Assembly: GCA_021030905.1 (NCBI GenBank) | Contig: JAGFMI010000003.1 | Span: forward strand, 682,001 to 746,000 | DNA length: 64,000 nt | DNA from: Pyrenula massariospora | Taxonomy: Eukaryota > Ascomycota > Eurotiomycetes > Pyrenulales > Pyrenulaceae | Direction: 5' to 3' | In this document: one piece after another, positions 1 to 64,000 of the stretch | How positions within the stretch are numbered: the stretch's first letter is position 1 | How the letters are laid out: the number at the start of each line of letters is the position of its first letter | Made by a program: the position numbers and the translations under genes | Notes under the pieces: generated by a model | The model's input: only the letters and a program-made list of their open reading frames with translations | Databases searched by the model: none | What the model was told of the DNA's origin: nothing

Positions 1-638
1 GAGGGTCAGTATTGCCCGCCAACATGAATGACGACCGTACAAAACGAAAGGCATGCACGCCAGAGCCATCCATCCCGATCTGGTACCCAGCGGTGGCGAG
101 TTACCGAACTTTAAGCCCGACCAGTAATAGGGGCTTGGAACCAAATCCATGCCTGCAAAGTCCCAAAGTTAGCCTTGATTTATCCTAAAAAGGCCGGATC
201 TAATAGGCAACTTACAGAAGAAATAGGTGGCGCCAGCCGTCGCTAACAGCAAGAGTCCGATAGGCGCCGAGTTCCATCGAAGTGATCTCATGTGGAAGCC
301 ACGGTAGGACAGGTATCGAACGGCAGCAATCGTTCTTCGCCACATCGGAGGACCTCGGTTGCTGCGGTGTGCAAGCACCTGCGATATAAAATGTCCGATG
401 ATGAAAATCCCAATTGCGCACATGAAGAATGCTATAGTTGAAAGTCCATATAAAAGGTCAGCTTGGTACCTAGCTCAGCTTGGTCAGTTTGTCGCAGACC
501 TGATCAAGCTATTACACTCCCTACTTACCAGAAGTGCCATCTATGGCGATAATAGTGGCATTCGTCATCGGTCAAATCTTCGCATTCAAATTCCCGACTT
601 GAATGTAACTGAACTGGTGGGCTCAGCCAAGCAGCCAT
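1..638 (-). CDS. Ferric/cupric reductase transmembrane component, 5' part only (runs off the left edge)
   Basis: Plasma-membrane metalloreductases reduce Fe(III)/Cu(II) before uptake. The model starts at ATG 638 with exons 638-529, 469-216 and 152-41, all in phase. The intron 528-470 is 59 nt, and another donor at position 40 leads out of the window. The N-terminus starts MAAWLSPPVQ and is followed by a Cys-containing outer segment and the first membrane helix (GLSTIAFFMCAIGIFIIGHF). Next comes RYLSYRGFHM, a second helix (IGLLLLATAGATYFF), and PYYWSGLKFGNSPPLGTRSGWMALA in two pieces. That last stretch is the usual stretch of fungal FRE-type reductases just before the haem-binding helices. The haem, FAD and NAD domains lie outside the window. 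It is transcribed divergently from the copper transporter at 1281, which fits coupled metal reduction and uptake. Family assignment is by recognition of these segments. Confidence 0.8.
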
Positions 639-1280
639 ATTGTGTCAATTTTGCCCGCAAAATCCTGACAATTCTTCCTATTGCAGGCCTTGACAAGGTT
701 GAAACAACCTCTGCTAAGGCCTAGGAGTTATGAAGCAACTGTAGCACAGTCTACATAAAGTCCAAGGAGCCATCGCTGACGACTTTTCGCGTGGCAGCTT
801 CGTTCAGGACGCCCGGCCAACCTTCCACTGGACCAGCCGCTTGAACAGAAAGTGCAGAAAGAGTGGTGTCGAAAAACATGCTCATGCCAAGATGGTTTTA
901 GGACATTCGAGCCAATAAGGTTGGATTTCATGATACTTTTGAGCAAGTTTCAGGCCGCCCCATTACATTCAGAGGATTTAGCGTCGTCCCTTTGGCAATC
1001 CGTGCACCGGGAAGGGACATCAGACTATTTCTTTTGTGGTAAAGACCAGCTCGATTCAGCTAATAAGATTAGATCCAATTGAGCAAGTTTCCACTCACCC
1101 TCGGACAAATAATTAGTGCGATAATACCTTTGCCATGAAATCTCGTGTCAGGACCTGCGCTCTGTGATTGCCGAGTTACTTTACGACACTCAGTTCACCC
1201 AAACTTCAACACCAAGCAAATATTAAATTCAACCTGTATTCGCCATAGTATTTTGTTGCTTCGAGAGAGAGAACGCGGTC
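639..1280. promoter_or_regulatory. Shared divergent promoter of the metalloreductase and copper transporter
   Basis: This 642-bp spacer separates two divergent metal-uptake genes. It holds two identical 13-mers, TTGAGCAAGTTTC, at 939-951 and 1079-1091. Their reverse complement contains TTGCTCA, which resembles the copper-response element bound by Mac1-type activators in yeast (TTTGCTC) and the related motif reported for the Aspergillus Mac1 homologue. Copper-limitation control of both genes is inferred from this match and the gene pairing. Short open frames here have no recognisable product. Confidence 0.5.
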
Positions 1281-1922
1281 ATGGACAGCAGTATGATGTC
1301 AATGACTGGCTCCAGCATGAGTAGCATGAGCATGGCTATGTCTACATCTGGCTCACCAACTACCACGATGTCGGGAATGTCCATGGCCAGCTCAACAAGT
1401 GGCTCCATGCCCATGTCATCATCTTCTAGCATGATGATGGGGATGGACTCAATGGGTATGGTGTTCTTTACATCTACGAGCACGCCTCTTTACTCCTGGT
1501 CATGGACTCCAAATACTACCGGGCAGTACGCCGGGACTTGCATATTTCTGATCGCTTTTGCGGCGATTTTTCGGGCTTTGCTGGCGATCCGAGTGCGTTT
1601 CTTTGAGTTCCTGGCTGTGTTAAAACATGGCCATAATGACGTTCTGGGACGCGCGCCTCTTTCCGATGCGAAACCTGCCTCCCGCCCTTGGAAAGCTAAT
1701 GAGGCAGTGATGCTAGCAGCGATGGATGTGGTTCTCGCGGGTGTTAGTTACTTGCTGTTAGTATTGCGCATTGCATCAAGACCGTACCACGTCCACTAAT
1801 CTTGTAATAGCATGGTTGCAGTGATGACTATGAACGTTGGGTACTTTCTATCAATACTTGCTGGAGTCTTCGCTGGAAGTATTATATTTGGACACTTTAT
1901 GGCCAACTCTGCAGCACATTGA
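1281..1922 (+). CDS. Ctr-family copper transporter
   Basis: High-affinity Cu(I) uptake protein of the plasma membrane or vacuole, working as a trimer in this family. Exons are 1281-1756 and 1811-1922; the 54-nt intron has a GTTAGT donor and a TAG acceptor and gives 195 aa. Residues 1-60 are almost entirely Met, Ser, Gly and Thr with many MxM and MS pairs, the typical extracellular copper-collecting tail. TM1 is about residues 90-108. The intron falls inside TM2. Splicing restores the diagnostic SYLLMVAVMTMN segment (MxxxM in TM2) and TM3 with NVGYFLSILAGVFAGS, the GxxxG packing helix. Without splicing the frame stops within TM2, so the splice is well supported. The C-terminus is short (FGHFMANSAAH) with no CxC tail, but a terminal His is present. 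Confidence 0.9.
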
Positions 1923-2935
1923 CGGAGTGTCTCGAATCTAGGGCGATAACGTTTGAGCCTGTACATCAGTATTCTGGCGCTCATAACTCTAGTTCTCTAT
2001 TGCAGCCAGTAGAAGCGAATAAGAAAAGAGCAAGAGATTTTTCAACCAGGAATGAATACAATGAAAGAGAAAATAAGAAACGCGCGAGATGATTAAGTTG
2101 ATATAGCGGTCTTGCATTTCAATAGAGCGCTGCATATAATGGTAGTAATGCTGAATTGTTCTACATAACTCAGATATGGACACATTACTAAGCTCCAGAT
2201 TTCTTAAAGACTGCTTCTCTGCCTACCTTTTATTCAAGACCCTGAGTATACGATTTTGTTAATAATAGCTGCTATGTGAAATCTACTCCCAATTAAAACA
2301 TCTGAATCTCGGCAATACAGCGGCACCAGCAGGAATGAGAAAATGGGATGTCCTCTTCACAACCATTTGATCTCCGCTTGCCCCATGTCGCCCTCTCACC
2401 ACACTTGATGCTGACTCTGTCATTTTGCTCAATCCCTTATCACTAGCTCCAATCCTGTAGCATCCAAAGCCTGTCTCGCTTCTGACCAGGTCATCAAAGG
2501 CATTTCCGCAATTTACAGTCCAATATCAAGCGACTCGAATCATAAACAAATCAGCTGAGAAGTATTGAAAGAAAGAAATAGTTAGAGCGGTTGATGACGA
2601 CAAAGGAACCTCAGCGGTTTCTTGGCCGCTGAAAACAAAGGGGGCGGTAGACAGGCCTGGCGGCGTCAGTGGAGGAACCTCACACAACCTTTAAAATGCT
2701 TAGGAGAGAACGTCACATGCCATCTGAGAGTGGAGGACCCACGGTCGAAAGAAGTTCGTTGAATGGCAGGAATAAAGTTCAACGTCCGTAAAAAGAAATG
2801 GAAAAGAAAGAAAATTGAGGTCGCGCGATCACATGTCACGCACGCCCACTACCCATGTAGTCAACTTTAGCAGGACCGTTCATAGATATTCTGAAGGATG
2901 TTAACCAGCAAAAAGGCCGCATAGCTAATAGCGGT
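1923..2935. other. Intergenic stretch, no gene seen
   Basis: About 1 kb between the copper transporter and the HET relic. Only short open frames with no recognisable family occur on either strand. I see no RNA gene or repeat. Confidence 0.5.
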
Positions 2936-4019
2936 ATCCCCTTGGACAAAATGTTGCGCGAGACTAACGACAGCCAATCCTCCGAACCGGTCGAAAAGAT
3001 CTTCGCTCTCCTAAGCATGTGTCTCGAGCTCGATCATCAGAATATCAAGATCGATTACACTATTCTGCTTGTCAGTTACTGCTACAGTTCTGCAAATACA
3101 CGCTCCAACAGCACGACCAGGTATTCCCTTTGACAGAACTTAACTCCCATCAGACCTATAAAGACGCCACCCTACCTACTTGGGTGCTAGACTTTACGAA
3201 AGAAAATCCTGTTAATTCATTTGTATCGCCCAAATCAATGTCCGGTGATACCATGATTTGGCGCTCAACTTGGTTCGCGGCGGCCACAGACAACGCTAGG
3301 TGGGATTTTCTTAGTCTTGCGAGACTATCACCATTTACGCTCGATCATTTCTGCTCAATTGACCTGAGTCTCGGGAGCCAAGTCCGATCCGAGACACTTT
3401 GTACTTGCATTTTGCTTATCAACGTCGTTCAGGCTGCATTCCAACCTCCACGGCACGATATCTATCAATGTTTCGATCTAAAAGAAGACCTGGAAGTCAA
3501 GAGGAATCGTTGCGATTCTCAGCCGGATGCATCCAAAGAATAGGAAAAATACGTCGAAAGCTTCCCCCAGGAAGCAACCCCGTACGAAAAGACATGCGGT
3601 CGACGTGCGGCCGACGTGAGGCTTTCTGCCGAACTCTGATCGCCGATCATGACATTTTGAAAGAGCGGCCACTTCTGGAGTTGGACTTTGCTGGACGATT
3701 CGAGGCTTGGATGGGTACGTGCGAGGATAAATTGAACGATGAAGACTACGTCCGACCATTTGGAGACTACGCGGTCAATAAAGTTATGCATCGGTCATTC
3801 CTGATTACGACGAAGGGCTACCTCGGGCTGGTGAGCCAGCGATACCCGGCCGTCAGATCTAATCTGTGTGATTTGTGGTGCGAGTGTGCCGTTTATTTTG
3901 AGGCCGCGGGGAGATGACGACTATGTAATGGTGGGCGAGCCGTACGTACACGGGATAATGAACAGAAGTATTGTGCGTGGAGCAATGAGGAAGGAGCTTA
4001 TGGACATTCGTATTCGTTG
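2936..4019 (+). pseudogene. Relic of a HET-domain (HET-6-like) gene, C-terminal part
   Basis: Host gene remnant. Three successive frames carry pieces in the right order for a HET-6-like protein: SEPVEKIFALLSMC and DHQNIKIDYT (from 2942), then FCKYTLQQHD and LPTWVLDFTKE (frame of 3019). Next come RTLIADH, RPFGDYAVNKVMHRSFLITT and GYLGLVS (frame of 3399), and finally DDYVMVGEPYVHGIM (a third shift near 3895, stop at 4019). At least three frame changes are needed, and no N-terminal HET core (YxALSYxWG) precedes them. The relic is therefore truncated at its 5' end and frameshifted. It faces the intact HET gene at 4530-6903. The piece order is typical of HET proteins; the exact shift sites are estimates. 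Confidence 0.7.
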
Positions 4020-4529
4020 ATGAGCGACATTTTAAGTGATGCTTAGCCGCCGGCGACCACGGAGCGTAATTTGATGCGCGGTCTTTGCTGCTTGATGAGA
4101 CATGACCAGAAATGCACCTGCGGAGCCGAACGAGGATATTTACCTGAGTATTCATGCTTATCGATAGGTCTTGGTGGTTAATGGTACATGTATTCTAGAT
4201 TTTCCAGATAAAAATGGGAGGGAGGAAAGAGGGGTCCGAAGGAGGGGTCCGAGGAAGTGGATATGCATCACATCGTCCTTTAAAATTTCATCCACTGCCT
4301 AATACTATATTCGTAGACTCTTGCTATGAGCCATGAAAGTAATAGTAATAGTAACTACATCTACTTTGTGTTCATGTTGTAATATAGTGAGGTAGCATGG
4401 CTTGGTGAAGTACATGTGCGTGTAATATAGCAAGTCAGCATGACAAGTGCAAGTACTGATTGAGATCAAATTGGTATTACAAAGAAACTGATCACCACAG
4501 CGGGCGATGAGGTAGATGTGTTGCTAATC
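4020..4529. other. Short convergent spacer, nothing seen
   Basis: A 510-bp spacer between the 3' end of the HET relic and the 3' end of the intact HET gene. It is AT-rich in its second half with short ATAGTAATAGTAACT-like runs near 4340, and has no credible coding frame. Confidence 0.45.
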
Positions 4530-6903
4530 TCATGTCAGCACTATAGTGCTTGTTTGTATCTTGTCCCAAAAGTTTTTTGCATCTCCATCAGCCCCTTGTC
4601 GTAGCAGCCCAATTCTTTGAAAGGTCCCGAGGCTCGACGACGCAAGTATCAACATAGTGTATGATTTGATGTGTAGAACATCCTGCTGGTGTAGTCCCAT
4701 AAGCAGACAAAAGTCTTGATCAGTCTCTTGATGAAATGGTCGATCGAAAGCTGATGTAAGATTCCTCGTTGAGGCTTTCAGTTCCGAAAATGGAATGACC
4801 TTTCCCCGAACGGTCAGCTTTCCGGCTTTGACCGGTCCAAAAGGATCTTCCAACCTAATTAGATCAACGCTGCAGTCGATCACCTCTATATATGGTATAC
4901 TAGGATCTTGAAGATCACTGTAAGATACCTTCTTGTAAAATTGGACCCATGACCAGCTTGGACCGCTGGTCCGGAGGACGGGATTGAAGTCCCACCGCCG
5001 ACCCTCTATGTCTTTTTCCCAGCAAAGTTGTTTCACCAGTTGGCTTGTCCACATACCTGCAACGTACGTATCTCCTGTGACTCTAGCAAACTCCCGTGCA
5101 AGGCCACCAAGTGCGGATAATCGATCGTCGGGAAATGTGAATGACCGCCTGCTGTATTCCTGAATGATGTCTGTCCAGCTTGAAACGATGGATCTCTGAA
5201 TTTGAGATGAAGTAGGAGCAGACCAGTCGCTGGTGAATAGGTATGAGAGTACGGATAGGTCTTTGAAGCCGCTCTCCTGGCTTCGAAATCGCATAGGAAT
5301 CGAGTCAAGACCGCGACCAAGACCGTACGGGAAAACGAATTTGGTCTGCGGCTGCGATCTGCAGTGTACCATGACTTTACCATCCTTGTACAGTATTGCG
5401 CGAGGCGAGAGGACATGCTCTTGAAATGTCCAACCTCGTTTTCCGAGGGCGTCACGATTTTCGACAGAAGGGTCTGATTTTGACAATGAGATCGTTCCGT
5501 ACGTGCCATCCGGCATAAGAAGTGGTAGATTGCAAACGAGATCTTCCCGGTGTCTCATCCGATCAACGTCCAGAAAGCCTTGTCCAGAGTCTTCGGCATC
5601 TGCAACTTCGATGGTGACTGTAGCATTTCTGTAGATTGACCCCATACTAGCGATCTCTGCTGCCTTGTCGTCGTCGTTATCTTGGACAATGCATAGCGCG
5701 TCGACCCAGAGGTATTGCAGCCCCATCCTACGAGTTACTTTGATAGCATCTTGAATTGTATTTGGTAGCGTGTCGATGTCAATATTGCTTGTCCGGCCAC
5801 GAAAGTTGCTGGATGTTGTAGTTGAAGCAGCCATAGATCGCCCCCAACAATAACTAAGGGCAACATATGCCCTATGATCATTCCCTGGATTAATGTGGAG
5901 TTTCATTGGACTGTTAGAGCATGCACCGACATCAATGACACGTTTCGGTAGCTTAGCTATCTTTGAAGGACAATCTTTGTGCAGTACATAGCATTCAAAT
6001 AGCCACGTTCGCAATTTCTGGAATACTTTTTCATTCGCAAGGTCGTCGAAGGGTGACTGGTTCTTCATATACTCACATGCTGGTTCGGCTGGTCGGTGAC
6101 GCAAAATTGGTATTAGTCTTGTGCAAGAGTGGAGTACTTTTTAGAGTTAAAGGTCACGCACCGTCTCTTGTGGAGATTTTTAAGGCTCTTTGGCCCTTGT
6201 CAGATGTCATATCGTACCATGCTTCTCTGTGAACGAGCAAGAAGTTGTTCCGCAAAACATTTCGTAACATCCATTGGATAAATGTTCTTAATGGTTCTTC
6301 ATCACGGTAGTAAGACCTTAATATGTCGATCCTCAATCCCGAAGCTGCCAGCGGGTGAGATGTTGCAGACACATTTGAAGGATCGCATGAGCCATCTTCA
6401 TTCACCAAAGTAAACTTAACAAACGGTCGATCGCCAACTCTCCGGTATCTACCCCGATTTTCCACAATAAATGCACACAATGGACAAGATGAATACTCCA
6501 GCCTTTTCCATATCTGATCCGGCTTCAAGTGCCGGTATCCCTCCGGCGAGAAGACTGCTTGTAACCCGTCTGTTGAGGAGGTCATAGCCAGGCATGTTGA
6601 GCAAAATTCTTTGTACTGTGATGATTGCCGTATTTCTGCAGGCACTTTAAACTTCAACCTAAAGTGAAATATGTCATATGTATCCAAGAGTCTTTTTGCT
6701 ACGGCTTCACAGCTTCTTTCCAGTGGTCGAATTGTGTATCGATAGGCGAAATGGCAAGATTGTTTTCTAACGATGGAATAGCCGCCTTTGCAGAAGCGAT
6801 TTTTGATCGCTGCAAATCCGTATTGCAATCGGTTCGTTATGGCTGAGTAGCCCTTGGACAGCTGATCTCTGAGATTGGTTGTCTGGTGTTGGGTGCTGGC
6901 CAT
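4530..6903 (-). CDS. HET-domain protein (heterokaryon-incompatibility family)
   Basis: HET proteins take part in allorecognition and programmed cell death after hyphal fusion in ascomycetes. Exons are 6903-6162 and 6088-4530; the 73-nt intron (GTGCGT donor, CAG acceptor) keeps the frame and gives 766 aa. The N-terminal ~200 aa contain paired Cys residues (FCSTCLAM; SCPLCAFIV), common in the leader of HET proteins. The HET core follows at about residues 275-440. It shows YVALSYCWG, LPNTIQDAIKVTRRMGLQYLWVDALCIVQDN, and SIYRNATVTI, then the RGWTFQEHVLSPRAILYKDG segment. These are the three classical HET blocks in order and intact. The C-terminal third is variable, as usual. No NACHT or WD repeats are fused. 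Incompatibility function is a family property, not shown here. Confidence 0.88.
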
Positions 6904-7989
6904 ATCGAACGGCTCCGAACTCTATCGATGAGGTGCTTCGAAGTTCTTCATACTTTGAAGAGCTTTGGTGTCTTTATGTAAAATAGCATAGCGGATTTCT
7001 TAAACAAGAAAAGCGCAGTCATTGAGGCTGTGAAACTCCGTGGCTGTGACTTGGTCGGCAGTTAGCGATGTTACCGAGCCCAATTTGGATTCCCGCAGCA
7101 TCTTGAGAGCTTGAAACTATCCACAACTAGAGCTCTCGGAAAGTTTCCGTGCGACATTTTGTCGCGAGGTGGAGAATTGAACACCATCCCTTTCTGTGGG
7201 CGTCAGAGGAATGGAGAAGCGCTAAGTTTGATGATCACGTTAAGAGCTATGTATGCGACTTAAATAATGATGTGGGCAATTCTGATGTTCAGAACCTGAG
7301 TTAAAGTGTGGTAACGCTTTCTCAGAGATTTCATTTCGAACGGAGCGCATTTCACGGACCACGTCAACGGTAAGTCACTGAACTTTTCTTGAATTTCAGG
7401 AGTACGCACCGCGGAGGTCAGGACAAAACGAGTCGTGTTTTGGAGATGATCTATTCCTTTATAGCTAATTTAACCCATTCTAGTAACAAAGACAGCCTGG
7501 TCTCTTTCACGAGCTTGTTGAAAATGGTGTGAAATCTTCGTCAGTTGAAGCCTGTGGATCTGTTGTATCCATATCAGCGTCGCCGGCCCGCATCAGGTAG
7601 GTAGGAAGATAGCTCGAGCGAACGGTGCTTACTCCCTTATTTCACTGTCACCTTCAGCCGGGCGGCTGGTAGGATAACGGTTGGCGATCATGGTGTCAAC
7701 AAGTCGGTGCTGGTGCGCTTACTGCCCCAGAAAGTCTACTTTCGCGTTTTGTTAAGTTTTCGATGTCTAACGAAAAACACAAGATAAGAATTGCTGGTCC
7801 TAATTTTGTCGACTACTTGTCATTACTCATTGTCTATCATCCGCTGGTATGTTCAATTGATTTAGCTTCTCCGTTAACCTGACTAGTCAATCTTGCTTTC
7901 TCCCTAAGTCTCGCCTCACGCTCGTCTCGGCTTTCGCTATTTGCGTCAAAATATGCTTGATGACAGACAGCAGTTAGTTCTACAAGCTT
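6904..7989. other. Intergenic stretch, no gene seen
   Basis: About 1.1 kb between the HET gene's 5' end and the dioxygenase 3' end. There are no long open frames on either strand and no recognisable RNA or repeat. It probably holds the HET promoter at the left and the dioxygenase 3' UTR at the right. Confidence 0.5.
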
Positions 7990-9335
7990 TCAAATCAGAG
8001 CCGTGATCCTCTTACGTTTCTCTCCAAAGACAGTCGTCCTGATGCCCTTCCTCGGCGCTTCATATCGTCCCGGTATCACACGGTGTGCGGTACACCGATT
8101 GTCCCACATGGCGACAGCACCAACCTTCCATTTCCAACGGACGTAATGGTCATCCGCGGAATGTATGTGGTACTGGAAAAAATCTAACAGCTTGTCGGAT
8201 TCGGCTTTCTTGAGTTCCGCGAAGCCGGTTACAAATCCGGGATTGACGTTGAGTGCCTTTAGACCAGTCACTGGGTGAGTCCGGACCGCGGGATGATGTG
8301 TATCGATTGGAGGTCGATTAGGACCTGTGCCCCACAAATCGAGGATGGTGTCGTCTATCGCGCATCAGCAAGAAGCCCTTGGTAGTGCTTTACTTTCGAA
8401 TAGAGCACTGACATTGTAATCTTGACGTGTGCACTGCATGGAGGCCGTCTATAAATTTCTTCAGGGCATCGCTGAGAGCATCGTAGAGGCCGTATTGTGA
8501 GACCTGATTTTGTCATCCACTCGTTGACTTCGCTTCTATCTTCTCAACGTACCCAGGCTGTATCACCTCCAACATCAGGATGCTCCTCCATTCTGAGCAT
8601 GGAGTAGGACGGGGCTATGCAGAACATAAGAAAGACTTTTGGATATGATCGACTGTTGACTGACGATTTATCTCGAAGGATGTATCCGCGTGAAAATCCC
8701 CTGAAGGCTTCAACTGTTATGAGCTGAGGCACCGATAGCTACAAGACAGGGCTTACCCATGGTGTATGTGACAAGATTTCGCGATGGTCCTCTCGGCTAC
8801 CTCGGATGATGACGTGCTTCTGGTCCTTATTAGGAATGGATTATCAGTACGCTTTATTCAGAAGGACTTTCAAACAGCTGCCGACCTTCTGAGCTGGATG
8901 ACGATCAAGGGCTCCTGTCAACCTCATCAGAGCTTCTACCAGCATACGAAAAGAAGACGAGAAGATACCATAGTGTTGGAATAGCTCCACTTGTCCGTCC
9001 GTGGTGAGGTCCTGGCCCTCGAAAAAGACGACTCCTCGTTCTGTGACCAGTGCTGCAAGATCGTCAAGCTGTTGACCGTTAAGCTGAGATAGTTGGACGT
9101 TCTGAAGGACAGTCCCGATTGACTCTGTCAGATCTACTCTTTTAGCAACAGAAAAGAGTGCCTCCTTCTCCGGACTCGCAAAATGGGCTTTATCGGTGTC
9201 GACACTGATCTCTGCACGAATGGGCTCTGTCGGGACGTGGCCTTTGATTTTAGGATTGAAATGGGGATGTTGAGTGATTGGAAACCCAGAGTCTGGAGAG
9301 ATATGTTTTCGCGCTTCAAGCTGTGCCATGGTCAT
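7990..9335 (-). CDS. TauD/TfdA-family Fe(II)/2-oxoglutarate dioxygenase (alkylsulfonate-dioxygenase-like)
   Basis: Enzymes of this family hydroxylate small substrates such as taurine, alkylsulfonates or phenoxyacetates, releasing succinate and CO2. Seven exons join in phase: 9335-8969, 8914-8886, 8819-8757, 8713-8665, 8614-8553, 8503-8413 and 8354-7990, giving 341 aa. Unspliced, the locus looks broken. Spliced, every family block is present: RGVVFFEGQDL, HPAQK, REDHRE, FHADTSFEINPPSYSMLRMEEHP (given in full only here), GGDTAWVSQYGLYDALS, GLHAVHTSR, THHPAVRTHPVTG. The metal ligands would be the His and Asp of FHAD and the distal His of CTAHRVIPGRY; the Arg of RTTVFG would bind 2-oxoglutarate. 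Exon 2 is only 29 nt. The second Met (9329) in an ACCATGG context is an alternative start. Substrate unknown; a fungal JLP1-like sulfonate role is an inference. Confidence 0.85.
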
Positions 9336-9555
9336 GCGACTCTTTCTTGTACTTCCTTAGAAACCGAAAGCCGTATTACAAACAAAAAAATGTTCCCTCA
9401 GAATTTGGCCCTCACTTTACCAACAGACTACTTCTGACCACCTGGAGTCGATTTCAAAACGATGACGTAAGTACCAAAGCCATCAGTATACGGCATCATG
9501 TTTTGCAGATACGCCTGATAACGCAAGATGGCACGTGGATTGCGTCAAGGCGCGA

Positions 9556-9563
9556 TATTTATA
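9556..9563 (-). promoter_or_regulatory. TATA-like box upstream of the dioxygenase
   Basis: TATAAATA on the minus strand, about 220 bp upstream of the dioxygenase start codon at 9335. Position and sequence fit a TATA box with a long leader. There is no other support. Confidence 0.35.
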
Positions 9564-10135
9564 GTCTTCTGCCATTGGTCGGAGTTTCCACACTACCCCT
9601 CGTCCCTTTCGGAAGCTTTCCGTCTACGGCAAATTATGAGTCCCGGAGCAGCAACTGTGCTTTACTACGAGATCGTAGCAAGGAACGGATCATAGTACTT
9701 GTACAATCAGGAACCTTGGAGATATCAGATGAATAATTGAATCTGTGGAAGAGGGCGAGGATATCTGCCAGCATCAAGAACTTCTGCGGAAAATACACGT
9801 GTACGCACACCGACCAACCACACACTGCACCAATCAGATTTGGCGCTAAATGGAACCACACTCAGGTCTCTTTGTGTTTGGTGTGTTCTATTAGGGAATT
9901 TGATTGAATTCAATTTGCATGCGTCTTTGCACGATGATGTTCGACGTACTGTCCCAGTCCTTTTCACTACATTTCATCCGGTAAAGAAATCTATCTGGCA
10001 AGGAACAAAAGAGGTCGATCGGAAAAGACAATCCTGATATACCTACACTAGACGAATTTTAAGAAGGCAAAGTTGTTCTCATCCGATAGAAGTATCGCAT
10101 CAGAGCCAAACTCCCTCGTGAAAATTCGCCATAGG
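9564..10135. other. Intergenic stretch, no gene seen
   Basis: Lies between the dioxygenase promoter and the 3' end of the three-TM gene. Short overlapping frames occur on both strands without recognisable content. Confidence 0.4.
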
Positions 10136-12634
10136 TCATGCTTCTCTGTTCTCCTGCTCGTAAAATTTTGCTTGTATGTAGAGCGGAGCTTCATTCGCAT
10201 TCTCTGGTCGACGACAAGGCTGCAAAGATGAAGACAAGGAGGACGTACTAGCTTGTCTGAGACTATTGCTATCTGGCGGAAGGTGGTCTGTAGACCATTT
10301 CATAGCTCCGCCATAAACTGTTTGTGATTCCGAATCCGAGATTACCGGTAGGAAAGAAGGATGCGAGGAAGATGACATCTCTTCAATATTCTCAAGCTGC
10401 TGTTCAGGGTGAATCGTCTCGAGTGATGTATCGTAAATTGATGGGATATTCTCATTCTGAGAGCCCTCAGAAGAAATATTCGCCGTTGTCTGATCATAAT
10501 CCGGGTTTGAGGTGCTTTGCGAACCATCTTCTGGCTTCCGTACCATGATGGGATGTTCTTCATTCGATATATCAAGTATTCCCAGCTTCTCGTTCTTCTC
10601 TGTAACCGGAATACTCGATGCAGCCTCAGACCATGTGCCTAAGCCAAGCTCTTCATGAACCATCCGCTGTAGCTGAATGGTTTCATTTGTGACCCATTCA
10701 AGATGACGGTAGAGATGTCCTTTTTGTTTCCTTCCCAGGCATTTACTGACAGACAATGCAAGATTCGATACCAGAACAATAAGACCCCCAATGAAGATAG
10801 TAATTGAGAGACCAAGAACACTAAAATTAGTGTATGCAGTACTTCTAATTTTCTGATTGATACAGAATCCTCCAGTAGTGTTTCTCTGTACGTATTGTTG
10901 TACTGAAATATCGGATGGCCCTGTGACTGCTTTAACCTGCGTTGCTTGAAGATGTGCTAAACTTATAGATGCCCAGGACAGGACTTCCTGTTGCCACTGA
11001 TCTGGCGGTAGAGCGCCTTGCAAGCCCTCGTAAAGCTTAGAGCGCGCTTTCAAAGAATTTATGCGTTGGAGGCCAGGTACATCCATTGCCCCTATTGCGT
11101 GATCGCGTATCTGTTCTACCCAGAAATCGAACATCTCTTCCTGCTCCTTCGAACTCCATTCAAAAGATGTATCTCGCCCGAAGGCGAGTGTGCTACAGCG
11201 AGATGATATCGGATCGCATGCTTGTCGTCTCGAGACACAACCCAACACATTCACTATTCGATCGGAGTTATAGACTTTAAGCTGCTCGTTAGAATCTTCC
11301 AGCAACCGTGGAATACCTGGCTTGTGTGCCGAATACCAATCGTCGTCGACCTTTTCAAGAAAGGCTACGCCGTTTGCTCTGAGGAAGATCAGAGTCGTCA
11401 AGGCATCATCCCAACGTAGCTCTGGAATTGGCATAAAACAAGATGCAGCGGCGTTAAACGGATTGTAGTACTTGACACTGGTAATTTTAGCATCCGTGAC
11501 AGATTTTCATTAGGGAACGGACTCTAAACCATAATCAGCATCATCATGATTGAGCAGTGCTTCAGAAACCATAGTCTGATATGTAATATTGTCACGGACA
11601 GCCCCAGTGTTAGAATATTGACCGCCATACATAAATTCAAGAGAGGCATTCTGGGAGGAAAAGAAAGGTTTTGAAGTATTTATTTGTTTGTAACTGTCTG
11701 TCTGTAATAGAGCACATTCGTGGACTTCGCGATAAGCAAACCGATGATTCGGCTTTGAGTTGATCCCTAAATGATTTTGTGAGTCTAAAAGCCCTGTATC
11801 TAAATATAGATTTGTGTGATTTCTGAGACAAATCTTTTCTTTTCCTGGAAATGGGCAGCTCGCGTCATTTCTAGCAATGATTGGAAGATGTCTTTGAACG
11901 TATACAGAGCAAAACTGTGATGATGTATTATTGGTGTAACAATTCTGTGCATAAGCTGAGGCTAAGTTCAATTGCTTAGCCTGGTAAGGCATGAAGGTTC
12001 GAAAAAATTCATCCACCTGCTCTGGTGGTACTAGCGCTCCGTAACCGTGATTGGAAAGAAGAACTTCGCTTCCCAGAGATGTAGAGACCTGAAACCAAGG
12101 TACGAATTGTCACATATAACTTGTCTTGAGATTGATCGTAATAGGGGATTGTCACGTACAAAATAGGGCAAGGTTGTCATAAAGCCTTATACAGATATTT
12201 TAACAGAACTGACGTACCTGAGATGATGCAATGCTCACAGCATAAACGCCAACCGTTATAAGGATCGTAGGGAGGATTATTGGAAGAAGGCGAAACCATG
12301 GTCCAGTAGCTCTCTTACGCCATTTCCATGCTAATTCTAAGAAGTATTGTAATCCAGCGATGTCTGTTGCAGCATTGCGTAAGATAGCTTGCCGCTGATG
12401 GTAGAGCCCATCTTGTAAGCCGTTTTCAGAGAGCTTCAAGTGTATTGCAAAGCAGAAGAGCCGCCACAGACTTCTGCCGACAATTGATACAAATAAAGCC
12501 AAGAATGCGGTGAGGAAGCCAGCGTTACGATGGGCAAGAGTCAGAGTAGCCCCCCTAATCTGGCCATTGGACCAATTCACCCAAAATCCTGTGTATATGG
12601 TATGTTCGGGTCGAAAGCTCACGACACTGCTCAT
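10136..12634 (-). CDS. Large three-TM protein of an unnamed fungal family (paralogue A)
   Basis: Function unknown. Exons are 12634-12218, 12088-11519 and 11470-10136 (about 773 aa); the last intron has a weak donor, so its edges may move. TM1 is about residues 40-62 and TM2 about 114-135. A roughly 410-residue loop rich in Cys and N-glycosylation sequons follows, with NCYTNNTS and FCSVYVQRH. TM3 is about 545-569 (NFSVLGLSITIFIGGLIVLV), then a Ser/Glu-rich tail of about 200 residues. The start was set at MSSVVSFRPE because the paralogue at 60736 begins equivalently. Segments shared with the paralogue include GFWVNWS, TLTLAHRN, DGLYHQRQAILRN, VDDDWYSAH, LPPDQWQ, KIRSTAYTNFSVLGL and QRMVHEE. The topology suggests a surface or secretory-membrane protein with a large Cys-rich outer domain; ligand, partner and role are not known to me. 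Confidence 0.75.
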
Positions 12635-12820
12635 GATGCGTGCATGAAAGCGAAATTGTGAAATACGTATGAGGAGGAAGTTTTGACTTGTTAGTTGTTG
12701 GTGTATGTCTCCTAATAAATACCTCGAAGATAGCTGAAGAGCGTTCATAGATGAAGTGAGAGAATGTCGCAACCGAAGCCTTTTGAAGAACCGAGAATTG
12801 GAGACTGAAGGGCATAGACC

Positions 12821-12828
12821 TTTATATA
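12821..12828 (-). promoter_or_regulatory. TATA box upstream of three-TM paralogue A
   Basis: TATATAAA on the minus strand, about 190 bp upstream of the chosen start at 12634. It follows a C-rich stretch on that strand. The position fits transcription starting near 12790 and a leader of about 155 nt. Confidence 0.4.
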
Positions 12829-15704
12829 GGGGAAGAGGTTGGAGGTGCTAGTTTTCTGGAGCCAAGATGCTTGCTATCAGGTTACGCGACCTTAGCTATT
12901 TTCTGTCTTAGCACAAACTCGCATAGAGTGCAGTTCTTGTGCAACCACACAAGGCAGTGTTTCGCATCCTGAAGGATCATTACACAACATTTTCGTTCGC
13001 TTGAGAAAGGCGTCGGTAGTCTCAATAAGGGAATTCAAAGCCTGCTCGGCCCTCCAATTTCCGTTGACTCTTCGTCAACATTTCAGCTTGCACTCCGGGA
13101 GCAGCGAGAAGACCTGACATATTGCTAGAGATGGGAAGCTCGGCGTAAGTTTAGAATGAACAACCCGTCGGGTCGTTTCTCACGCAAAGTAACATTAAGA
13201 GGCAGAGTGTCATTTCATCAATCTGTGGACAGTAGGCGACGGAGACGGGCTTGTCAATTAAAAGGCGGGTAAAACTCGGTCTTTATCCCCTTCTTGCCGG
13301 CAGTCCTTGCCTTTAAGCGCATCCTGTGCGATCTCGTGCGAACCTCTCTTCGTGGCCAATGTGCCAATGCGCGATCCTGACAGGCACTTCAATTCAGCCT
13401 TGTTCGGGGCAATTGTGCTTGGTAAGGCATAGACCCACACGTCGGCATACTATCCGCCCGAAATGTTAGTCTATGTAGGGCTCGCATGCAGGGTCTTCAA
13501 AATTAAATGCCCAGGCTATGTTTCAAGAACGAGGCAAACGCAGATCTATACCTCTAACGAGGTGAATTATGTTCAGTACTCTGAGGTGAATGGTGTGAAA
13601 GAGCACATGGAGCCCAACTCTCAAACCCACTGAGCAACAGACATTTTAGGAAGAAATTGGGCTGGAAGGGTTCTGTGCACCGATGGGTTGATACCCATTG
13701 AAGGCTGCTTCGCTGAAAAATCCACAACCTGGGATAATTGAGTCTTCAACAAATAATAAGCTCGACTATCTGCAGTTACAGATAACAGAAAATCGAAGGA
13801 GGCCACCAAGAACGGATAAGGTGAACGCTGCATCATTGAAGACCGCCGCCAAGAGACATTTGACGTGCATGGATCTGAGCCTGTCTCATTGCTAGGGCCC
13901 TCAGAGCCTCGTGAACGCCCTCTTCGCATACCATCCACCCAGTTTCAGCCTCTTGATAGTGTTGGCCGCTAATGGATCCTCGTAGGGCACAGCAGACAAC
14001 ATAAACTCTACTCGCCAGCAAAGGACAAGTCCAGTGGTTGTCCTGCAGTCAATGACTATAACACTCCATATAGAGACTAGCGTCATGCCCAAGCCACCAA
14101 TGTGAGCCAATGAAATACAAAATACGCCTTGCATGTCAAGAAAGCGGACTCAAGGGTCCATTTCAGTCAGAACTCTGCCTTGCAGCTGATAACACCTGCA
14201 CAAGAGAGTGAGACAAGTGCGTAAATCCGAGCGATCCACGCTAAGCGAGGTACATATATCACTAAAGACAATCATGTTACTGTCAGCGCCAAATAGGTCT
14301 GAAACGACGTAATAGGCAGCAAAACTGGATTTGAGCGGGTCGCACGCGTGTCGTGCGCAGGATAGCTGATCCTCTCTGGTAGCAGCCGCAGGAGTACTCG
14401 CATTGTCAATAGTAAAGAATGAACGCTTGACATTCCTTCAGCAGTTGGTACAGATTGAACCCCCCCGACCAGATGGCAGCAAACTAACTACGCGCTGTTT
14501 AGCTCAATGAAGCATTATAACACGGTAGCAAGGGACCCAGTATTAGCAATAACTACCATAACCACAAGGGGTTCGACGCTGAAGAAAGGAGGAAAGAAAG
14601 GACGCTGGATTCTTGCGGATCCCTTGCAGAACACTCTCAGAAATCCTTGTCAAGCTTGGTACCTGCGCCGTTCCTGACATTTGGTAAGAGAGGCAAAATA
14701 AAAAAACAAGGGGAGAATGAAAATAAAATGAAATCAAGGCAAGGGAAATGGAGCTCCATGCAACAGTAAGGTCTTCGCTCACTAAATACGAGGAGCAGCG
14801 ACTAAAACACAACTACTCCGTACCCAGCCGCCGAGTCTGCCGTACCATAACCAGGAACCCGTTAGACAGGGTAAAGACCGGACTCTCTGCCAAGGTGTGG
14901 GAAACCGTGTGGCGTGATCCCGCCTGAAGCGCAGGCTTACTATCTTAGGGCATAGAATATTGGGTCCATCAGTTCTGGTGGCAGGTACACCCTCCTTCAT
15001 AGCGCATTGTCGGTAGGAGCAACACTCCTTACTGTACTGTCCTACGCTGTGATTAACGCAGGAGGGGAGGGAGGAGATCTCGTGTTAAGCTGCGGTGCTT
15101 TAGCGGTTGTGCTGTAACTAGGTGGTAGATGGGTAGATAGGTAAGTAGCTAGACACTCTGTTGGGCTGGCTTCGTAGGTAGATAGGTAGCTAGGCAGAGG
15201 AAAAGAAAGAGTGATATGATGAGGTGGGGGTGGTTGATGAGATACATGATATGGGATGGAATGAAAAGTAGAATTGCATGATTTACCGGGCGGATCAAGA
15301 ACGTTGGACAACGCTACAGACCTTCCTGATGCCACCGTTTCATAATCTTTATGGCTGTATCGTTCCAGTGAGAGCGAGCATATTTACTTTATATCTGTAC
15401 CGTAGTACAGCAAAGCAAGATGGTTTAGGAGACTTTAATTGCATTCACTGATAAACGTAGATAAAGAGTGTGAAATAATATGATGTGATGAGACGGAATG
15501 TGATAGTTATGCTATGGACACGAAGATCATGTGTATGTACCGAACCAAAAATGCTCAAGCAAAAGAGCCATATGCTGTGATACAATATAGACACGAGAAG
15601 TCGTACGTACGTCTTGTACTTTCCTTTTGAGAGCCATCAAACTCCGTCGCTTCTGAATCAAAATCCCTCACCTGCTGTCGATAGTACCATCTAATGATCT
15701 CCCA
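12829..15704. other. Long intergenic region, no gene recognised
   Basis: About 2.9 kb between the promoter of three-TM paralogue A and the 3' end of the Zn2Cys6 factor. Several 60-105 codon frames lie on the minus strand (13258-14134), but none has a recognisable domain or matching splice sites. A TAGG/TAGA-rich run sits at about 15119-15195. Confidence 0.45.
15119..15195. repeat. Degenerate TAGR tetranucleotide-rich run
   Basis: Repeated GGTAGATAGG/GTAGCTAGG units in an imperfect tandem, with no perfect long array. Simple-sequence character only. Confidence 0.45.
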
Positions 15705-18659
15705 TCAACCAAAAAATTCTCCACCAACGACCTCCTCCCACCTTCTCCCCGTCTCCCATGTCCACTCCATAACCTCCCTCGCCCGCCGTACATGCATCAA
15801 CCCCACCTCCTCCACCCCTCTGATCCGCCCCAACACCTCCCCCCTCTCACTCTCTTCCAACGCCTCACACCCAGCGCTAAACATTGGGAACAGCAGACAC
15901 GCCTCAGCCGTTCCTCCGCGGCGGACGCGGACAAGCGAGTGCACAATGGCCTTGACCGCTTCTTGAACCAGGGGGTGATCGCGCGGATGCAGATACACGC
16001 GTCGGTATAAATGCAAGAGGCCGGCCCAGTGGAACGACATGTTCACGGCGAGTGTTTCGGGGGCGTCCCATTGGGCGGAGCCGCGGCGCTCGGAAGCGCT
16101 GAGGCGGCGGTTGGGGTCGCCCCAAGGCCCGCCGTCGACGGTCAGGGAGTCGCGTTTTGGCTGTAACGGGGGAGGCGGGGTTGGCGGGTCGTCGTCGTCT
16201 TCCCATTCGAAGCCCGGTGCTGGGGAGTGTTGATGGGGGCATGGGCGGTGGATGTGGGTGCGTGAGGCTTCTATGTCGATACGAAGCTTGTCGGCTTGTT
16301 GGAGGTGCGCGGGCGAGGGGGTCCAGGAGGGGTCGGCCGTGCCGGATGAAGAATCCAGGCGTGCGGCATCACATTGGCGGGCGAGGGAGGCGACTTGGGC
16401 AAGGAGGGCGACGCAGCGTGGAGTAAAACCAAGAAGGCAGTCGATCGTGTAAGGAGCCTCTGGGTTAATTTCTTCGTCTTCATCGTCGTTGATTTGGTCG
16501 GACCAGTAGCGGCCGTCGAAGAGGGGGTTTTCGTATCGTCGGCCTGAGAGGGAGCCGAGGACGTCGAGGTAGGCGAACCAGCGGGTTAGAAAGTATGGCA
16601 CTGGGTCCCGGCGTGAGATGGAGCCCGGAGAATCGCCGCGAGCGAGGATGATGCTCCGGGCTACGGCGAGATGATTTTGCCAGGGAATGGAGATGCCGAA
16701 TGTGGAGGGGGAGATAATCTCAAGGGAAGCGAGCATAATTGCTGTGGCGAGATTGGCGTTGCTGATTTGGGGGGTATTGGTGTCAGGCGAGAGGTCGTCA
16801 AGAGCTTGTCGGAGGGAGGGAAAGACATCTCGGACCCAGTGTGCTATGCGGTTGACAGGTTCCGGGTGGCAGAGAAGCCGAGCCCGGTGGGATGCTGAGT
16901 ACGCGAGTAGGAGATGAAGAAGCTGAGAATTTTCGACAGCCACTATGAACGTTAGAGAGGAATTGCGTTGCAATTTGAGTGGACATACTCTGTGGTAGGA
17001 CAGTCTTGAATGGATTCTCCGAGCAGTCGTGCGGAACCAGAATTCGAGCAGTATGGTTAAGGAAATGGTGGAAATATAAGAGATTCATAGGATTTTGCAG
17101 CAGAAACGGGGGTAAAGGCTCAAGAGATCGTGGAATAATGATAGGCACTGGTTGAGCGTAGTATCCTCCTTTGGCGAAAACTCTTTCTCTCTTTTGCAAC
17201 CCAAACCCGAACTCTGGGGAGGACTCGAAACTGTTAAGCCACGCCTCTAAATCACTACTGCTATCTGATGGGGTCACAACACTGATAGCGGCAGGGTCAT
17301 TGTTCTTAGGGACATCGAGATCAGGGTGACCACGATCCACACCATATGTTTCCGTCAGCTCCCTAGAAAGTATTCTTTGATGACTCGGGGCGCTGGCTGG
17401 CCGTGGAAAATTTATCTTGACTAGAGGAGATTTTACTGGTGGAGGATGTGGTTCAGGCTGGATCTTTGGCCGTGATTCATCAGGCTCTGGAGAGCCTGAT
17501 AACAGTGAGTTAACTGAGACTCTTCGAATATCGCCTGTAGACTCCGCGGTGACAGACGAATTGCGCTTTGCCATCCATCGCTGGTGTACCTCGTCTGAGC
17601 CTGCTGAGGATGAAGCGGCAGGCGTTAGGGGATTATTCATACCCGTATGCAACAGTGTCGGAGTCAGTGGTTGAAATTGAGGTCGTTGAACATCATCCAG
17701 GTCTCCAGGACCATAAGATGAAGATCTTGAGAGGCGATTTGTGGGGCGGCTGAACGTGTCACCAGTCGGGCTTAGTTTGACTCGCTTTGCTGGTGGGAAC
17801 GAGTAATTTGGATTCAGCTCGGCAGGATTAGAAGTAGGATAGGGCGGTGGCATAGGAGCATAAGAGCGGCCAGAAGGGAAGATGGCATTGTGCATTCCAG
17901 GGTTTGTAGGGCTATTCACAGAATCTGCAGGCGAGGGATATGGAGAGGTTGGTTGCTGTGATCGCGCATATGGATGTGTTGATGAGCTTGACGAACCATC
18001 TGAAGGTCTGGGAGGGGCTGGGACTGGAGGAAATGAAAAGTCCGGGTTGCCATGCCAGTTGATCGCGGGGACAGACGGCGGAGCGCTGGGCTGTAAAGGA
18101 GCTCCATAAGCTTGCGAGGGCGGAGCGGGCTCAGCAAGGATTGGAGGCAGCGAGGGTATTTGGCCCTGATTGTAGTAGCCGGGCGAGGACGTAGGCTGAG
18201 GGCTCAATGCAGCATATGGATCTGGAGGTAACGCAACAGGCTGCGCCGGGTTCGAGGCTGGGGTGAATTGCCCAACGGCAGGTGACAGGATCTGGGGTTG
18301 TGGAGGTGTAGGAGCGGTAGGACTGCTTGTCGCAAAAGACAACGTCTGTATACTAGGGTTGTCGTCCTCAGAGCCTTTCTTAGACCTTCCGCCCCAGTTG
18401 AGTCTGATGCTATAATCGCAGGATTCGCCCTGTCTTTGGCAATTTTTGCATACGGGCCTTTCCTCGTCGCTGAAATCTGTCAGAGTTGTTGCGGAGAAAA
18501 TTGGCGAAGGGGAGCAACCATTTGACTTTGCGTGCCTTGCATGGCCTAAATTCTGTTGTCAGTGGAATCTGGTGGACTCAAGAAGATGCCTACAGACCAA
18601 CAGCCGTTTCTACTCCTTTTCTTGGGTTCCGGCGCGCCCTCCTTTTTCGGTCGAGGCAT
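15705..18659 (-). CDS. Zn2Cys6 transcription factor with fungal-specific TF domain (Fungal_trans_2 type)
   Basis: Nuclear DNA-binding regulator, target unknown. Exons are 18659-18598, 18545-18519, 18469-16989 and 16942-15705, all in phase, giving 935 aa. The binuclear cluster is built across the first three exons: NGCWPCKARKVKCDEERPVC then KNCQRQGESCDYS. This gives the six Cys in CX2CX6CX6CX2CX6C spacing. A basic stretch precedes it (PKKRSR). About 380 residues of Pro/Ser-rich linker follow, with PAKRVKLSP as a possible nuclear signal. The C-terminal regulatory domain shows LYFHHFLNHTARIL, NPFKTVLPQ and LLHLLLAYSASHRARLL, hallmarks of the Fungal_trans_2 group. The first two introns interrupt the zinc cluster at C(W|P)C and K(C|D)E. 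The coding strand is C-rich through the regulatory domain and G-rich over the last ~190 nt. Confidence 0.88.
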
Positions 18660-21600
18660 GGCAGCGGTCGCAGGTTGCTGGCATTGATCTTTGGCGGGGT
18701 TCAGCAAACGTCTCGCCACGGAGGACTCGGGATTCGAGGAGGGGAAGTCGGCATCAACACGCAGGGCCAGGACAGAGTCGGCGGCGTTGGAGGTTCATGG
18801 CGATGACAAGCATGCAATAGACAAGATGCACCGTCTGGGATCGCAGGCATGGCAAAAGAGAGATCTACTGGTACGACAAGCGCAAAGGACGAATTGGTGT
18901 CTAGCGGCCAGCGGACCTCGCGAAGCGTTTCCCACTTCGCGCATGGATTCCCTTTGCGATCCTGCTCGATAAGCGGCACGGCCGGCTACAGGCATCTTCC
19001 ATGGCCGGTCCACACAGCGCGCTGCACGGGGCCACGCAGTCTGTTGGTTCATCAACGACGAGCCCATGCACCGAGCCGACCGACACTGGCGCTGGCAGCA
19101 TGCCGGCACGCTGGAGGTCCTTCCGGCTGTTCGTGTTATTCCTCCTGCGGTACTGGGCCAGGGCCTGGACTTCGTAATCGGCTGCCCGCCCACGTCGAAT
19201 GCTGACTGCTTCCACGTAGAGGCGCTCGAGCATTTACGTGATGTCTGCTATCGGTACCTGCTGTGGGAGAGCTGTCGTTGGCTGTGGGCGTTCCCAGCGC
19301 CTGGCAGCCCAACTTTCGGCCGGGTCCCGCCCGCACATCCGCACCCAGAAGGGCGGTCCACCGTTAAGAAACCGCCTGTTGCCCCTGGATCTGCGTTTCC
19401 CGCTGCCTAACAATGGTTTCAACGGCCGAGATATTGTTGCTTTTTCTCCTATTCCGCATGCCTGATGCCGTATTTAGCTGCGCCTTATTCTGGCCAAGTC
19501 GCTACAGAGTCACCGTATTGGCCGCTTCGCTAAGATTGTGCTGTTGGTGGTGGCATTGGAGGTACGTGATCTCGTCGGATTGAAAATCGTTGCAATAGGT
19601 AGTTTAGTAGGTATAGGTAAATACATGCAGGTAGTGGAATCGCGCTCTAAATGATACGAGCTACAATCCGAAGGCGCCTAGGCATCAAGCGACTCTGCCG
19701 TCCTACAACAGCTGATGCACTCTCTTAACACAAATACTGCTTCCCATATGCCTCTTATGGAAAGCCGTCCCTCACGCATGAGCTAATTTGTGAATCAACC
19801 TTCCAAGGCTCAGAAAATTCACCAGGGCAGCGTCTAAGCCTCCAATCTGGACAACCACCTGCTTGCCCAGACATTGCTAACCTGGAACCCAACTCCGAAT
19901 CCCGAACCGCAAAGCTGGACCCGCTTGCTGTGAATTCACCTCTTCTGCGAGATGTTTCCAAGTCTCGATGCTCCTTAGTATTGCAGCAATACTACCATCT
20001 GCCCAGACACCGAAGGCCAGGCTTGGTTTCCTCGATGCATCCTTCAGTGCGGAGATGATATCGGAATGCCTGCCAATGAAACCGCTTTTTGTCTGACGTT
20101 TGCAGATTACTGCTGCTTCTGGATGGATCGTACACTGCGAGGAGACAATTTTAGGAGTAGAAACGTGGTCGTAGACTTCAGAGTATCAAAACAAGTCGCT
20201 TGAAGGCTTTCGACTTGGACAACGTGGTTGAGAGGGTAAAATGAAGAGATTGAAACGAAGTCATCCCATTGGTCTCCATCGGAGGATGTGTATAATGAAG
20301 GATCACCATAGCATGGATAGCGTGTGCAGATTTCAGGGATAGGTTCCTGTATCCCTATCCATCACTTGTGTCTTTCGAATCTGGCCTAGGTAGGTCGGTA
20401 GGCATTAGCGGCGGACAGTACCCATCGACCTTTCGAAGATCTGCTAAGGGTGCTTTAACATCGTTCAGGCGAGTGGAGGGCAGCCAGAGGACGTGAAGTT
20501 GATGGTCGAGATGTCGTGTGATAGACCAGCCAGGGTCCCTATCCAGAGCCCGCGTCACGCGACGATCACGTGGGAATCCTCCGAGCAACTACCGTGCGAC
20601 TGCGCTATTCCCAACCTGTTGGCACAACCGCTTATCAGCGGTGTTTAAATCGTATTCGGGGACCGAAACTCATGACAATGGGAGCCTCAGAGTACGTCGT
20701 GTGAGTCCTCGCAGGCAGATGCCCAAATGTCTCAAGAGCGGCCATTTCAGCACACCTCTTCCAGCGTGGTGAAATGCTTTTAACGGCAAGCCCGTCACAT
20801 GTCTTCGCTTATTTTCAGCCCTATCCGCCCGCTGGGCTGGTGCAAACCACACAACAGTCGTCGCATCTTTGACGTCCGGGTGGCTTATTTAAAAGAGCCG
20901 CCGTCGCGAATGTCGATAGGCTATGTGCTGGGGGCGATTTTCCTCCGACGAGCCAATGCATCCCGTTGAAACGGCGAGGCTGGCGGCTATTCACAGAAAG
21001 GGATAGGAAGGGCCTTGATGGAGACCAATCAAGGCACCATCGCATTGGCGCGACATTTCAGCCTCAACGTCCTTCGTAAAAAGCCTGGCGAATCACCTGC
21101 CGAGGCTGTGGTGGACGCTAAAAAATCGGATTGGTTTACTGATTTTTAAAACCACGCGAGGCAGCTCCGGCTTTGAACCCCTGGCAAGACAACATTGTCT
21201 GCATCAAACAACGGGGACCACCATCACTAAGCCATCCCTCAGCTCGCCGGAAAGGATCTGAGTCATCACCTAGTGTCTCCGGCCATGCCCTCTAATCAAC
21301 GACGAGGTGTCTATGTTCTGCCTCGACAGGAGCCTTTTCCGATTAGCTCTACATGGCAAATGAGCAGCCCCGACGTTCACTCTCGCTTGGCCCCAACGAA
21401 CTCCCCTGGCTTCTTGTCACGCTGACTTATCGCCGGAGCGATTGATAATGGCATGGGTACAGGAAACCCGTCATGGCTCGGCGCACGCCCCGTCGCGCCC
21501 TGTCTATGGTCCAGGCACCGAGCGAAGGTGCGGCGTGATAGCACGATGACGCTTCATATAGGACCGCACAAATTCCCGAAAAAGGCAACGAGGCATCCTA

Positions 21601-21700
21601 TGCAAGCCACTCATTCGCCCGACAACATGGCTGGCTCAGCCTCCCTCTTTAACTAAACATATAATCCGCTACATTCTGGGGATTGTGAAAACGGAGCACT
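18660..21700. other. Long intergenic region between two divergent genes
   Basis: About 3 kb between the starts of the Zn2Cys6 factor and the TauD-like gene. From 18660 to about 19430 it is GC-rich and open in several frames on both strands. None of those frames looks like protein, so the openness is probably a composition effect in a long 5' leader or promoter. Between 21169 and 21234 a pair of Pol III-like boxes lies on the minus strand. Confidence 0.45.
21169..21234 (-). ncRNA. Candidate Pol III internal promoter (A and B boxes); tRNA-like or SINE-like relic
   Basis: On the minus strand TGGCTTAGTG (21234-21225) matches the A-box pattern and GGTTCAAAGCC (21179-21169) matches the B-box pattern. 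They are about 55 nt apart, slightly more than in an intronless tRNA. A T-run follows downstream on the same strand. I could not fold a convincing cloverleaf with a paired acceptor stem, so a real tRNA is unlikely. A degenerate tRNA-derived element is possible. Confidence 0.25.
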
Positions 21701-21748
21701 TATCCTTTGAGATATCTTTGAAAATATCTTCAAGAATATCCTGCTGGA
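21701..21748. promoter_or_regulatory. Four TATC cores at exact 12-bp spacing just upstream of the TauD-like gene
   Basis: TATC begins at 21701, 21713, 21725 and 21737. The units read TATCCTTTGAGA, TATCTTTGAAAA, TATCTTCAAGAA and TATCCTGCTGGA, a degenerate 12-bp tandem repeat ending 32 bp before the ATG at 21781. The reverse strand shows GATA cores, but none is a full HGATAR site, so a GATA-factor role is only a suggestion. Confidence 0.4.
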
Positions 21749-21780
21749 AAAGCTCCGACAAGCTGTTGACTTAGGACATC

Positions 21781-23082
21781 ATGGCTTCAACCACTGATTT
21801 CTACCCACCGAGTCTGCAGGCGAAGTATCACCTCGACAAGTTTCCACCACCAACAAAATCCCTCTCAAAGACGCCGTCGGCCGACATTGCTTGGGTCCCT
21901 GACCTCGAGAAATCCAAAGACAGGACCGCCAGACGAATGAAGGAAGAAAAGACTCTTGCCACCGAAGTTCCCAGGGGTTGGCCCAAACGTCTCCAAGGCG
22001 ACCTTGTGTGGCAGGAGGATGCTTTCCGAGACCAAAGCCAGTATATCTTTGACTTACATGCTCCTGATATTGCAGAGATTGAGTCCGCACTCTTGAAGGT
22101 TAAGAATGCGAGCCTTGATCTGGAATACATCAACAGATTTACGTTCCCCTTGCCAAAATTAGGGCCATTTCTCGAGCAGCTCAGTGAGAAGGTACATGAC
22201 GGGTGCGGTTTTGTTGTGCTGCGCGGTCTTCCAGCATGGACCTATACCAACGAAGAGAATGTCATTATATATCTCGGATTGTCAAGCTACATTGGCGAGC
22301 GACGTGGTCGACAGAACATGGGAGGTGCGAAATTGACACACATTACAGATGTCAAGTCAGCTGGCGTAAATGCCTCGGAACGTCGACCGCTCTTCTCAAA
22401 CCTAGCACAGCCTTTCCATGCAGACCTTTTCTGCGATGTGCTTGCACTCTACTACCTAAATGTTGCCAAGAAGGGCGGAGAACCATCGCTGGCATCGACC
22501 TGGACAATTTATAATGAGCTTGCAGAGACCCGACCCGACCTTCTGCACACGCTCGCTGAGAATGATTGGGTTCATGATACTCGTGGCTGCAATCCACCAT
22601 TTTACCAGCAACCCCTCCTCTACAACCATGATCGCAAAATCATTCTTAACTTCGCCCGCCGAGTCTTGACAGGGGCCCCAATGACGCCAAGGTCAAAGGA
22701 CATTCCGCCGATGACCGAGGCGCAAGCCGAGGCTCTCGACGCAGTACATTTTACGGCGGCGGCGCGCAGCATTAAGCTCAACACCAAGCGTGGAGACATG
22801 CTGTTCATCAATAATCTCGCCGTTCTGCATAGCCGCGCCGCTTTCGAAGACGATGATAATAGCACAAGATATGCCTTGCGACTTTGGTTACACAATTCTG
22901 AGCGGGCTTGGAAGATTCCTCCCGCGCTACAGTTAGATTGGGATAGGACTTACGCTCCACTCGAGGGAGTCGAAAACAAATATGAGACCCACCCTTTTGA
23001 GGACAAGGACCAGGAAACGGTGCAGACGATGGTCAAGGCTGCTGCCACCGACGTCGAGCCCGACGCGACACGCTGTGGTTGA
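21781..23082 (+). CDS. TauD/TfdA-like Fe(II)/2-oxoglutarate-dependent oxygenase
   Basis: Single exon, 433 aa. The N-terminal ~140 aa are specific to fungal members (ending near PLPKLGPFLEQLS). The TauD fold starts at about residue 140 with GCGFVVLRGLPAWTYT, then YIGERRGRQ and LTHITDVKS. The candidate metal motif is FHADLFCDVLALYYL (His and Asp), and the distal region is RGDMLFINNLAVLHSRAAF with its His, followed by RYALRLWLHN with the Arg for the co-substrate. All three ligand positions look intact. This subgroup is often annotated as taurine-catabolism dioxygenase and is found both alone and in secondary-metabolite clusters. It is clearly different from the enzyme at 7990-9335 (no intron, different N-terminus). 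Substrate unknown. Confidence 0.82.
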   Translation: MASTTDFYPPSLQAKYHLDKFPPPTKSLSKTPSADIAWVPDLEKSKDRTARRMKEEKTLATEVPRGWPKRLQGDLVWQEDAFRDQSQYIFDLHAPDIAEIESALLKVKNASLDLEYINRFTFPLPKLGPFLEQLSEKVHDGCGFVVLRGLPAWTYTNEENVIIYLGLSSYIGERRGRQNMGGAKLTHITDVKSAGVNASERRPLFSNLAQPFHADLFCDVLALYYLNVAKKGGEPSLASTWTIYNELAETRPDLLHTLAENDWVHDTRGCNPPFYQQPLLYNHDRKIILNFARRVLTGAPMTPRSKDIPPMTEAQAEALDAVHFTAAARSIKLNTKRGDMLFINNLAVLHSRAAFEDDDNSTRYALRLWLHNSERAWKIPPALQLDWDRTYAPLEGVENKYETHPFEDKDQETVQTMVKAAATDVEPDATRCG

Positions 23083-23457
23083 GGAACATCAAAGCTTGAG
23101 CATTTCTGGCCATTTAGTAGGACGACATGCGCTGGCTGCGTGTATTGCTTTTCACTCCCCCGCTGCAGCTTTTCATCTGTTGAGTTGGACATCTGAGTTT
23201 TTGTAGAGAGGCAAGGTTATACCATTCACATGGTTCATTTGCATGGTTTGGGGCAAGGAAATGTTAGGGTCATTTCTACTTAGGTATACTTTGTAGTACT
23301 GAGATCATGATTTTATTGATGTGTTCATGCATTAATGCTGTATGCCACCTTCTTATGTTCATAAAACCGCTGCGAAATTATCCGACTGTATGCAATTAGT
23401 ATGTACAATGCTTCTGATCAAGTTTGTACGACGGGGTCAGCGGGAATGGCGGTTCCT
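23083..23457. other. Convergent 3' spacer
   Basis: A 375-bp AT-leaning spacer between the 3' ends of the TauD-like gene and the kinase gene. There is no coding frame of interest; it probably holds both 3' UTRs. Confidence 0.45.
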
Positions 23458-25221
23458 TTAAGGAATAGAATCGCCGAAATCTTCTAGTAAGTCTAATACT
23501 TCAGTCAATGTTGGTCGTCGCAGATAGTCGAGTTCTTTCAAGTCATTTTCGCTAGCTTTCCCTAGCTCATATCTCTCTCTGGACTCGATGAACCTCTCAG
23601 CCTTTGTCATTTCATCTTGCCAAAAAGACTTTATTGCAGCTTTTGTCTCGTCAAACGTGGCTTCGGCTTCTCCGTTTACACCTGTCTTTCCGAGTGGAAA
23701 CACCTTTCCCCCGCGACGATACACCTTGATGTGCCCGTCTTTCCATTCTCTTGCTCCCGCTGTACAGCTTGTGATCAGCCTCTGAATGGGCTTCGGAGAG
23801 CGACGAAACTCGGGAAATCTTTGCTCGGCCTCAGCGGGTGATGACCGCCCCAGTATGATATCGGCATCACCGAGGGCCTCGAACAAGCAATATAGCGCCT
23901 TTCCCAAAAGATAGACGTGGGACGCCTCCTGCTCCTGCCGGTTGCTCAACAGCCATGGGAAATACCAGCCGTGCGGCGGGTTGTCATAAGCCGGTGGCGG
24001 CGTCTGGGGACCAGCTGTGTAGCCTTTCACTGACAAGAAACGCTCTAACAAAGCACGATATTTTTGCCTCGTTTGAGAGTCGACCGCATTCGACCAGTCG
24101 AATTCCTCGTAGGCCAGCTCGGCTATCCATTCGAGGTAGTAGATCTCGGGGGGTACCCAATTGTAAATATTGCGGCTTTGGTCGAAGTCGATCAACTTGA
24201 CCGATTCAGAGCCATCAGGATTGCGTGCTAGCACCATGTTGTCCATGCGAAGGTCCGAATAAAAGTAGCCGGGAAGCGACGTCACATGCAGCAGGGCGGA
24301 GGTGAGCTCCCGCGCCCATCGCACCTGCTGTTCGAGCGACAACGTTCCGGCCTGGCGTCGCTCGGGGAGATTCTTCTGCAGCGTGCCGGCCTCGTAGTAT
24401 TTCGTGAGAAAGCCACACACCCGCTCTTCGGCGCCATTCTCATGGCTCGTCGTGACAAGGTACGCTGCTGGTCCTGCAATATACTGACTTCGCGGTATTG
24501 TGAGCGCCACTTTGACCTCGTGATACAGTGCAGAAAAACCCTCGATGTTGGACTTGAACACCATCGTCTCGTGCGCGCCGGGCACCTTGACCAGGCAGAC
24601 ATCGGCCGAGAGCTGCTTCACGTATTCCAACTGTTTGTAATGGATACAAGGAGGCATTTCAGTCACGGCGTTTCCCCACAGATCCCTCAACGCTCTCACA
24701 GAAAGCATACGATCCCAAAGAGTATTATTCGGCTGGAGAGCGATCTGCATTTTGGTAATGTCGGCAACAATGTTAGAAACAACAATCTCCGATCCAAAGG
24801 GCAGGTCGCGATATTGTCTTTCAAAGTCGGGAATCCGCAACGACCAATGCTTCAACGCTCGGCGTAGATGTGTCGAGATACCAAGGGCCCTCAGACCCTC
24901 CCCAGATAGATGAACACTGTCCCTCGCTCCCAGGACGCTCCAAGTCTCTGGTGACCAGGCCATTTGGTCGGGAACGACGACATCGACGCGGGCTGGCGCC
25001 AGCGGAGATGTAAATAAGGGAAACGCATAGTACCTGACGCCGAAATCTGAGTCGTCAACGCGCCAGTCACTTTGGTGGTCATCTAAGGACCGTCCGCCGC
25101 TCCATTCGGCATACGAAACGTTCCCCTCCTCATATTCAGCATAGCCATTCGTTTCTGGAAAAGGGGCAAAGCCAGCCGTGCAGAAGACATAGTGAGGGCG
25201 AAGGCTATCGGCGATGTTCAT
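23458..25221 (-). CDS. Diverged protein-kinase-like protein
   Basis: Single exon, 587 aa. Residues 1-190 are a fungal-specific leader without a recognised domain. The kinase fold follows: the VAIK-like Lys in TMVFKSN (K223), the helix-C Glu in YHEV (E235), and a catalytic loop YSDLRMDNMVL (D323, N328). The metal-binding loop is KLIDFDQS (D345), with DFD in place of DFG, and VPPEIYYLEW takes the place of APE. There is no clear glycine-rich loop before K223. All five catalytic positions are present, so activity is possible despite the changed motifs (HRD becomes YSD). The C-terminal part contains RRPTLTEVLDLLEDF, as in the last helix of kinases. Large fungi-specific families like this are often subtelomeric or linked to accessory loci. 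Target unknown. Confidence 0.72.
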   Translation of the reverse strand: MNIADSLRPHYVFCTAGFAPFPETNGYAEYEEGNVSYAEWSGGRSLDDHQSDWRVDDSDFGVRYYAFPLFTSPLAPARVDVVVPDQMAWSPETWSVLGARDSVHLSGEGLRALGISTHLRRALKHWSLRIPDFERQYRDLPFGSEIVVSNIVADITKMQIALQPNNTLWDRMLSVRALRDLWGNAVTEMPPCIHYKQLEYVKQLSADVCLVKVPGAHETMVFKSNIEGFSALYHEVKVALTIPRSQYIAGPAAYLVTTSHENGAEERVCGFLTKYYEAGTLQKNLPERRQAGTLSLEQQVRWARELTSALLHVTSLPGYFYSDLRMDNMVLARNPDGSESVKLIDFDQSRNIYNWVPPEIYYLEWIAELAYEEFDWSNAVDSQTRQKYRALLERFLSVKGYTAGPQTPPPAYDNPPHGWYFPWLLSNRQEQEASHVYLLGKALYCLFEALGDADIILGRSSPAEAEQRFPEFRRSPKPIQRLITSCTAGAREWKDGHIKVYRRGGKVFPLGKTGVNGEAEATFDETKAAIKSFWQDEMTKAERFIESRERYELGKASENDLKELDYLRRPTLTEVLDLLEDFGDSIP

Positions 25222-26737
25222 CTTGAAATACCCTGATCAACTCGAAGACTTCTGGGAAGCGGCGCTTTTTAATGCCAAGCAGGCGCGCGCCTTCTGCATT
25301 TCTCGTCACCTCCATGGCGATTACCTGTCTCATGACACTGATTCTGACAGAGCCTCTTAATCCATCTAACGGGCCGGCCGACATCTGGGGATGAAGCATT
25401 CAGCTTCGATGGGGTTGCTGATAGCTTGATGTTCTGCAGATCCATGTTACTTTGCCGAAAGCTGCTAACGCTCCGATATCGCCGCTCCGACCTTTTAGCG
25501 CGCCGGCTGCACTCCAATCCAGGCATCTTCAGCTGCCTCGCACCGCGCGTGCGCTCCGACACCATCGTGCTGCACGCAACCTCCCCAAGGCAAGCAGCAA
25601 GCTGTGGAATGCAGCCGTGTGCTGTCGACATAGGCAATAAGAGACCGTTCGCAAGCTCCTACATGAGTCTACAGCAGGGTCTTAAGATTCCTGCCCCCAA
25701 CTTCTATTCCGCTTTTCTGCTCGATCCTTCAAACCTTTCTTATCCGGCAGCGAAATGGTTTCCCATTCCTCTTGCCAAGAATCTCTTAATGCCAGACGAT
25801 ACGAAAACCAGGTTCCTTCACGGGACCTGTCTCCGACTGAGCGTTGCCACCTCGAGGAAACGGCCCGGATCCTGAACATGCCGGTCACCAGATTGCTCCA
25901 GCTGTCGGAAACTGCACCAAGGTCAGCTTCCGCAGGGCTGGCTCAAGGCCACCAGAAAGCTTCTCCGCAGCAAATTCAGACGTCTTATTCGACAGATCTT
26001 TTTCCGCACTATTCACATCGCCGCAACGGCGTTACAGCAGGTCAGGCTGAACACACGCCACTGACTCCTGAAACGCTTGCAGACTTTACCAATCACAAAG
26101 TAGATGATACCACAGGTACGTTTCGCAAAGCAAGACTTCGGTGGTACTTTAGCGTCTCCACCGAGCTTTGACAATACACAAGACGTCGCTGTTGCTAGAT
26201 CCATATATTTTGACCCGGCGCTGGCCCGATTATCGTTCCACAAAGAGGAGCCGCTGTCATTGACACACCATCTATTCTGAGCGACGCTCAAATTCCCTAA
26301 GTAATCCCTGGAGCGGTCTTCAAGCGGTCTCCTTCCTGGTTGTCTGCAATGGCCTCCAAGAATACTTCCCGATAGACTGCTCGACCACAAGAGCTTACCC
26401 GCAGCCTGCAAATAGGCCTCTCCTGGCACAATCCCAGACATTTCAGCAGGAGCTAGACGACTATTGGAAGAGCTTCAGACCTTGCTCTCGCGACTACCAT
26501 AGTTTCTGGAATACCCCAGGAGACGCTCCAGCAGTCAATCGATTGAATACCCACTCAAGCCTGAATTGCTCCACAGAGAGGCTCAAACGATGATCTCCCC
26601 GTCATTTCCCATTGAATCATGCCAGGGACGTCTACTATATTGTCGGAGTTCAGTCGAGACGCTATCGTATTACCAGATTCTTGTTTTTTATCTTTCTTGT
26701 CTATCTAGCTTCAGAGGCTGGGCACTAGATTGTATCG
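25222..26737. other. Divergent region with a possible coding exon at 25755-26117
   Basis: Lies between the kinase start and the Cys-pair gene. The plus-strand frame from ATG 25755 to a GTACGT donor near 26117 encodes about 121 residues. They are rich in Ser, Gln and Pro with a helix-like SPTERCHLEETARILNMPV. It could be the first exon of the downstream gene or a separate short gene, but I found no acceptor that joins it in phase to the frame at 26738. A second plus-strand frame near 26410-26590 (QELDDYWKSFRPCSRDYH) also looks protein-like. Confidence 0.3.
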
Positions 26738-28859
26738 TTGGCTGATGTAACAGAAGCTGAGGCAGAACACACATCCGACGGAGTGCCAACGAATCAATCT
26801 CGAAGTCCATGGCAATTACTACCGGGTGATCCATCCCCTGTCAACGGCAGTTGGCCCAATGACCCAATCATTTTCGATTTATGCACGCAATCAGCTTTGC
26901 CAACGCACTTACCTCCTGAGATGGGGAAGAGACTAATCCTAGATATTCCCACTGAAGGTGCGCCGCCGCAGCAGCCAATTGGTGGAGCCAACGCTACACG
27001 GTCGGATCAAAGTCCAAATACATTCCCTGCATGGGAAAATCCTGCTTCGTCGGTTTTTTCGGCTTCGTCGTGGGGCGGGCATGACCAAGAAACCACAACT
27101 CCCGAGATAACTTGCATGCCATGGCGTGTGACTACGTCTGATATTACAACCCACGTTCCGAATACGTCCGTTCCACAGCAGTGGCAAGCTCAGGGGTCTG
27201 TACTATCGGAGCCAGACCATCTTCGAATACACCACCATGCTCAAGCAACAGCCCGACAGCCACCATCACTAGCAACCAACAGATCTCCGGGTAATGGAAA
27301 TGCTACATCTGTAGTCGTGGCTGCGGCAGGCAGTCAACCTGGATCGTCTATGACGTTCGCTCGACCTGGCAGACGCTCGCGGTCAGAATTCCAGGCTGAA
27401 AATGACCCAAACTTACAAGTTGTCGATCGAAAGCGCGCGAAAGCGGGTCCAAAGCTGACCTGTATCAAATGTATAATCGACCACAAGCCTGCAAGTCTGA
27501 CCGTTTATTGCTAATTCGACAGTGCTAACCAATTTGCAGTGTAAACTAGTGGATTCTTGGCACTGTGAGCGATGCCTAGGGTTCAAGTCGATCCATTCAA
27601 CATGCACCTTTACCAAGATTGTGGAGATCAAGCTATTTCGGATGCACACAGACCCAAATGTGCCATTACCAGATCTTGGGATCGACACAACGGTCCTCGA
27701 TCGAGTTGAGCAAAAAAGGCGTGGAGCGGACAGAACACTGTTTATGACACAGTACTTTGGCAAAGACCTCTTGCCAATCGTTGTCCGAGAATTTGATAAA
27801 TCAACGATCAACTTCGAAGAATTGCCAGAAGAGTTAAAGAATGTCTACGATGTTCCTTTTCAAATTGTTGATCTAAAGAAGGTGAAGAAAGACCTCCTAT
27901 GCTTTCTAGCTAGGAACATTAGGCCTTACATACAAGCAAAAGTGAAACCTGAAGACGAAATCACCTATTGGTTCTTTAAACTGGCCTGGCAGCTGGCGTT
28001 CAAACGCCCGAAGTCGGTACGTTTCACGCAGGGTCCCTGGCTAAGATGAGAACTGACAGCCGACAGGTTCAGTCCATTTTCCTTCAAAAAGTTCTTTTCT
28101 TGTGGACTGCAGCAAGAACAATCGAAGGCGACTGGTATTTCCACGGAGAGGAACGACTCGGACTTTCTACCGATAAAGTGATCTATGACGCGCCATTCAT
28201 TGATTATCAATTCTCTGGAATCATCAAGGATGAAATCTGTCTACCCGCCCAGGAGAATGTCCTTAGTCAACTTCAAGATCTCATTTACAAGAAGCACAAA
28301 GACAATTGGCTAAGCATATTGGTTGGAACCTTTGTGTTGTTGCACACCTACAGACTCCTCATCACACAACAGAGAGATTTCGCGAAGCAAATGGCTTTCG
28401 AGAATGTTATCGAATCAGGAGTGAGGAAATTCCCAATTTGCGTTGCTAGTATAAGGAGCTAAAGTCTCTACAGGCGAAATATACTTCGATGGAATTGATC
28501 GGAAGCATCCATATGGGCGCCAAAGTCCTTCTTGCGCATTTCCACGCTATCAAGGGTTCATCGCCTTTCAACAAGATCGTGCGTGGAGACAAGGACGGCC
28601 GCAAGATTGCATCAGAGTCCGGGCTCGACGACTCTCAGATCCAAGAACTGCGGGACTTAGGTAATGCGATACAAAAGAACAAAGGTATGTCTTCAACTTC
28701 TGGCTCCGACAAAGCTATTATAAATTATGTGCAAGTGCCGACCTTCCTATAGTTTCGAAATTTAAAGAACTTATCAAAACCGAAGAGTATGAAGAAGACC
28801 ACTGGTTTACAGGCCAATTATTCTTACCGGAGTGGAAGCCTCCGGATACGATTGTCTGA
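26738..28859 (+). CDS. Fungal protein with a Cys-pair (CxxC...CxxC) DNA-binding-like motif; 5' end unresolved
   Basis: Five segments join in phase: 26738-27494, 27523-28016, 28067-28420, 28474-28684 and 28753-28859. The N-terminal ~230 aa are Ser/Pro/Gln-rich and disordered, with a basic patch (GRRSRS; DRKRAKAGPK). Then come TCIKCIIDHKPA and WHCERCLGFKSIHSTC, which resemble a degenerate fungal zinc motif (CxxC, DHK, WxxCxRC). The C-terminal ~370 aa have no domain I recognise. The first junction uses a 28-nt intron; a longer acceptor at 27539 puts the frame out. No ATG opens the first segment, since the first in-frame Met is at 26921 and a stop lies just upstream of 26738. An upstream exon probably exists. 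A transcription-regulator role is an inference from the motif and the disordered N-terminus. Confidence 0.6.
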
Positions 28860-31726
28860 GTACAGATGCTAGTGTAGTTAGATTATTCCAGGACTGTCGA
28901 TGCCACGAATCTAATGACGAAGATCAATGAACCATATCCCTATTGAAGCCTTATCGAGCCGCTTGAACTCCGCAGGGAACACCAACAGGTTGGCCTCTAG
29001 CGATTAGCGGCGCTAGAAAAGAGCCGTTGCTCCACCTATCGGCCGATCCAAAGTATTCTACGCCGGCGAGACGAACGCTGTCATCAATCCTTGGACTTCA
29101 AAAACGCTATGGTCAATTATTGGCCGTGGATTTGCACTGGCTTGTTGTGGATTTTTTCGTCATTGACCGTGAAGATCTGCTCTTGGCTCTGGTGGTATCT
29201 GCGAACTTTTTGGAGACCCCACGAAGGCCAAAGGAAAGGCATCAGCATGCATATCCAGACACCCAGGCGGCGCTGGCTCAATGCGACGGTATTTTTGCAA
29301 TACCTCGCTCCGTCGTGTGACTGTATCAGAGTGTTGGTCGTTTTATGCCGCGCCAGGATCACGTCTCGCACCGCTTTTCCTCTGTTCTATCCTGGCGATC
29401 ATCCGACCCCATATCCATGTTCATATACAAGGATGTAGAGGTGTCGCGTCGTCCAGAGCTCGACAAATTTGGGGGAATATCCAGATTACCTGACCAAGTC
29501 AGACGAATTATCAGTGATGGAGTGGGCGAGTTCAAGAGGAGGTTGGGAGTTATAATACCGTTTAAAGCTATCAATTGCAGATAAGATGGGCCTTTATAGG
29601 ATGCGGACGATCCGGAGCCATGGCTATCATGTTCGACCGCCGAAGATGCATCTTCATTACGCCCGTCTTGGCTTTCAAGGTTAAATGAAGCATTACGCGA
29701 GGAGGCATTCGTCTGCGGCTGGGTAATGGTACCCATATTCTCAAGTTGCGCTCTGCAAGAGAATGAAGATGTCTGACCGGACTGATGACACAGGCAACAA
29801 CAGCTCCGACGAGGAGTGCGGCAGGCCACGGCCAGTATCCAACAGCATGAGACTTGCAACCGATTCGGATAGACTTATCGCGGTGCGAGGTAGGACCAGT
29901 TCATTTGTACGGTAAAGGATACGTCTCGCAGGTTTGAGAGGTGCATAGACTCATAGCATTCATAATTTTGAAGACCTCGGCTAAGGGAGATCAGGAGGAT
30001 CAAGAAGCTTATTTATAAGTGGAACATGCTTAACCTTGTGTCAGGAATCCTTAGCTTCTTCTTTTACGACACGAAGACCTGTAGAAGGAAGTCGGGGCGC
30101 TTAAGAGTACTCTTGAGAATGTTCTCCGACAATGGCTTCACGTCGCAAGACTTCAAACTATACCAAAAATCGATAACGCGCTGGATTTGCGGAGACAACC
30201 CCTTAGGCCCGGGGGTGTCTATCGGAAGCACGCGTCCAGCAACGGGGAAGCGTAGCCGCGGTATGCAGGTACAGCAGGGTGGGAACTCGGAAGTCCACGT
30301 GTAGTTCATCTGTGGCTTGCGAATAAGGTTTTGGACCTTGCAAGCCCTCTTTGTCCTTGTTCTATCATGGACTGGAGGGCATGGCGGTTGAGCCCAAATC
30401 GCCCTCGCTGCTCGTCTGCCTCGTGTCCAGAATGCTCCATTACACCACACAGACTGCGAGTAGACACATCCAATGAAGCAAAAAATCTGCATGCGACAGG
30501 AGGCTATAGGACTGGCAGGACAAAATTTCCCACTGCAAGCATGCTAAACCTTATTCCCCAGAGAAAATCGTTTCCGATTTCCCCTTTCCAGACAGCACAA
30601 AGATAACTCACGCCGCCGATTCCGTGGGGGCCAATGGGCGCGATTCCGACTTTTTAGTGCGGGCCAAGAACGTGGGTAGCCATGGGGTGGACAATGCTTC
30701 TCGCAAAGAAAGGACCATACCATTTTTTGGCCTGCTGTCGAGTTTTGTGTTTGACGGCAGCCAAATGAGGCTCCACAGGGCTGAAAGGCATTTGTCGTTT
30801 TGTGCCCCAAGACGCTGGTGTGTGTGAAGGGATAAAACTTTGCCCTAATTCTCAGCGGTAGCCTCGCTTAGGGACGCTACTGCAAGTGCTTTCAAGGCTT
30901 TCAGTCTCCTTTGGGCTGCGTATACAAGCTGGCTTAAGCATCGTCTTTTTTCCGATAGGGCGCGCTGTTCGATAGCTGCACAAGACCACTTTCATCGGAG
31001 CCGGCAGCGAGCCGATTGTTCACTATTTTATCGGACGGTGCTCTGAATGGATGCAGCCTGCCAATTGTCCTACAGGTGCAGATCTCTCGAAAGCGTCTCC
31101 TCAGCCTATGCCAGAGTTAATGAGCGAGTGAAGGAGCGTGAGTCATCTAACATATCTATGCATTATGACTGCCGATCCCGCCTCATACGCTGATGCCTGC
31201 GATTTTCTTACATTTTCGTTTCTTTGCACCTGTCTTCTTCACAGTCCATCATTCTCCATGATCGACGACATTGTTTGAAGTGAACTGACGAAAAGCCAAA
31301 GTGGGCGTTGACTCAGCAAGCTCCAAATATGTGCTTTGTCGCTCGACTCAGATCGATTGGCTGTCATTTAGGGCCCGGTTGAGATAAGGCGAACTTTCAG
31401 CCTTCTGAGCTTGACAGACCTACCTGAACATTGAAAAACTATGTCACATTTTCTTTATTGTTCCTATTGACCTCGCCGTCTTGCACTCTTTTCTTTGCGA
31501 CACGCCATCAGTTCATAGTCACAATATTACCACCTTCGACAGAAGTTAGCCCGTGCCTATGCAAAAATGTCACAACGCTCGGAACGATTCTCTTGAAATT
31601 ATTGCGGAATTACGGTGAGCTAAGCGAAAACTCGTTTGAGCTTTTGCATATTGGGTCATATTTTAATCTGTTTCGTGACCATCAGATCTGAAGGCAAGCG
31701 ATCCTCGTTGTTGATTGAAACGACAG
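28860..31726. other. Long intergenic region, no gene recognised
   Basis: About 2.9 kb with several overlapping frames of 60-166 codons on both strands (29027-30830). None shows a domain, a family block, or paired splice signals that join frames. The minus-strand frame at 29359-29859 is Ser/Asn-rich and could be a fragment of something, but I cannot support a product. Confidence 0.4.
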
Positions 31727-32368
31727 ATGAACACCCTTGAAACCGATCCAGTGAATCGATATCCTTTACGATCAAGACAAGGTTCAGAAGGCACAAGCGG
31801 CCAAGAACTTGGGACCTCGAAGCGCAGATCTGGACGTAGGACATTCCAGGAGACCATTCGTGAAAAATATGTGGTGAAAGAGATCATCCGCCATGAGCAG
31901 CAATACGACGTCTACCTCGTCGAGAATGCGACGACCTCGGAAACGTACGAGGTTCGAGCCTATACCATGTCTAACTTGCACCGAAATAGAAGGACACATC
32001 GGAAGAAGACGATGACCAATTTCCGTGACCGCTACGCGATCGATACATTCAAGAGAGATGGACGAGTCTACATTGTTTATGACCCAAATATGGTTCAGAA
32101 ACCTGAACCTGCCCGCAAAAAGGTTCGAGCACCTGGCTTAGATTCTGATACATCGACAAATGAGAACAACGAAAAGCCTCGAACGATGAACCCATGCGAC
32201 TACGCTGCCTTTAAGACCATCGACGACCTGCGACGTTTTGAAGAAGATCGGAAGGCAGGGTCAAAGACAACGCCTACTTTCTGCTGCGAATGCAGAGATG
32301 GACCATACTACGTGTACATGGGATGTCTTTCCTGCGGACACCGTTGCCGTCACTGTGCTGGAGGATAG
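31727..32368 (+). CDS. Small unknown protein with C-terminal zinc-ribbon-like Cys motif
   Basis: Single exon, 213 aa, with ATG at 31727; the frame is open a little further upstream but only from a TTG. The N-terminus is basic and polar (NRYPLRSRQG; SKRRSGRRTFQ). Residues of about 50-120 form a compact domain with EKYVVKEIIRHEQQYDVYLVE, YEVRAYTMSNL and DGRVYIVYDP in separate strands. The C-terminus is FCCECRDGPYYVYMGCLSCG followed by HRCRHCAGG and the stop, giving CxxC, CxxC and CxxC pairs plus His, enough for two metal sites. Similar short proteins with a YEARAF/T segment and a terminal Cys block occur as fungal hypotheticals. No function can be given. It looks intact. Confidence 0.6.
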   Translation: MNTLETDPVNRYPLRSRQGSEGTSGQELGTSKRRSGRRTFQETIREKYVVKEIIRHEQQYDVYLVENATTSETYEVRAYTMSNLHRNRRTHRKKTMTNFRDRYAIDTFKRDGRVYIVYDPNMVQKPEPARKKVRAPGLDSDTSTNENNEKPRTMNPCDYAAFKTIDDLRRFEEDRKAGSKTTPTFCCECRDGPYYVYMGCLSCGHRCRHCAGG

Positions 32369-34334
32369 GCACAAGAATCTCAAAGATCTTAGCCAGGATA
32401 TCGAATCTTCCAGAGACAAATGCACGGAACTCTTTGTTAGGGCCGACCTGGTACCAACATTCGAGAAGTTTTCGGTACTCGTATCTTTATTTCCTCCTCC
32501 CACCCGGAATATCTCTTCGATTTCCTTCCCTCAACGACGCAATCCGCTTAACCCCCTCCGCCCGGCTTACCTTCAAACCCTCCAACTTCCCCCACCTGCC
32601 AACTCGTTGTCTCCTGATGCATCCTATCAATACGACTCCCAAGTAAACCATCTTCATGCTCCCGCACTGAGTCCTCACCCGCCTCTCGACCTTCTACTCT
32701 ATTCACTCCTCCAAACCTGGTCCGACCCTAAGCACCTCCATACCACACCGGTAGGTAGGCATCCAGCCTTGGTCAGTCAACAGATCCCCCTCCATCCGCC
32801 AAATCCACATTCCCACCACCCGAGACCCTCGCAATCAACCACGCCCCCATCCAAACCCACTCAAGAGAATTGAACACAGATCAAAACCAAAAACATACCA
32901 ACCGACGCCCCCCCAATTATACCTCCCATACTCCACTCCCCATCCCATCATCCCGTCTCCCCTACAAAAGACAAGAAACACCACACCACTTCCATATCTA
33001 CATCCCTCTCCTAACAGTCAGTCAGACAAAACCCAGGCGCTCGCCCACCGCAGCAGCACACCTCGTCCCGTCATCCGCCCACCACCACCCTGTCCTACGC
33101 CTGATTCCCAGTGATGGTAAGTCTAGAAACCACTTATCTCCCACCCTACAACGCAGTTACGCATAGCACAGCATAGCATAACACAGCCCTTGATTGGCAT
33201 TGGCATCAAGCTTGCTGCTTACTCTGTGAACGTCACATTGATCTTGCTACGGCTTGGCTGGCTGGCTGGCTGGCTGGGCTGCTTTTGCTTTAGATTGGTT
33301 TGTTGTGGTCTGCGGGATCGAGGCGCTGAGGAGAGCATGGTTTGGGCGAGTATGTATGCTTCCGAGGGGTGCAAGGGACATAGTAGTAGATAGATGGTTT
33401 TTGAAGGGGTGTTCCTGGCGGTATGGCCATTGGGACTAAGCACCGTGAAGAATGTGGGGGTTGTGTTGTGCAAGGCGTGACGGACATCTTGCGCCTCACA
33501 TGCATGGGAGAGGGAGAGGGGAGGTTTGTTCGAGCTTGGGGCGGGGGGGAGATGGGAAGGTGGTTGGGGGAGATGCATCGAAAGCTGGATAGGTGGGTAG
33601 AGAGTTAGGATGGAAGGTTGATTTTGAGATGGACGGCGAAGGGAGAGGTGGTCGTAGGAGCTATGAGGTTACTACGAAGGATTGTGTATGGGATCTATCA
33701 GGCCACGGACGATGCTGTAGGGGGATAGGGGCAATTTAGTGCAGCAATTGCGTTAATTTCATGATTGGTGCTATGATGACCTTGGACGATCCATTGGTTG
33801 TAGAGCTATCTAGAATGAAAGGAGGAAGGACAGTAGGTGTAGTCGTTGCTATTGCACTATCCCTGCGCAGGTATGAGCCTGCCTTACAAGATCGGTGCTC
33901 ACGGCCGAGTCGCGGCATCGTACATGGACGAATGTGCGGAAGCCCTTGAGTGTGCTTTGAGTGAGGTGGCACTCTGGGTCGCGCCTGGGGCGAAGCTTTG
34001 AGATAGGACGGGACATTATCGACACGTTCCGATTCTACATTTCCGAATCACCGTGAAAAGAGTGTCGGTTTCAAAGGTTACCGATGAGTGGCGACCGAGT
34101 TTTGAATGCTTGCTGGGAGCAGCTAGAATGTACGATGAAAGGATCGTGCGATTTAACAGCTATGGGATGGGGAGAATGAGGAGATCTTGTAAAACACATG
34201 TCGGACTAGGGTGTAAGCGTACTAAACGATTCAGACTTTCCAGATAGAGGTTTTGTCATCTCTGTCAATGCCAGATGTTCAGCATAATTGAGGTGATTAC
34301 ATACAGAATTTTGAGATAGTTGTGATGTGCCCCT
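32369..34334. other. Intergenic region with opposed C-rich and G-rich blocks
   Basis: About 2 kb with no supportable gene. The plus strand is C/T-rich from about 32480 to 33110 and G-rich from about 33190 to 33660. Long frames here on both strands are Pro/His/Ser-rich and look like composition effects. A good donor-like GTAAGT at 33118 is the only hint of transcription. Confidence 0.4.
33256..33275. repeat. (GGCT)5 microsatellite
   Basis: Five perfect tandem GGCT units inside a larger G-rich block. Confidence 0.8.
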
Positions 34335-37300
34335 TCAGACATGGTGGAAAGGGGGGGAATGATATGGATCATATCGTTGTTGCACTTTGCAGCAAAATTT
34401 GAAAATATCTGCAATCCTCGAATCCTTCAGACGTTGCCCTTCTGAGTCCACCATTATCAACTTATCTTCCAGCTCCATCAGCGTCTCTCCGCGTCTGCTT
34501 TTCGCAAGCTTGTTCGCCCCTTTTTCTATTAAGAAGCTTATGAGGTCTTCCTCCTCACAGAGCACAGCAATCATGAGGGGGGTGTGACCTTCTGTATCAG
34601 CCTCATCGACTTCCATGCCCAGCTCAATCATACGGTTCACGATGCCGAGTTTAATGAGGCCCTTCGCGCTGCTTGAATAGCAGCCGCCGACGATAAAATG
34701 CATTATCGTCCACATATTCGACGACCGGGCGTTGACATTGACTCCACAGTCAAGCAGAAATTCAACCACTGGGGTTGAACGGCGAAAAGTGAAGCATAGC
34801 ATCAGAGGACTTATCCCATCATCGTCTTTGGCATCAAAATCTGCTCCATAATATTTGAGAAGCATAATATCCGGAAGTAGGCAGTGGCGGGAAGTTGCAA
34901 CATGTGCCACTGACTGTCCACGCATCCCTTTTACCTGAACCTTCGCGCCTGCTTCCAGTAATACCTTGAGCGGGCAAGGGATACCGTGATGAGTGTCGCA
35001 GTCTCTCTTCGTGGCATAGAATATCGGTGTACCGCCAATATCGTCCACACTGTCAAGATCGAAATCCTCGTCCATGAGATACCGAACGAGAGACGTGACA
35101 TCACGCTTCCATGCGCACGCAGCCCAATGCATGAGTGTTCTGTTACGTGAGTCGCGAGCGCCTAGACTAGCGCCTTGCGCAACCAAGTATTTCACCTTCT
35201 CAATACTCCCAGATTCTGCAGCTTTATGGAGAGGTGTTGCACCTTCCATATCTCGTGCTTCCATCGGTGCTCCCCTCTCCACGCACCATTTCAAGAGATC
35301 CAGGCTGCCGCATACGGCAGCTCCGTGCAAAACTGTCGTTCCGTGCCTCGTTTTTGGTTCGAGAGCGACGCCACAGCTATAGAGAATTTGCATAGCCCTG
35401 AGGTTATCGTAGCATGCCGCAATGTGTAGGAGATCACCCTTGTGGGGATTGGCACCGTACTGGAGTAGCAATTCGAAAATAGGGAGGTCATTTGTGAAGA
35501 GCGCAGCACTTAGAAGCGGTCCCCACCAATAATCGTCATCATCCATCGGCGCTCCGGATCGGATCATCGTGGAAGCAAGCTCTAGGTTACGCTGAGCAAT
35601 TGCGATGGAAAGTGGAGACCTAAGGTCGGGATCTTTGAGTTTAAGTATCGAAGAATCCTTTTTTATTAACACCTCAGCGGCTTCTTGAAAATTATATAAT
35701 GCCGCAACGAAAATTGCTGGGCAATCAGTCTGATAGATACTCTCAAGTTGCGGCAGGTCTGCGTATGATTCTGTCCAAAACCTCACAGAGGAGGCCCACT
35801 TCTCCTCTGTCAGGAAGTCTCGTACAAGGCGGTGGACTATGCTGGTCTCTCCTGAAATTTTGATAGTTTGGTCACAATGCACAAACCAACGCCAAGCAGC
35901 ATAAGTCGTGAATGAGTGATCGTAAATTAGAGACTTCTCGAAATGAGGTTTGATCTTTCGCAAATTCTTGATGACGCAGATGCACGCCTGTGTCATGGCA
36001 AGACCGCAAGCTTCGTCAGTGAAAGAGCGTTGACCGGCACACTGAAAGCCACGCAGGTACTCTACCACTGACATGTGAGCAAACTCTACAAATCTGGCAG
36101 AGTTCTGGATGAGAAGGTTGCGGCATAACTGTCGAAGTAGAGACACGGTTACTTCAGGATCGGATGATCCATAATCAGGTGCCGAGTCGTCTCGGTCATC
36201 GAGAGCCACTGCTTGAGCCAAGCCCTGGAAAGTCAATGGTGTAGTGCTACAGAGAGAGAGTCTGAGGGCCTTTGTAGCATAGAAGTATTCCGTCGTAGAT
36301 GCGTCACCACTAGTGTTCTGTTCAAAGACACGGTCGTAAGTTTCCTTCAGCCTCTCTTTTCCAGCGGGCGAAACTTTTTCTAGTTGCTGAATCCTTTGAC
36401 GGACAGTTCGTGTCGTCAGCAAAGATTCTTTCGACTGGAAGAGGAGATCAAGCTCTAGCTCGACCCACCTGAACCTGAAACTATCATTAGTTCTAAGAGG
36501 GGCTCGAGCGCTCTCGAGAAGAGCCCTTACATTCCATTAGCTCGCTTAAGCAGCACTTCCACCAGCTCCTCTTCAAGATCTGGAAATTTCCCTTGAAGTA
36601 GTCGTTCGGGTCGCTTGCGTCCCATGACTTGTTGGCGGATGTAACGTTCCATGTCAATTTTTGTCAATTCACTATTCAAGTCGATCCTCGAGCACGAGGG
36701 GAAATAGTCATCAACAGCGACATCTGGTCGACTTGTGAAAAAAAGTTTAACTCGTTTATGAGTATCGCCGAATGACTGCTCTAGAAGATTAAGAAGGTTT
36801 CCCGGCTCCCCACATTCATCAAGGGCATCTATGAGAATTCGTATCTCGGCCCCCGGAGCGGATGCAGCGGAAAGGAGGTCTTTTCGAATATTGGATGGCA
36901 AATTGACACTCTCTGGCCAACTCTTTTTCACGCGGTCGCAGATATCCATGACTGGTTTTAAAGCAGCCATTCCACCAACAAGCTGCGATAATTGACGTAT
37001 TATCAGATGGATGATTGCGTTGACGTCGTCGGATAGACCCGGAAACGACTTTGAGCAATACGCGTATCCAAGTCCCTCCCCGATAAGGTTCGAAGTTCTA
37101 GCCAGATGCCATTCAATACTTCGACAACTTCATCATAAAATAAGCATGTGTATCTCCAGGACGAGATGACATACCACAATGTCGATTTGCCAGTTCCCAC
37201 TGGTCATGTGCTGGAGTATTAGCGCAAGATTCTTTCAGCAGCACACATGCTACTTTAAGGAGCTTACCAGTGCCGCACACCCAAAGAACCTCCAGGGGCT

Positions 37301-39132
37301 CTTGGCTAGCATCCCATTTCTTAAATTGCTCCGTCTCAAAAAACCATTCGCAACAAGTGTCGTAATCTTCGTCTGTCTTTGTTCGGCTTTGCATTGAACG
37401 ATGTGCGTCAAGAGGATTTTCCTTGGTAAGCCAGTTCAAAATTTCCTCATTTTCCCCTTTGAAGGTCTTGGTATCGTCTAATTCCTTGAGTTTAAGATTA
37501 CACCCTTCATGCTTTGCGCGGATATTAGTCCGCAATGAGATGATCGTTTCGCTTCGATGGGTTGTGGAGGCAAAGTTTGCTGCGTCACCATTAGCAAGTG
37601 AGCAGATTCATGGAAGCAACACTTCCTCCGTGTCGTTATCAGTGACACTTCTGGAACGAATAAAGTCGGATGCGCCTTCCGAAGCAACTTTTGGGAGACT
37701 AGATAATCAGGGTCATGCTTGTATCGAAATGAAAAATCCGCCAAGGACGAGCAGGCTTCTCTAAAACTTCGAGCAGCGAGTCCGGCTACCTTTAAAGTCC
37801 CTAGTCCGTACTTACCAATGGTTGAACTTTGACAGTACTGATACGTCTCACACTCGTATTCCAAAATAGTTGAGTAAAGGTCCACAAGTACTTCTTTGAA
37901 CTGATTGTAGGCTATCGGTGAGGTTCGTTTCTCACGGGAAAGCAAGAGATTTTCATAGTTTGCCCATCTACTCATGATAGCGGAGACTTCTGCTAGTCCT
38001 AGTGCTATTTCTTGAGGCAGGCTTAGGTTTTCCAGGATGAACTAATCCCATCGTCAGTGAATTCTTTCAAATCTCGTTTCAAGTCTCTAGTGTCAAGTGA
38101 TTGGGTCTTAGCAGGTTTTGTGCAGCATAGCACAGGTAATCTTTGGGTAGGTCGTTATTGTCTGTTCTGCTAGACTAAACTTATTTGACTTTCAGGCGTT
38201 TCGCTCCCGAATTCACCAGAGGCAGGCATTCTTCGATACTCAAGAGCCAATTGCCTCCCCCCGGTGCTTGAATGATACACAGTGAACTTGACTTACCTGC
38301 GAGATAGAGGTTACTCCTGACCAGGCAATTGATGCAGCTTTTGTAGGATCAACACCAGAGACGGCTGAGCCAATATCCTTGAAGATCAGTATCGATCTGA
38401 GCACCTTCTCCATCGTCTTTCTAAGAGGGGTTTGCCGTGTGGCGAGCTCCTGACCACTTCTTTCCATTGTGTCCCGCAAACTCTTTGCTTGGTCTGCGAT
38501 GCTTCTTGAACAGCGAAACTCGCTTGCTAGCATTTGAATAGTTTTGTGTATCGCTGGCTTCTCATGGGCAAGCCTGTCGAGCGCAAGATCCCAGGAAGAT
38601 TCAGATGCTGCTTGGTCATTCGCTGAACTGTCGATATGTAGAAATCTATTCTGGGGTGATTTTGTAGCCTTGCAACTATCAACTTTCTGAGTATACTCTG
38701 ATCAGCAATAGTTTTCATCCTTATATTGGAAAATGAAGTCTCTACTCGGATAAAATTGTGCAGAAGATGACTGTTCAAAAGTGACAAGGCCCCCCTGAAA
38801 CGAATAACATAGACAAAAAATACTTTCATGGCGAGAGTACCTCGAGAAATATCGACGGGCGAGGGACGAAGCTAGATATGCAGAGGAAAAGGATAGGTAG
38901 AACCGGCGTTCGCGAACTAAGAGGGCCATTTTACTTTCACGAAGTGCAAAGTCGAGCAGCAAGAGCTTACAGGACTGGAAGGATGGTAGACATTCGGTTT
39001 GGCCGTCGGTTCTGGAGACTTCCTCCTCCGAATCTTTTCAAAAACACCCTCGGGCCGTAAAAACCTTGTAATATCTCTTGACTGCCGTTTTGTTGTCCCA
39101 TTGCCTTGAACAGTAATATCAAGGGGGGACAT
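34335..39132 (-). CDS. NLR-like STAND protein: NWD-type N-terminus, NACHT NTPase, ankyrin repeats
   Basis: Fungal NLR-like proteins act in non-self recognition and regulated cell death. Seven exons fit in phase: 39132-38971, 38686-38297, 38041-37647, 37551-37268, 37199-37175, 37127-36531 and 36474-34335, giving about 1330 aa. The junctions of exon 1/2 and exon 3/4 are the least certain. The N-terminal ~360 aa match the NWD NACHT-NTPase N-domain (RSILIFKDIGSAVSGVDPTK; IAWSGVTSISQ). Next is EEILNWLTKENPLDAH, then Walker A GTVGTGKSTL split over three exons, Walker B IRILIDALDECGE, and FFTSRPD. After NACHT, FVEFAHMSVVEYLRG matches the usual winged-helix segment (normally FxHxSVxEYL). The C-terminal ~430 aa hold about ten ankyrin repeats, for example EGATPLHKAAESGSIEKVKY. 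The gene appears intact. The 3' genes around it are unrelated. Confidence 0.85.
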
Positions 39133-40064
39133 GTTAGCCTAAGCAAAGCTCAGACACAATGTGATCAAAGGTCTGTATTAGATAAAAATGATGGTGGACC
39201 CGTAGTGGAAAGTTAGGACAAGTGAAAGGATAAAACAAATATGATGAAATGTGCGAGGATAAAAGAAAATGATGAGATTGATGCTCCTTGCTCAACGACA
39301 GTCACAAGATCGCTGAATTGAATGCCCTTCGACCCGGACGTCGAAGTGTTGGCTGGACCCCTCTCGGGGAACCGCAGCGTCGAGTTTTCGTCGTGCAACG
39401 CTGTGGAAGCCTTCGAAAGAGCATCACCAATCCTGTTGCTAGCGTGGCACCATCGCTGTAAGGCCTGTCATATTTACTCACACCGCTGAGCCGAGTCTCC
39501 GATCCCAGAAAGTGGACTAGCAATGATAGGTGTGAGCGACAAGAGCTAAACGTGTCGGCAGCGGTGATGAATTCAGCTGGTATTTTGGTGACGCCTTGGA
39601 CAGTGACACCGGTCGAGCCTATGATTTGGGACTTAAAAATAATGGTCAACAAGAGAGAACCGGCCGGATGCATGTTCTGGCTATCATTGGTCAAAGGCCG
39701 TGTTGATTCGTGGGGCCTCGTGATGAGTGTGGGCTTGCGTCGAAAAGATCGCGGTAAATCGAATCTATCAACCTCAACAGGTACTAATCTTCACGTTCCC
39801 GAGACATTGAAATCTATTCTGGAGGCTGTGCAGTGCATTTTCAACCTTACGGAAGGAGGTGGGAAAAGCAAAGGGCTGTAATTGAGAGGGTGGACATGCT
39901 AAGCTGAAATCTGCTAATTTAGCGTGCGAAACGCAGCAGCCAATTGAATTGAGGGTCATTAGGCCTATGGCTGTGCCAAGACCTGGAGGAGGAAACTTTT
40001 TTGCAGCCAACATACACGCTGATAAAGATCACACAGCCAGCAACAGACTCGGTCTTTGTCCACC
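39133..40064. other. Divergent spacer between the NLR-like gene and PAM17
   Basis: About 0.9 kb. Frames of 60-130 codons occur on both strands without family content. It should contain the promoters of both genes. Confidence 0.45.
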
Positions 40065-40934
40065 ATGGCCACCATGAAATCTCCTCTTCTTAACATAATA
40101 AGCCGCCAGGCGTCAAGTTCAGCATGTAAGCCAAGCTTACGATCGTCAAACCTCGCTCCACGGTCAACGTCAATTCTCTTCCCGCACCTGTCTCGGAAGG
40201 CTTCCACGTCGGTTACGACAGCTTCGATAATGCCATACAGATCTCCCTGCACCTTGACACTACAAAGTACATCCCCTCTACGCCAGTATCACACGCCACC
40301 GCCAGCCACTTCACCCCCAAGCTCTTTCTTCACGCCATCCCTCTGTCGCGTTCGCATCACTCATTCTCTCCCTCCCTCCACCCGCGCCTACACTACATAT
40401 ACAAGTCTCACCCTAACACCCTCCGCCCCATTCTCAACAACCGCCACGCGTTTCTTTCCGTCCCCAGATCAACCCACCTCCCTAACCTGGAACGCCTTCT
40501 TCACCCTCCGCACTGGCCAACGCCGCTACACCCTCCTCTCCTCCACCCTCTTCGCCCTCGGCACCACCCTCTGCGGTCTCGTCCTGCTCACCACCACCCC
40601 CCTCCCCGACACCCTCTCCACCATCTCCTCCCTCGACCCCGTCCTCACCTCCGGCATCTGCACCATCCTCTCCTTCACCATCGGCTGGCTCATCGGCCCC
40701 TTCTTCGGCCAGGCGCTGTGGCGGCTGCTCAACCGTGGGACGCTGGCGGCGTATGTGGAGAAGGAGAAGGATTTCTTCAAGCGGGTGAGGAAGTATAGGG
40801 TGGATCCGAGCGGGGCGAGCACGACGAATCCGGTGCCGGATTACTATGGGGAGAAGGTGGGGAGCGTGGCGGGGTATAGGAGGTGGTTGAAGGATCAGAG
40901 GGCGTTTAATCGGAAGAAGGGGGGTAAAGTTTAA
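40065..40934 (+). CDS. PAM17: Presequence translocase-associated motor subunit Pam17, mitochondrial
   Basis: Pam17 sits in the inner mitochondrial membrane and helps assemble the Pam18-Pam16 part of the TIM23 import motor. The start is ATG 40065 in an ACCATGG context, giving 289 aa in one exon; a second ATG lies at 40074. The first ~140 aa are rich in Ser, Thr, Arg and Pro with few acids, fitting a long mitochondrial targeting leader. The conserved domain begins with LTWNAFFTLRTGQRRYTL, followed by two membrane helices (FALGTTLCGLVLL; SGICTILSFTIGWLIGPFFG). It ends with DFFKRVRKYRVDPS, NPVPDYYGEKVGSVAGYRRW and LKDQRAFNRKK, all standard Pam17 blocks. The coding strand is strongly C-rich to about 40710, then G-rich to the stop. 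Confidence 0.93.
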   Translation: MATMKSPLLNIISRQASSSACKPSLRSSNLAPRSTSILFPHLSRKASTSVTTASIMPYRSPCTLTLQSTSPLRQYHTPPPATSPPSSFFTPSLCRVRITHSLPPSTRAYTTYTSLTLTPSAPFSTTATRFFPSPDQPTSLTWNAFFTLRTGQRRYTLLSSTLFALGTTLCGLVLLTTTPLPDTLSTISSLDPVLTSGICTILSFTIGWLIGPFFGQALWRLLNRGTLAAYVEKEKDFFKRVRKYRVDPSGASTTNPVPDYYGEKVGSVAGYRRWLKDQRAFNRKKGGKV

Positions 40935-43622
40935 GATCAGGATGAGAATATTGGGATCTAGGACGTATTTCGTCATGGAGCTTGGGAGACATGAGTTTAG
41001 ACGGCGGCAGAGGCAGCACGAGCGGAGAGCTTTTTGAGTGCTGAGTCCAGGTCCTGGTGCGGCGTAACGTCGGATGAACGGCGGCGAGACATCGGTTGCA
41101 GGGAGTTCAGAAATAATTCCAGTTGTACAACAAAGCAGCGCAAAGGTATCTTAGCCTGATCACGATTCCTGGTGCATGTACTGGTGTTTGGAGGACAAGG
41201 GATCTCATACGATATAGTATATCGCATAAATGGGACTATTATATGTCTAGGACTAGAAGGGGTATATCCAATGCCACTCATATCCTTCGAACCATTACCA
41301 GTATATTTCTTGCAGGCTGTAGGTGTGGACATCTCGCACTTGAGGGTACGCAAAGCCATGCTTGACCAGCGGCAGTAGCCTCGCAACGCCTCCATAATCA
41401 TGTTGTCACGGCGAAACAAATTTATTCGTGTCTTGCCGAGCGCGTTCGAGTAGTTTGATAGTGGTGCTTGATCATGAGGTTCTAGGGTGTTGAGTCGCAA
41501 GGGACGTGAAGACAGCGCGGAGCATCGAATATCTCAAGCCTCTTGACTCAGACAGACAGCTAAGTACCTTTAAGAGACTTCGCAAATGGATTTCCGGCGG
41601 TCCTGAAGGACGAGCGCTCTTTGTAAAGATAATTCGGGAATATGTGCACAGAAAAGAACACTGAGGGGATGGGCAATGGATATTCAATCTCTATTCTCCA
41701 AGACCATGGACCTCAATTGTTAGGGTCATGTTTTGGAGCCCACAGGCTTTGTCCATCTGCTCACGCGTAGAAGCACTACCAAGACACTTCCGATCAGGAA
41801 AGAGATCTTGATTGAGGAAAGTTATCGGAAACGGGTAGATCCGGGAGCTGTGAGAAATCATCTTGACAAAAAGGGAACACGATAAATTAGAGGGAGAGAG
41901 AACGGCGAGATTAGGGTTACCAGCCACGGGCCCAAATCCCGAACGTGCGTCGAACCCCACGCTTGCCCAACAATATTTGTCACTGTACATCATTCTAAGT
42001 CGGTTACAGGAGTTCGTGGTGACAAAAGTAGTAGTCCAAAGCACAAGATATGCTTCGTTTTGAAATAGGAAAGGTATACGAACGAACCTCCAACCGCAGC
42101 AAAAAGATGACCTATATCAGGACAACTCAAACAGCTCTTGACGCAATTTCTCCTTACTTGATGGAATTTACTGGCCAATGCCGCCGTACGATGACGATGT
42201 CCGCCTTGCTTAAGAGCCTAGATAATTTACCGTGTAGCTGATTCCGAAACGGTCTTCTTGCAACCATGCTGCACATGAGGACTGGCTAGAGAAGGAAGGC
42301 AGAGATACGGCAAAATGGAATGACGAGGCATAATAACATGAAAGATCAAGTTGATGTAAAAATGACGCTTAAGCGAAGTCGCCAAATTCAATCTGATAAT
42401 CAATCTTTTGCCTGGATGGCGCTAAACCCGTTTGGCACGGAAGTCGCAGAGCTCCTTCAGCTTCAAACCTCGTGGAAGACCGACACAACGCACATCAAAC
42501 AACATAGAGATCCGCCCTTCGGTGTCTTATCCTGGACCAAAGTTCTGGAAGGTCTGTCAATGGACTATCGTGCATGGCTGTAACCTATCTTGAATATTGT
42601 CCGATATACTGCGTTCAAAATTTGCTAGTAGTGCCGAGAACAGAACTACTAAAGGACGCAAGACAAAGCTTGCCCTCACCACCTCCTCTAACTATTATGG
42701 GAGCTAATCAGGGCCATTTGACTGACTATGTCCCTCTATCCGAAATCCGAAATGCTGTGCTCGCTCTTCATTGGCAACCATCCGAACCAGACTCAACAGA
42801 AGCTTGAGACCCCCTGCCGCCATCTTCTTAGTGGCCTCCCGCCTGCATTTCCCCCCAAGCCACCAAATCGGTCGGGATTTTGATTGGTCATTGTTCCGTT
42901 AGTTTTCAAGATATGTTGCAACGAAGATCTCAAGCTTCAATCCTAGTCTCTCCGACATAAAGCGTGGCCGCCTTTCTGTTCCAGCCAATATTTGAAAGAA
43001 TACTAAAAGCAAAATCCCACGCACGTCGACGCAGCTCAGAATCCTTCGATGCTAGAACGGGAAGTTATCTATGATTTGGAATTATGTCTCGGTGATGGGC
43101 TCCAATAGCTACCCTTTTATGGTTACCGGTCGGCTACCGGTATCGATCTGCTACCTTGAGGTTCTTACGATGTCAGTCATTTTTCTTTCTACGCTGCACG
43201 TGCTTTCTATCGTCGTCCTATTTTCCTTTCCTTGAATTGGACTCTTTATGATAATGGCCACCTATTGCATATATTTGCTCATAACATTGAGGTGGTCACT
43301 GTCACTCTACTGGTGATGTGATCCTTCGGACGATGAAGGATCTTGTTATGCATAGCAGTAAGCTAAATATGGGCCGTTTCGCTAGTGATAAAGGGACGTC
43401 ATCCGATAACCGAAAGCTTGTGTGCTCGTGTCCTTGTTCCCATCTGCCCTTTCGAACTGAGCGGCTTGCCTAAAACGCTTGCTTTGTCTAGCTATCCATT
43501 TCAAGTACCTAATTTGCTTTTGTCGACGTTCTTTTTGCAAACTCCTTAGGTCTCTTTTCAACTTTTTTCCCAATTATGGTCGTATATATCGTTTGTCTTT
43601 CTAGCAACTTAAAGTTTTCACC
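40935..43622. other. Intergenic region upstream of the NRPS-like gene
   Basis: About 2.7 kb. A minus-strand frame (41500-40997) ends with MSRRRSSDVTPHQDLDSALK and could be the tail of a small gene with introns, but I found no coherent upstream exon. Plus-strand frames at 42320-42807 have no recognisable family. The last kilobase is presumably the promoter of the synthetase. Confidence 0.35.
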
Positions 43623-46412
43623 ATGCACATTGACTCTTTACCGGCACTTCTGAGCGCCGCTGCTGATTCCAACCCGAATTGTGGCCTACTTATATCGGCC
43701 TCCGGCAGTACCAAGACCTTTGTGAGATTAACCTACCAAGAACTCCATCTCTTATCGCAAGAACGCAGCCAGCTTATACGACGCATCGCCGGGTTCGAGA
43801 AAGGGGCTCCTGTTTTGATACGCTTGGAAGACCACTTAGAAACCTTCATTTGGTTTTGGGCCGTCTTATATGCCGACGCAGTACCTGTCCTCGCCGGACC
43901 GTTCAGCCGGATTACAGAACAGCGTCAAAGCCACCTTCGGGGCCTGGCTAGCCTTCTAAAACGCCCTATTTGCATCACAAGCACCGATTTACTAGAGCTA
44001 TTTGACGGCCAAGATGGGCTCGACGTTTACACAACTCATACCTTACTGGCTGGCTGCGGCCATGTATCACACATCTACAACGATAATCAACTCTATCGAA
44101 AAGGCGACGATCTGGCGATGCTGATGCTCACTTCTGGCAGTACAGGAGCTCCAAAAGCAGTCCGCCTGAATCACGGACAGGTTCTATCTGCCGTGTGTAG
44201 TAAGGTGGCCTTCAAAACACTGCCTGTCGGTAAACCATTCCTTAATTGGATTGGATTGGATCATGTAGCCAGCATCACAGAAATACACTTGACTGCTATG
44301 CATTTAGGTGTCGACCAGATCCACCTCTATGCCTCGGATGTAATCTCTCAACCACTGGACTTTATCACCCTCTTAAGCCAGTACGAAGTCAGCCGAACTT
44401 TCGCACCAAACTTCTTCCTAGCGAAGCTGGTCACAGCGATTCGATCTCAAGATATTGACCGCGCCGTTGAAAATTTGGACTTGAAAGGCTTGACCTGGTT
44501 AGGCTCCGGAGGAGAAGCCAATGATGTAGAGACCTGCAGAGCACTCACAGAGCTTTTAGGTAAGTACGGAGCCCCGTCGAACGTGATCGTTCCAGGATTT
44601 GGGATGACGGAAACATGTGCTGGAATCATTTACAATCTTGATTGTCCCAAATGTGACGTTCAGAACCAGCGTGTATTCACTTCACTTGGGAAATGTATTG
44701 TAGGGGTGGAGATGCGAGTCACTCTACCTTCGGCTGATAAGACCATTGCTCTCTCAAAGCCCGACGAGCCAGGCAACCTTGAAGTGAGGGGTTCAGCCGT
44801 GTTTGATGGCTATTACAATAATGCTAAAGCAACAGCGGAAGCATTTACTTTCGATGGCTGGTTCAGAACGGGCGACCAAGCTACCATTGACCTTGAAGGT
44901 AATCTCAACCTAATTGGCCGGACTAAGGAGACCATGATCATCAACGGAGTGAAGTATCTTCCTCAAGACATCGAAAAATCAGTCGAAAAGACGCTAGCTA
45001 CGCAAGTATCTCGCATTGTCTGCTTTCCATATCGGGACCCGGGATCTCCAACTGAGCAGATCTGTATTGCTTATGCTCCTGTAGAAGGCCTTGGTGACTC
45101 GGAGTTGGTCGAAGTCCATGATGCTATTGTCAAGTTGGTGATGCTCCAGGCGAGTGTTAGACCAAATGTCATTGCCCTAGCAGACCAGTCACGGTTGCCT
45201 GTCTCGACCCTAGGCAAGGTTTCCAGGGCGAAAATGAGGACGATGCTGGAAGACGGTCAGTTTGCGGAAGAGCAACAGATCCAAGCTGAAATGATAAAGA
45301 AAATTCGATGCAAGAACGCCCAGCCCCCAGCCAACGAAGCGGAACGTCTTTTACTGGAAGACTTCCACCAGGTCTTCGGGACGGGCTCATCCTTCTGGGG
45401 CCGTGAAACACCAATCTTCGAAATGGGCGTGACGTCCATTGACTTAATCCGCCTGAAAAAACGCATTGAAACCCGTCTCGGTGTCGAGATTCCAACAACC
45501 ACCCTAATGCTCAACCCAACCCCCGGCTCCATGTCCGCCGCTCTCCAAGAACTCGCCACCCCAAAACCCTACAACCCTGTCGTTCCCCTCCGCACAGAAG
45601 GCCACAAGACCCCCCTCTGGTTGATCCACCCCGGCGTTGGCGAAATTCTTGTCTTTCTCTCCCTCATCAACCACCTCCCTGCCAACCGTCCCATCTACGC
45701 CCTCCGCGCACGCGGTTTTGACGCCACTGATCCCCCCTTCTCCACCCTCGACGAAACACTTTCCACCTACGGCTCCGCCATCAAAAAGACCCAACCCAGC
45801 GGCCCTTACGCAATAGCAGGCTACTCCTTCGGCGCCATGCTCGCCTTCGAACTCGCCAAACTTCTCGAATCTGCTGGTGACTCCGTCAAATTCCTCGCCT
45901 CCTTCAACCTCCCCCCGCACATCAAATGGCGCATGCGCCAACTGGACTACACCGCCTGCCTCCTTCACCTCTGCTACTTCCTCGATCTCCTCCCCGAAGC
46001 TCTCGCCCACTCCCTCGAGTCCTCCCTCCGCCCTCAAACCCTCTCCCGCCCTGATACGCTAGCTGCGATCCTCCCTCACGTCTCACAGACACGCATGGCC
46101 GAGCTGAGCCTCACTGCGGATAAACTTGCCAACTGGACCAGCGTAGCGCACGCGCTGCAGAGTGCGGCGAGAGATTATGAGCCGGCGGGGAGTGTGGCGT
46201 GTATGGACGTGTTCTACTGCGAGCCACTGCGCGTCGCAGCCGAAGATAAGGAGCAATGGCTTGAAAAACACTTGAGCAAATGGAGAGATTTTGTGAGGGG
46301 GAACGTATGGTTTCACGAGGTTAGTGGGGCGCATTATACCATGCTTGGGCCGGAGTTTGTAAAGGGCTTTGCGGGGCGGTTGGTGGAGGCTATGGAGGAG
46401 AGGGGGATATAG
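43623..46412 (+). CDS. NRPS-like A-T-TE synthetase of the arylpyruvate-dimerising (quinone/furanone) class
   Basis: Enzymes such as TdiA, AtrA/AtqA, MicA and butyrolactone synthetase adenylate aromatic 2-oxo acids and dimerise them on the thioesterase to benzoquinones, furanones or dioxolanones. Single exon, 929 aa, the usual length. Adenylation: A3 LMLTSGSTGAPKAV (168-180), NWIGLDHVASITEIHL (208-223, typical of this class), GSGGEAN (294-300), GFGMTETCAG (325-334), WFRTGDQA, IGRTKETMIINGVKY (431-445). The A10 lysine is in STLGKVSRAK (K532). Carrier: FEMGVTSIDLIRLK with the phosphopantetheine Ser605. Thioesterase: GYSFG with Ser735, and a late His in SGAHYTMLG (about 905). No condensation or reductase domain. 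No aromatic aminotransferase or prenyltransferase lies in the window. All core motifs look intact; the product cannot be read from sequence alone. Confidence 0.92.
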   Translation: MHIDSLPALLSAAADSNPNCGLLISASGSTKTFVRLTYQELHLLSQERSQLIRRIAGFEKGAPVLIRLEDHLETFIWFWAVLYADAVPVLAGPFSRITEQRQSHLRGLASLLKRPICITSTDLLELFDGQDGLDVYTTHTLLAGCGHVSHIYNDNQLYRKGDDLAMLMLTSGSTGAPKAVRLNHGQVLSAVCSKVAFKTLPVGKPFLNWIGLDHVASITEIHLTAMHLGVDQIHLYASDVISQPLDFITLLSQYEVSRTFAPNFFLAKLVTAIRSQDIDRAVENLDLKGLTWLGSGGEANDVETCRALTELLGKYGAPSNVIVPGFGMTETCAGIIYNLDCPKCDVQNQRVFTSLGKCIVGVEMRVTLPSADKTIALSKPDEPGNLEVRGSAVFDGYYNNAKATAEAFTFDGWFRTGDQATIDLEGNLNLIGRTKETMIINGVKYLPQDIEKSVEKTLATQVSRIVCFPYRDPGSPTEQICIAYAPVEGLGDSELVEVHDAIVKLVMLQASVRPNVIALADQSRLPVSTLGKVSRAKMRTMLEDGQFAEEQQIQAEMIKKIRCKNAQPPANEAERLLLEDFHQVFGTGSSFWGRETPIFEMGVTSIDLIRLKKRIETRLGVEIPTTTLMLNPTPGSMSAALQELATPKPYNPVVPLRTEGHKTPLWLIHPGVGEILVFLSLINHLPANRPIYALRARGFDATDPPFSTLDETLSTYGSAIKKTQPSGPYAIAGYSFGAMLAFELAKLLESAGDSVKFLASFNLPPHIKWRMRQLDYTACLLHLCYFLDLLPEALAHSLESSLRPQTLSRPDTLAAILPHVSQTRMAELSLTADKLANWTSVAHALQSAARDYEPAGSVACMDVFYCEPLRVAAEDKEQWLEKHLSKWRDFVRGNVWFHEVSGAHYTMLGPEFVKGFAGRLVEAMEERGI

Positions 46413-47181
46413 CTGGCAGGGAAGCGAAAGGGGACATGGTGTGAGGGACCTAAGAGGTTAAGTATGATATGGAGAGGAGGCCAATCGAATGTCAAAGAAA
46501 TTTGTTCGAAATCGGGATTTGGATTGCATGTATAGGAGTGGTTGATCTTCGGCTCAGAGTAATTTCGGTTGACGGAAGTTTTGGCACTTGAAATGCCGCT
46601 CCGACCACAGAGTGAAAACATCTCCCCAACTCAGGTTCGATGGTGTTTAGCAGTCGAGGCACAGTTGTCTCAAAATTCGAAGACATTTCCAAGTCCTGAA
46701 CCCAAACTCGATCGCCGCTAAGCTCCAAAACCCCACCAGTTGCCAAGACCGTTGGTACCATTAAACCATGTCCCTGGCTCCATGCAGGGTCGATCTTCGA
46801 GAACCAAGCCTAAAATAGAGCATAGAAAATGCAATGGCGATCAGGTCTTGATATGGACAATTCTTTTGATTCAACTTTCGTGGCCACTCTTATGTCGCTC
46901 GACGTTTCGAAAGGGCGTTCGCGAAGCATGGAGACCGAACTGCCAAGGCGATCCTCATGATGTCACCAGCCACGTAGAAGCAACGAGAAATCTCACTTGG
47001 GGTCCAAGGCTGGTTTGTTTTTCGTCTTATCTGTCTCCCCAAAGCTTGCAAACAAGGCATCAACGGCGCGTTCTTCACTACACACGCTCAAGACCGGAGC
47101 GCCTGGCCTGTCTCCCAACTTCTGCTCTGAGCGGACCCCCTTCAGCGTGGCCTTGCGACCCTCACGCCCCCGTGTCTCACA
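46413..47181. other. Spacer between the NRPS-like and FAR-17a genes
   Basis: About 770 bp with short overlapping frames on both strands, none recognisable. Probably holds the synthetase 3' UTR and the FAR-17a promoter. Confidence 0.45.
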
Positions 47182-48115
47182 ATGTCGCAGACACAGACGC
47201 ACCGAGCTTTAGACAAGCTTGTTCAGAAGCACCCTCTTCAACGGTTGGGCTCTCCTGGCCGTGGTCTCTCTGCTCTCGTCCACGCCATTGGGCTCGCCAG
47301 CTTCGCAAATCAGTTCCTCTAGTACGTCGCACCAACCGACCAAAGGAAATCTGAGTTCTTACTGACTCTCCACGTAGTTTGAGCCAGCACCCAAATCCAA
47401 TGTCAGTCATCCGTCCATGAGCTATCCTCCGCATACTTGTGAACCCAAATGCCTCTTACATCACCTGCAAACTATCTCCATCTGCAACATTACAATTCCA
47501 CCTTCCAAATTCCAATCAGCCATACATCCGCTAAATTAGCACCCGTACAGAAACACCTCCTACGGCTGGCACTTCCAATACCTCACCATCCTCGGCCTCA
47601 CCCTCACAACCCTCACCTTCACTGTCGCCCTCCTCTCCGACCTCTTCCTCTCCCCGCGCCTCTTCCTCCTCAAAAATACTCTCTCCGTCGCCTCCGCCCC
47701 GCTTTCCCTCCTCATCTCCCTCCTCTACTGGGGCCTCTCCGCCATCGACCGCAACCTCGTCGTCCCGCCCGACCCCGCCTTCCAACTCCCCCTCCCTACA
47801 GACCTCGGCTTCCACCTCTTCCCCACCCTCTTCCTCGTCTCGGATATACTATTGCTTAGTCCGCCGTGGACCATCACCGCGGTGCCCGCACTCGGGCTGG
47901 CTGGCGTAATTGCGTTTGGGTATTGGTACTGGATTGAGCTGTGCTACAGGCATAATGGGTTCTATCCGTATCCGCTATTCGAGATGCTGGATACAGCGCA
48001 GCGGGTGGGGCTGTTTTCCGGGAGCGCGGTGTTGATGGCGGCGAGTACGATGCTACTAGCGTGGGGCTATCGAAGGGTTAATGGGAAAGAGGTGCCGGGG
48101 AAGGTTCGGGGGTAG
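47182..48115 (+). CDS. FAR-17a/AIG1-like integral membrane protein
   Basis: The family (AIG1/ADTRP in animals) includes membrane threonine hydrolases acting on fatty-acid esters of hydroxy fatty acids; fungal roles are poorly known. Exons are 47182-47321, 47378-47401 (24 nt) and 47551-48115, in phase, giving 242 aa. The microexon supplies LSQHPNP, which links FANQFLY to NTSYGWHFQYLTILGLTL, the family signature. About six hydrophobic helices follow. Conserved residues include DRNLVVPPDPAFQLPLPTDLG and LGFHLFPTLFLVSDILLL. The late segment with HNGFYPYPLFEML is also conserved, as are the family His and Thr positions. The terminal exon is C-rich at first and G-rich over the last ~250 nt. Confidence 0.87.
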
Positions 48116-48935
48116 TAGGGTGGACTGAATGTTGACTGCATTTGCGGATAGCATGAGGGATCATACTATTTGCATGCACCAGGAGCAAGAGACGAGGTAT
48201 CGCGAGATTTGGTCTTAAGTGTTCGGATGCGTACAAGGACATGTTTGAAGTATGGGTTTTATTTTGGATAATAGGAGGAGCAGGCTAAACTAGACTAGAG
48301 GATAAACTAACTCTTAAGTATACGTCACAATATTAACACAGACAGTTCAGTGTTCTCGAAGGGGTGGCTATATAGACATCCAACTCCCCGGGAATTAGTC
48401 AGATAATCAATCAACTCATTTCATCTTAACATCCAGACATTGCCCATCCAGTGTTTCACCACATCTCCACAACGTCTCTACAACGAGTAACAGAGGTGCT
48501 TAGAAAAACCGACGCGGGTCGCCAGTCGCCAGAAAAGGGCCCTTCTCCCTCACCACTTAATCACCCCTGCACTTACTCTCCTCTCCAAACTCCGCAGCAA
48601 GTCCACGAAGCATGTCTCTCTCCCCTCCCCCTAAATCCCGCAGCCACCGTCCCGAGTACACCGCACCGCCCCGCCCCGCATCTGAAGTCATGCATCCTGA
48701 GACTAGTATTCAGGGTCAACCCTCATGTTGTCTCTCTCGACGCGTCAACGAGTCCAAACACTTTCTCGTCGCACAATCTAAGCACAAGTCTCCCGTTTAC
48801 CCGCAGAACAAGCAAGACATCGCCTTTGATCTTCTTCGACGCATATTTGATCGGATTGGTGTCGTGTGTGATCCATTTGACCTAACGTTCGAGAAGTGGA
48901 CAGGGAACGAAACTCTGGAAGGAACCCAGAGACTA

Positions 48936-48955
48936 TACTGTACTGTACTGTACTG
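48936..48955. repeat. (TACTG)4 microsatellite
   Basis: Four perfect pentanucleotide units, inside the 3' part of the weak frame at 48612-49019. Confidence 0.8.
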
Positions 48956-50078
48956 TGCATGGCTCACCGTTCCACGGCGTGGCAGTGGCAGTGGTTGTGT
49001 GCTCTCTGAGGTAAGCTAAGGAGACGCCGCGTGTGACTGCGTGGGGTTTCCTCACCATCCCGTAGAGGCTAGCGAGGTTAGTTATTGCCTGGCTGGGTTG
49101 AATTATTTTGAGAAGTTTCACAGCCCGCATTACATACCATACTTTCAACAGACCGAGAAATACCCGGAGATGTATCTGTACTCGTTCATAAATTGTCGTG
49201 TGCAGAGGAGGGGCAAAAGTTACAATCTGAGTGGCCCCACTGGCCATTTTACCCGTGGTCACATCGATGGACACGATGTCGACACGAAGGGTAAAATTTA
49301 AGGACGCAGGTCAGTGCCAGAGATGCATATCCCAAGGACTTGGAGGCGGTACGGCACCCTGAATCGATAGCATTTAGGATTGAAGACATTATTTTGATCT
49401 GGTCCACGGCGGAGAACGGCAGCAGGTGTACCAATGCTTCCGCTGTCTAGAAATGGTCCGCACTGCCACGGGCCTGAAATTGCACTTCTACAACTTCTAC
49501 GAAAGGAGGGCAAACTTCTTCGCCGATCCCTTCGAATGCTCGTTCCCGGCTCAATTCTAGCTCACCGCATCGCGCAATGCCGGGTGAAAGCTCGCACGAA
49601 GAACCACGGCTAGCCCCGAGACCCAAGCGTCTGGACATCGCTCTGGTGATTGGTCGATTTGTTCAGGCAAGCCACGGCTCTGAGATCTGCCGTCATCGAA
49701 AAGGAGGAGGGTTGGCCGGGTGAGAATCAGGTCACGACAGTGGCCGGATGGGCTACTGCAGCTCCAGTCCCGATGTCGCCGGCGCATTTCAAGCAGACGT
49801 TTCCCTTATCGACCCCGGGCGCGCTTGGGTCGTGCTATCTGGAATAATTCGCCCAAGAAATGGCAATTTATTAGCACGGTTTGCTTCCCAGCTGGAACTG
49901 CTGACCCCTCAAATACGTACTTTTAGAGTGCAACTTGCCTGCAGGTGAATTCAAACGCACGTAACCCTTATGACGGCGTCTTGAGCTCTCCTCGAAGGGA
50001 GCAACCGGCAACAATTTGCTGGAGGCATGAGATCTTATAGTTCATTCGGCGGAAAGCAGGGGATCGAGCCGACGGGTT

Positions 50079-50105
50079 TGGTGTTTGGTGTTGGTGTTGG
50101 TGTTG
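50079..50105. repeat. TTGGTG/GGTGTT hexanucleotide-like run
   Basis: Short tandem of about four TTGGTGT-like units with slight length variation. Confidence 0.6.
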
Positions 50106-50324
50106 AACTGTGGATGAGCATCTGGAGAATCAAAAAGCCGCAACGTTTGGGCAATATTCAGCGCCTGATACGATGTTGAGTAATTCCAGATCTGATGTTT
50201 TTGCTTTACAGGTGCTCGTTGTGTGGCTGTTAAGAATATGGTAATGCATTGTTTCTAATTCTCCTATAGAGTCATTAGTACAGGTAGCGGAGGATGTGGT
50301 GCCACGACCCCATGACTATCTCAC

Positions 50325-51300
50325 TCATAACCACCCAGCATCATCAATCGTCAAGTTTCCCCGCGTCAAGATAGCAACCACACACCACCTCTTCTCCTCC
50401 TCCTTCCCTTCTTCTATCCTCTCCGTCTTCCACTCCCTCGTCTCCCCGCTATACACATTGAATTCCTCGACCTCCTGCACCTTCAATACCCCTCCTGCCG
50501 CCTTCTCAAAGAAGTGGTTCACATCCCATCTTCCTGTATGAAACCCTGCGACTACCAGCGCAGCACCTCCACGGGCCAGAAAATGTCCAATTGTGCGCAC
50601 TAGGTCTCCATGTTGTGCGGGTTTCCACAGACAATCCGCCACGATCACCCGCGTGAAGGACCCTCCGCATGCGACTGCCGAGGCCGAGGAAACCGCCCCC
50701 TAGACGTGCGGAAGAGCCGTAACCCGCACGTCCGTCCGTGGCTCGCTAGGCGCCGAAGCCCCGTACTCGCCGGCGGGAAACAGATTGTGTTCAACATTCC
50801 TCCTCACTGTGCCCTCCGTCATGGCCGAACTCTGCGGATGATCCGTGATAAAAACCTCGTTGGCTCCGGCGAGCGCGGAGATGAGTGATGGTAATGCTGT
50901 TCCTTGCATACAAAGAGCGGACACCCCGTCAGTCATAACTTCAGCATCCCACTTGGTTAGACCGAGAAAACAACTTACCGGCGCCGAGCTCCAACACCCT
51001 CTCACCTCGTACATCCCACCATCCTCCGTCTGCTTCGGCATCCTCCAGCTTCGCCGCCACAACCACCGCCGCATTCCACAGATATTGCGCAAACAGCCTC
51101 CGTCCTTCTTCAGAAGGCGGATGTTCTGGTACCTGTAGTCTGATATCTCCGAACCGGGGCGAGGCGTATATGATGCGTCCCCCAGGGTCACCGTGGAAGG
51201 TGATGTTAGCGTCTGGATAAAGACCTATGAGGCCTGAGGCGAAGAAGTCCTCCGGTTGGGGAGCTGGCGGGGTCACGGGGCGGATGCGGGAGAGGAGCAT
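50325..51300 (-). pseudogene. Seven-beta-strand methyltransferase (Nnt1/EFM7-like group) with one in-frame TAG
   Basis: SAM-dependent methyltransferase related to fungal proteins annotated as nicotinamide N-methyltransferase. Exons are 51300-50979 and 50902-50325. The 75-nt intron keeps frame and completes motif I, RVLELGAGTALPSLISALAG. Other blocks are FAQYLWNAAVVVA before motif I, VFITDHPQ (acidic motif) and VIVADCLWKPAQHGDLV after it. One TAG at 50702-50700 lies in the middle of the domain, where relatives have Trp (PHVWG); the frame is otherwise open to the natural stop. It is a single G-to-A type change (TGG to TAG) in a CpA context on the other strand. Possible explanations are a recent null allele, a sequencing error, or readthrough. 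Truncation there would remove the substrate-side half. The last ~200 coding nt are G-rich. Confidence 0.7.
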
Positions 51301-51751
51301 CTTCGGGGATATTGAGCGCTTGGAGCGGGTTCGGAACGGGTTAGGCGTAACTGGAATCGGGGCGGATTCTGTGAAGCTAGAGAATTGGTGCTTGTTGATA
51401 TCGATCGTATGTTCTAGATTTCAGCAAGAGATGCAATTCTAAATGCTGAATGGGGTTGTCTTTTCCTTTCGGAGATGGAGTCGAGTGCTTTTGTTTACTA
51501 TTGACGAGTGTTTGCAGCAGCAGCTTTGCTCGGCATCTGCCCGGTAGCCGTTCGTGCTTTCCCATTTGGAAAGGCTGCTGTGTGGAATCTTGACGCGCGC
51601 GCCTCTCCCAGTCATCATGAAGAAGATTTCACCCATTGTGCCAACAAAGGTATCTGAAGAATGTGTATCTGGGGCCACAAAACTAAACTCGAAAGTTCCT
51701 GAACACTATCCACCTCAGATTTCAATATTTGCCATTACCTCTAGGGGCTTG
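51301..51751. other. Spacer between the methyltransferase start and the second NLR-like gene's end
   Basis: A 451-bp spacer. No credible coding frame. It should include the methyltransferase promoter. Confidence 0.45.
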
Positions 51752-54700
51752 TCACCCAGCCGATGTAGAGGTCAGATCGGCATTGCTGATTAGCAGTTGC
51801 AACAGAGATGGCCTGTTTTCCTCGTTTTCTGGGGTTTCGTCTGACAACAACATCTGCCCATCGTGACCATATGTGAGCGCTGACAACGGGCTTACATTAC
51901 CATCATGGATTAAGAGATGGCACATCTCTAAATCCCCTAACCGCACAGCAGTACGTAGAGGATCCCAGGCCTCGTCCCGATTGTAGCTAGCCATGCCGGT
52001 ACCGCCTTGCAGGAGCAGTATCCTCGCCGACTCATATCGGTCTTGAGAAGCCGAAGAGCTCATAATCACCCGCACGAGAGCCGTTTTCCCCTGATCGTCT
52101 GTCTGGTGCATACCCTCCTGGAACCAGGGAACTAAGAGGCGATACATTGCTGGGTTGCAGAGCCCTGAAGCCAGATGCAAAACGTTTTCACCACGTGAGT
52201 TGAGGTATTTAATGTGTACTTCAATACCCTTCTGCTCTAACAAATATTCCACTACATCAACGTGATTGCCTAAAACAGCCTCTCCAATTGACTGATGGGC
52301 TGACTTGCCGAAAGATGGAACTTGTGGTTCGCGTCGAACCCCATGCAGTAGTTCGGTCCTTAGCTTTCCATCACGGTCAGCTCTCTTCATCAAACGCCGG
52401 ATAATAGGCATACAGCCCGCTCTGGCAGCAATGCACAAGAGCTCATTGGCCCAAGGTTCCTGCAAAAATAAATCTGGCACATCATCGACAAGGTCAAATA
52501 CCACGTCCCAATTTTGGTGGTGTGAATTAGGGTCAGACCAATGTCGTATAATGAGTCGAAACAGTTCAAGATTTCGGAGATGTTGACCAAGTCTATCGTC
52601 CAAGAAAATCATCCTTAGCTTAGTCAGGTCACCCCATTGGAGGATTTGATCAGCGGCCCTGGTAGCTGGCTGCGAAAGAAATTTGTCACTGTCGAAATCC
52701 GAATTTTCAAGCATATGACGTAACATGATTTCTGAGCCATAGAGCGAGGTTATGCTGAGCGGATCATACAACCTACTGTCAAATTCAAACCTAGGCTGGA
52801 TCACGCAGTCCGGACGACGGTTTTGTTGAATCCAATTGTGAAGCCGAGTTGATCCTGGCTGGCATAGACTCTCTATACTTGCTAGGCTCGGAAGAGGTCC
52901 AAACTCGATGGAGCTGAAATGCTCGGGCCAGTAGCATGACGCATAGACAAAGAACTCACCGAAGCCACGCTCAGTCGGATCATAGCGGATCATGTTTTCT
53001 TCCCACTCCTCCCACGTACAACACGGGTCGTACGTAGCCTGCTCTCTTTCATCACGGAACAAGTCGAATTCTTGGGGCAGCTCGTCTATTGCCACCTGCT
53101 CGTCGGAAAAAATGTTAGTGTGCTGAATCTCATCCAACAAAAGATATCGAATGCAGATGTCTGAAATGCATGCCTCCAAATGTCCGATGGGCTGATCAGT
53201 GAGCGTTTGATCAGTCGCTGTTCGGACAGCTGGCCAATCAAGACACTGCCGATTCGATGCGTGATCATTGGTTATAAAGTCCTTCACTGATTGGTGCACG
53301 AGTCGGACTTGGCGCTTTTTGACGTCAGTGAAATCAATGCGAGTAAGGAACGGGCGGATGAGACCCAGTAGTCTTTGATGGTCTACCAGTTTGGCAAGAG
53401 CGGCCACGGTCGTAACCTCCTGTCGGGCCGCAGCCAACGCAACAGCCCCGGCGAGTTCCAGTATGCTCAGAGGTCTGCGGGCGATCGTGAGAAGTTTCAA
53501 GGCTGTACTAGCGAGCTCATTATTTTCCGGGTCGTTTGACGTGCATCGTGAGAGTAAAGTAGCATAGAGCGTTGAGAGTTTTTTTGGTAAGGGCATCTCG
53601 TCCAGAAACGTTTGCATTGGAGCAAGTGAGCTTATTCCACGGATCTCGATAAGCTCAATTATCATCTTCGTCCATATGGCACTCCCCTGCGCTAAACGGG
53701 AAAGTTTTTCAATGACGAGCGCTTTAACGTCTGTCGATAAATAGGATAGTCGCCTCTCTACTGTATGTTCAACAATGACGCTGTTTCTCCCAACGTCAGA
53801 GACTAGGTCAATCTTGAACGTTCCATCGAGCTGCTCCAAGATCTCTTTTTCAGGGCGGGAGGATAATACAGTCTTTAGCGTGGGATTCTTCTGCAACAAC
53901 GTTTTCAATAACTTAAGAAGATTGTTTCGAGATTCTCTATCACATTCGTCCAGGCCATCAATGACTATGAAAATTGGACGGTCGAGTGATTCCAGCACCG
54001 TTTGCAAGAATTCTTCAATTCTCCTTCTATCTGTCGCTGGTCGGGGATTTCCAGAGGCCTCATTTTCCTTGTACCATTCGTAGAATACTCTTTTCAGTCC
54101 ATAGAGTTGTTCAAGGAGCGCCAGAATCAAGGCAGAAAGTATATGAATGGCCTGGCTAGTCTCACCGTCTCGGCAGTAGTAGTAACATACCTTGGGCTGG
54201 GGCAATTGATTCTTGTTTCTTCGGATCAGCTCTGCCACAAGAAATGCCATTGCAACTGTTTTTCCACATCCCATATCTCCAAGCATCGCCAATTGGCAGG
54301 AATGGGGGGCAAGATACCATTCAACAAAGTTACTATCTTCCAGCAGCGATCTGCATGCCTGATCAGCTGTAAGATCGCGCAAATGAGCATGGTATCGACT
54401 TTGGTCGCCCATCTTTTCACTACCGAGCCATCTAGCAACTAGAGTCGGATGAGTATGTACTTGCTATAACTGGGCAAATGAGAATCTTACTTTCACAGTC
54501 GTAGAGCATACTTTTGATATCTTCAGCAATCTCCCATGTCGCCTTCTGTACCAGTTTTTGAAGAATATCGGCATGTTTCAAGAAATCTTGGATAATCTCT
54601 GGCAAATGTTCCTTTTCCAGAGCCATTTTTAACACCAATTTTGCTCCTTTACGAGTGAGGATTTCGTACGCGACTTTGTAAAATTCTAGAATTTTCCGGT

Positions 54701-55372
54701 ACACGGATACGAGTGCCTGAAGAACGTTAGATGAGCTTTGAATCGATCATTCCAAATCACCTGATGTATGTCCTTCTTGTTTGCTTTCTGGCCAAGCGTG
54801 TCACAATCATCGATATAGGAAATCTGCTGTAACATTTCTCCGATTTGCTTTGCAAATGCCAGATCAGCGCTTGCGAAAGTAATAGCAATCTGTGAAGACA
54901 ATTGTCAGCGATTCATATCCATCGATACATTGAAAAATGCAGAGCGTAATGTTTCATGAGAAGAACTTGCCGCTGTAACGCTGGTGAATACACCGAAAGC
55001 CAATTTTACGGAGGGTTCAAGACCTGTTAGTGGACTCGCCAGGTCTAATGCTAGTTTGAATTTCTCGAGCGGTACTTGTATGGTACGTAGATACTTCACG
55101 CCCCGCAAGAAGGCTGATTCTTGGGTTGCATCTTTTTCAAGCTTCTCAAGTTCTCTGATCAGCCGCTCAACGTTTTTGCCTTTAAGAATAGCAATGTCTA
55201 TGTCTTTGCCAAGACTATCGATCGCTTCACGAAATGCAGCGCTCCAAAGGTCTGAAAAGACAGCCACGTTTCCAATGTTATCACGAAGCGTCGATCGATC
55301 GATAGACACCTGTTCAATGTCGCTTGTATGAACGTAGCTCTGGTCGTTTCGGATTCGAGTTTCATCATCCAT
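51752..55372 (-). CDS. NLR-like STAND protein: Goodbye-like N-terminus, NACHT NTPase, ankyrin-like C-terminus
   Basis: Second receptor-like STAND NTPase. Exons are 55372-54980, 54889-54761, 54716-54491 and 54438-51752, in phase, giving about 1144 aa; the first donor is the least certain. The N-terminal ~130 aa (DLWSAAFREAIDSLGKDIDI; LEKFKLALDLASPLTGLEPS) resemble the fungal Goodbye-like domain found before NACHT. A helical linker follows (YRKILEFYKVAYEILTRKG). NACHT: LAMLGDMGCGKTVAM (Walker A), PIFIVIDGLDECDRES (Walker B), TVLSSRPE. Then RLVHQSVKDFI, the segment after the winged helix. The C-terminal ~450 aa contain weak ankyrin-like repeats (SIGEAVLGNHVDVVEYLLEQ; RGENVLHLASGLCN). It differs from the receptor at 34335-39132 in N-terminal domain and repeat quality, so they are not recent duplicates. 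Confidence 0.83.
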
Positions 55373-56253
55373 GACGCTAGTTGAGTCCCTGGAGATATCG
55401 TTCGCGCCATTGAACAGTAGTGAGCTGCCAGTATATGTCGATTGCGCAGCACGCGATACTGGGCTGTTGATACGATTAGCAAGATCTCACTGGACAGGAA
55501 ATCACCCTCACTTGGTCGTAAGATCTTGTTCTACTTGATTCCTAGGAAGAAGTTGAGCGCTGACGTTGCCCGCAGAATTTGGAGACTTTCCACGAAACCG
55601 ATTTACCCGCTCGGATAGCTTTCGCCGAAAGCTTTCATTTTTTGCTTTTGGCGCCATTCTGTTATCTCAAGAGCTCTACCTGCGCCGTTAGACGGAGTAA
55701 GGTTGAGTGGACCGGCAAGCCCACAGTGGCAATTTCAGTTCAAGGAACTTTTCATAGCACGCCAAGAAAAATGCCCCGCATAAGCCCGAACGTTGATCGG
55801 ATGGACTAAAGGCCCTGCCCCACCTCCCTGTACCATTTACCTCTTGCTTTCTGTTCTCTATCCATCTCCTTCTTCCCGTGTCTATCGACCGTGAAAAAAT
55901 TTGTCACAAACGGTGAGCTGATCACCCATCGTCTACAGCTTCTTCTAAAATACACTTCTAAACCAATCACGGTCAGTACACAGAGGAATACCACATCCTG
56001 TGCCGGGGAATTTAATTTGTTTTTGGTCGGGCGACTTTCAGAGATATGTATTTGGTAATTATCGGTCACTACGCATAGCAATCAGCTTTTCAATGCGGTT
56101 TAAAAGAGAGAGGGTACCTAGCAGTGAGTATGCAGATTGTACTATGATTGACAGTCTTATTGAATAAGTCGCTATCCCCAATTCTGGCCTCCGGTGATTC
56201 TGCGTCACTGATCTTGAATCGTTAGAGATCCTAAGGGAAAAAATTCTTAGAAC
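55373..56253. other. Divergent promoter region, no gene seen
   Basis: About 0.9 kb between the starts of the second NLR-like gene and the DUF7730-type gene. Short frames only. Confidence 0.45.
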
Positions 56254-56994
56254 ATGACTGAAATATCGCCTTCCTCAAGCGACTCCCGTTCCTGGGATCA
56301 TTCAGTGTCGGAATCACTCAAAGCTCCATCCCAGCTAATGCGCTCGGCTTCGATCAATTTTTTTAGCTTGCCAGACGAGGCTCGCGACAACATTTATGGA
56401 AGAGTGCTTATTGTAGCGCATCCGCTCTACCTCTTTCAAGACACAAATTCTCCGGTCCAGCTGTTTGCGCCGGAAAAACCACGTCAATGGCTTGCCTTGC
56501 TGTATACCAACCGACAAGTAAGCAGGGAAGCTAGTGCAGTACTCTATGGAAGGAATAACTTTACTCTTTTGGATACGACACGGCAACAACACCGCCTCCT
56601 GCACGCCTTTTTAGACGGCATCGGACTTGTGAACGCGAGATCGCTGTCTCACTTATGCGTTAACTTCCCGACCATAGAAGGTCAACCCGGAACCTTCAAG
56701 CTTCGGGAGGACAGCTTGCGGAGTTTGAAGCTTCTCCAAGAAAAATGCAGCAATCTAACAATACTGGAAGCTGTCATTGATGACAAAAATTCTACCGGCT
56801 TGGTCAGAACGGACGATGATACCTCACATTTCCCTCGAGAGGCATTATCGCAAGTCGATGTGGAGTTGAAAGCTGTGCCTTCACTAAACAAGATCGTCGT
56901 CAGAGTCTACTACGGAAATCCAATCCCTTCAGTAACGGAAATTATGCAGAGCTTTGGATGGATTGTTCTGCCTGGGGACAGAGACCAATGGTAG
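56254..56994 (+). CDS. DUF7730/2EXR-type fungal protein (F-box-like architecture)
   Basis: Single exon, 246 aa. The first ~30 residues are Ser-rich. The domain begins with FFSLPDEARDNIYGRVL, the typical LPxExRxxIY opening of these F-box-like fungal proteins. It continues with LALLYTNRQVSREASAVLYG and NNFTLLD, where the TNRQVSREAxxxLY box is diagnostic. A helical/strand region follows (LSHLCVNFPTIEG; LRSLKLLQEKCSNLTILEAV) and ends without further motifs. Members are numerous in Pezizomycotina and mostly uncharacterised. No transmembrane or signal segment. Looks intact. Confidence 0.75.
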   Translation: MTEISPSSSDSRSWDHSVSESLKAPSQLMRSASINFFSLPDEARDNIYGRVLIVAHPLYLFQDTNSPVQLFAPEKPRQWLALLYTNRQVSREASAVLYGRNNFTLLDTTRQQHRLLHAFLDGIGLVNARSLSHLCVNFPTIEGQPGTFKLREDSLRSLKLLQEKCSNLTILEAVIDDKNSTGLVRTDDDTSHFPREALSQVDVELKAVPSLNKIVVRVYYGNPIPSVTEIMQSFGWIVLPGDRDQW

Positions 56995-58989
56995 TGGTAG
57001 AGAATTGATAATTCATGACTTTTCTCCACTCTTCCCCACCATGATTGATCTTATATATTTATCTCGTCACTGTCAGCGTGCTCTTTCGGGGTGGCGCACG
57101 TTTTGGACAAGGGCTTGGATATAGATGAGGCTACCGGAAGCTTTCAGGATAGCAAAGAGATAGATGGATTAGCTAGATGGGACGGGAAATGTATCCAGAA
57201 CATCAGACTTTGTACCTACTTTCATGGTCAGCGGCCTCGTTATTGACGGCATATCTGGTACCAATGTTCGGGTTGGACTGCAATATACCTAAATAAATCT
57301 GTCCTTTGCCTCTGAAGAGAAGGAAATGGATTCTCTTGTTTCCAGTCAAGCTCAGAGAATAATCAAGGTTCGCCGTATCGTAGCTTTCGAAGGAGTACTG
57401 TAGCAGAAGCGTGCGTGGCTTAATCGACGTCCCGACGTAGTGAAATACCCTGTGTGGTGGAATAGGTTCAAGGTACCTCGACTTTGGCACGTTTAAGAAT
57501 TATTAAACTCTTAAAAACACCGTTATATTATTAAACTATTAATTTCTTATAATTAATTTTATTAGTTATATAAAAATATAAGGACTTAATTTAATAATAT
57601 TATAGTTAGACTGCGAAATGGATTGGATTAAGCAACCTATTCTAATTAATAATTTATATAGAGCTGTAGGTTATTATTCGCAGTGAGTATAAGAAATATT
57701 ACACGCTCCTCGAATGTTGCAGGCAAGGAAAAAGGGAGCCTTCGAGGAAATGAAGGCATGCTATACCACTATCTATGCTGACATCCTCAGCCCTAGACGA
57801 GACCGTTTCAAAACCTTGTCTTTAGTCGGTGCTAATATCAGCAAGGCTATCCACCTCATATCCATGCTGTACCATCGCGAGGTAGCACATATAAGCGAAG
57901 CTGAATCGCATACACAACTCTCGGATAGCTGAAGCCGAATGCAAGGTCCGTAATTTGGACACAGGACCGCATTTTGTCCATCAGAAACGTAATGATCAGC
58001 ATCGCCTTGCAAATCCCGCAGCCCGCAATTGAAACACAAGGACACGCTTTTAGACGTATTAGGACGGGCGGGCTGGATCGCCTCCTTCGTTGCGTCATGA
58101 CAGTTGTCAAATAGCCAATGAAAAGCAAGCGTATCCCTTATGCGGCACGCGAACTAGGACTACGCCGCTTCCGCCTCATGCATAACATGTGAACTAAGTC
58201 TGCGCCACTTCTGGACTGAGAAGAGTATCGTCCAACAAACAAAGTCTTAACGATTAGTAGCGCTGTGCCGCACGAGCGAGAAGTAGAATTGGTCTCGCTC
58301 CAGAAGATGAGCCGCATCTGGCCATACAGGGGGCATTTCCTGAAGCCTTTGGGATGTTGATCCTGCAGCAGGCATGCCATGCAAGGCTCGCGAGATGTGG
58401 CAAGTTTCGAATTGCTTGATAGACGCAGTCATGAACCACCGATCGAACACTGAAATGGCTGGAGATCCCGAATTCCGACGGAGCGATTTCTGGAGGAACG
58501 CCCATAGGATTAAGTAGCGCACATACTATTAGAAGTGTTCTTAAACTATGACAATGGTAGAGTTCGTTTCCATACTCATTGCGGATCCTAACAACTAATG
58601 AATATGTGTGATTCTCATCAAAAGAACACCGAGCGCAATTGGAATGCATGTTACCTTTCTCCTGCCTTGGCAAATCAGAACCCTAGTCTAGATACGGGAT
58701 CTTACATCCCCAGGGGCTAAATGCAAATTTTAGACTGCGGCCGACATGACGGATCCCTGAGCCTGATTTCTGCCAAAGTGGCAGGTGCTATAGAACCCCA
58801 GTCGTCACAGCAGAGTGGCACAGCCCGCCCTCTGAGTGGTGGACGTCCATGTGTGCTTCTGCTTGATCTTTTCAATGAGAGCTCCAGATATCAACAGCGA
58901 AATCCAATGATTGCTTAGTCGTCGTTATCACCAGCGAGATTGATCGACAGCTTTATCTCTGAACGTAAACACCCACTCGAAAGCGCAAG
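56995..58989. other. Intergenic region containing an AT-rich island
   Basis: About 2 kb with no gene recognised. Frames at 57714-58673 on both strands have no family content. The left part contains the AT-rich block listed separately. Confidence 0.45.
57491..57660. repeat. AT-rich island, possibly a RIP-degraded repeat fragment
   Basis: Abrupt drop in GC, with long runs of TTAATTAAT-type sequence broken only by a short GC-normal segment near 57613-57635. Flanking DNA is of normal composition. TpA-rich islands like this are typical of repeat-induced point mutation in ascomycetes. No element ends or coding remnants are visible, so the origin is not known. Confidence 0.5.
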
Positions 58990-59771
58990 ATGTCTCCCAT
59001 CACCGTTGTCTTTGTGCCTGGATTCTGGGAAGGGCCAGCGCCGTTCGAAGTCATCAGGGCCACTTTGTTGAAGACCTATGGCTACAATTCTTCCGTCATT
59101 GCCAGACCGAGTACTGGACATGCTGCACCAAATAATCCAACGCAGGAGGATGATATCAAAGTTATTCGAGCAACTCTAGAGGTAAGACAAACTGAGAATC
59201 AAGGAGACCGTATGTATAATTCTAATAAGTTCTGATCAACCACGGACATAAAATCGTGCTCGTCTTACACTCGTCAGCCGGCTTCATTGGCACAAACGCA
59301 GTGCCTGGCCTCACGCTGAGCGAGCGCAAGGCCGCAAACCTACCTGGTGGTGTTGGGAGGATTGTCGGAATCATCGCGGCTCTTGTCCGTCCCGATTCAC
59401 TCGATCAGGTCCCGCCCTTCTTTGACGTCCAAGGATTGCGCTACTTCTGTAAAGACCCCAAGGAAGGTCTATTCAATGACATGAGCGACGAAGAGGCAAA
59501 GCCCTGGATAGAGACTCTGCAGTGTGAGCCGGAATTTTTTGCTTGGGATTGTCCACCAAAGTACGGCCCAGAGATATTCGACAAGGTCCCTGCGACTTAC
59601 CTCTTGTGCAAGAACGATAAGATCCAGCCGGTCGAGTTGCAGAAGATGTGGGCTGATGGAGCGCAAGCTAAGGTTACGGAGTGTGATGCTGGACACATGG
59701 TCATTCTGAGTCAGCCGAAGCTTGTGGTCGACCTCGTCAAGGAAGCTGTTGACTCTCTGGCGTCAGATTGA
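58990..59771 (+). CDS. Alpha/beta-hydrolase (salicylate-esterase-like fold); splice junction does not close in frame
   Basis: Small cytosolic alpha/beta hydrolases of this type act on esters or lactones. Exon 1 is 58990-59181, starting MSPITVVFVPGFWEGPAPF, the oxyanion-loop opening (PGFWxGPxxF). The intron 59182-59229 has a strong GTAAGA donor and TCTAAT branch site but a weak AAG acceptor. Exon 2 should read LINHGHKIVLVLHSSAGFIG from 59232; the nucleophile is the second Ser of HSSAG. The acid is probably the Asp of LLCKNDKIQP and the His is in CDAGHMVILSQP. Exon 1 ends in phase 0 while exon 2 needs phase 1, so the obvious splice makes FC then a stop. Either there is a two-base indel at the junction, or a less obvious splice site is used. 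The catalytic triad itself looks intact. Confidence 0.65.
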
Positions 59772-59893
59772 GCCAATGTACAGGGAAGTATTGTTGAATT
59801 AAGATAGAAATGATTACTTGTTTGCTCATCCGAACCCGAGGATCAATATAAGTAGTCTTTGAAACAATAATGACGGTGACTTGAAGCAGTTCC

Positions 59894-60505
59894 ATGAAGG
59901 GCGCCTTTCATGGAAACATCCCACCCATAACCTATGATAGGTTGGTCGACATTTGGGGCTGTCATATCAAGTCTTGCTCTTGCACTCCGCTACATTACAC
60001 GACATTGGGTTCGGCCTTCGAGGATGAAGATCCGGAGAATTCTGGCTCCATGCTTATGCGAAAAATAAGGATTGCTTTCGCGGCATTTCTAGCTCAGGTA
60101 TATGTTTGTTACTAATCACATCAGGAGCATGAGGCTTTGAAAGCGGGTTGGCGCGTTCATCGAGGAATTATCAGGAATCGAAGTCAGGATATGGAGCTGC
60201 ATATTAATCTTCTATCGAGAGATCAAGGCCGAAGCATCTTTGATGCCCGAATATTGTATCCAAGCTTTCTTCAGCAGGTACAGCTTTTGTAACTTTTGTA
60301 ATCACATCCAGAATTGACTGATGAGCGCCTTCACTAAATCTAGAAAATATCCATCGGGGTCATCCAAGTGCCTCTTAGATCCACGGTCTGGCTGCCAGTC
60401 CAAGCAACGGCCCTCGTTCTTGTACAATATCTACTTCATAAGCAATTTAGCCCCTTCGAAATCTCGCGGAAGTCCGACGTTGTTAGACATGCATTTCGCC
60501 CTTGA
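59894..60505 (+). CDS. Small unknown protein, three exons, one possibly ultra-short intron
   Basis: Function not recognised. Segments 59894-60097, 60125-60277 and 60344-60505 all join in phase 0 to give 173 aa (68 + 51 + 54 codons and stop). The first gap is only 27 nt but has a GTATAT donor, a perfect ACTAAT branch box and a CATCAG acceptor. The second gap is 66 nt with ordinary signals. The protein has an early Cys/His cluster (WGCHIKSCSCTPLHY) and a final segment with a hydrophobic stretch (VWLPVQATALVLVQYLL). The coherent phase of three frames argues for a real gene; the small size and lack of a family argue for caution. It sits between the hydrolase and three-TM paralogue B on the same strand. 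Confidence 0.4.
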
Positions 60506-60735
60506 ATTGATTTGAAACATGTGCAACCCTCGCTGACAAAGGTGCTCTTTCGCCCTCGTTCGGCATGCAAGGATATGCAAGAGGACGCGTAAGCCAAGGC
60601 CATCCTTGTCAGCCCCAATAGATTTTCAATATCGACAAGGCCATACTAGTCACCGGAATTTCACAAGGCTTTCAACAACCCGTCTTATCTGCGCCAAATT
60701 TAAGCTCTGCCTCTGTACCAGACATTAAAAGAGAC

Positions 60736-63177
60736 ATGGCGATCCTAGGGCTGACTAGAGATGTCCCGGTCTATATCGGTTTTTGGACGAACTGGTCTCG
60801 AGGTTATATTTTCGGCATAACACTTACTCTTACTCATCGAAACGGAGCTCTTCTTACGGCATTCTTAGCTATCTTTATTACTTTTGTTGGGACAAGCTTT
60901 TGGCGTATTGCAAGCTTTACTTTACACCAATATTTGTCCTCCGAAACATCAAAGGATGGGCTTTATCATCAAACTCAAGCCATTTTACGAAACTCTGAAA
61001 ACGGGACTACCAGTCTTTCTCGTCTTCTCCATATTTGGTGGGCATGGCGTCATAAGGCAAGTCAACCACTTTGTCGAATTTTACCGCTCATTATAACGAC
61101 GGCTTTAATTACATCCTTGTTCGCAGTCGCCAGCATTTTTTCAGCCAGGATTAGCTCAGGTATCAACAATGAGGTACTTGTAGCGGAAAGTTCCTGCGGA
61201 CAACTATATCAAGGGGATCCCAACTTGGTAGACAACAACATGACTCAGAGCATTCTCTACACATGGCAAGCAAAGCAGGCGAACTCATATGCCACCTATG
61301 TCCAGAAATGTTATACCAACACTTCTGAAGCGGATGGTTGTGGATCTTTCATCAAGCAGCAATTAATCAGCACAGTCGATCGTAAAGCACCTTGTCCATT
61401 CACAACAGATATTTGTCGCAGCCAGGATCGGAATATCAAGCTTGACACAGGACCCTTGAGTATTGGATCTGATCTAGGATTAAATGTTCCAGGAAATAGT
61501 CAATCTACATTCAGAGTCATCACGCACTGTGCGCCGTTGAATACAGCTAGTTATAAACAGTCTGTCAATTATTCCAGTGAAATCTCTTACATGAGATACT
61601 TCTATGGTCCTTCACAGGGCCCCGAAGCAATGAAGCTCCCTAATTTTACGTATGAGTTTCAGATACCTTCATTCACCCAGATCAAATGGGAGGATTTTAC
61701 TACGGGCTACCGCGATTATCAGCTTGGGTAGGTGATTCGCGAGATTCTATCTATCAGCTTTCCTCAAACTCCAAAGCTGACCCTGTCAAGGAGTATGGTC
61801 GCATACACTTATGATGGGTCTTTCAGCTCTACTCTTTCAACGTTTGAGCCAATTGATGGCCTGTTGCAAACGTTGAAGGATAGCGATCTGATCCTAGTTT
61901 TTCTATCGGCAAATAGTATTCTGTATCTGAGTGAGGTCGACGACGATTGGTACGCTGCTCATCAAGTTGGCTCTGATTATTATGAAGGTAGCGGGTCAAT
62001 TAATGGATCTATCCACTCATACCTGTCGGACGAGCCCGGATCACCTTTAGGATGTACAGTGCATTTCGAGGCTTGCAGCCCGAATACCTCTCATGAACAG
62101 GACTGCCTCATCTCAGGTGGACAACATGATGTCTTGAGCCCCAATATACCAAAAGACAAAGAAGCATTCGGCGTCATACCATGGGTTTTTAGCAGCTTTC
62201 AAGACATTAATACACTTATTAGCTCCCTATCAACATCTTCTTTATTATCAAGATACAGTCTTGCCCAAGGAATTCAAGGTCCACTGCCAGACGATCAATG
62301 GCAAACAGAGGTTGAATACTGGCATAACATTGGCTTAGTCTCTTTACAGAGTCTCCCAAGCTCCGCTATAGGTCCCGACGATGCAAATATATCTAAATAC
62401 TTCTGGAAGTCTCCAGATTCTGAATTGACTAGACGTCTTTGCAAGAGTGTGGTACGTATGATGGGCTCTTTACTTCACGCCCCTTGACGCTCCATTGATG
62501 CACTTCATTAAAGCACACTTAGGATTTCCTGCCGCGATTACGACATGCTACTTGATCTTTGTTTCAATTATCTTAACTTCTATCCATCTCTGTCTACCTA
62601 GCTGATTTGTCTGCAGAAAATCAGATCCTCATCCTATTCGAATTTCTCCGTACTTGGACTCGTCATCGTTCTAGTCGTCGGCGGCTTTATAATTCTCCTA
62701 GGATACACCCTCGAATCCATCATCGATATCGTTGAGACTCGATTTCGCCGAACACGCAAATATTCACGGCTAGAATGGTCCACCAATGACATTTTGCAAA
62801 CGCAACGTATGGCCCACGAAGAGTGCAACTATGGCTCATGGGAGGACTGCGCCGGCGTTCGGATGGTCCCCGTGACCTCAAAAGGCCAAATGCTTGCAGT
62901 TCTGGATACTAGCGATCCTGATCACCCGCGGCTGAAGGCCCCCTGTACAGCAAACAGCGAGGATGCGGCAGAGAAGATCGAGCCGTCTACTTCCAATGGA
63001 GAGAGCCAGGAAGAGACCGGAGAGGCTAGTGCTGCTCCTTCCAACGATGAAAAACACTCAATGGCAGAGAACCTTGCGCAAATGGAAGAAAGCAGCATTG
63101 CATGGGCCGCCAGCGATCAAACGTTTCCAAGAATGGAGCATCAAAGCATTGCTGCTAGCGGCAAGGATCAAGTCTAA
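60736..63177 (+). CDS. Large three-TM protein of an unnamed fungal family (paralogue B)
   Basis: Paralogue of the gene at 10136-12634. Exons are 60736-61727, 61791-62451 and 62617-63177, giving 737 aa; the first intron (63 nt, GTAGGT donor, AAG acceptor) removes an in-frame TAG at 61729. It starts with MAILGLTRDVPVYIGFWTNWS. TM1 covers ALLTAFLAIFITFVGTSFW and TM2 covers ILPLIITTALITSLFAVASI. A long Cys-rich loop with many NxT/S sequons follows (QKCYTNTSEADGCGSF; CPFTTDICRSQ), then TM3 (SVLGLVIVLVVGGFIILLGY). The tail of about 160 residues is Glu/Ser/Ala-rich. The second intron lies just before KIRSSSYSNFSVLGL, at a site that is uninterrupted in paralogue A. Shared blocks: GFWxNWS, TLTLxHRN, DGLYHQxQAILRN, VDDDWYxAH, LPxDQWQ. 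Role unknown. Confidence 0.78.
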
Positions 63178-64000
63178 AGCCAGTTTTGCCCGCCTAAGAC
63201 GCGTCTTTCTCCAAGCGCGAACCACTAGTAGAATTGAACAGACAGCACGGTATCTCAGAAAGATGGATCTTTTTTCTTACAGAGCATTCTAGCTAACGTC
63301 ATCAGCGTTCAAGATTCAGGGCAATACGTGGTTTGCTCCCGACGCTCAGGTGTCATGGTCATTTACGGTCCTTTGGAAGGTTTGATTACATCTACGGGAC
63401 ACATCTTAGTACCTTGCCAGCGAACATTTCTCCATTGACAAATATGAATAGCATTCGTCTGAACTGATATGTAAGACTTTTATCTAAACAATGTAAAGTG
63501 CTATTACTTCCTAGAAGCGTCCATGCATACTCTAGAATCGATCTTATACATACGCACGTTTCTCGCTCGGGCCAACGTGTAGAATGGCCACGATGCTCAT
63601 CCAGACCTCGCCGTCTGCCTGCGCGGTCTTTGAAGCAATAACGAGCATAAAGGATCTGTACAGCTATCACATGTCCTTTCAAGCTTGTTCATCTTCCATA
63701 TCACTCGCATCCTGCACGAGTTTTGGATAATCGGAGACTCCAAGCGCAAATAGGAAGTTCATAGTCGATGAAGCCAACAAGGCCAGTTGCCCTACCACAG
63801 CACGAAGCCCGACGAGCAAGTAGAAGAGCACAATATATCGCCCGATCCATGACTCGATATCCTGCCTTACACGAGGCTTGCAAGCCGAGCAGCAAAGGCC
63901 CTGGAGGTGAAAAGCTAGGGTAAGGAAAGATCGGTGATGGTAGCTGCCGAGCAGGGGTAAGGATCGGTGACTGTCAGGGATATGAGCTTGGGCGGCTGAG
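63178..64000. other. Right end of window, nothing recognised
   Basis: About 0.8 kb downstream of three-TM paralogue B. Two minus-strand frames (63392-63682 and 63701-63895) have no family content. Confidence 0.4.

Follow-up and report, generated by a model that had tools for sequence, protein, structure and literature searches.

Abrupt C-to-G switches of coding-strand skew towards the 3′ ends of high-GC3 genes in Pyrenula massariospora

Ginno and co-workers reportedly connected, in 2013, 3′ GC skew in human genes with R-loops and termination, the non-template strand being G-rich at gene ends. The closest fungal pattern is the intragenic GC skew of McLean & Tirosh 2011 (PMC3315797). According to the consulted part of that paper, most fungi examined, including filamentous ascomycetes such as Aspergillus, Botrytis, Sclerotinia and Stagonospora, have a C-biased gene body and a short G-biased 3′ end, often extending into the UTR. 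Many, not all, genes are affected (33% significant in C. albicans), at four-fold and non-degenerate positions alike. In most species the C bias peaks at the promoter or 5′ end, AT skew is flat along the gene, GC skew correlates negatively with GC content, efficient codons are C-enriched at the third base, and the expression correlations are very weak. The authors argue against C-to-T deamination and do not decide whether mutation pressure or selection lies behind the opposite 5′ and 3′ skews. Fujimori et al. 2005 (PMC555766) reported C-rich skew at transcription and translation starts in plants and some fungi, and PMC3411245 CG skew near starts in Leptosphaeria; the consulted parts of the latter, and of PMC10030826 and PMC2467506, add nothing on a 3′ inversion. 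Near gene ends, Zahdeh & Carmel 2019 (PMC6892556) described a preference for AT-rich codons.

We analysed a stretch of 64,000 nucleotides from P. massariospora (the window), in which an earlier note had described a change from C-ending to G-ending codons ahead of the stop in five genes. Change points in G3 versus C3 were compared with 500 synonymous-codon shuffles (p floor 0.002). The transcription factor (TF), PAM17, NRPS-like and FAR-17a genes had a C3-to-G3 change 204–273 nt 5′ of the stop, exceeding 500/500 shuffles (p = 0.002 each; Table 1). The methyltransferase, the fifth gene, had a G-rich end only (G 81, C 15 in the last 180 nt): its switch test was not significant, no C-rich stretch preceded the G-rich end, and its 3′ flank was not G-rich. 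PAM17 was nearly pure C3 from ~450 to 270 nt 5′ of the stop (30-codon bins G1 C28 and G1 C26). As the note had stated, the NRPS-like C arm was limited to the carrier/thioesterase part (codons 619–805), with third positions of C60 G66 in codons 300–560 and a mild C lean in codons 0–300 (C104 G51). Of ten other window ORFs tested, 0/10 reached p < 0.01 for C-to-G (p = 0.05 for the HET ORF 4530–6140). Weak G-to-C changes, passing the p cut only, occurred in 2/21 window ORFs (LLR 3.8 and 4.7); the NRPS-like ORF contains one of the two.

Table 1 Features of the switch genes and the methyltransferase in the window. Fractions are G3/(G3+C3); switch positions come from the change-point test.
Feature	Coordinates	Strand	Composition and remarks
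TF gene, last ORF (Fungal_trans_2 domain), C-rich arm	15912..17084	-	56/256; Pfam PF11951
TF gene, G-rich arm (last 204 nt before stop, plus stop codon)	15705..15911	-	43/47; switch at 15911, 204 nt to stop
TF gene, G-rich 3′ flank	15605..15704	-	first 100 nt past stop G31 C14; beyond, C at least equals G
PAM17, C-rich arm	40065..40709	+	27/145 over whole arm; PF08566 residues 133-285 across both arms
PAM17, G-rich arm	40710..40934	+	51/59; switch at 40710, 222 nt to stop; transition at most 22 nt wide (profile likelihood)
PAM17, G-rich 3′ flank	40935..41084	+	G57 C26 in 150 nt
NRPS-like gene (AMP-binding, PP-binding, thioesterase; Pfam domains), C-rich arm, carrier/thioesterase part only	45480..46037	+	third positions C121 G13
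NRPS-like gene, G-rich arm	46152..46412	+	43/56, after 151/478; switch at 46152, 258 nt to stop
NRPS-like gene, G-rich 3′ flank	46413..46562	+	G52 C17 in 150 nt
Predicted intron (GT...AG, boundaries by eye) 5′ of last FAR-17a exon	47402..47551	+	coding strand C-rich, G16 C52 in 150 nt
FAR-17a/AIG1-like last exon, C-rich arm	47552..47839	+	6/89, counted from 47540; PF04750
FAR-17a/AIG1-like last exon, G-rich arm	47840..48115	+	48/62; switch at 47840, 273 nt to stop
FAR-17a, G-rich 3′ flank	48116..48315	+	G59 C27 in 200 nt
Methyltransferase-like ORF, G-rich end without preceding C-rich arm	50325..50507	-	37/42 vs 19/34 before, p = 0.12; 90-nt bins G39 C7, G42 C8

Outside the window we sampled 240 kb (0.6% of the genome; 182 ORFs, taken stop to stop and greedily non-overlapping, some being internal exons or spurious). 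With a p cut plus an LLR cut of 8, C-to-G switches were found in 29/182 ORFs versus 1/182 for G-to-C (33/235 versus 1/235 with the window included). A count of 66 sample ORFs of at least 200 aa, by the p cut alone, gave 21 and 2. The earlier note had proposed averaging the skew on stop codons: for 50 ORFs of at least 250 aa from 20 fixed 10-kb stretches, the mean was +0.244, +0.136, −0.038 and −0.111 in successive 90-nt steps back from the stop, with G3 up to 0.342 and C3 down to 0.208 in the last 90 nt. Since this mean inverts across the last ~180 nt, the pattern is not peculiar to the window; it occurs in ORFs across the sampled contigs, with high-GC3 genes as its strongest carriers. No strong switch was present in 72/97 ORFs of at least 200 aa. 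The last-60-codon skew of the 97 ORFs was broadly peaked, with a shoulder on the positive side (11 ORFs at 0.6–0.8, 3 higher) but without clean bimodality. Switch genes did not cluster within the same stretch (11 pairs against a null of 18.6, p = 0.88). Exact period-3 patterns of C runs and G runs separated the two directions weakly, with few matches (for runs of seven, for example, 6 versus 1); avoidance patterns that allowed mismatches did not separate them.

The direction of the change depended on position. At the DNA level (|D| at least 0.6), 38/54 C-to-G switches lay in ORF interiors versus 5/45 G-to-C switches (p = 1.4e-9); the return from G to C took place mostly outside ORF interiors (40/45). 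Relative switch positions in 25 ORFs ranged from 0.38 to 0.92, were non-uniform (p = 0.0008) and were shifted 3′-ward. The proposed tie to the stop codon stands as this tendency and not as a fixed distance, which spanned 108–990 nt over the 33 ORFs. Occurrence on either strand, which the note had also used as evidence, is no separate argument, because a C-to-G switch also reads as C-to-G on the complementary strand; only the 3′-ward position is informative.

In many strong genes the skew reverses abruptly, and the G side is approximately the reverse complement of the C side. Among the 24 strongest of the 33 switch ORFs, a step was favoured over a logistic ramp by dAIC > 4 in 22, the ramp was ahead by 2.2 in one, and the transition width was bounded to 100 nt or less in nine. 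Mirror symmetry was measured as the C arm minus the complement of the G arm. For the 22/33 ORFs with LLR of at least 15, the interval included 0 in all six measures, in one of them barely (−0.001 to 0.12). For 17 Pfam-supported genes (11 ORFs plus six proteasome genes) it did so in five of six, the departure being T in C arms minus A in G arms (−0.061; −0.098 to −0.027). All eight four-fold families flipped alike, so that the codon sets of the two arms were near complements.

High GC3 predicted the switch better than membership of the core or accessory class: it was carried by 0/30 ORFs with GC3 below 0.50 and by 17/21 above 0.60. The split into two such gene classes seen in the window was only partly borne out. 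Core genes with a switch included PAM17, Spc19, ATP10, SF3a60 and a MIF4G_like_2 exon, which we take to be CBP80-like, together with 6/12 proteasome genes (LLR at least 8, p at most 0.01; G-to-C in 0/12; last exons taken as predicted). On the other side, G6PD, transketolase, FIT and a DEAD-box helicase lacked a strong switch, and a HET gene (L011:743-2263) carried one, 726 nt before the stop. The proteasome search gave 20 matches, of which 14 were extracted for analysis and 6 were not, and 12 distinct genes were counted: L039 was the same ORF as L035, and L038, just 5′ of L037, was counted with it as one gene. One of the six C-to-G genes, L035, had already been counted in L018; L036, at LLR 7.5, fell just under the cut and would have been a seventh. 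The Pfam search covered 60/66 sample ORFs, leaving out L009:2923-7683, L015:92-760, L015:743-1387, L018:7476-8123, L018:260-874 and L020:7934-8536, as well as the new loci L022–L025. Two ORFs with a strong switch far from the stop, L006:1306-2352 and L007:54-1235, had no Pfam match. For SHMT (L012:8497-9111) only an N-terminal exon was matched, which is uninformative on the 3′ end.

The skew was not confined to third positions. Codon positions 1 and 2 shifted by +0.23 each in the 17 Pfam-supported genes, with intervals excluding 0; the third-position swing was larger. Past the stop, successive 50-nt bins gave +0.31, +0.24 and +0.11 for the 33 switch ORFs, an extent of ~150 nt, versus −0.03, +0.07 and −0.06 for 34 non-switch ORFs. 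Over the 100 nt 5′ of the ORF start, taken as the predicted start, values were −0.136 and −0.096 for switch ORFs versus +0.02 and +0.03 for non-switch ORFs. The C-rich FAR-17a intron, itself predicted, had been picked because it lies in a switch gene. A survey of 21 unverified intron candidates, found by splice and branch motifs, showed intron skew to be uncorrelated with that of the flanks (rho −0.07, p = 0.77); it counts against a DNA-level reading as far as it goes, and we give it little weight because the candidates are unverified and none (0/21) had a flank |skew| above 0.3. Among ORFs with a downstream ORF of at least 200 aa within 2.5 kb, this neighbour was convergent for 14/23 switch versus 16/39 non-switch ORFs (p = 0.19, with four reciprocal pairs counted twice). 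A promoter-linked G arm is not favoured, as convergent ends carry the G arm too. An overlapping antisense gene was rejected as the cause for PAM17, where the Pfam domain spans both arms and the sense frame is real.

From these sequence patterns we infer that a strand-polar, transcription-linked DNA process, reversing its polarity before the gene end, is probably responsible. The earlier note had suggested a transcription-linked process, and the inversion beyond the window and the DNA-level extent (3′ flank, predicted intron, positions 1 and 2) fit it. A single process, in which RNA polymerase II is coupled to a bias in mutation, repair or fixation, would keep one polarity along the gene body and take the opposite one in the final few hundred bases, as far as roughly the end of the transcript. 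The reversal might occur where the polymerase changes state before termination or meets antisense transcription. A separate force would raise GC, and the polar process would settle the choice between C and G for the extra S base. In its favour are the 29-to-1 directionality, the interior location of C-to-G switches, their 3′-ward position, the share of non-coding sequence, the mirror symmetry and the like average pattern in published fungi. Against it stand the range of distances to the stop, unaccounted for by a fixed termination zone, a step only a few codons wide, sharper than a smooth transcription gradient would give, the many ORFs without a strong switch, the null intron survey, the one departure from mirror symmetry, and the very weak expression correlations in the part consulted of McLean & Tirosh 2011 (PMC3315797).

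An unlikely but more specific version is that fungal genes have two compositional phases that mirror and reinforce themselves, with a domain wall between the two. The strand-polar process would then feed on its own skew, for example through competition for one piece of DNA between sense and antisense R-loops or between polymerase states. Each stretch would thereby settle on C only or G only at its synonymous sites, and the boundary would sharpen to a few codons. If so, summing steps specific to each gene would yield the published average ramp, and every wall would mark the meeting place of two polarities.

Selection at the RNA level, with C-only or G-only arms avoiding local mRNA folding or kept for mutual pairing, seems improbable. 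Relative to synonymous shuffles, both arms of the 33 ORFs are less folded (mean z +0.79 for C, +1.35 for G) and regions of up to 200 codons spanning the boundary are more folded (mean z −1.36); the switch also accompanies high GC3. Such folding effects are nevertheless the physical outcome of any skew of this kind; the wall itself is more structured (mean z −0.7), contrary to simple avoidance, and the skew is shared by 3′ flanks and one predicted intron. We hold it similarly improbable that flanking double-strand breaks or replication origins expose the strands, by resection or leading and lagging synthesis and independently of transcription, with intergenic sites flipping G-to-C and genes C-to-G. 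The mostly extragenic G-to-C flips and the strand symmetry of the C-to-G switch agree with this, but G arms are also found where 3′ ends converge and the neighbour downstream offers no promoter, the switch is displaced 3′-ward within ORFs, and the sites would appear far too many for origins.

Translational selection, with C-ending codons optimal in the body and G-ending ones favoured near the stop for termination or folding, is quite improbable. It draws on the C-rich third base of efficient codons in the part consulted of PMC3315797, the predominance of the third-position swing and the unlinked skews of the intron survey. Yet the skew extends to positions 1 and 2, to the 3′ flanks and to one predicted intron, and translation alone, or codon selection confined to third positions, is therefore insufficient; nor is the like flip of eight four-fold families, with near-complementary codon sets, expected from tRNA preferences. 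As a sole cause it is already weakened. Simple deamination of the exposed non-template strand in 3′ R-loops (C to T, A to G) is very improbable and at four-fold sites disfavoured: two-fold sites shift as it predicts from C to G arm (C share of Y-ending codons 0.81 to 0.39, G share of R-ending codons 0.46 to 0.85) and T exceeds A at all third positions in most G-arm bins, but four-fold A and T do not diverge (.124/.103 in C arms,.131/.120 in G arms), Pfam-supported G arms have A above T (.189/.120), which is the wrong sign, both arms have raised GC3, and McLean & Tirosh (PMC3315797), in the part consulted, likewise argue against C-to-T.

Whatever drives the skew, step-like walls and near mirror arms give the question of its cause sharp per-gene coordinates, directly comparable with transcript ends, antisense transcripts, R-loops, nucleosomes and recombination maps. 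Switch genes will be misread by codon-usage statistics, gene finders and horizontal-transfer tests built on a single codon usage for each gene.

Among known systems, the human 3′ skew has G-rich gene ends in common with the sequence-based pattern here; it is not known to include an abrupt C-rich counterpart. The codon usage of Zahdeh & Carmel 2019 (PMC6892556) also shifts towards the 3′ end across species, in the opposite sense: in the part consulted, A-ending codons are favoured and G-ending ones under-represented in the last 15–30 codons of eukaryotic genes, an AT-rich preference at odds with the G3 excess over C3 in the last 90 nt of our 50 ORFs. Fujimori et al. 2005 (PMC555766) share the coding-strand excess of C over G in the 5′ part and propose transcription as its cause; their skew concerns starts, and the abstract contains no 3′ inversion. 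The earlier note knew of no named phenomenon that fits, yet one has been described: as far as the consulted part of McLean & Tirosh 2011 (PMC3315797) goes, the pattern here is fungal intragenic GC skew, a known kind. The average C-rich body and G-rich 3′ end, the involvement of four-fold sites and of positions 1 and 2, and the 3′ flank all recur. That work gives species averages, with linear ramps fitted for C. albicans, and a negative correlation of GC skew with GC content, whereas here the switch goes with high GC3 and single strong genes mostly have steps and no gradual 3′ ramp; the ramp is a feature of averages, so membership is compatible with this. The steps, the near mirror-image arms and the strong dependence on high GC3 go further than the published average ramps.

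A change from C-ending to G-ending codons along the coding strand (the switch, from a C arm to a G arm) was found in four of the five core-looking window genes in which the earlier note had read it by eye. In each of 15 window ORFs we fitted the C-to-G change point of highest likelihood to the codons that end in G or C, and took 500 synonymous-codon shuffles as the null for that likelihood. G3/(G3+C3) rose from 56/256 to 43/47 in the Zn2Cys6 transcription factor gene (TF), 204 nt from the stop, from 27/145 to 51/59 in PAM17 (222 nt ahead of the stop), from 151/478 to 43/56 in the NRPS-like gene (258 nt ahead) and from 6/89 to 48/62 in FAR-17a (273 nt), each beyond all 500 shuffles. Pfam matches backed these four genes (Fungal_trans_2, Pam17, AMP-binding/PP-binding/thioesterase and FAR-17a). 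The fifth, a methyltransferase-like ORF, had a G-rich end alone and no significant switch in the same test (p = 0.12). Other genes were described as lacking the switch, and 0/10 of the remaining ORFs had it at p < 0.01. Only the carrier/thioesterase part of the NRPS-like gene takes part, as had been read (codons 619–805, C121 G13; codons 300–560, C60 G66; codons 0–300, C104 G51). Composite gene origin could be another cause of the GC3 contrast within this gene. The in-frame TAG between the methyltransferase-like pieces may be removed by splicing, or may be a lesion.

Features in the window and in three sampled stretches of the same genome (L002, L013, L020)
Feature	Stretch	Position	Strand	Observation
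HET match	window	4530-6140		one match inside the window
NRPS-like gene	window	43623-46412		GC3 ~0.5 in adenylation part, 0.63-0.72 in carrier/thioesterase
Methyltransferase-like ORF	window	50325-50699	-	no Pfam match at 0.001
In-frame TAG	window	50700-50702	-	between the two methyltransferase-like ORFs
Methyltransferase-like ORF	window	50703-51224	-	no Pfam match at 0.001
Strong C-to-G inversion at 2026	L002	1704-2508		between two G-to-C inversions
Strong C-to-G inversion at 1205	L013	817-1513		between two G-to-C inversions
NmrA-like ORF	L002	659		switch width 359 nt (bound 560)
MIF4G_like_2 exon	L020	4301-5239	-	brief G-ending codon runs within C arm, as if other-phase islets

The pattern is real and present across the sampled contigs. 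We took 20 stretches, at one fixed coordinate of each of contigs C1–C20, and later four more, two of them flanking the window (contig C27, 682001–746000); sampled sequence beyond the window amounts to 0.6% of the 37.8 Mb genome. Aligned on stop codons and binned by 90 nt, the mean third-position skew inverted near the stops: it was +0.244 in the bin next to the stop, +0.136 in the one before and below zero farther upstream (50 ORFs ≥250 aa, 20 stretches). At p ≤ 0.01, 21/66 ORFs ≥200 aa from these stretches changed C-to-G and 2/66 G-to-C. With a likelihood cut, the counts outside the window were 29/182 and 1/182 (ORFs ≥120 aa, 24 stretches), or 22/77 and 1/77 for ORFs ≥200 aa. Among strong frame-blind DNA inversions, window included, ORF interiors (45% of the sequence) held 38/54 of the C-to-G and 5/45 of the G-to-C type; therefore the skew tends to alternate, C-to-G in genes and G-to-C between them. 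The inversions in L002 and L013 were covered by no listed ORF ≥150 aa, and perhaps mark non-coding transcripts or genes whose exons are short.

C-to-G is its own reverse complement, and its sighting on either strand, offered earlier as evidence, therefore adds nothing alone. The tie to gene direction rests on the position within the ORF, which was 0.38–0.92 along its length and non-uniform (p = 0.0008, 25 switch ORFs ≥200 aa). The distance to the stop spread over 108–990 nt (33 ORFs), so the change typically, though not always, falls in the last 190–300 nt.

ORFs were well separated by GC3: the switch occurred in 0/30 below 0.50 and in 17/21 above 0.60. The proposed split into core and accessory genes held in part. 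Spc19, ATP10, SF3a60, the MIF4G_like_2 exon (presumably CBP80-like) and 6/12 proteasome genes examined carried the switch, but the sampled ORFs of G6PD, transketolase, FIT and a DEAD helicase had no strong one, and one HET gene had it. The HET family is very large in the whole genome, with at least 150 scored matches among at least 362 first-look candidates.

A step beat a logistic ramp (dAIC > 4) in 22/24 of the strongest ORFs; of the other two, one was a near tie (1.5) and one favoured the ramp (2.2). The 95% bound on the 10–90% width was ≤100 nt in 9/24. It was ≤22 nt in PAM17 and ≤36 nt in the MIF4G_like_2 exon. Other switches, such as those of TF (191 nt, bound 340) and the NmrA-like ORF, were broad or loosely bounded. 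A predicted intron within the FAR-17a C arm had G16 C52; in a motif-based survey of 21 candidate introns, skew did not correlate with that of the flanks.

Of the mechanisms considered, a transcription-linked, strand-polar bias has the best support; it would flip polarity ahead of the gene end and would act on sites that another force had already driven to G+C; we infer both the role of transcription itself and the source of the boundary sharpness. If the non-template strand were deaminated, T should exceed A in G arms; this holds in most bins over all third positions, but four-fold A and T were level in the 22 strong ORFs (C arms A.12 C.60 G.17 T.10; G arms A.13 C.12 G.63 T.12) and A exceeded T in the Pfam-supported set (17 genes). 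The C and G arms of the 22 strong ORFs were nearly complementary. The C share of Y-ending codons in C arms (0.81) was near the G share of R-ending codons in G arms (0.85), with minority shares of 0.46 and 0.39 at two-fold sites, and 6/6 intervals for departure from exact complementarity included zero, one barely (5/6 in the Pfam-supported set). Folding of the mRNA does not predict this symmetry; that arms are open and the whole region more folded follows from the skew. Codon selection as sole cause is unlikely because of the near symmetry, the 3' flank and codon positions 1 and 2: switch ORFs stayed G-biased until ~150 nt after the stop (+0.31, +0.24 and +0.11 per 50 nt; near zero in non-switch ORFs), and G/(G+C) rose by 0.23 at each of the two positions (17 Pfam-supported genes). 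Promoter-side processes are not favoured, because G arms also lie at convergent 3' ends (14 of the 23 switch ORFs for which a neighbour was identified; four pairs enter the count twice).

The earlier note knew of no phenomenon that fits, and in this the pattern was partly misjudged. A limited open-licence literature search gave, among the matches listed, no title or abstract start on fungal genes whose arms are step-like or mirror images. The 3'-end preference in the parts consulted of Zahdeh & Carmel (PMC6892556) differs in sign from the pattern here. The same pattern is described as averages in the consulted parts of McLean & Tirosh 2011 (PMC3315797), with many filamentous ascomycetes among the species and four-fold sites taking part, and the cause left there between transcription-phase-specific mutation and C avoidance at transcript ends. 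In Pyrenula massariospora this published, unexplained fungal pattern takes a strong form that is often step-like.
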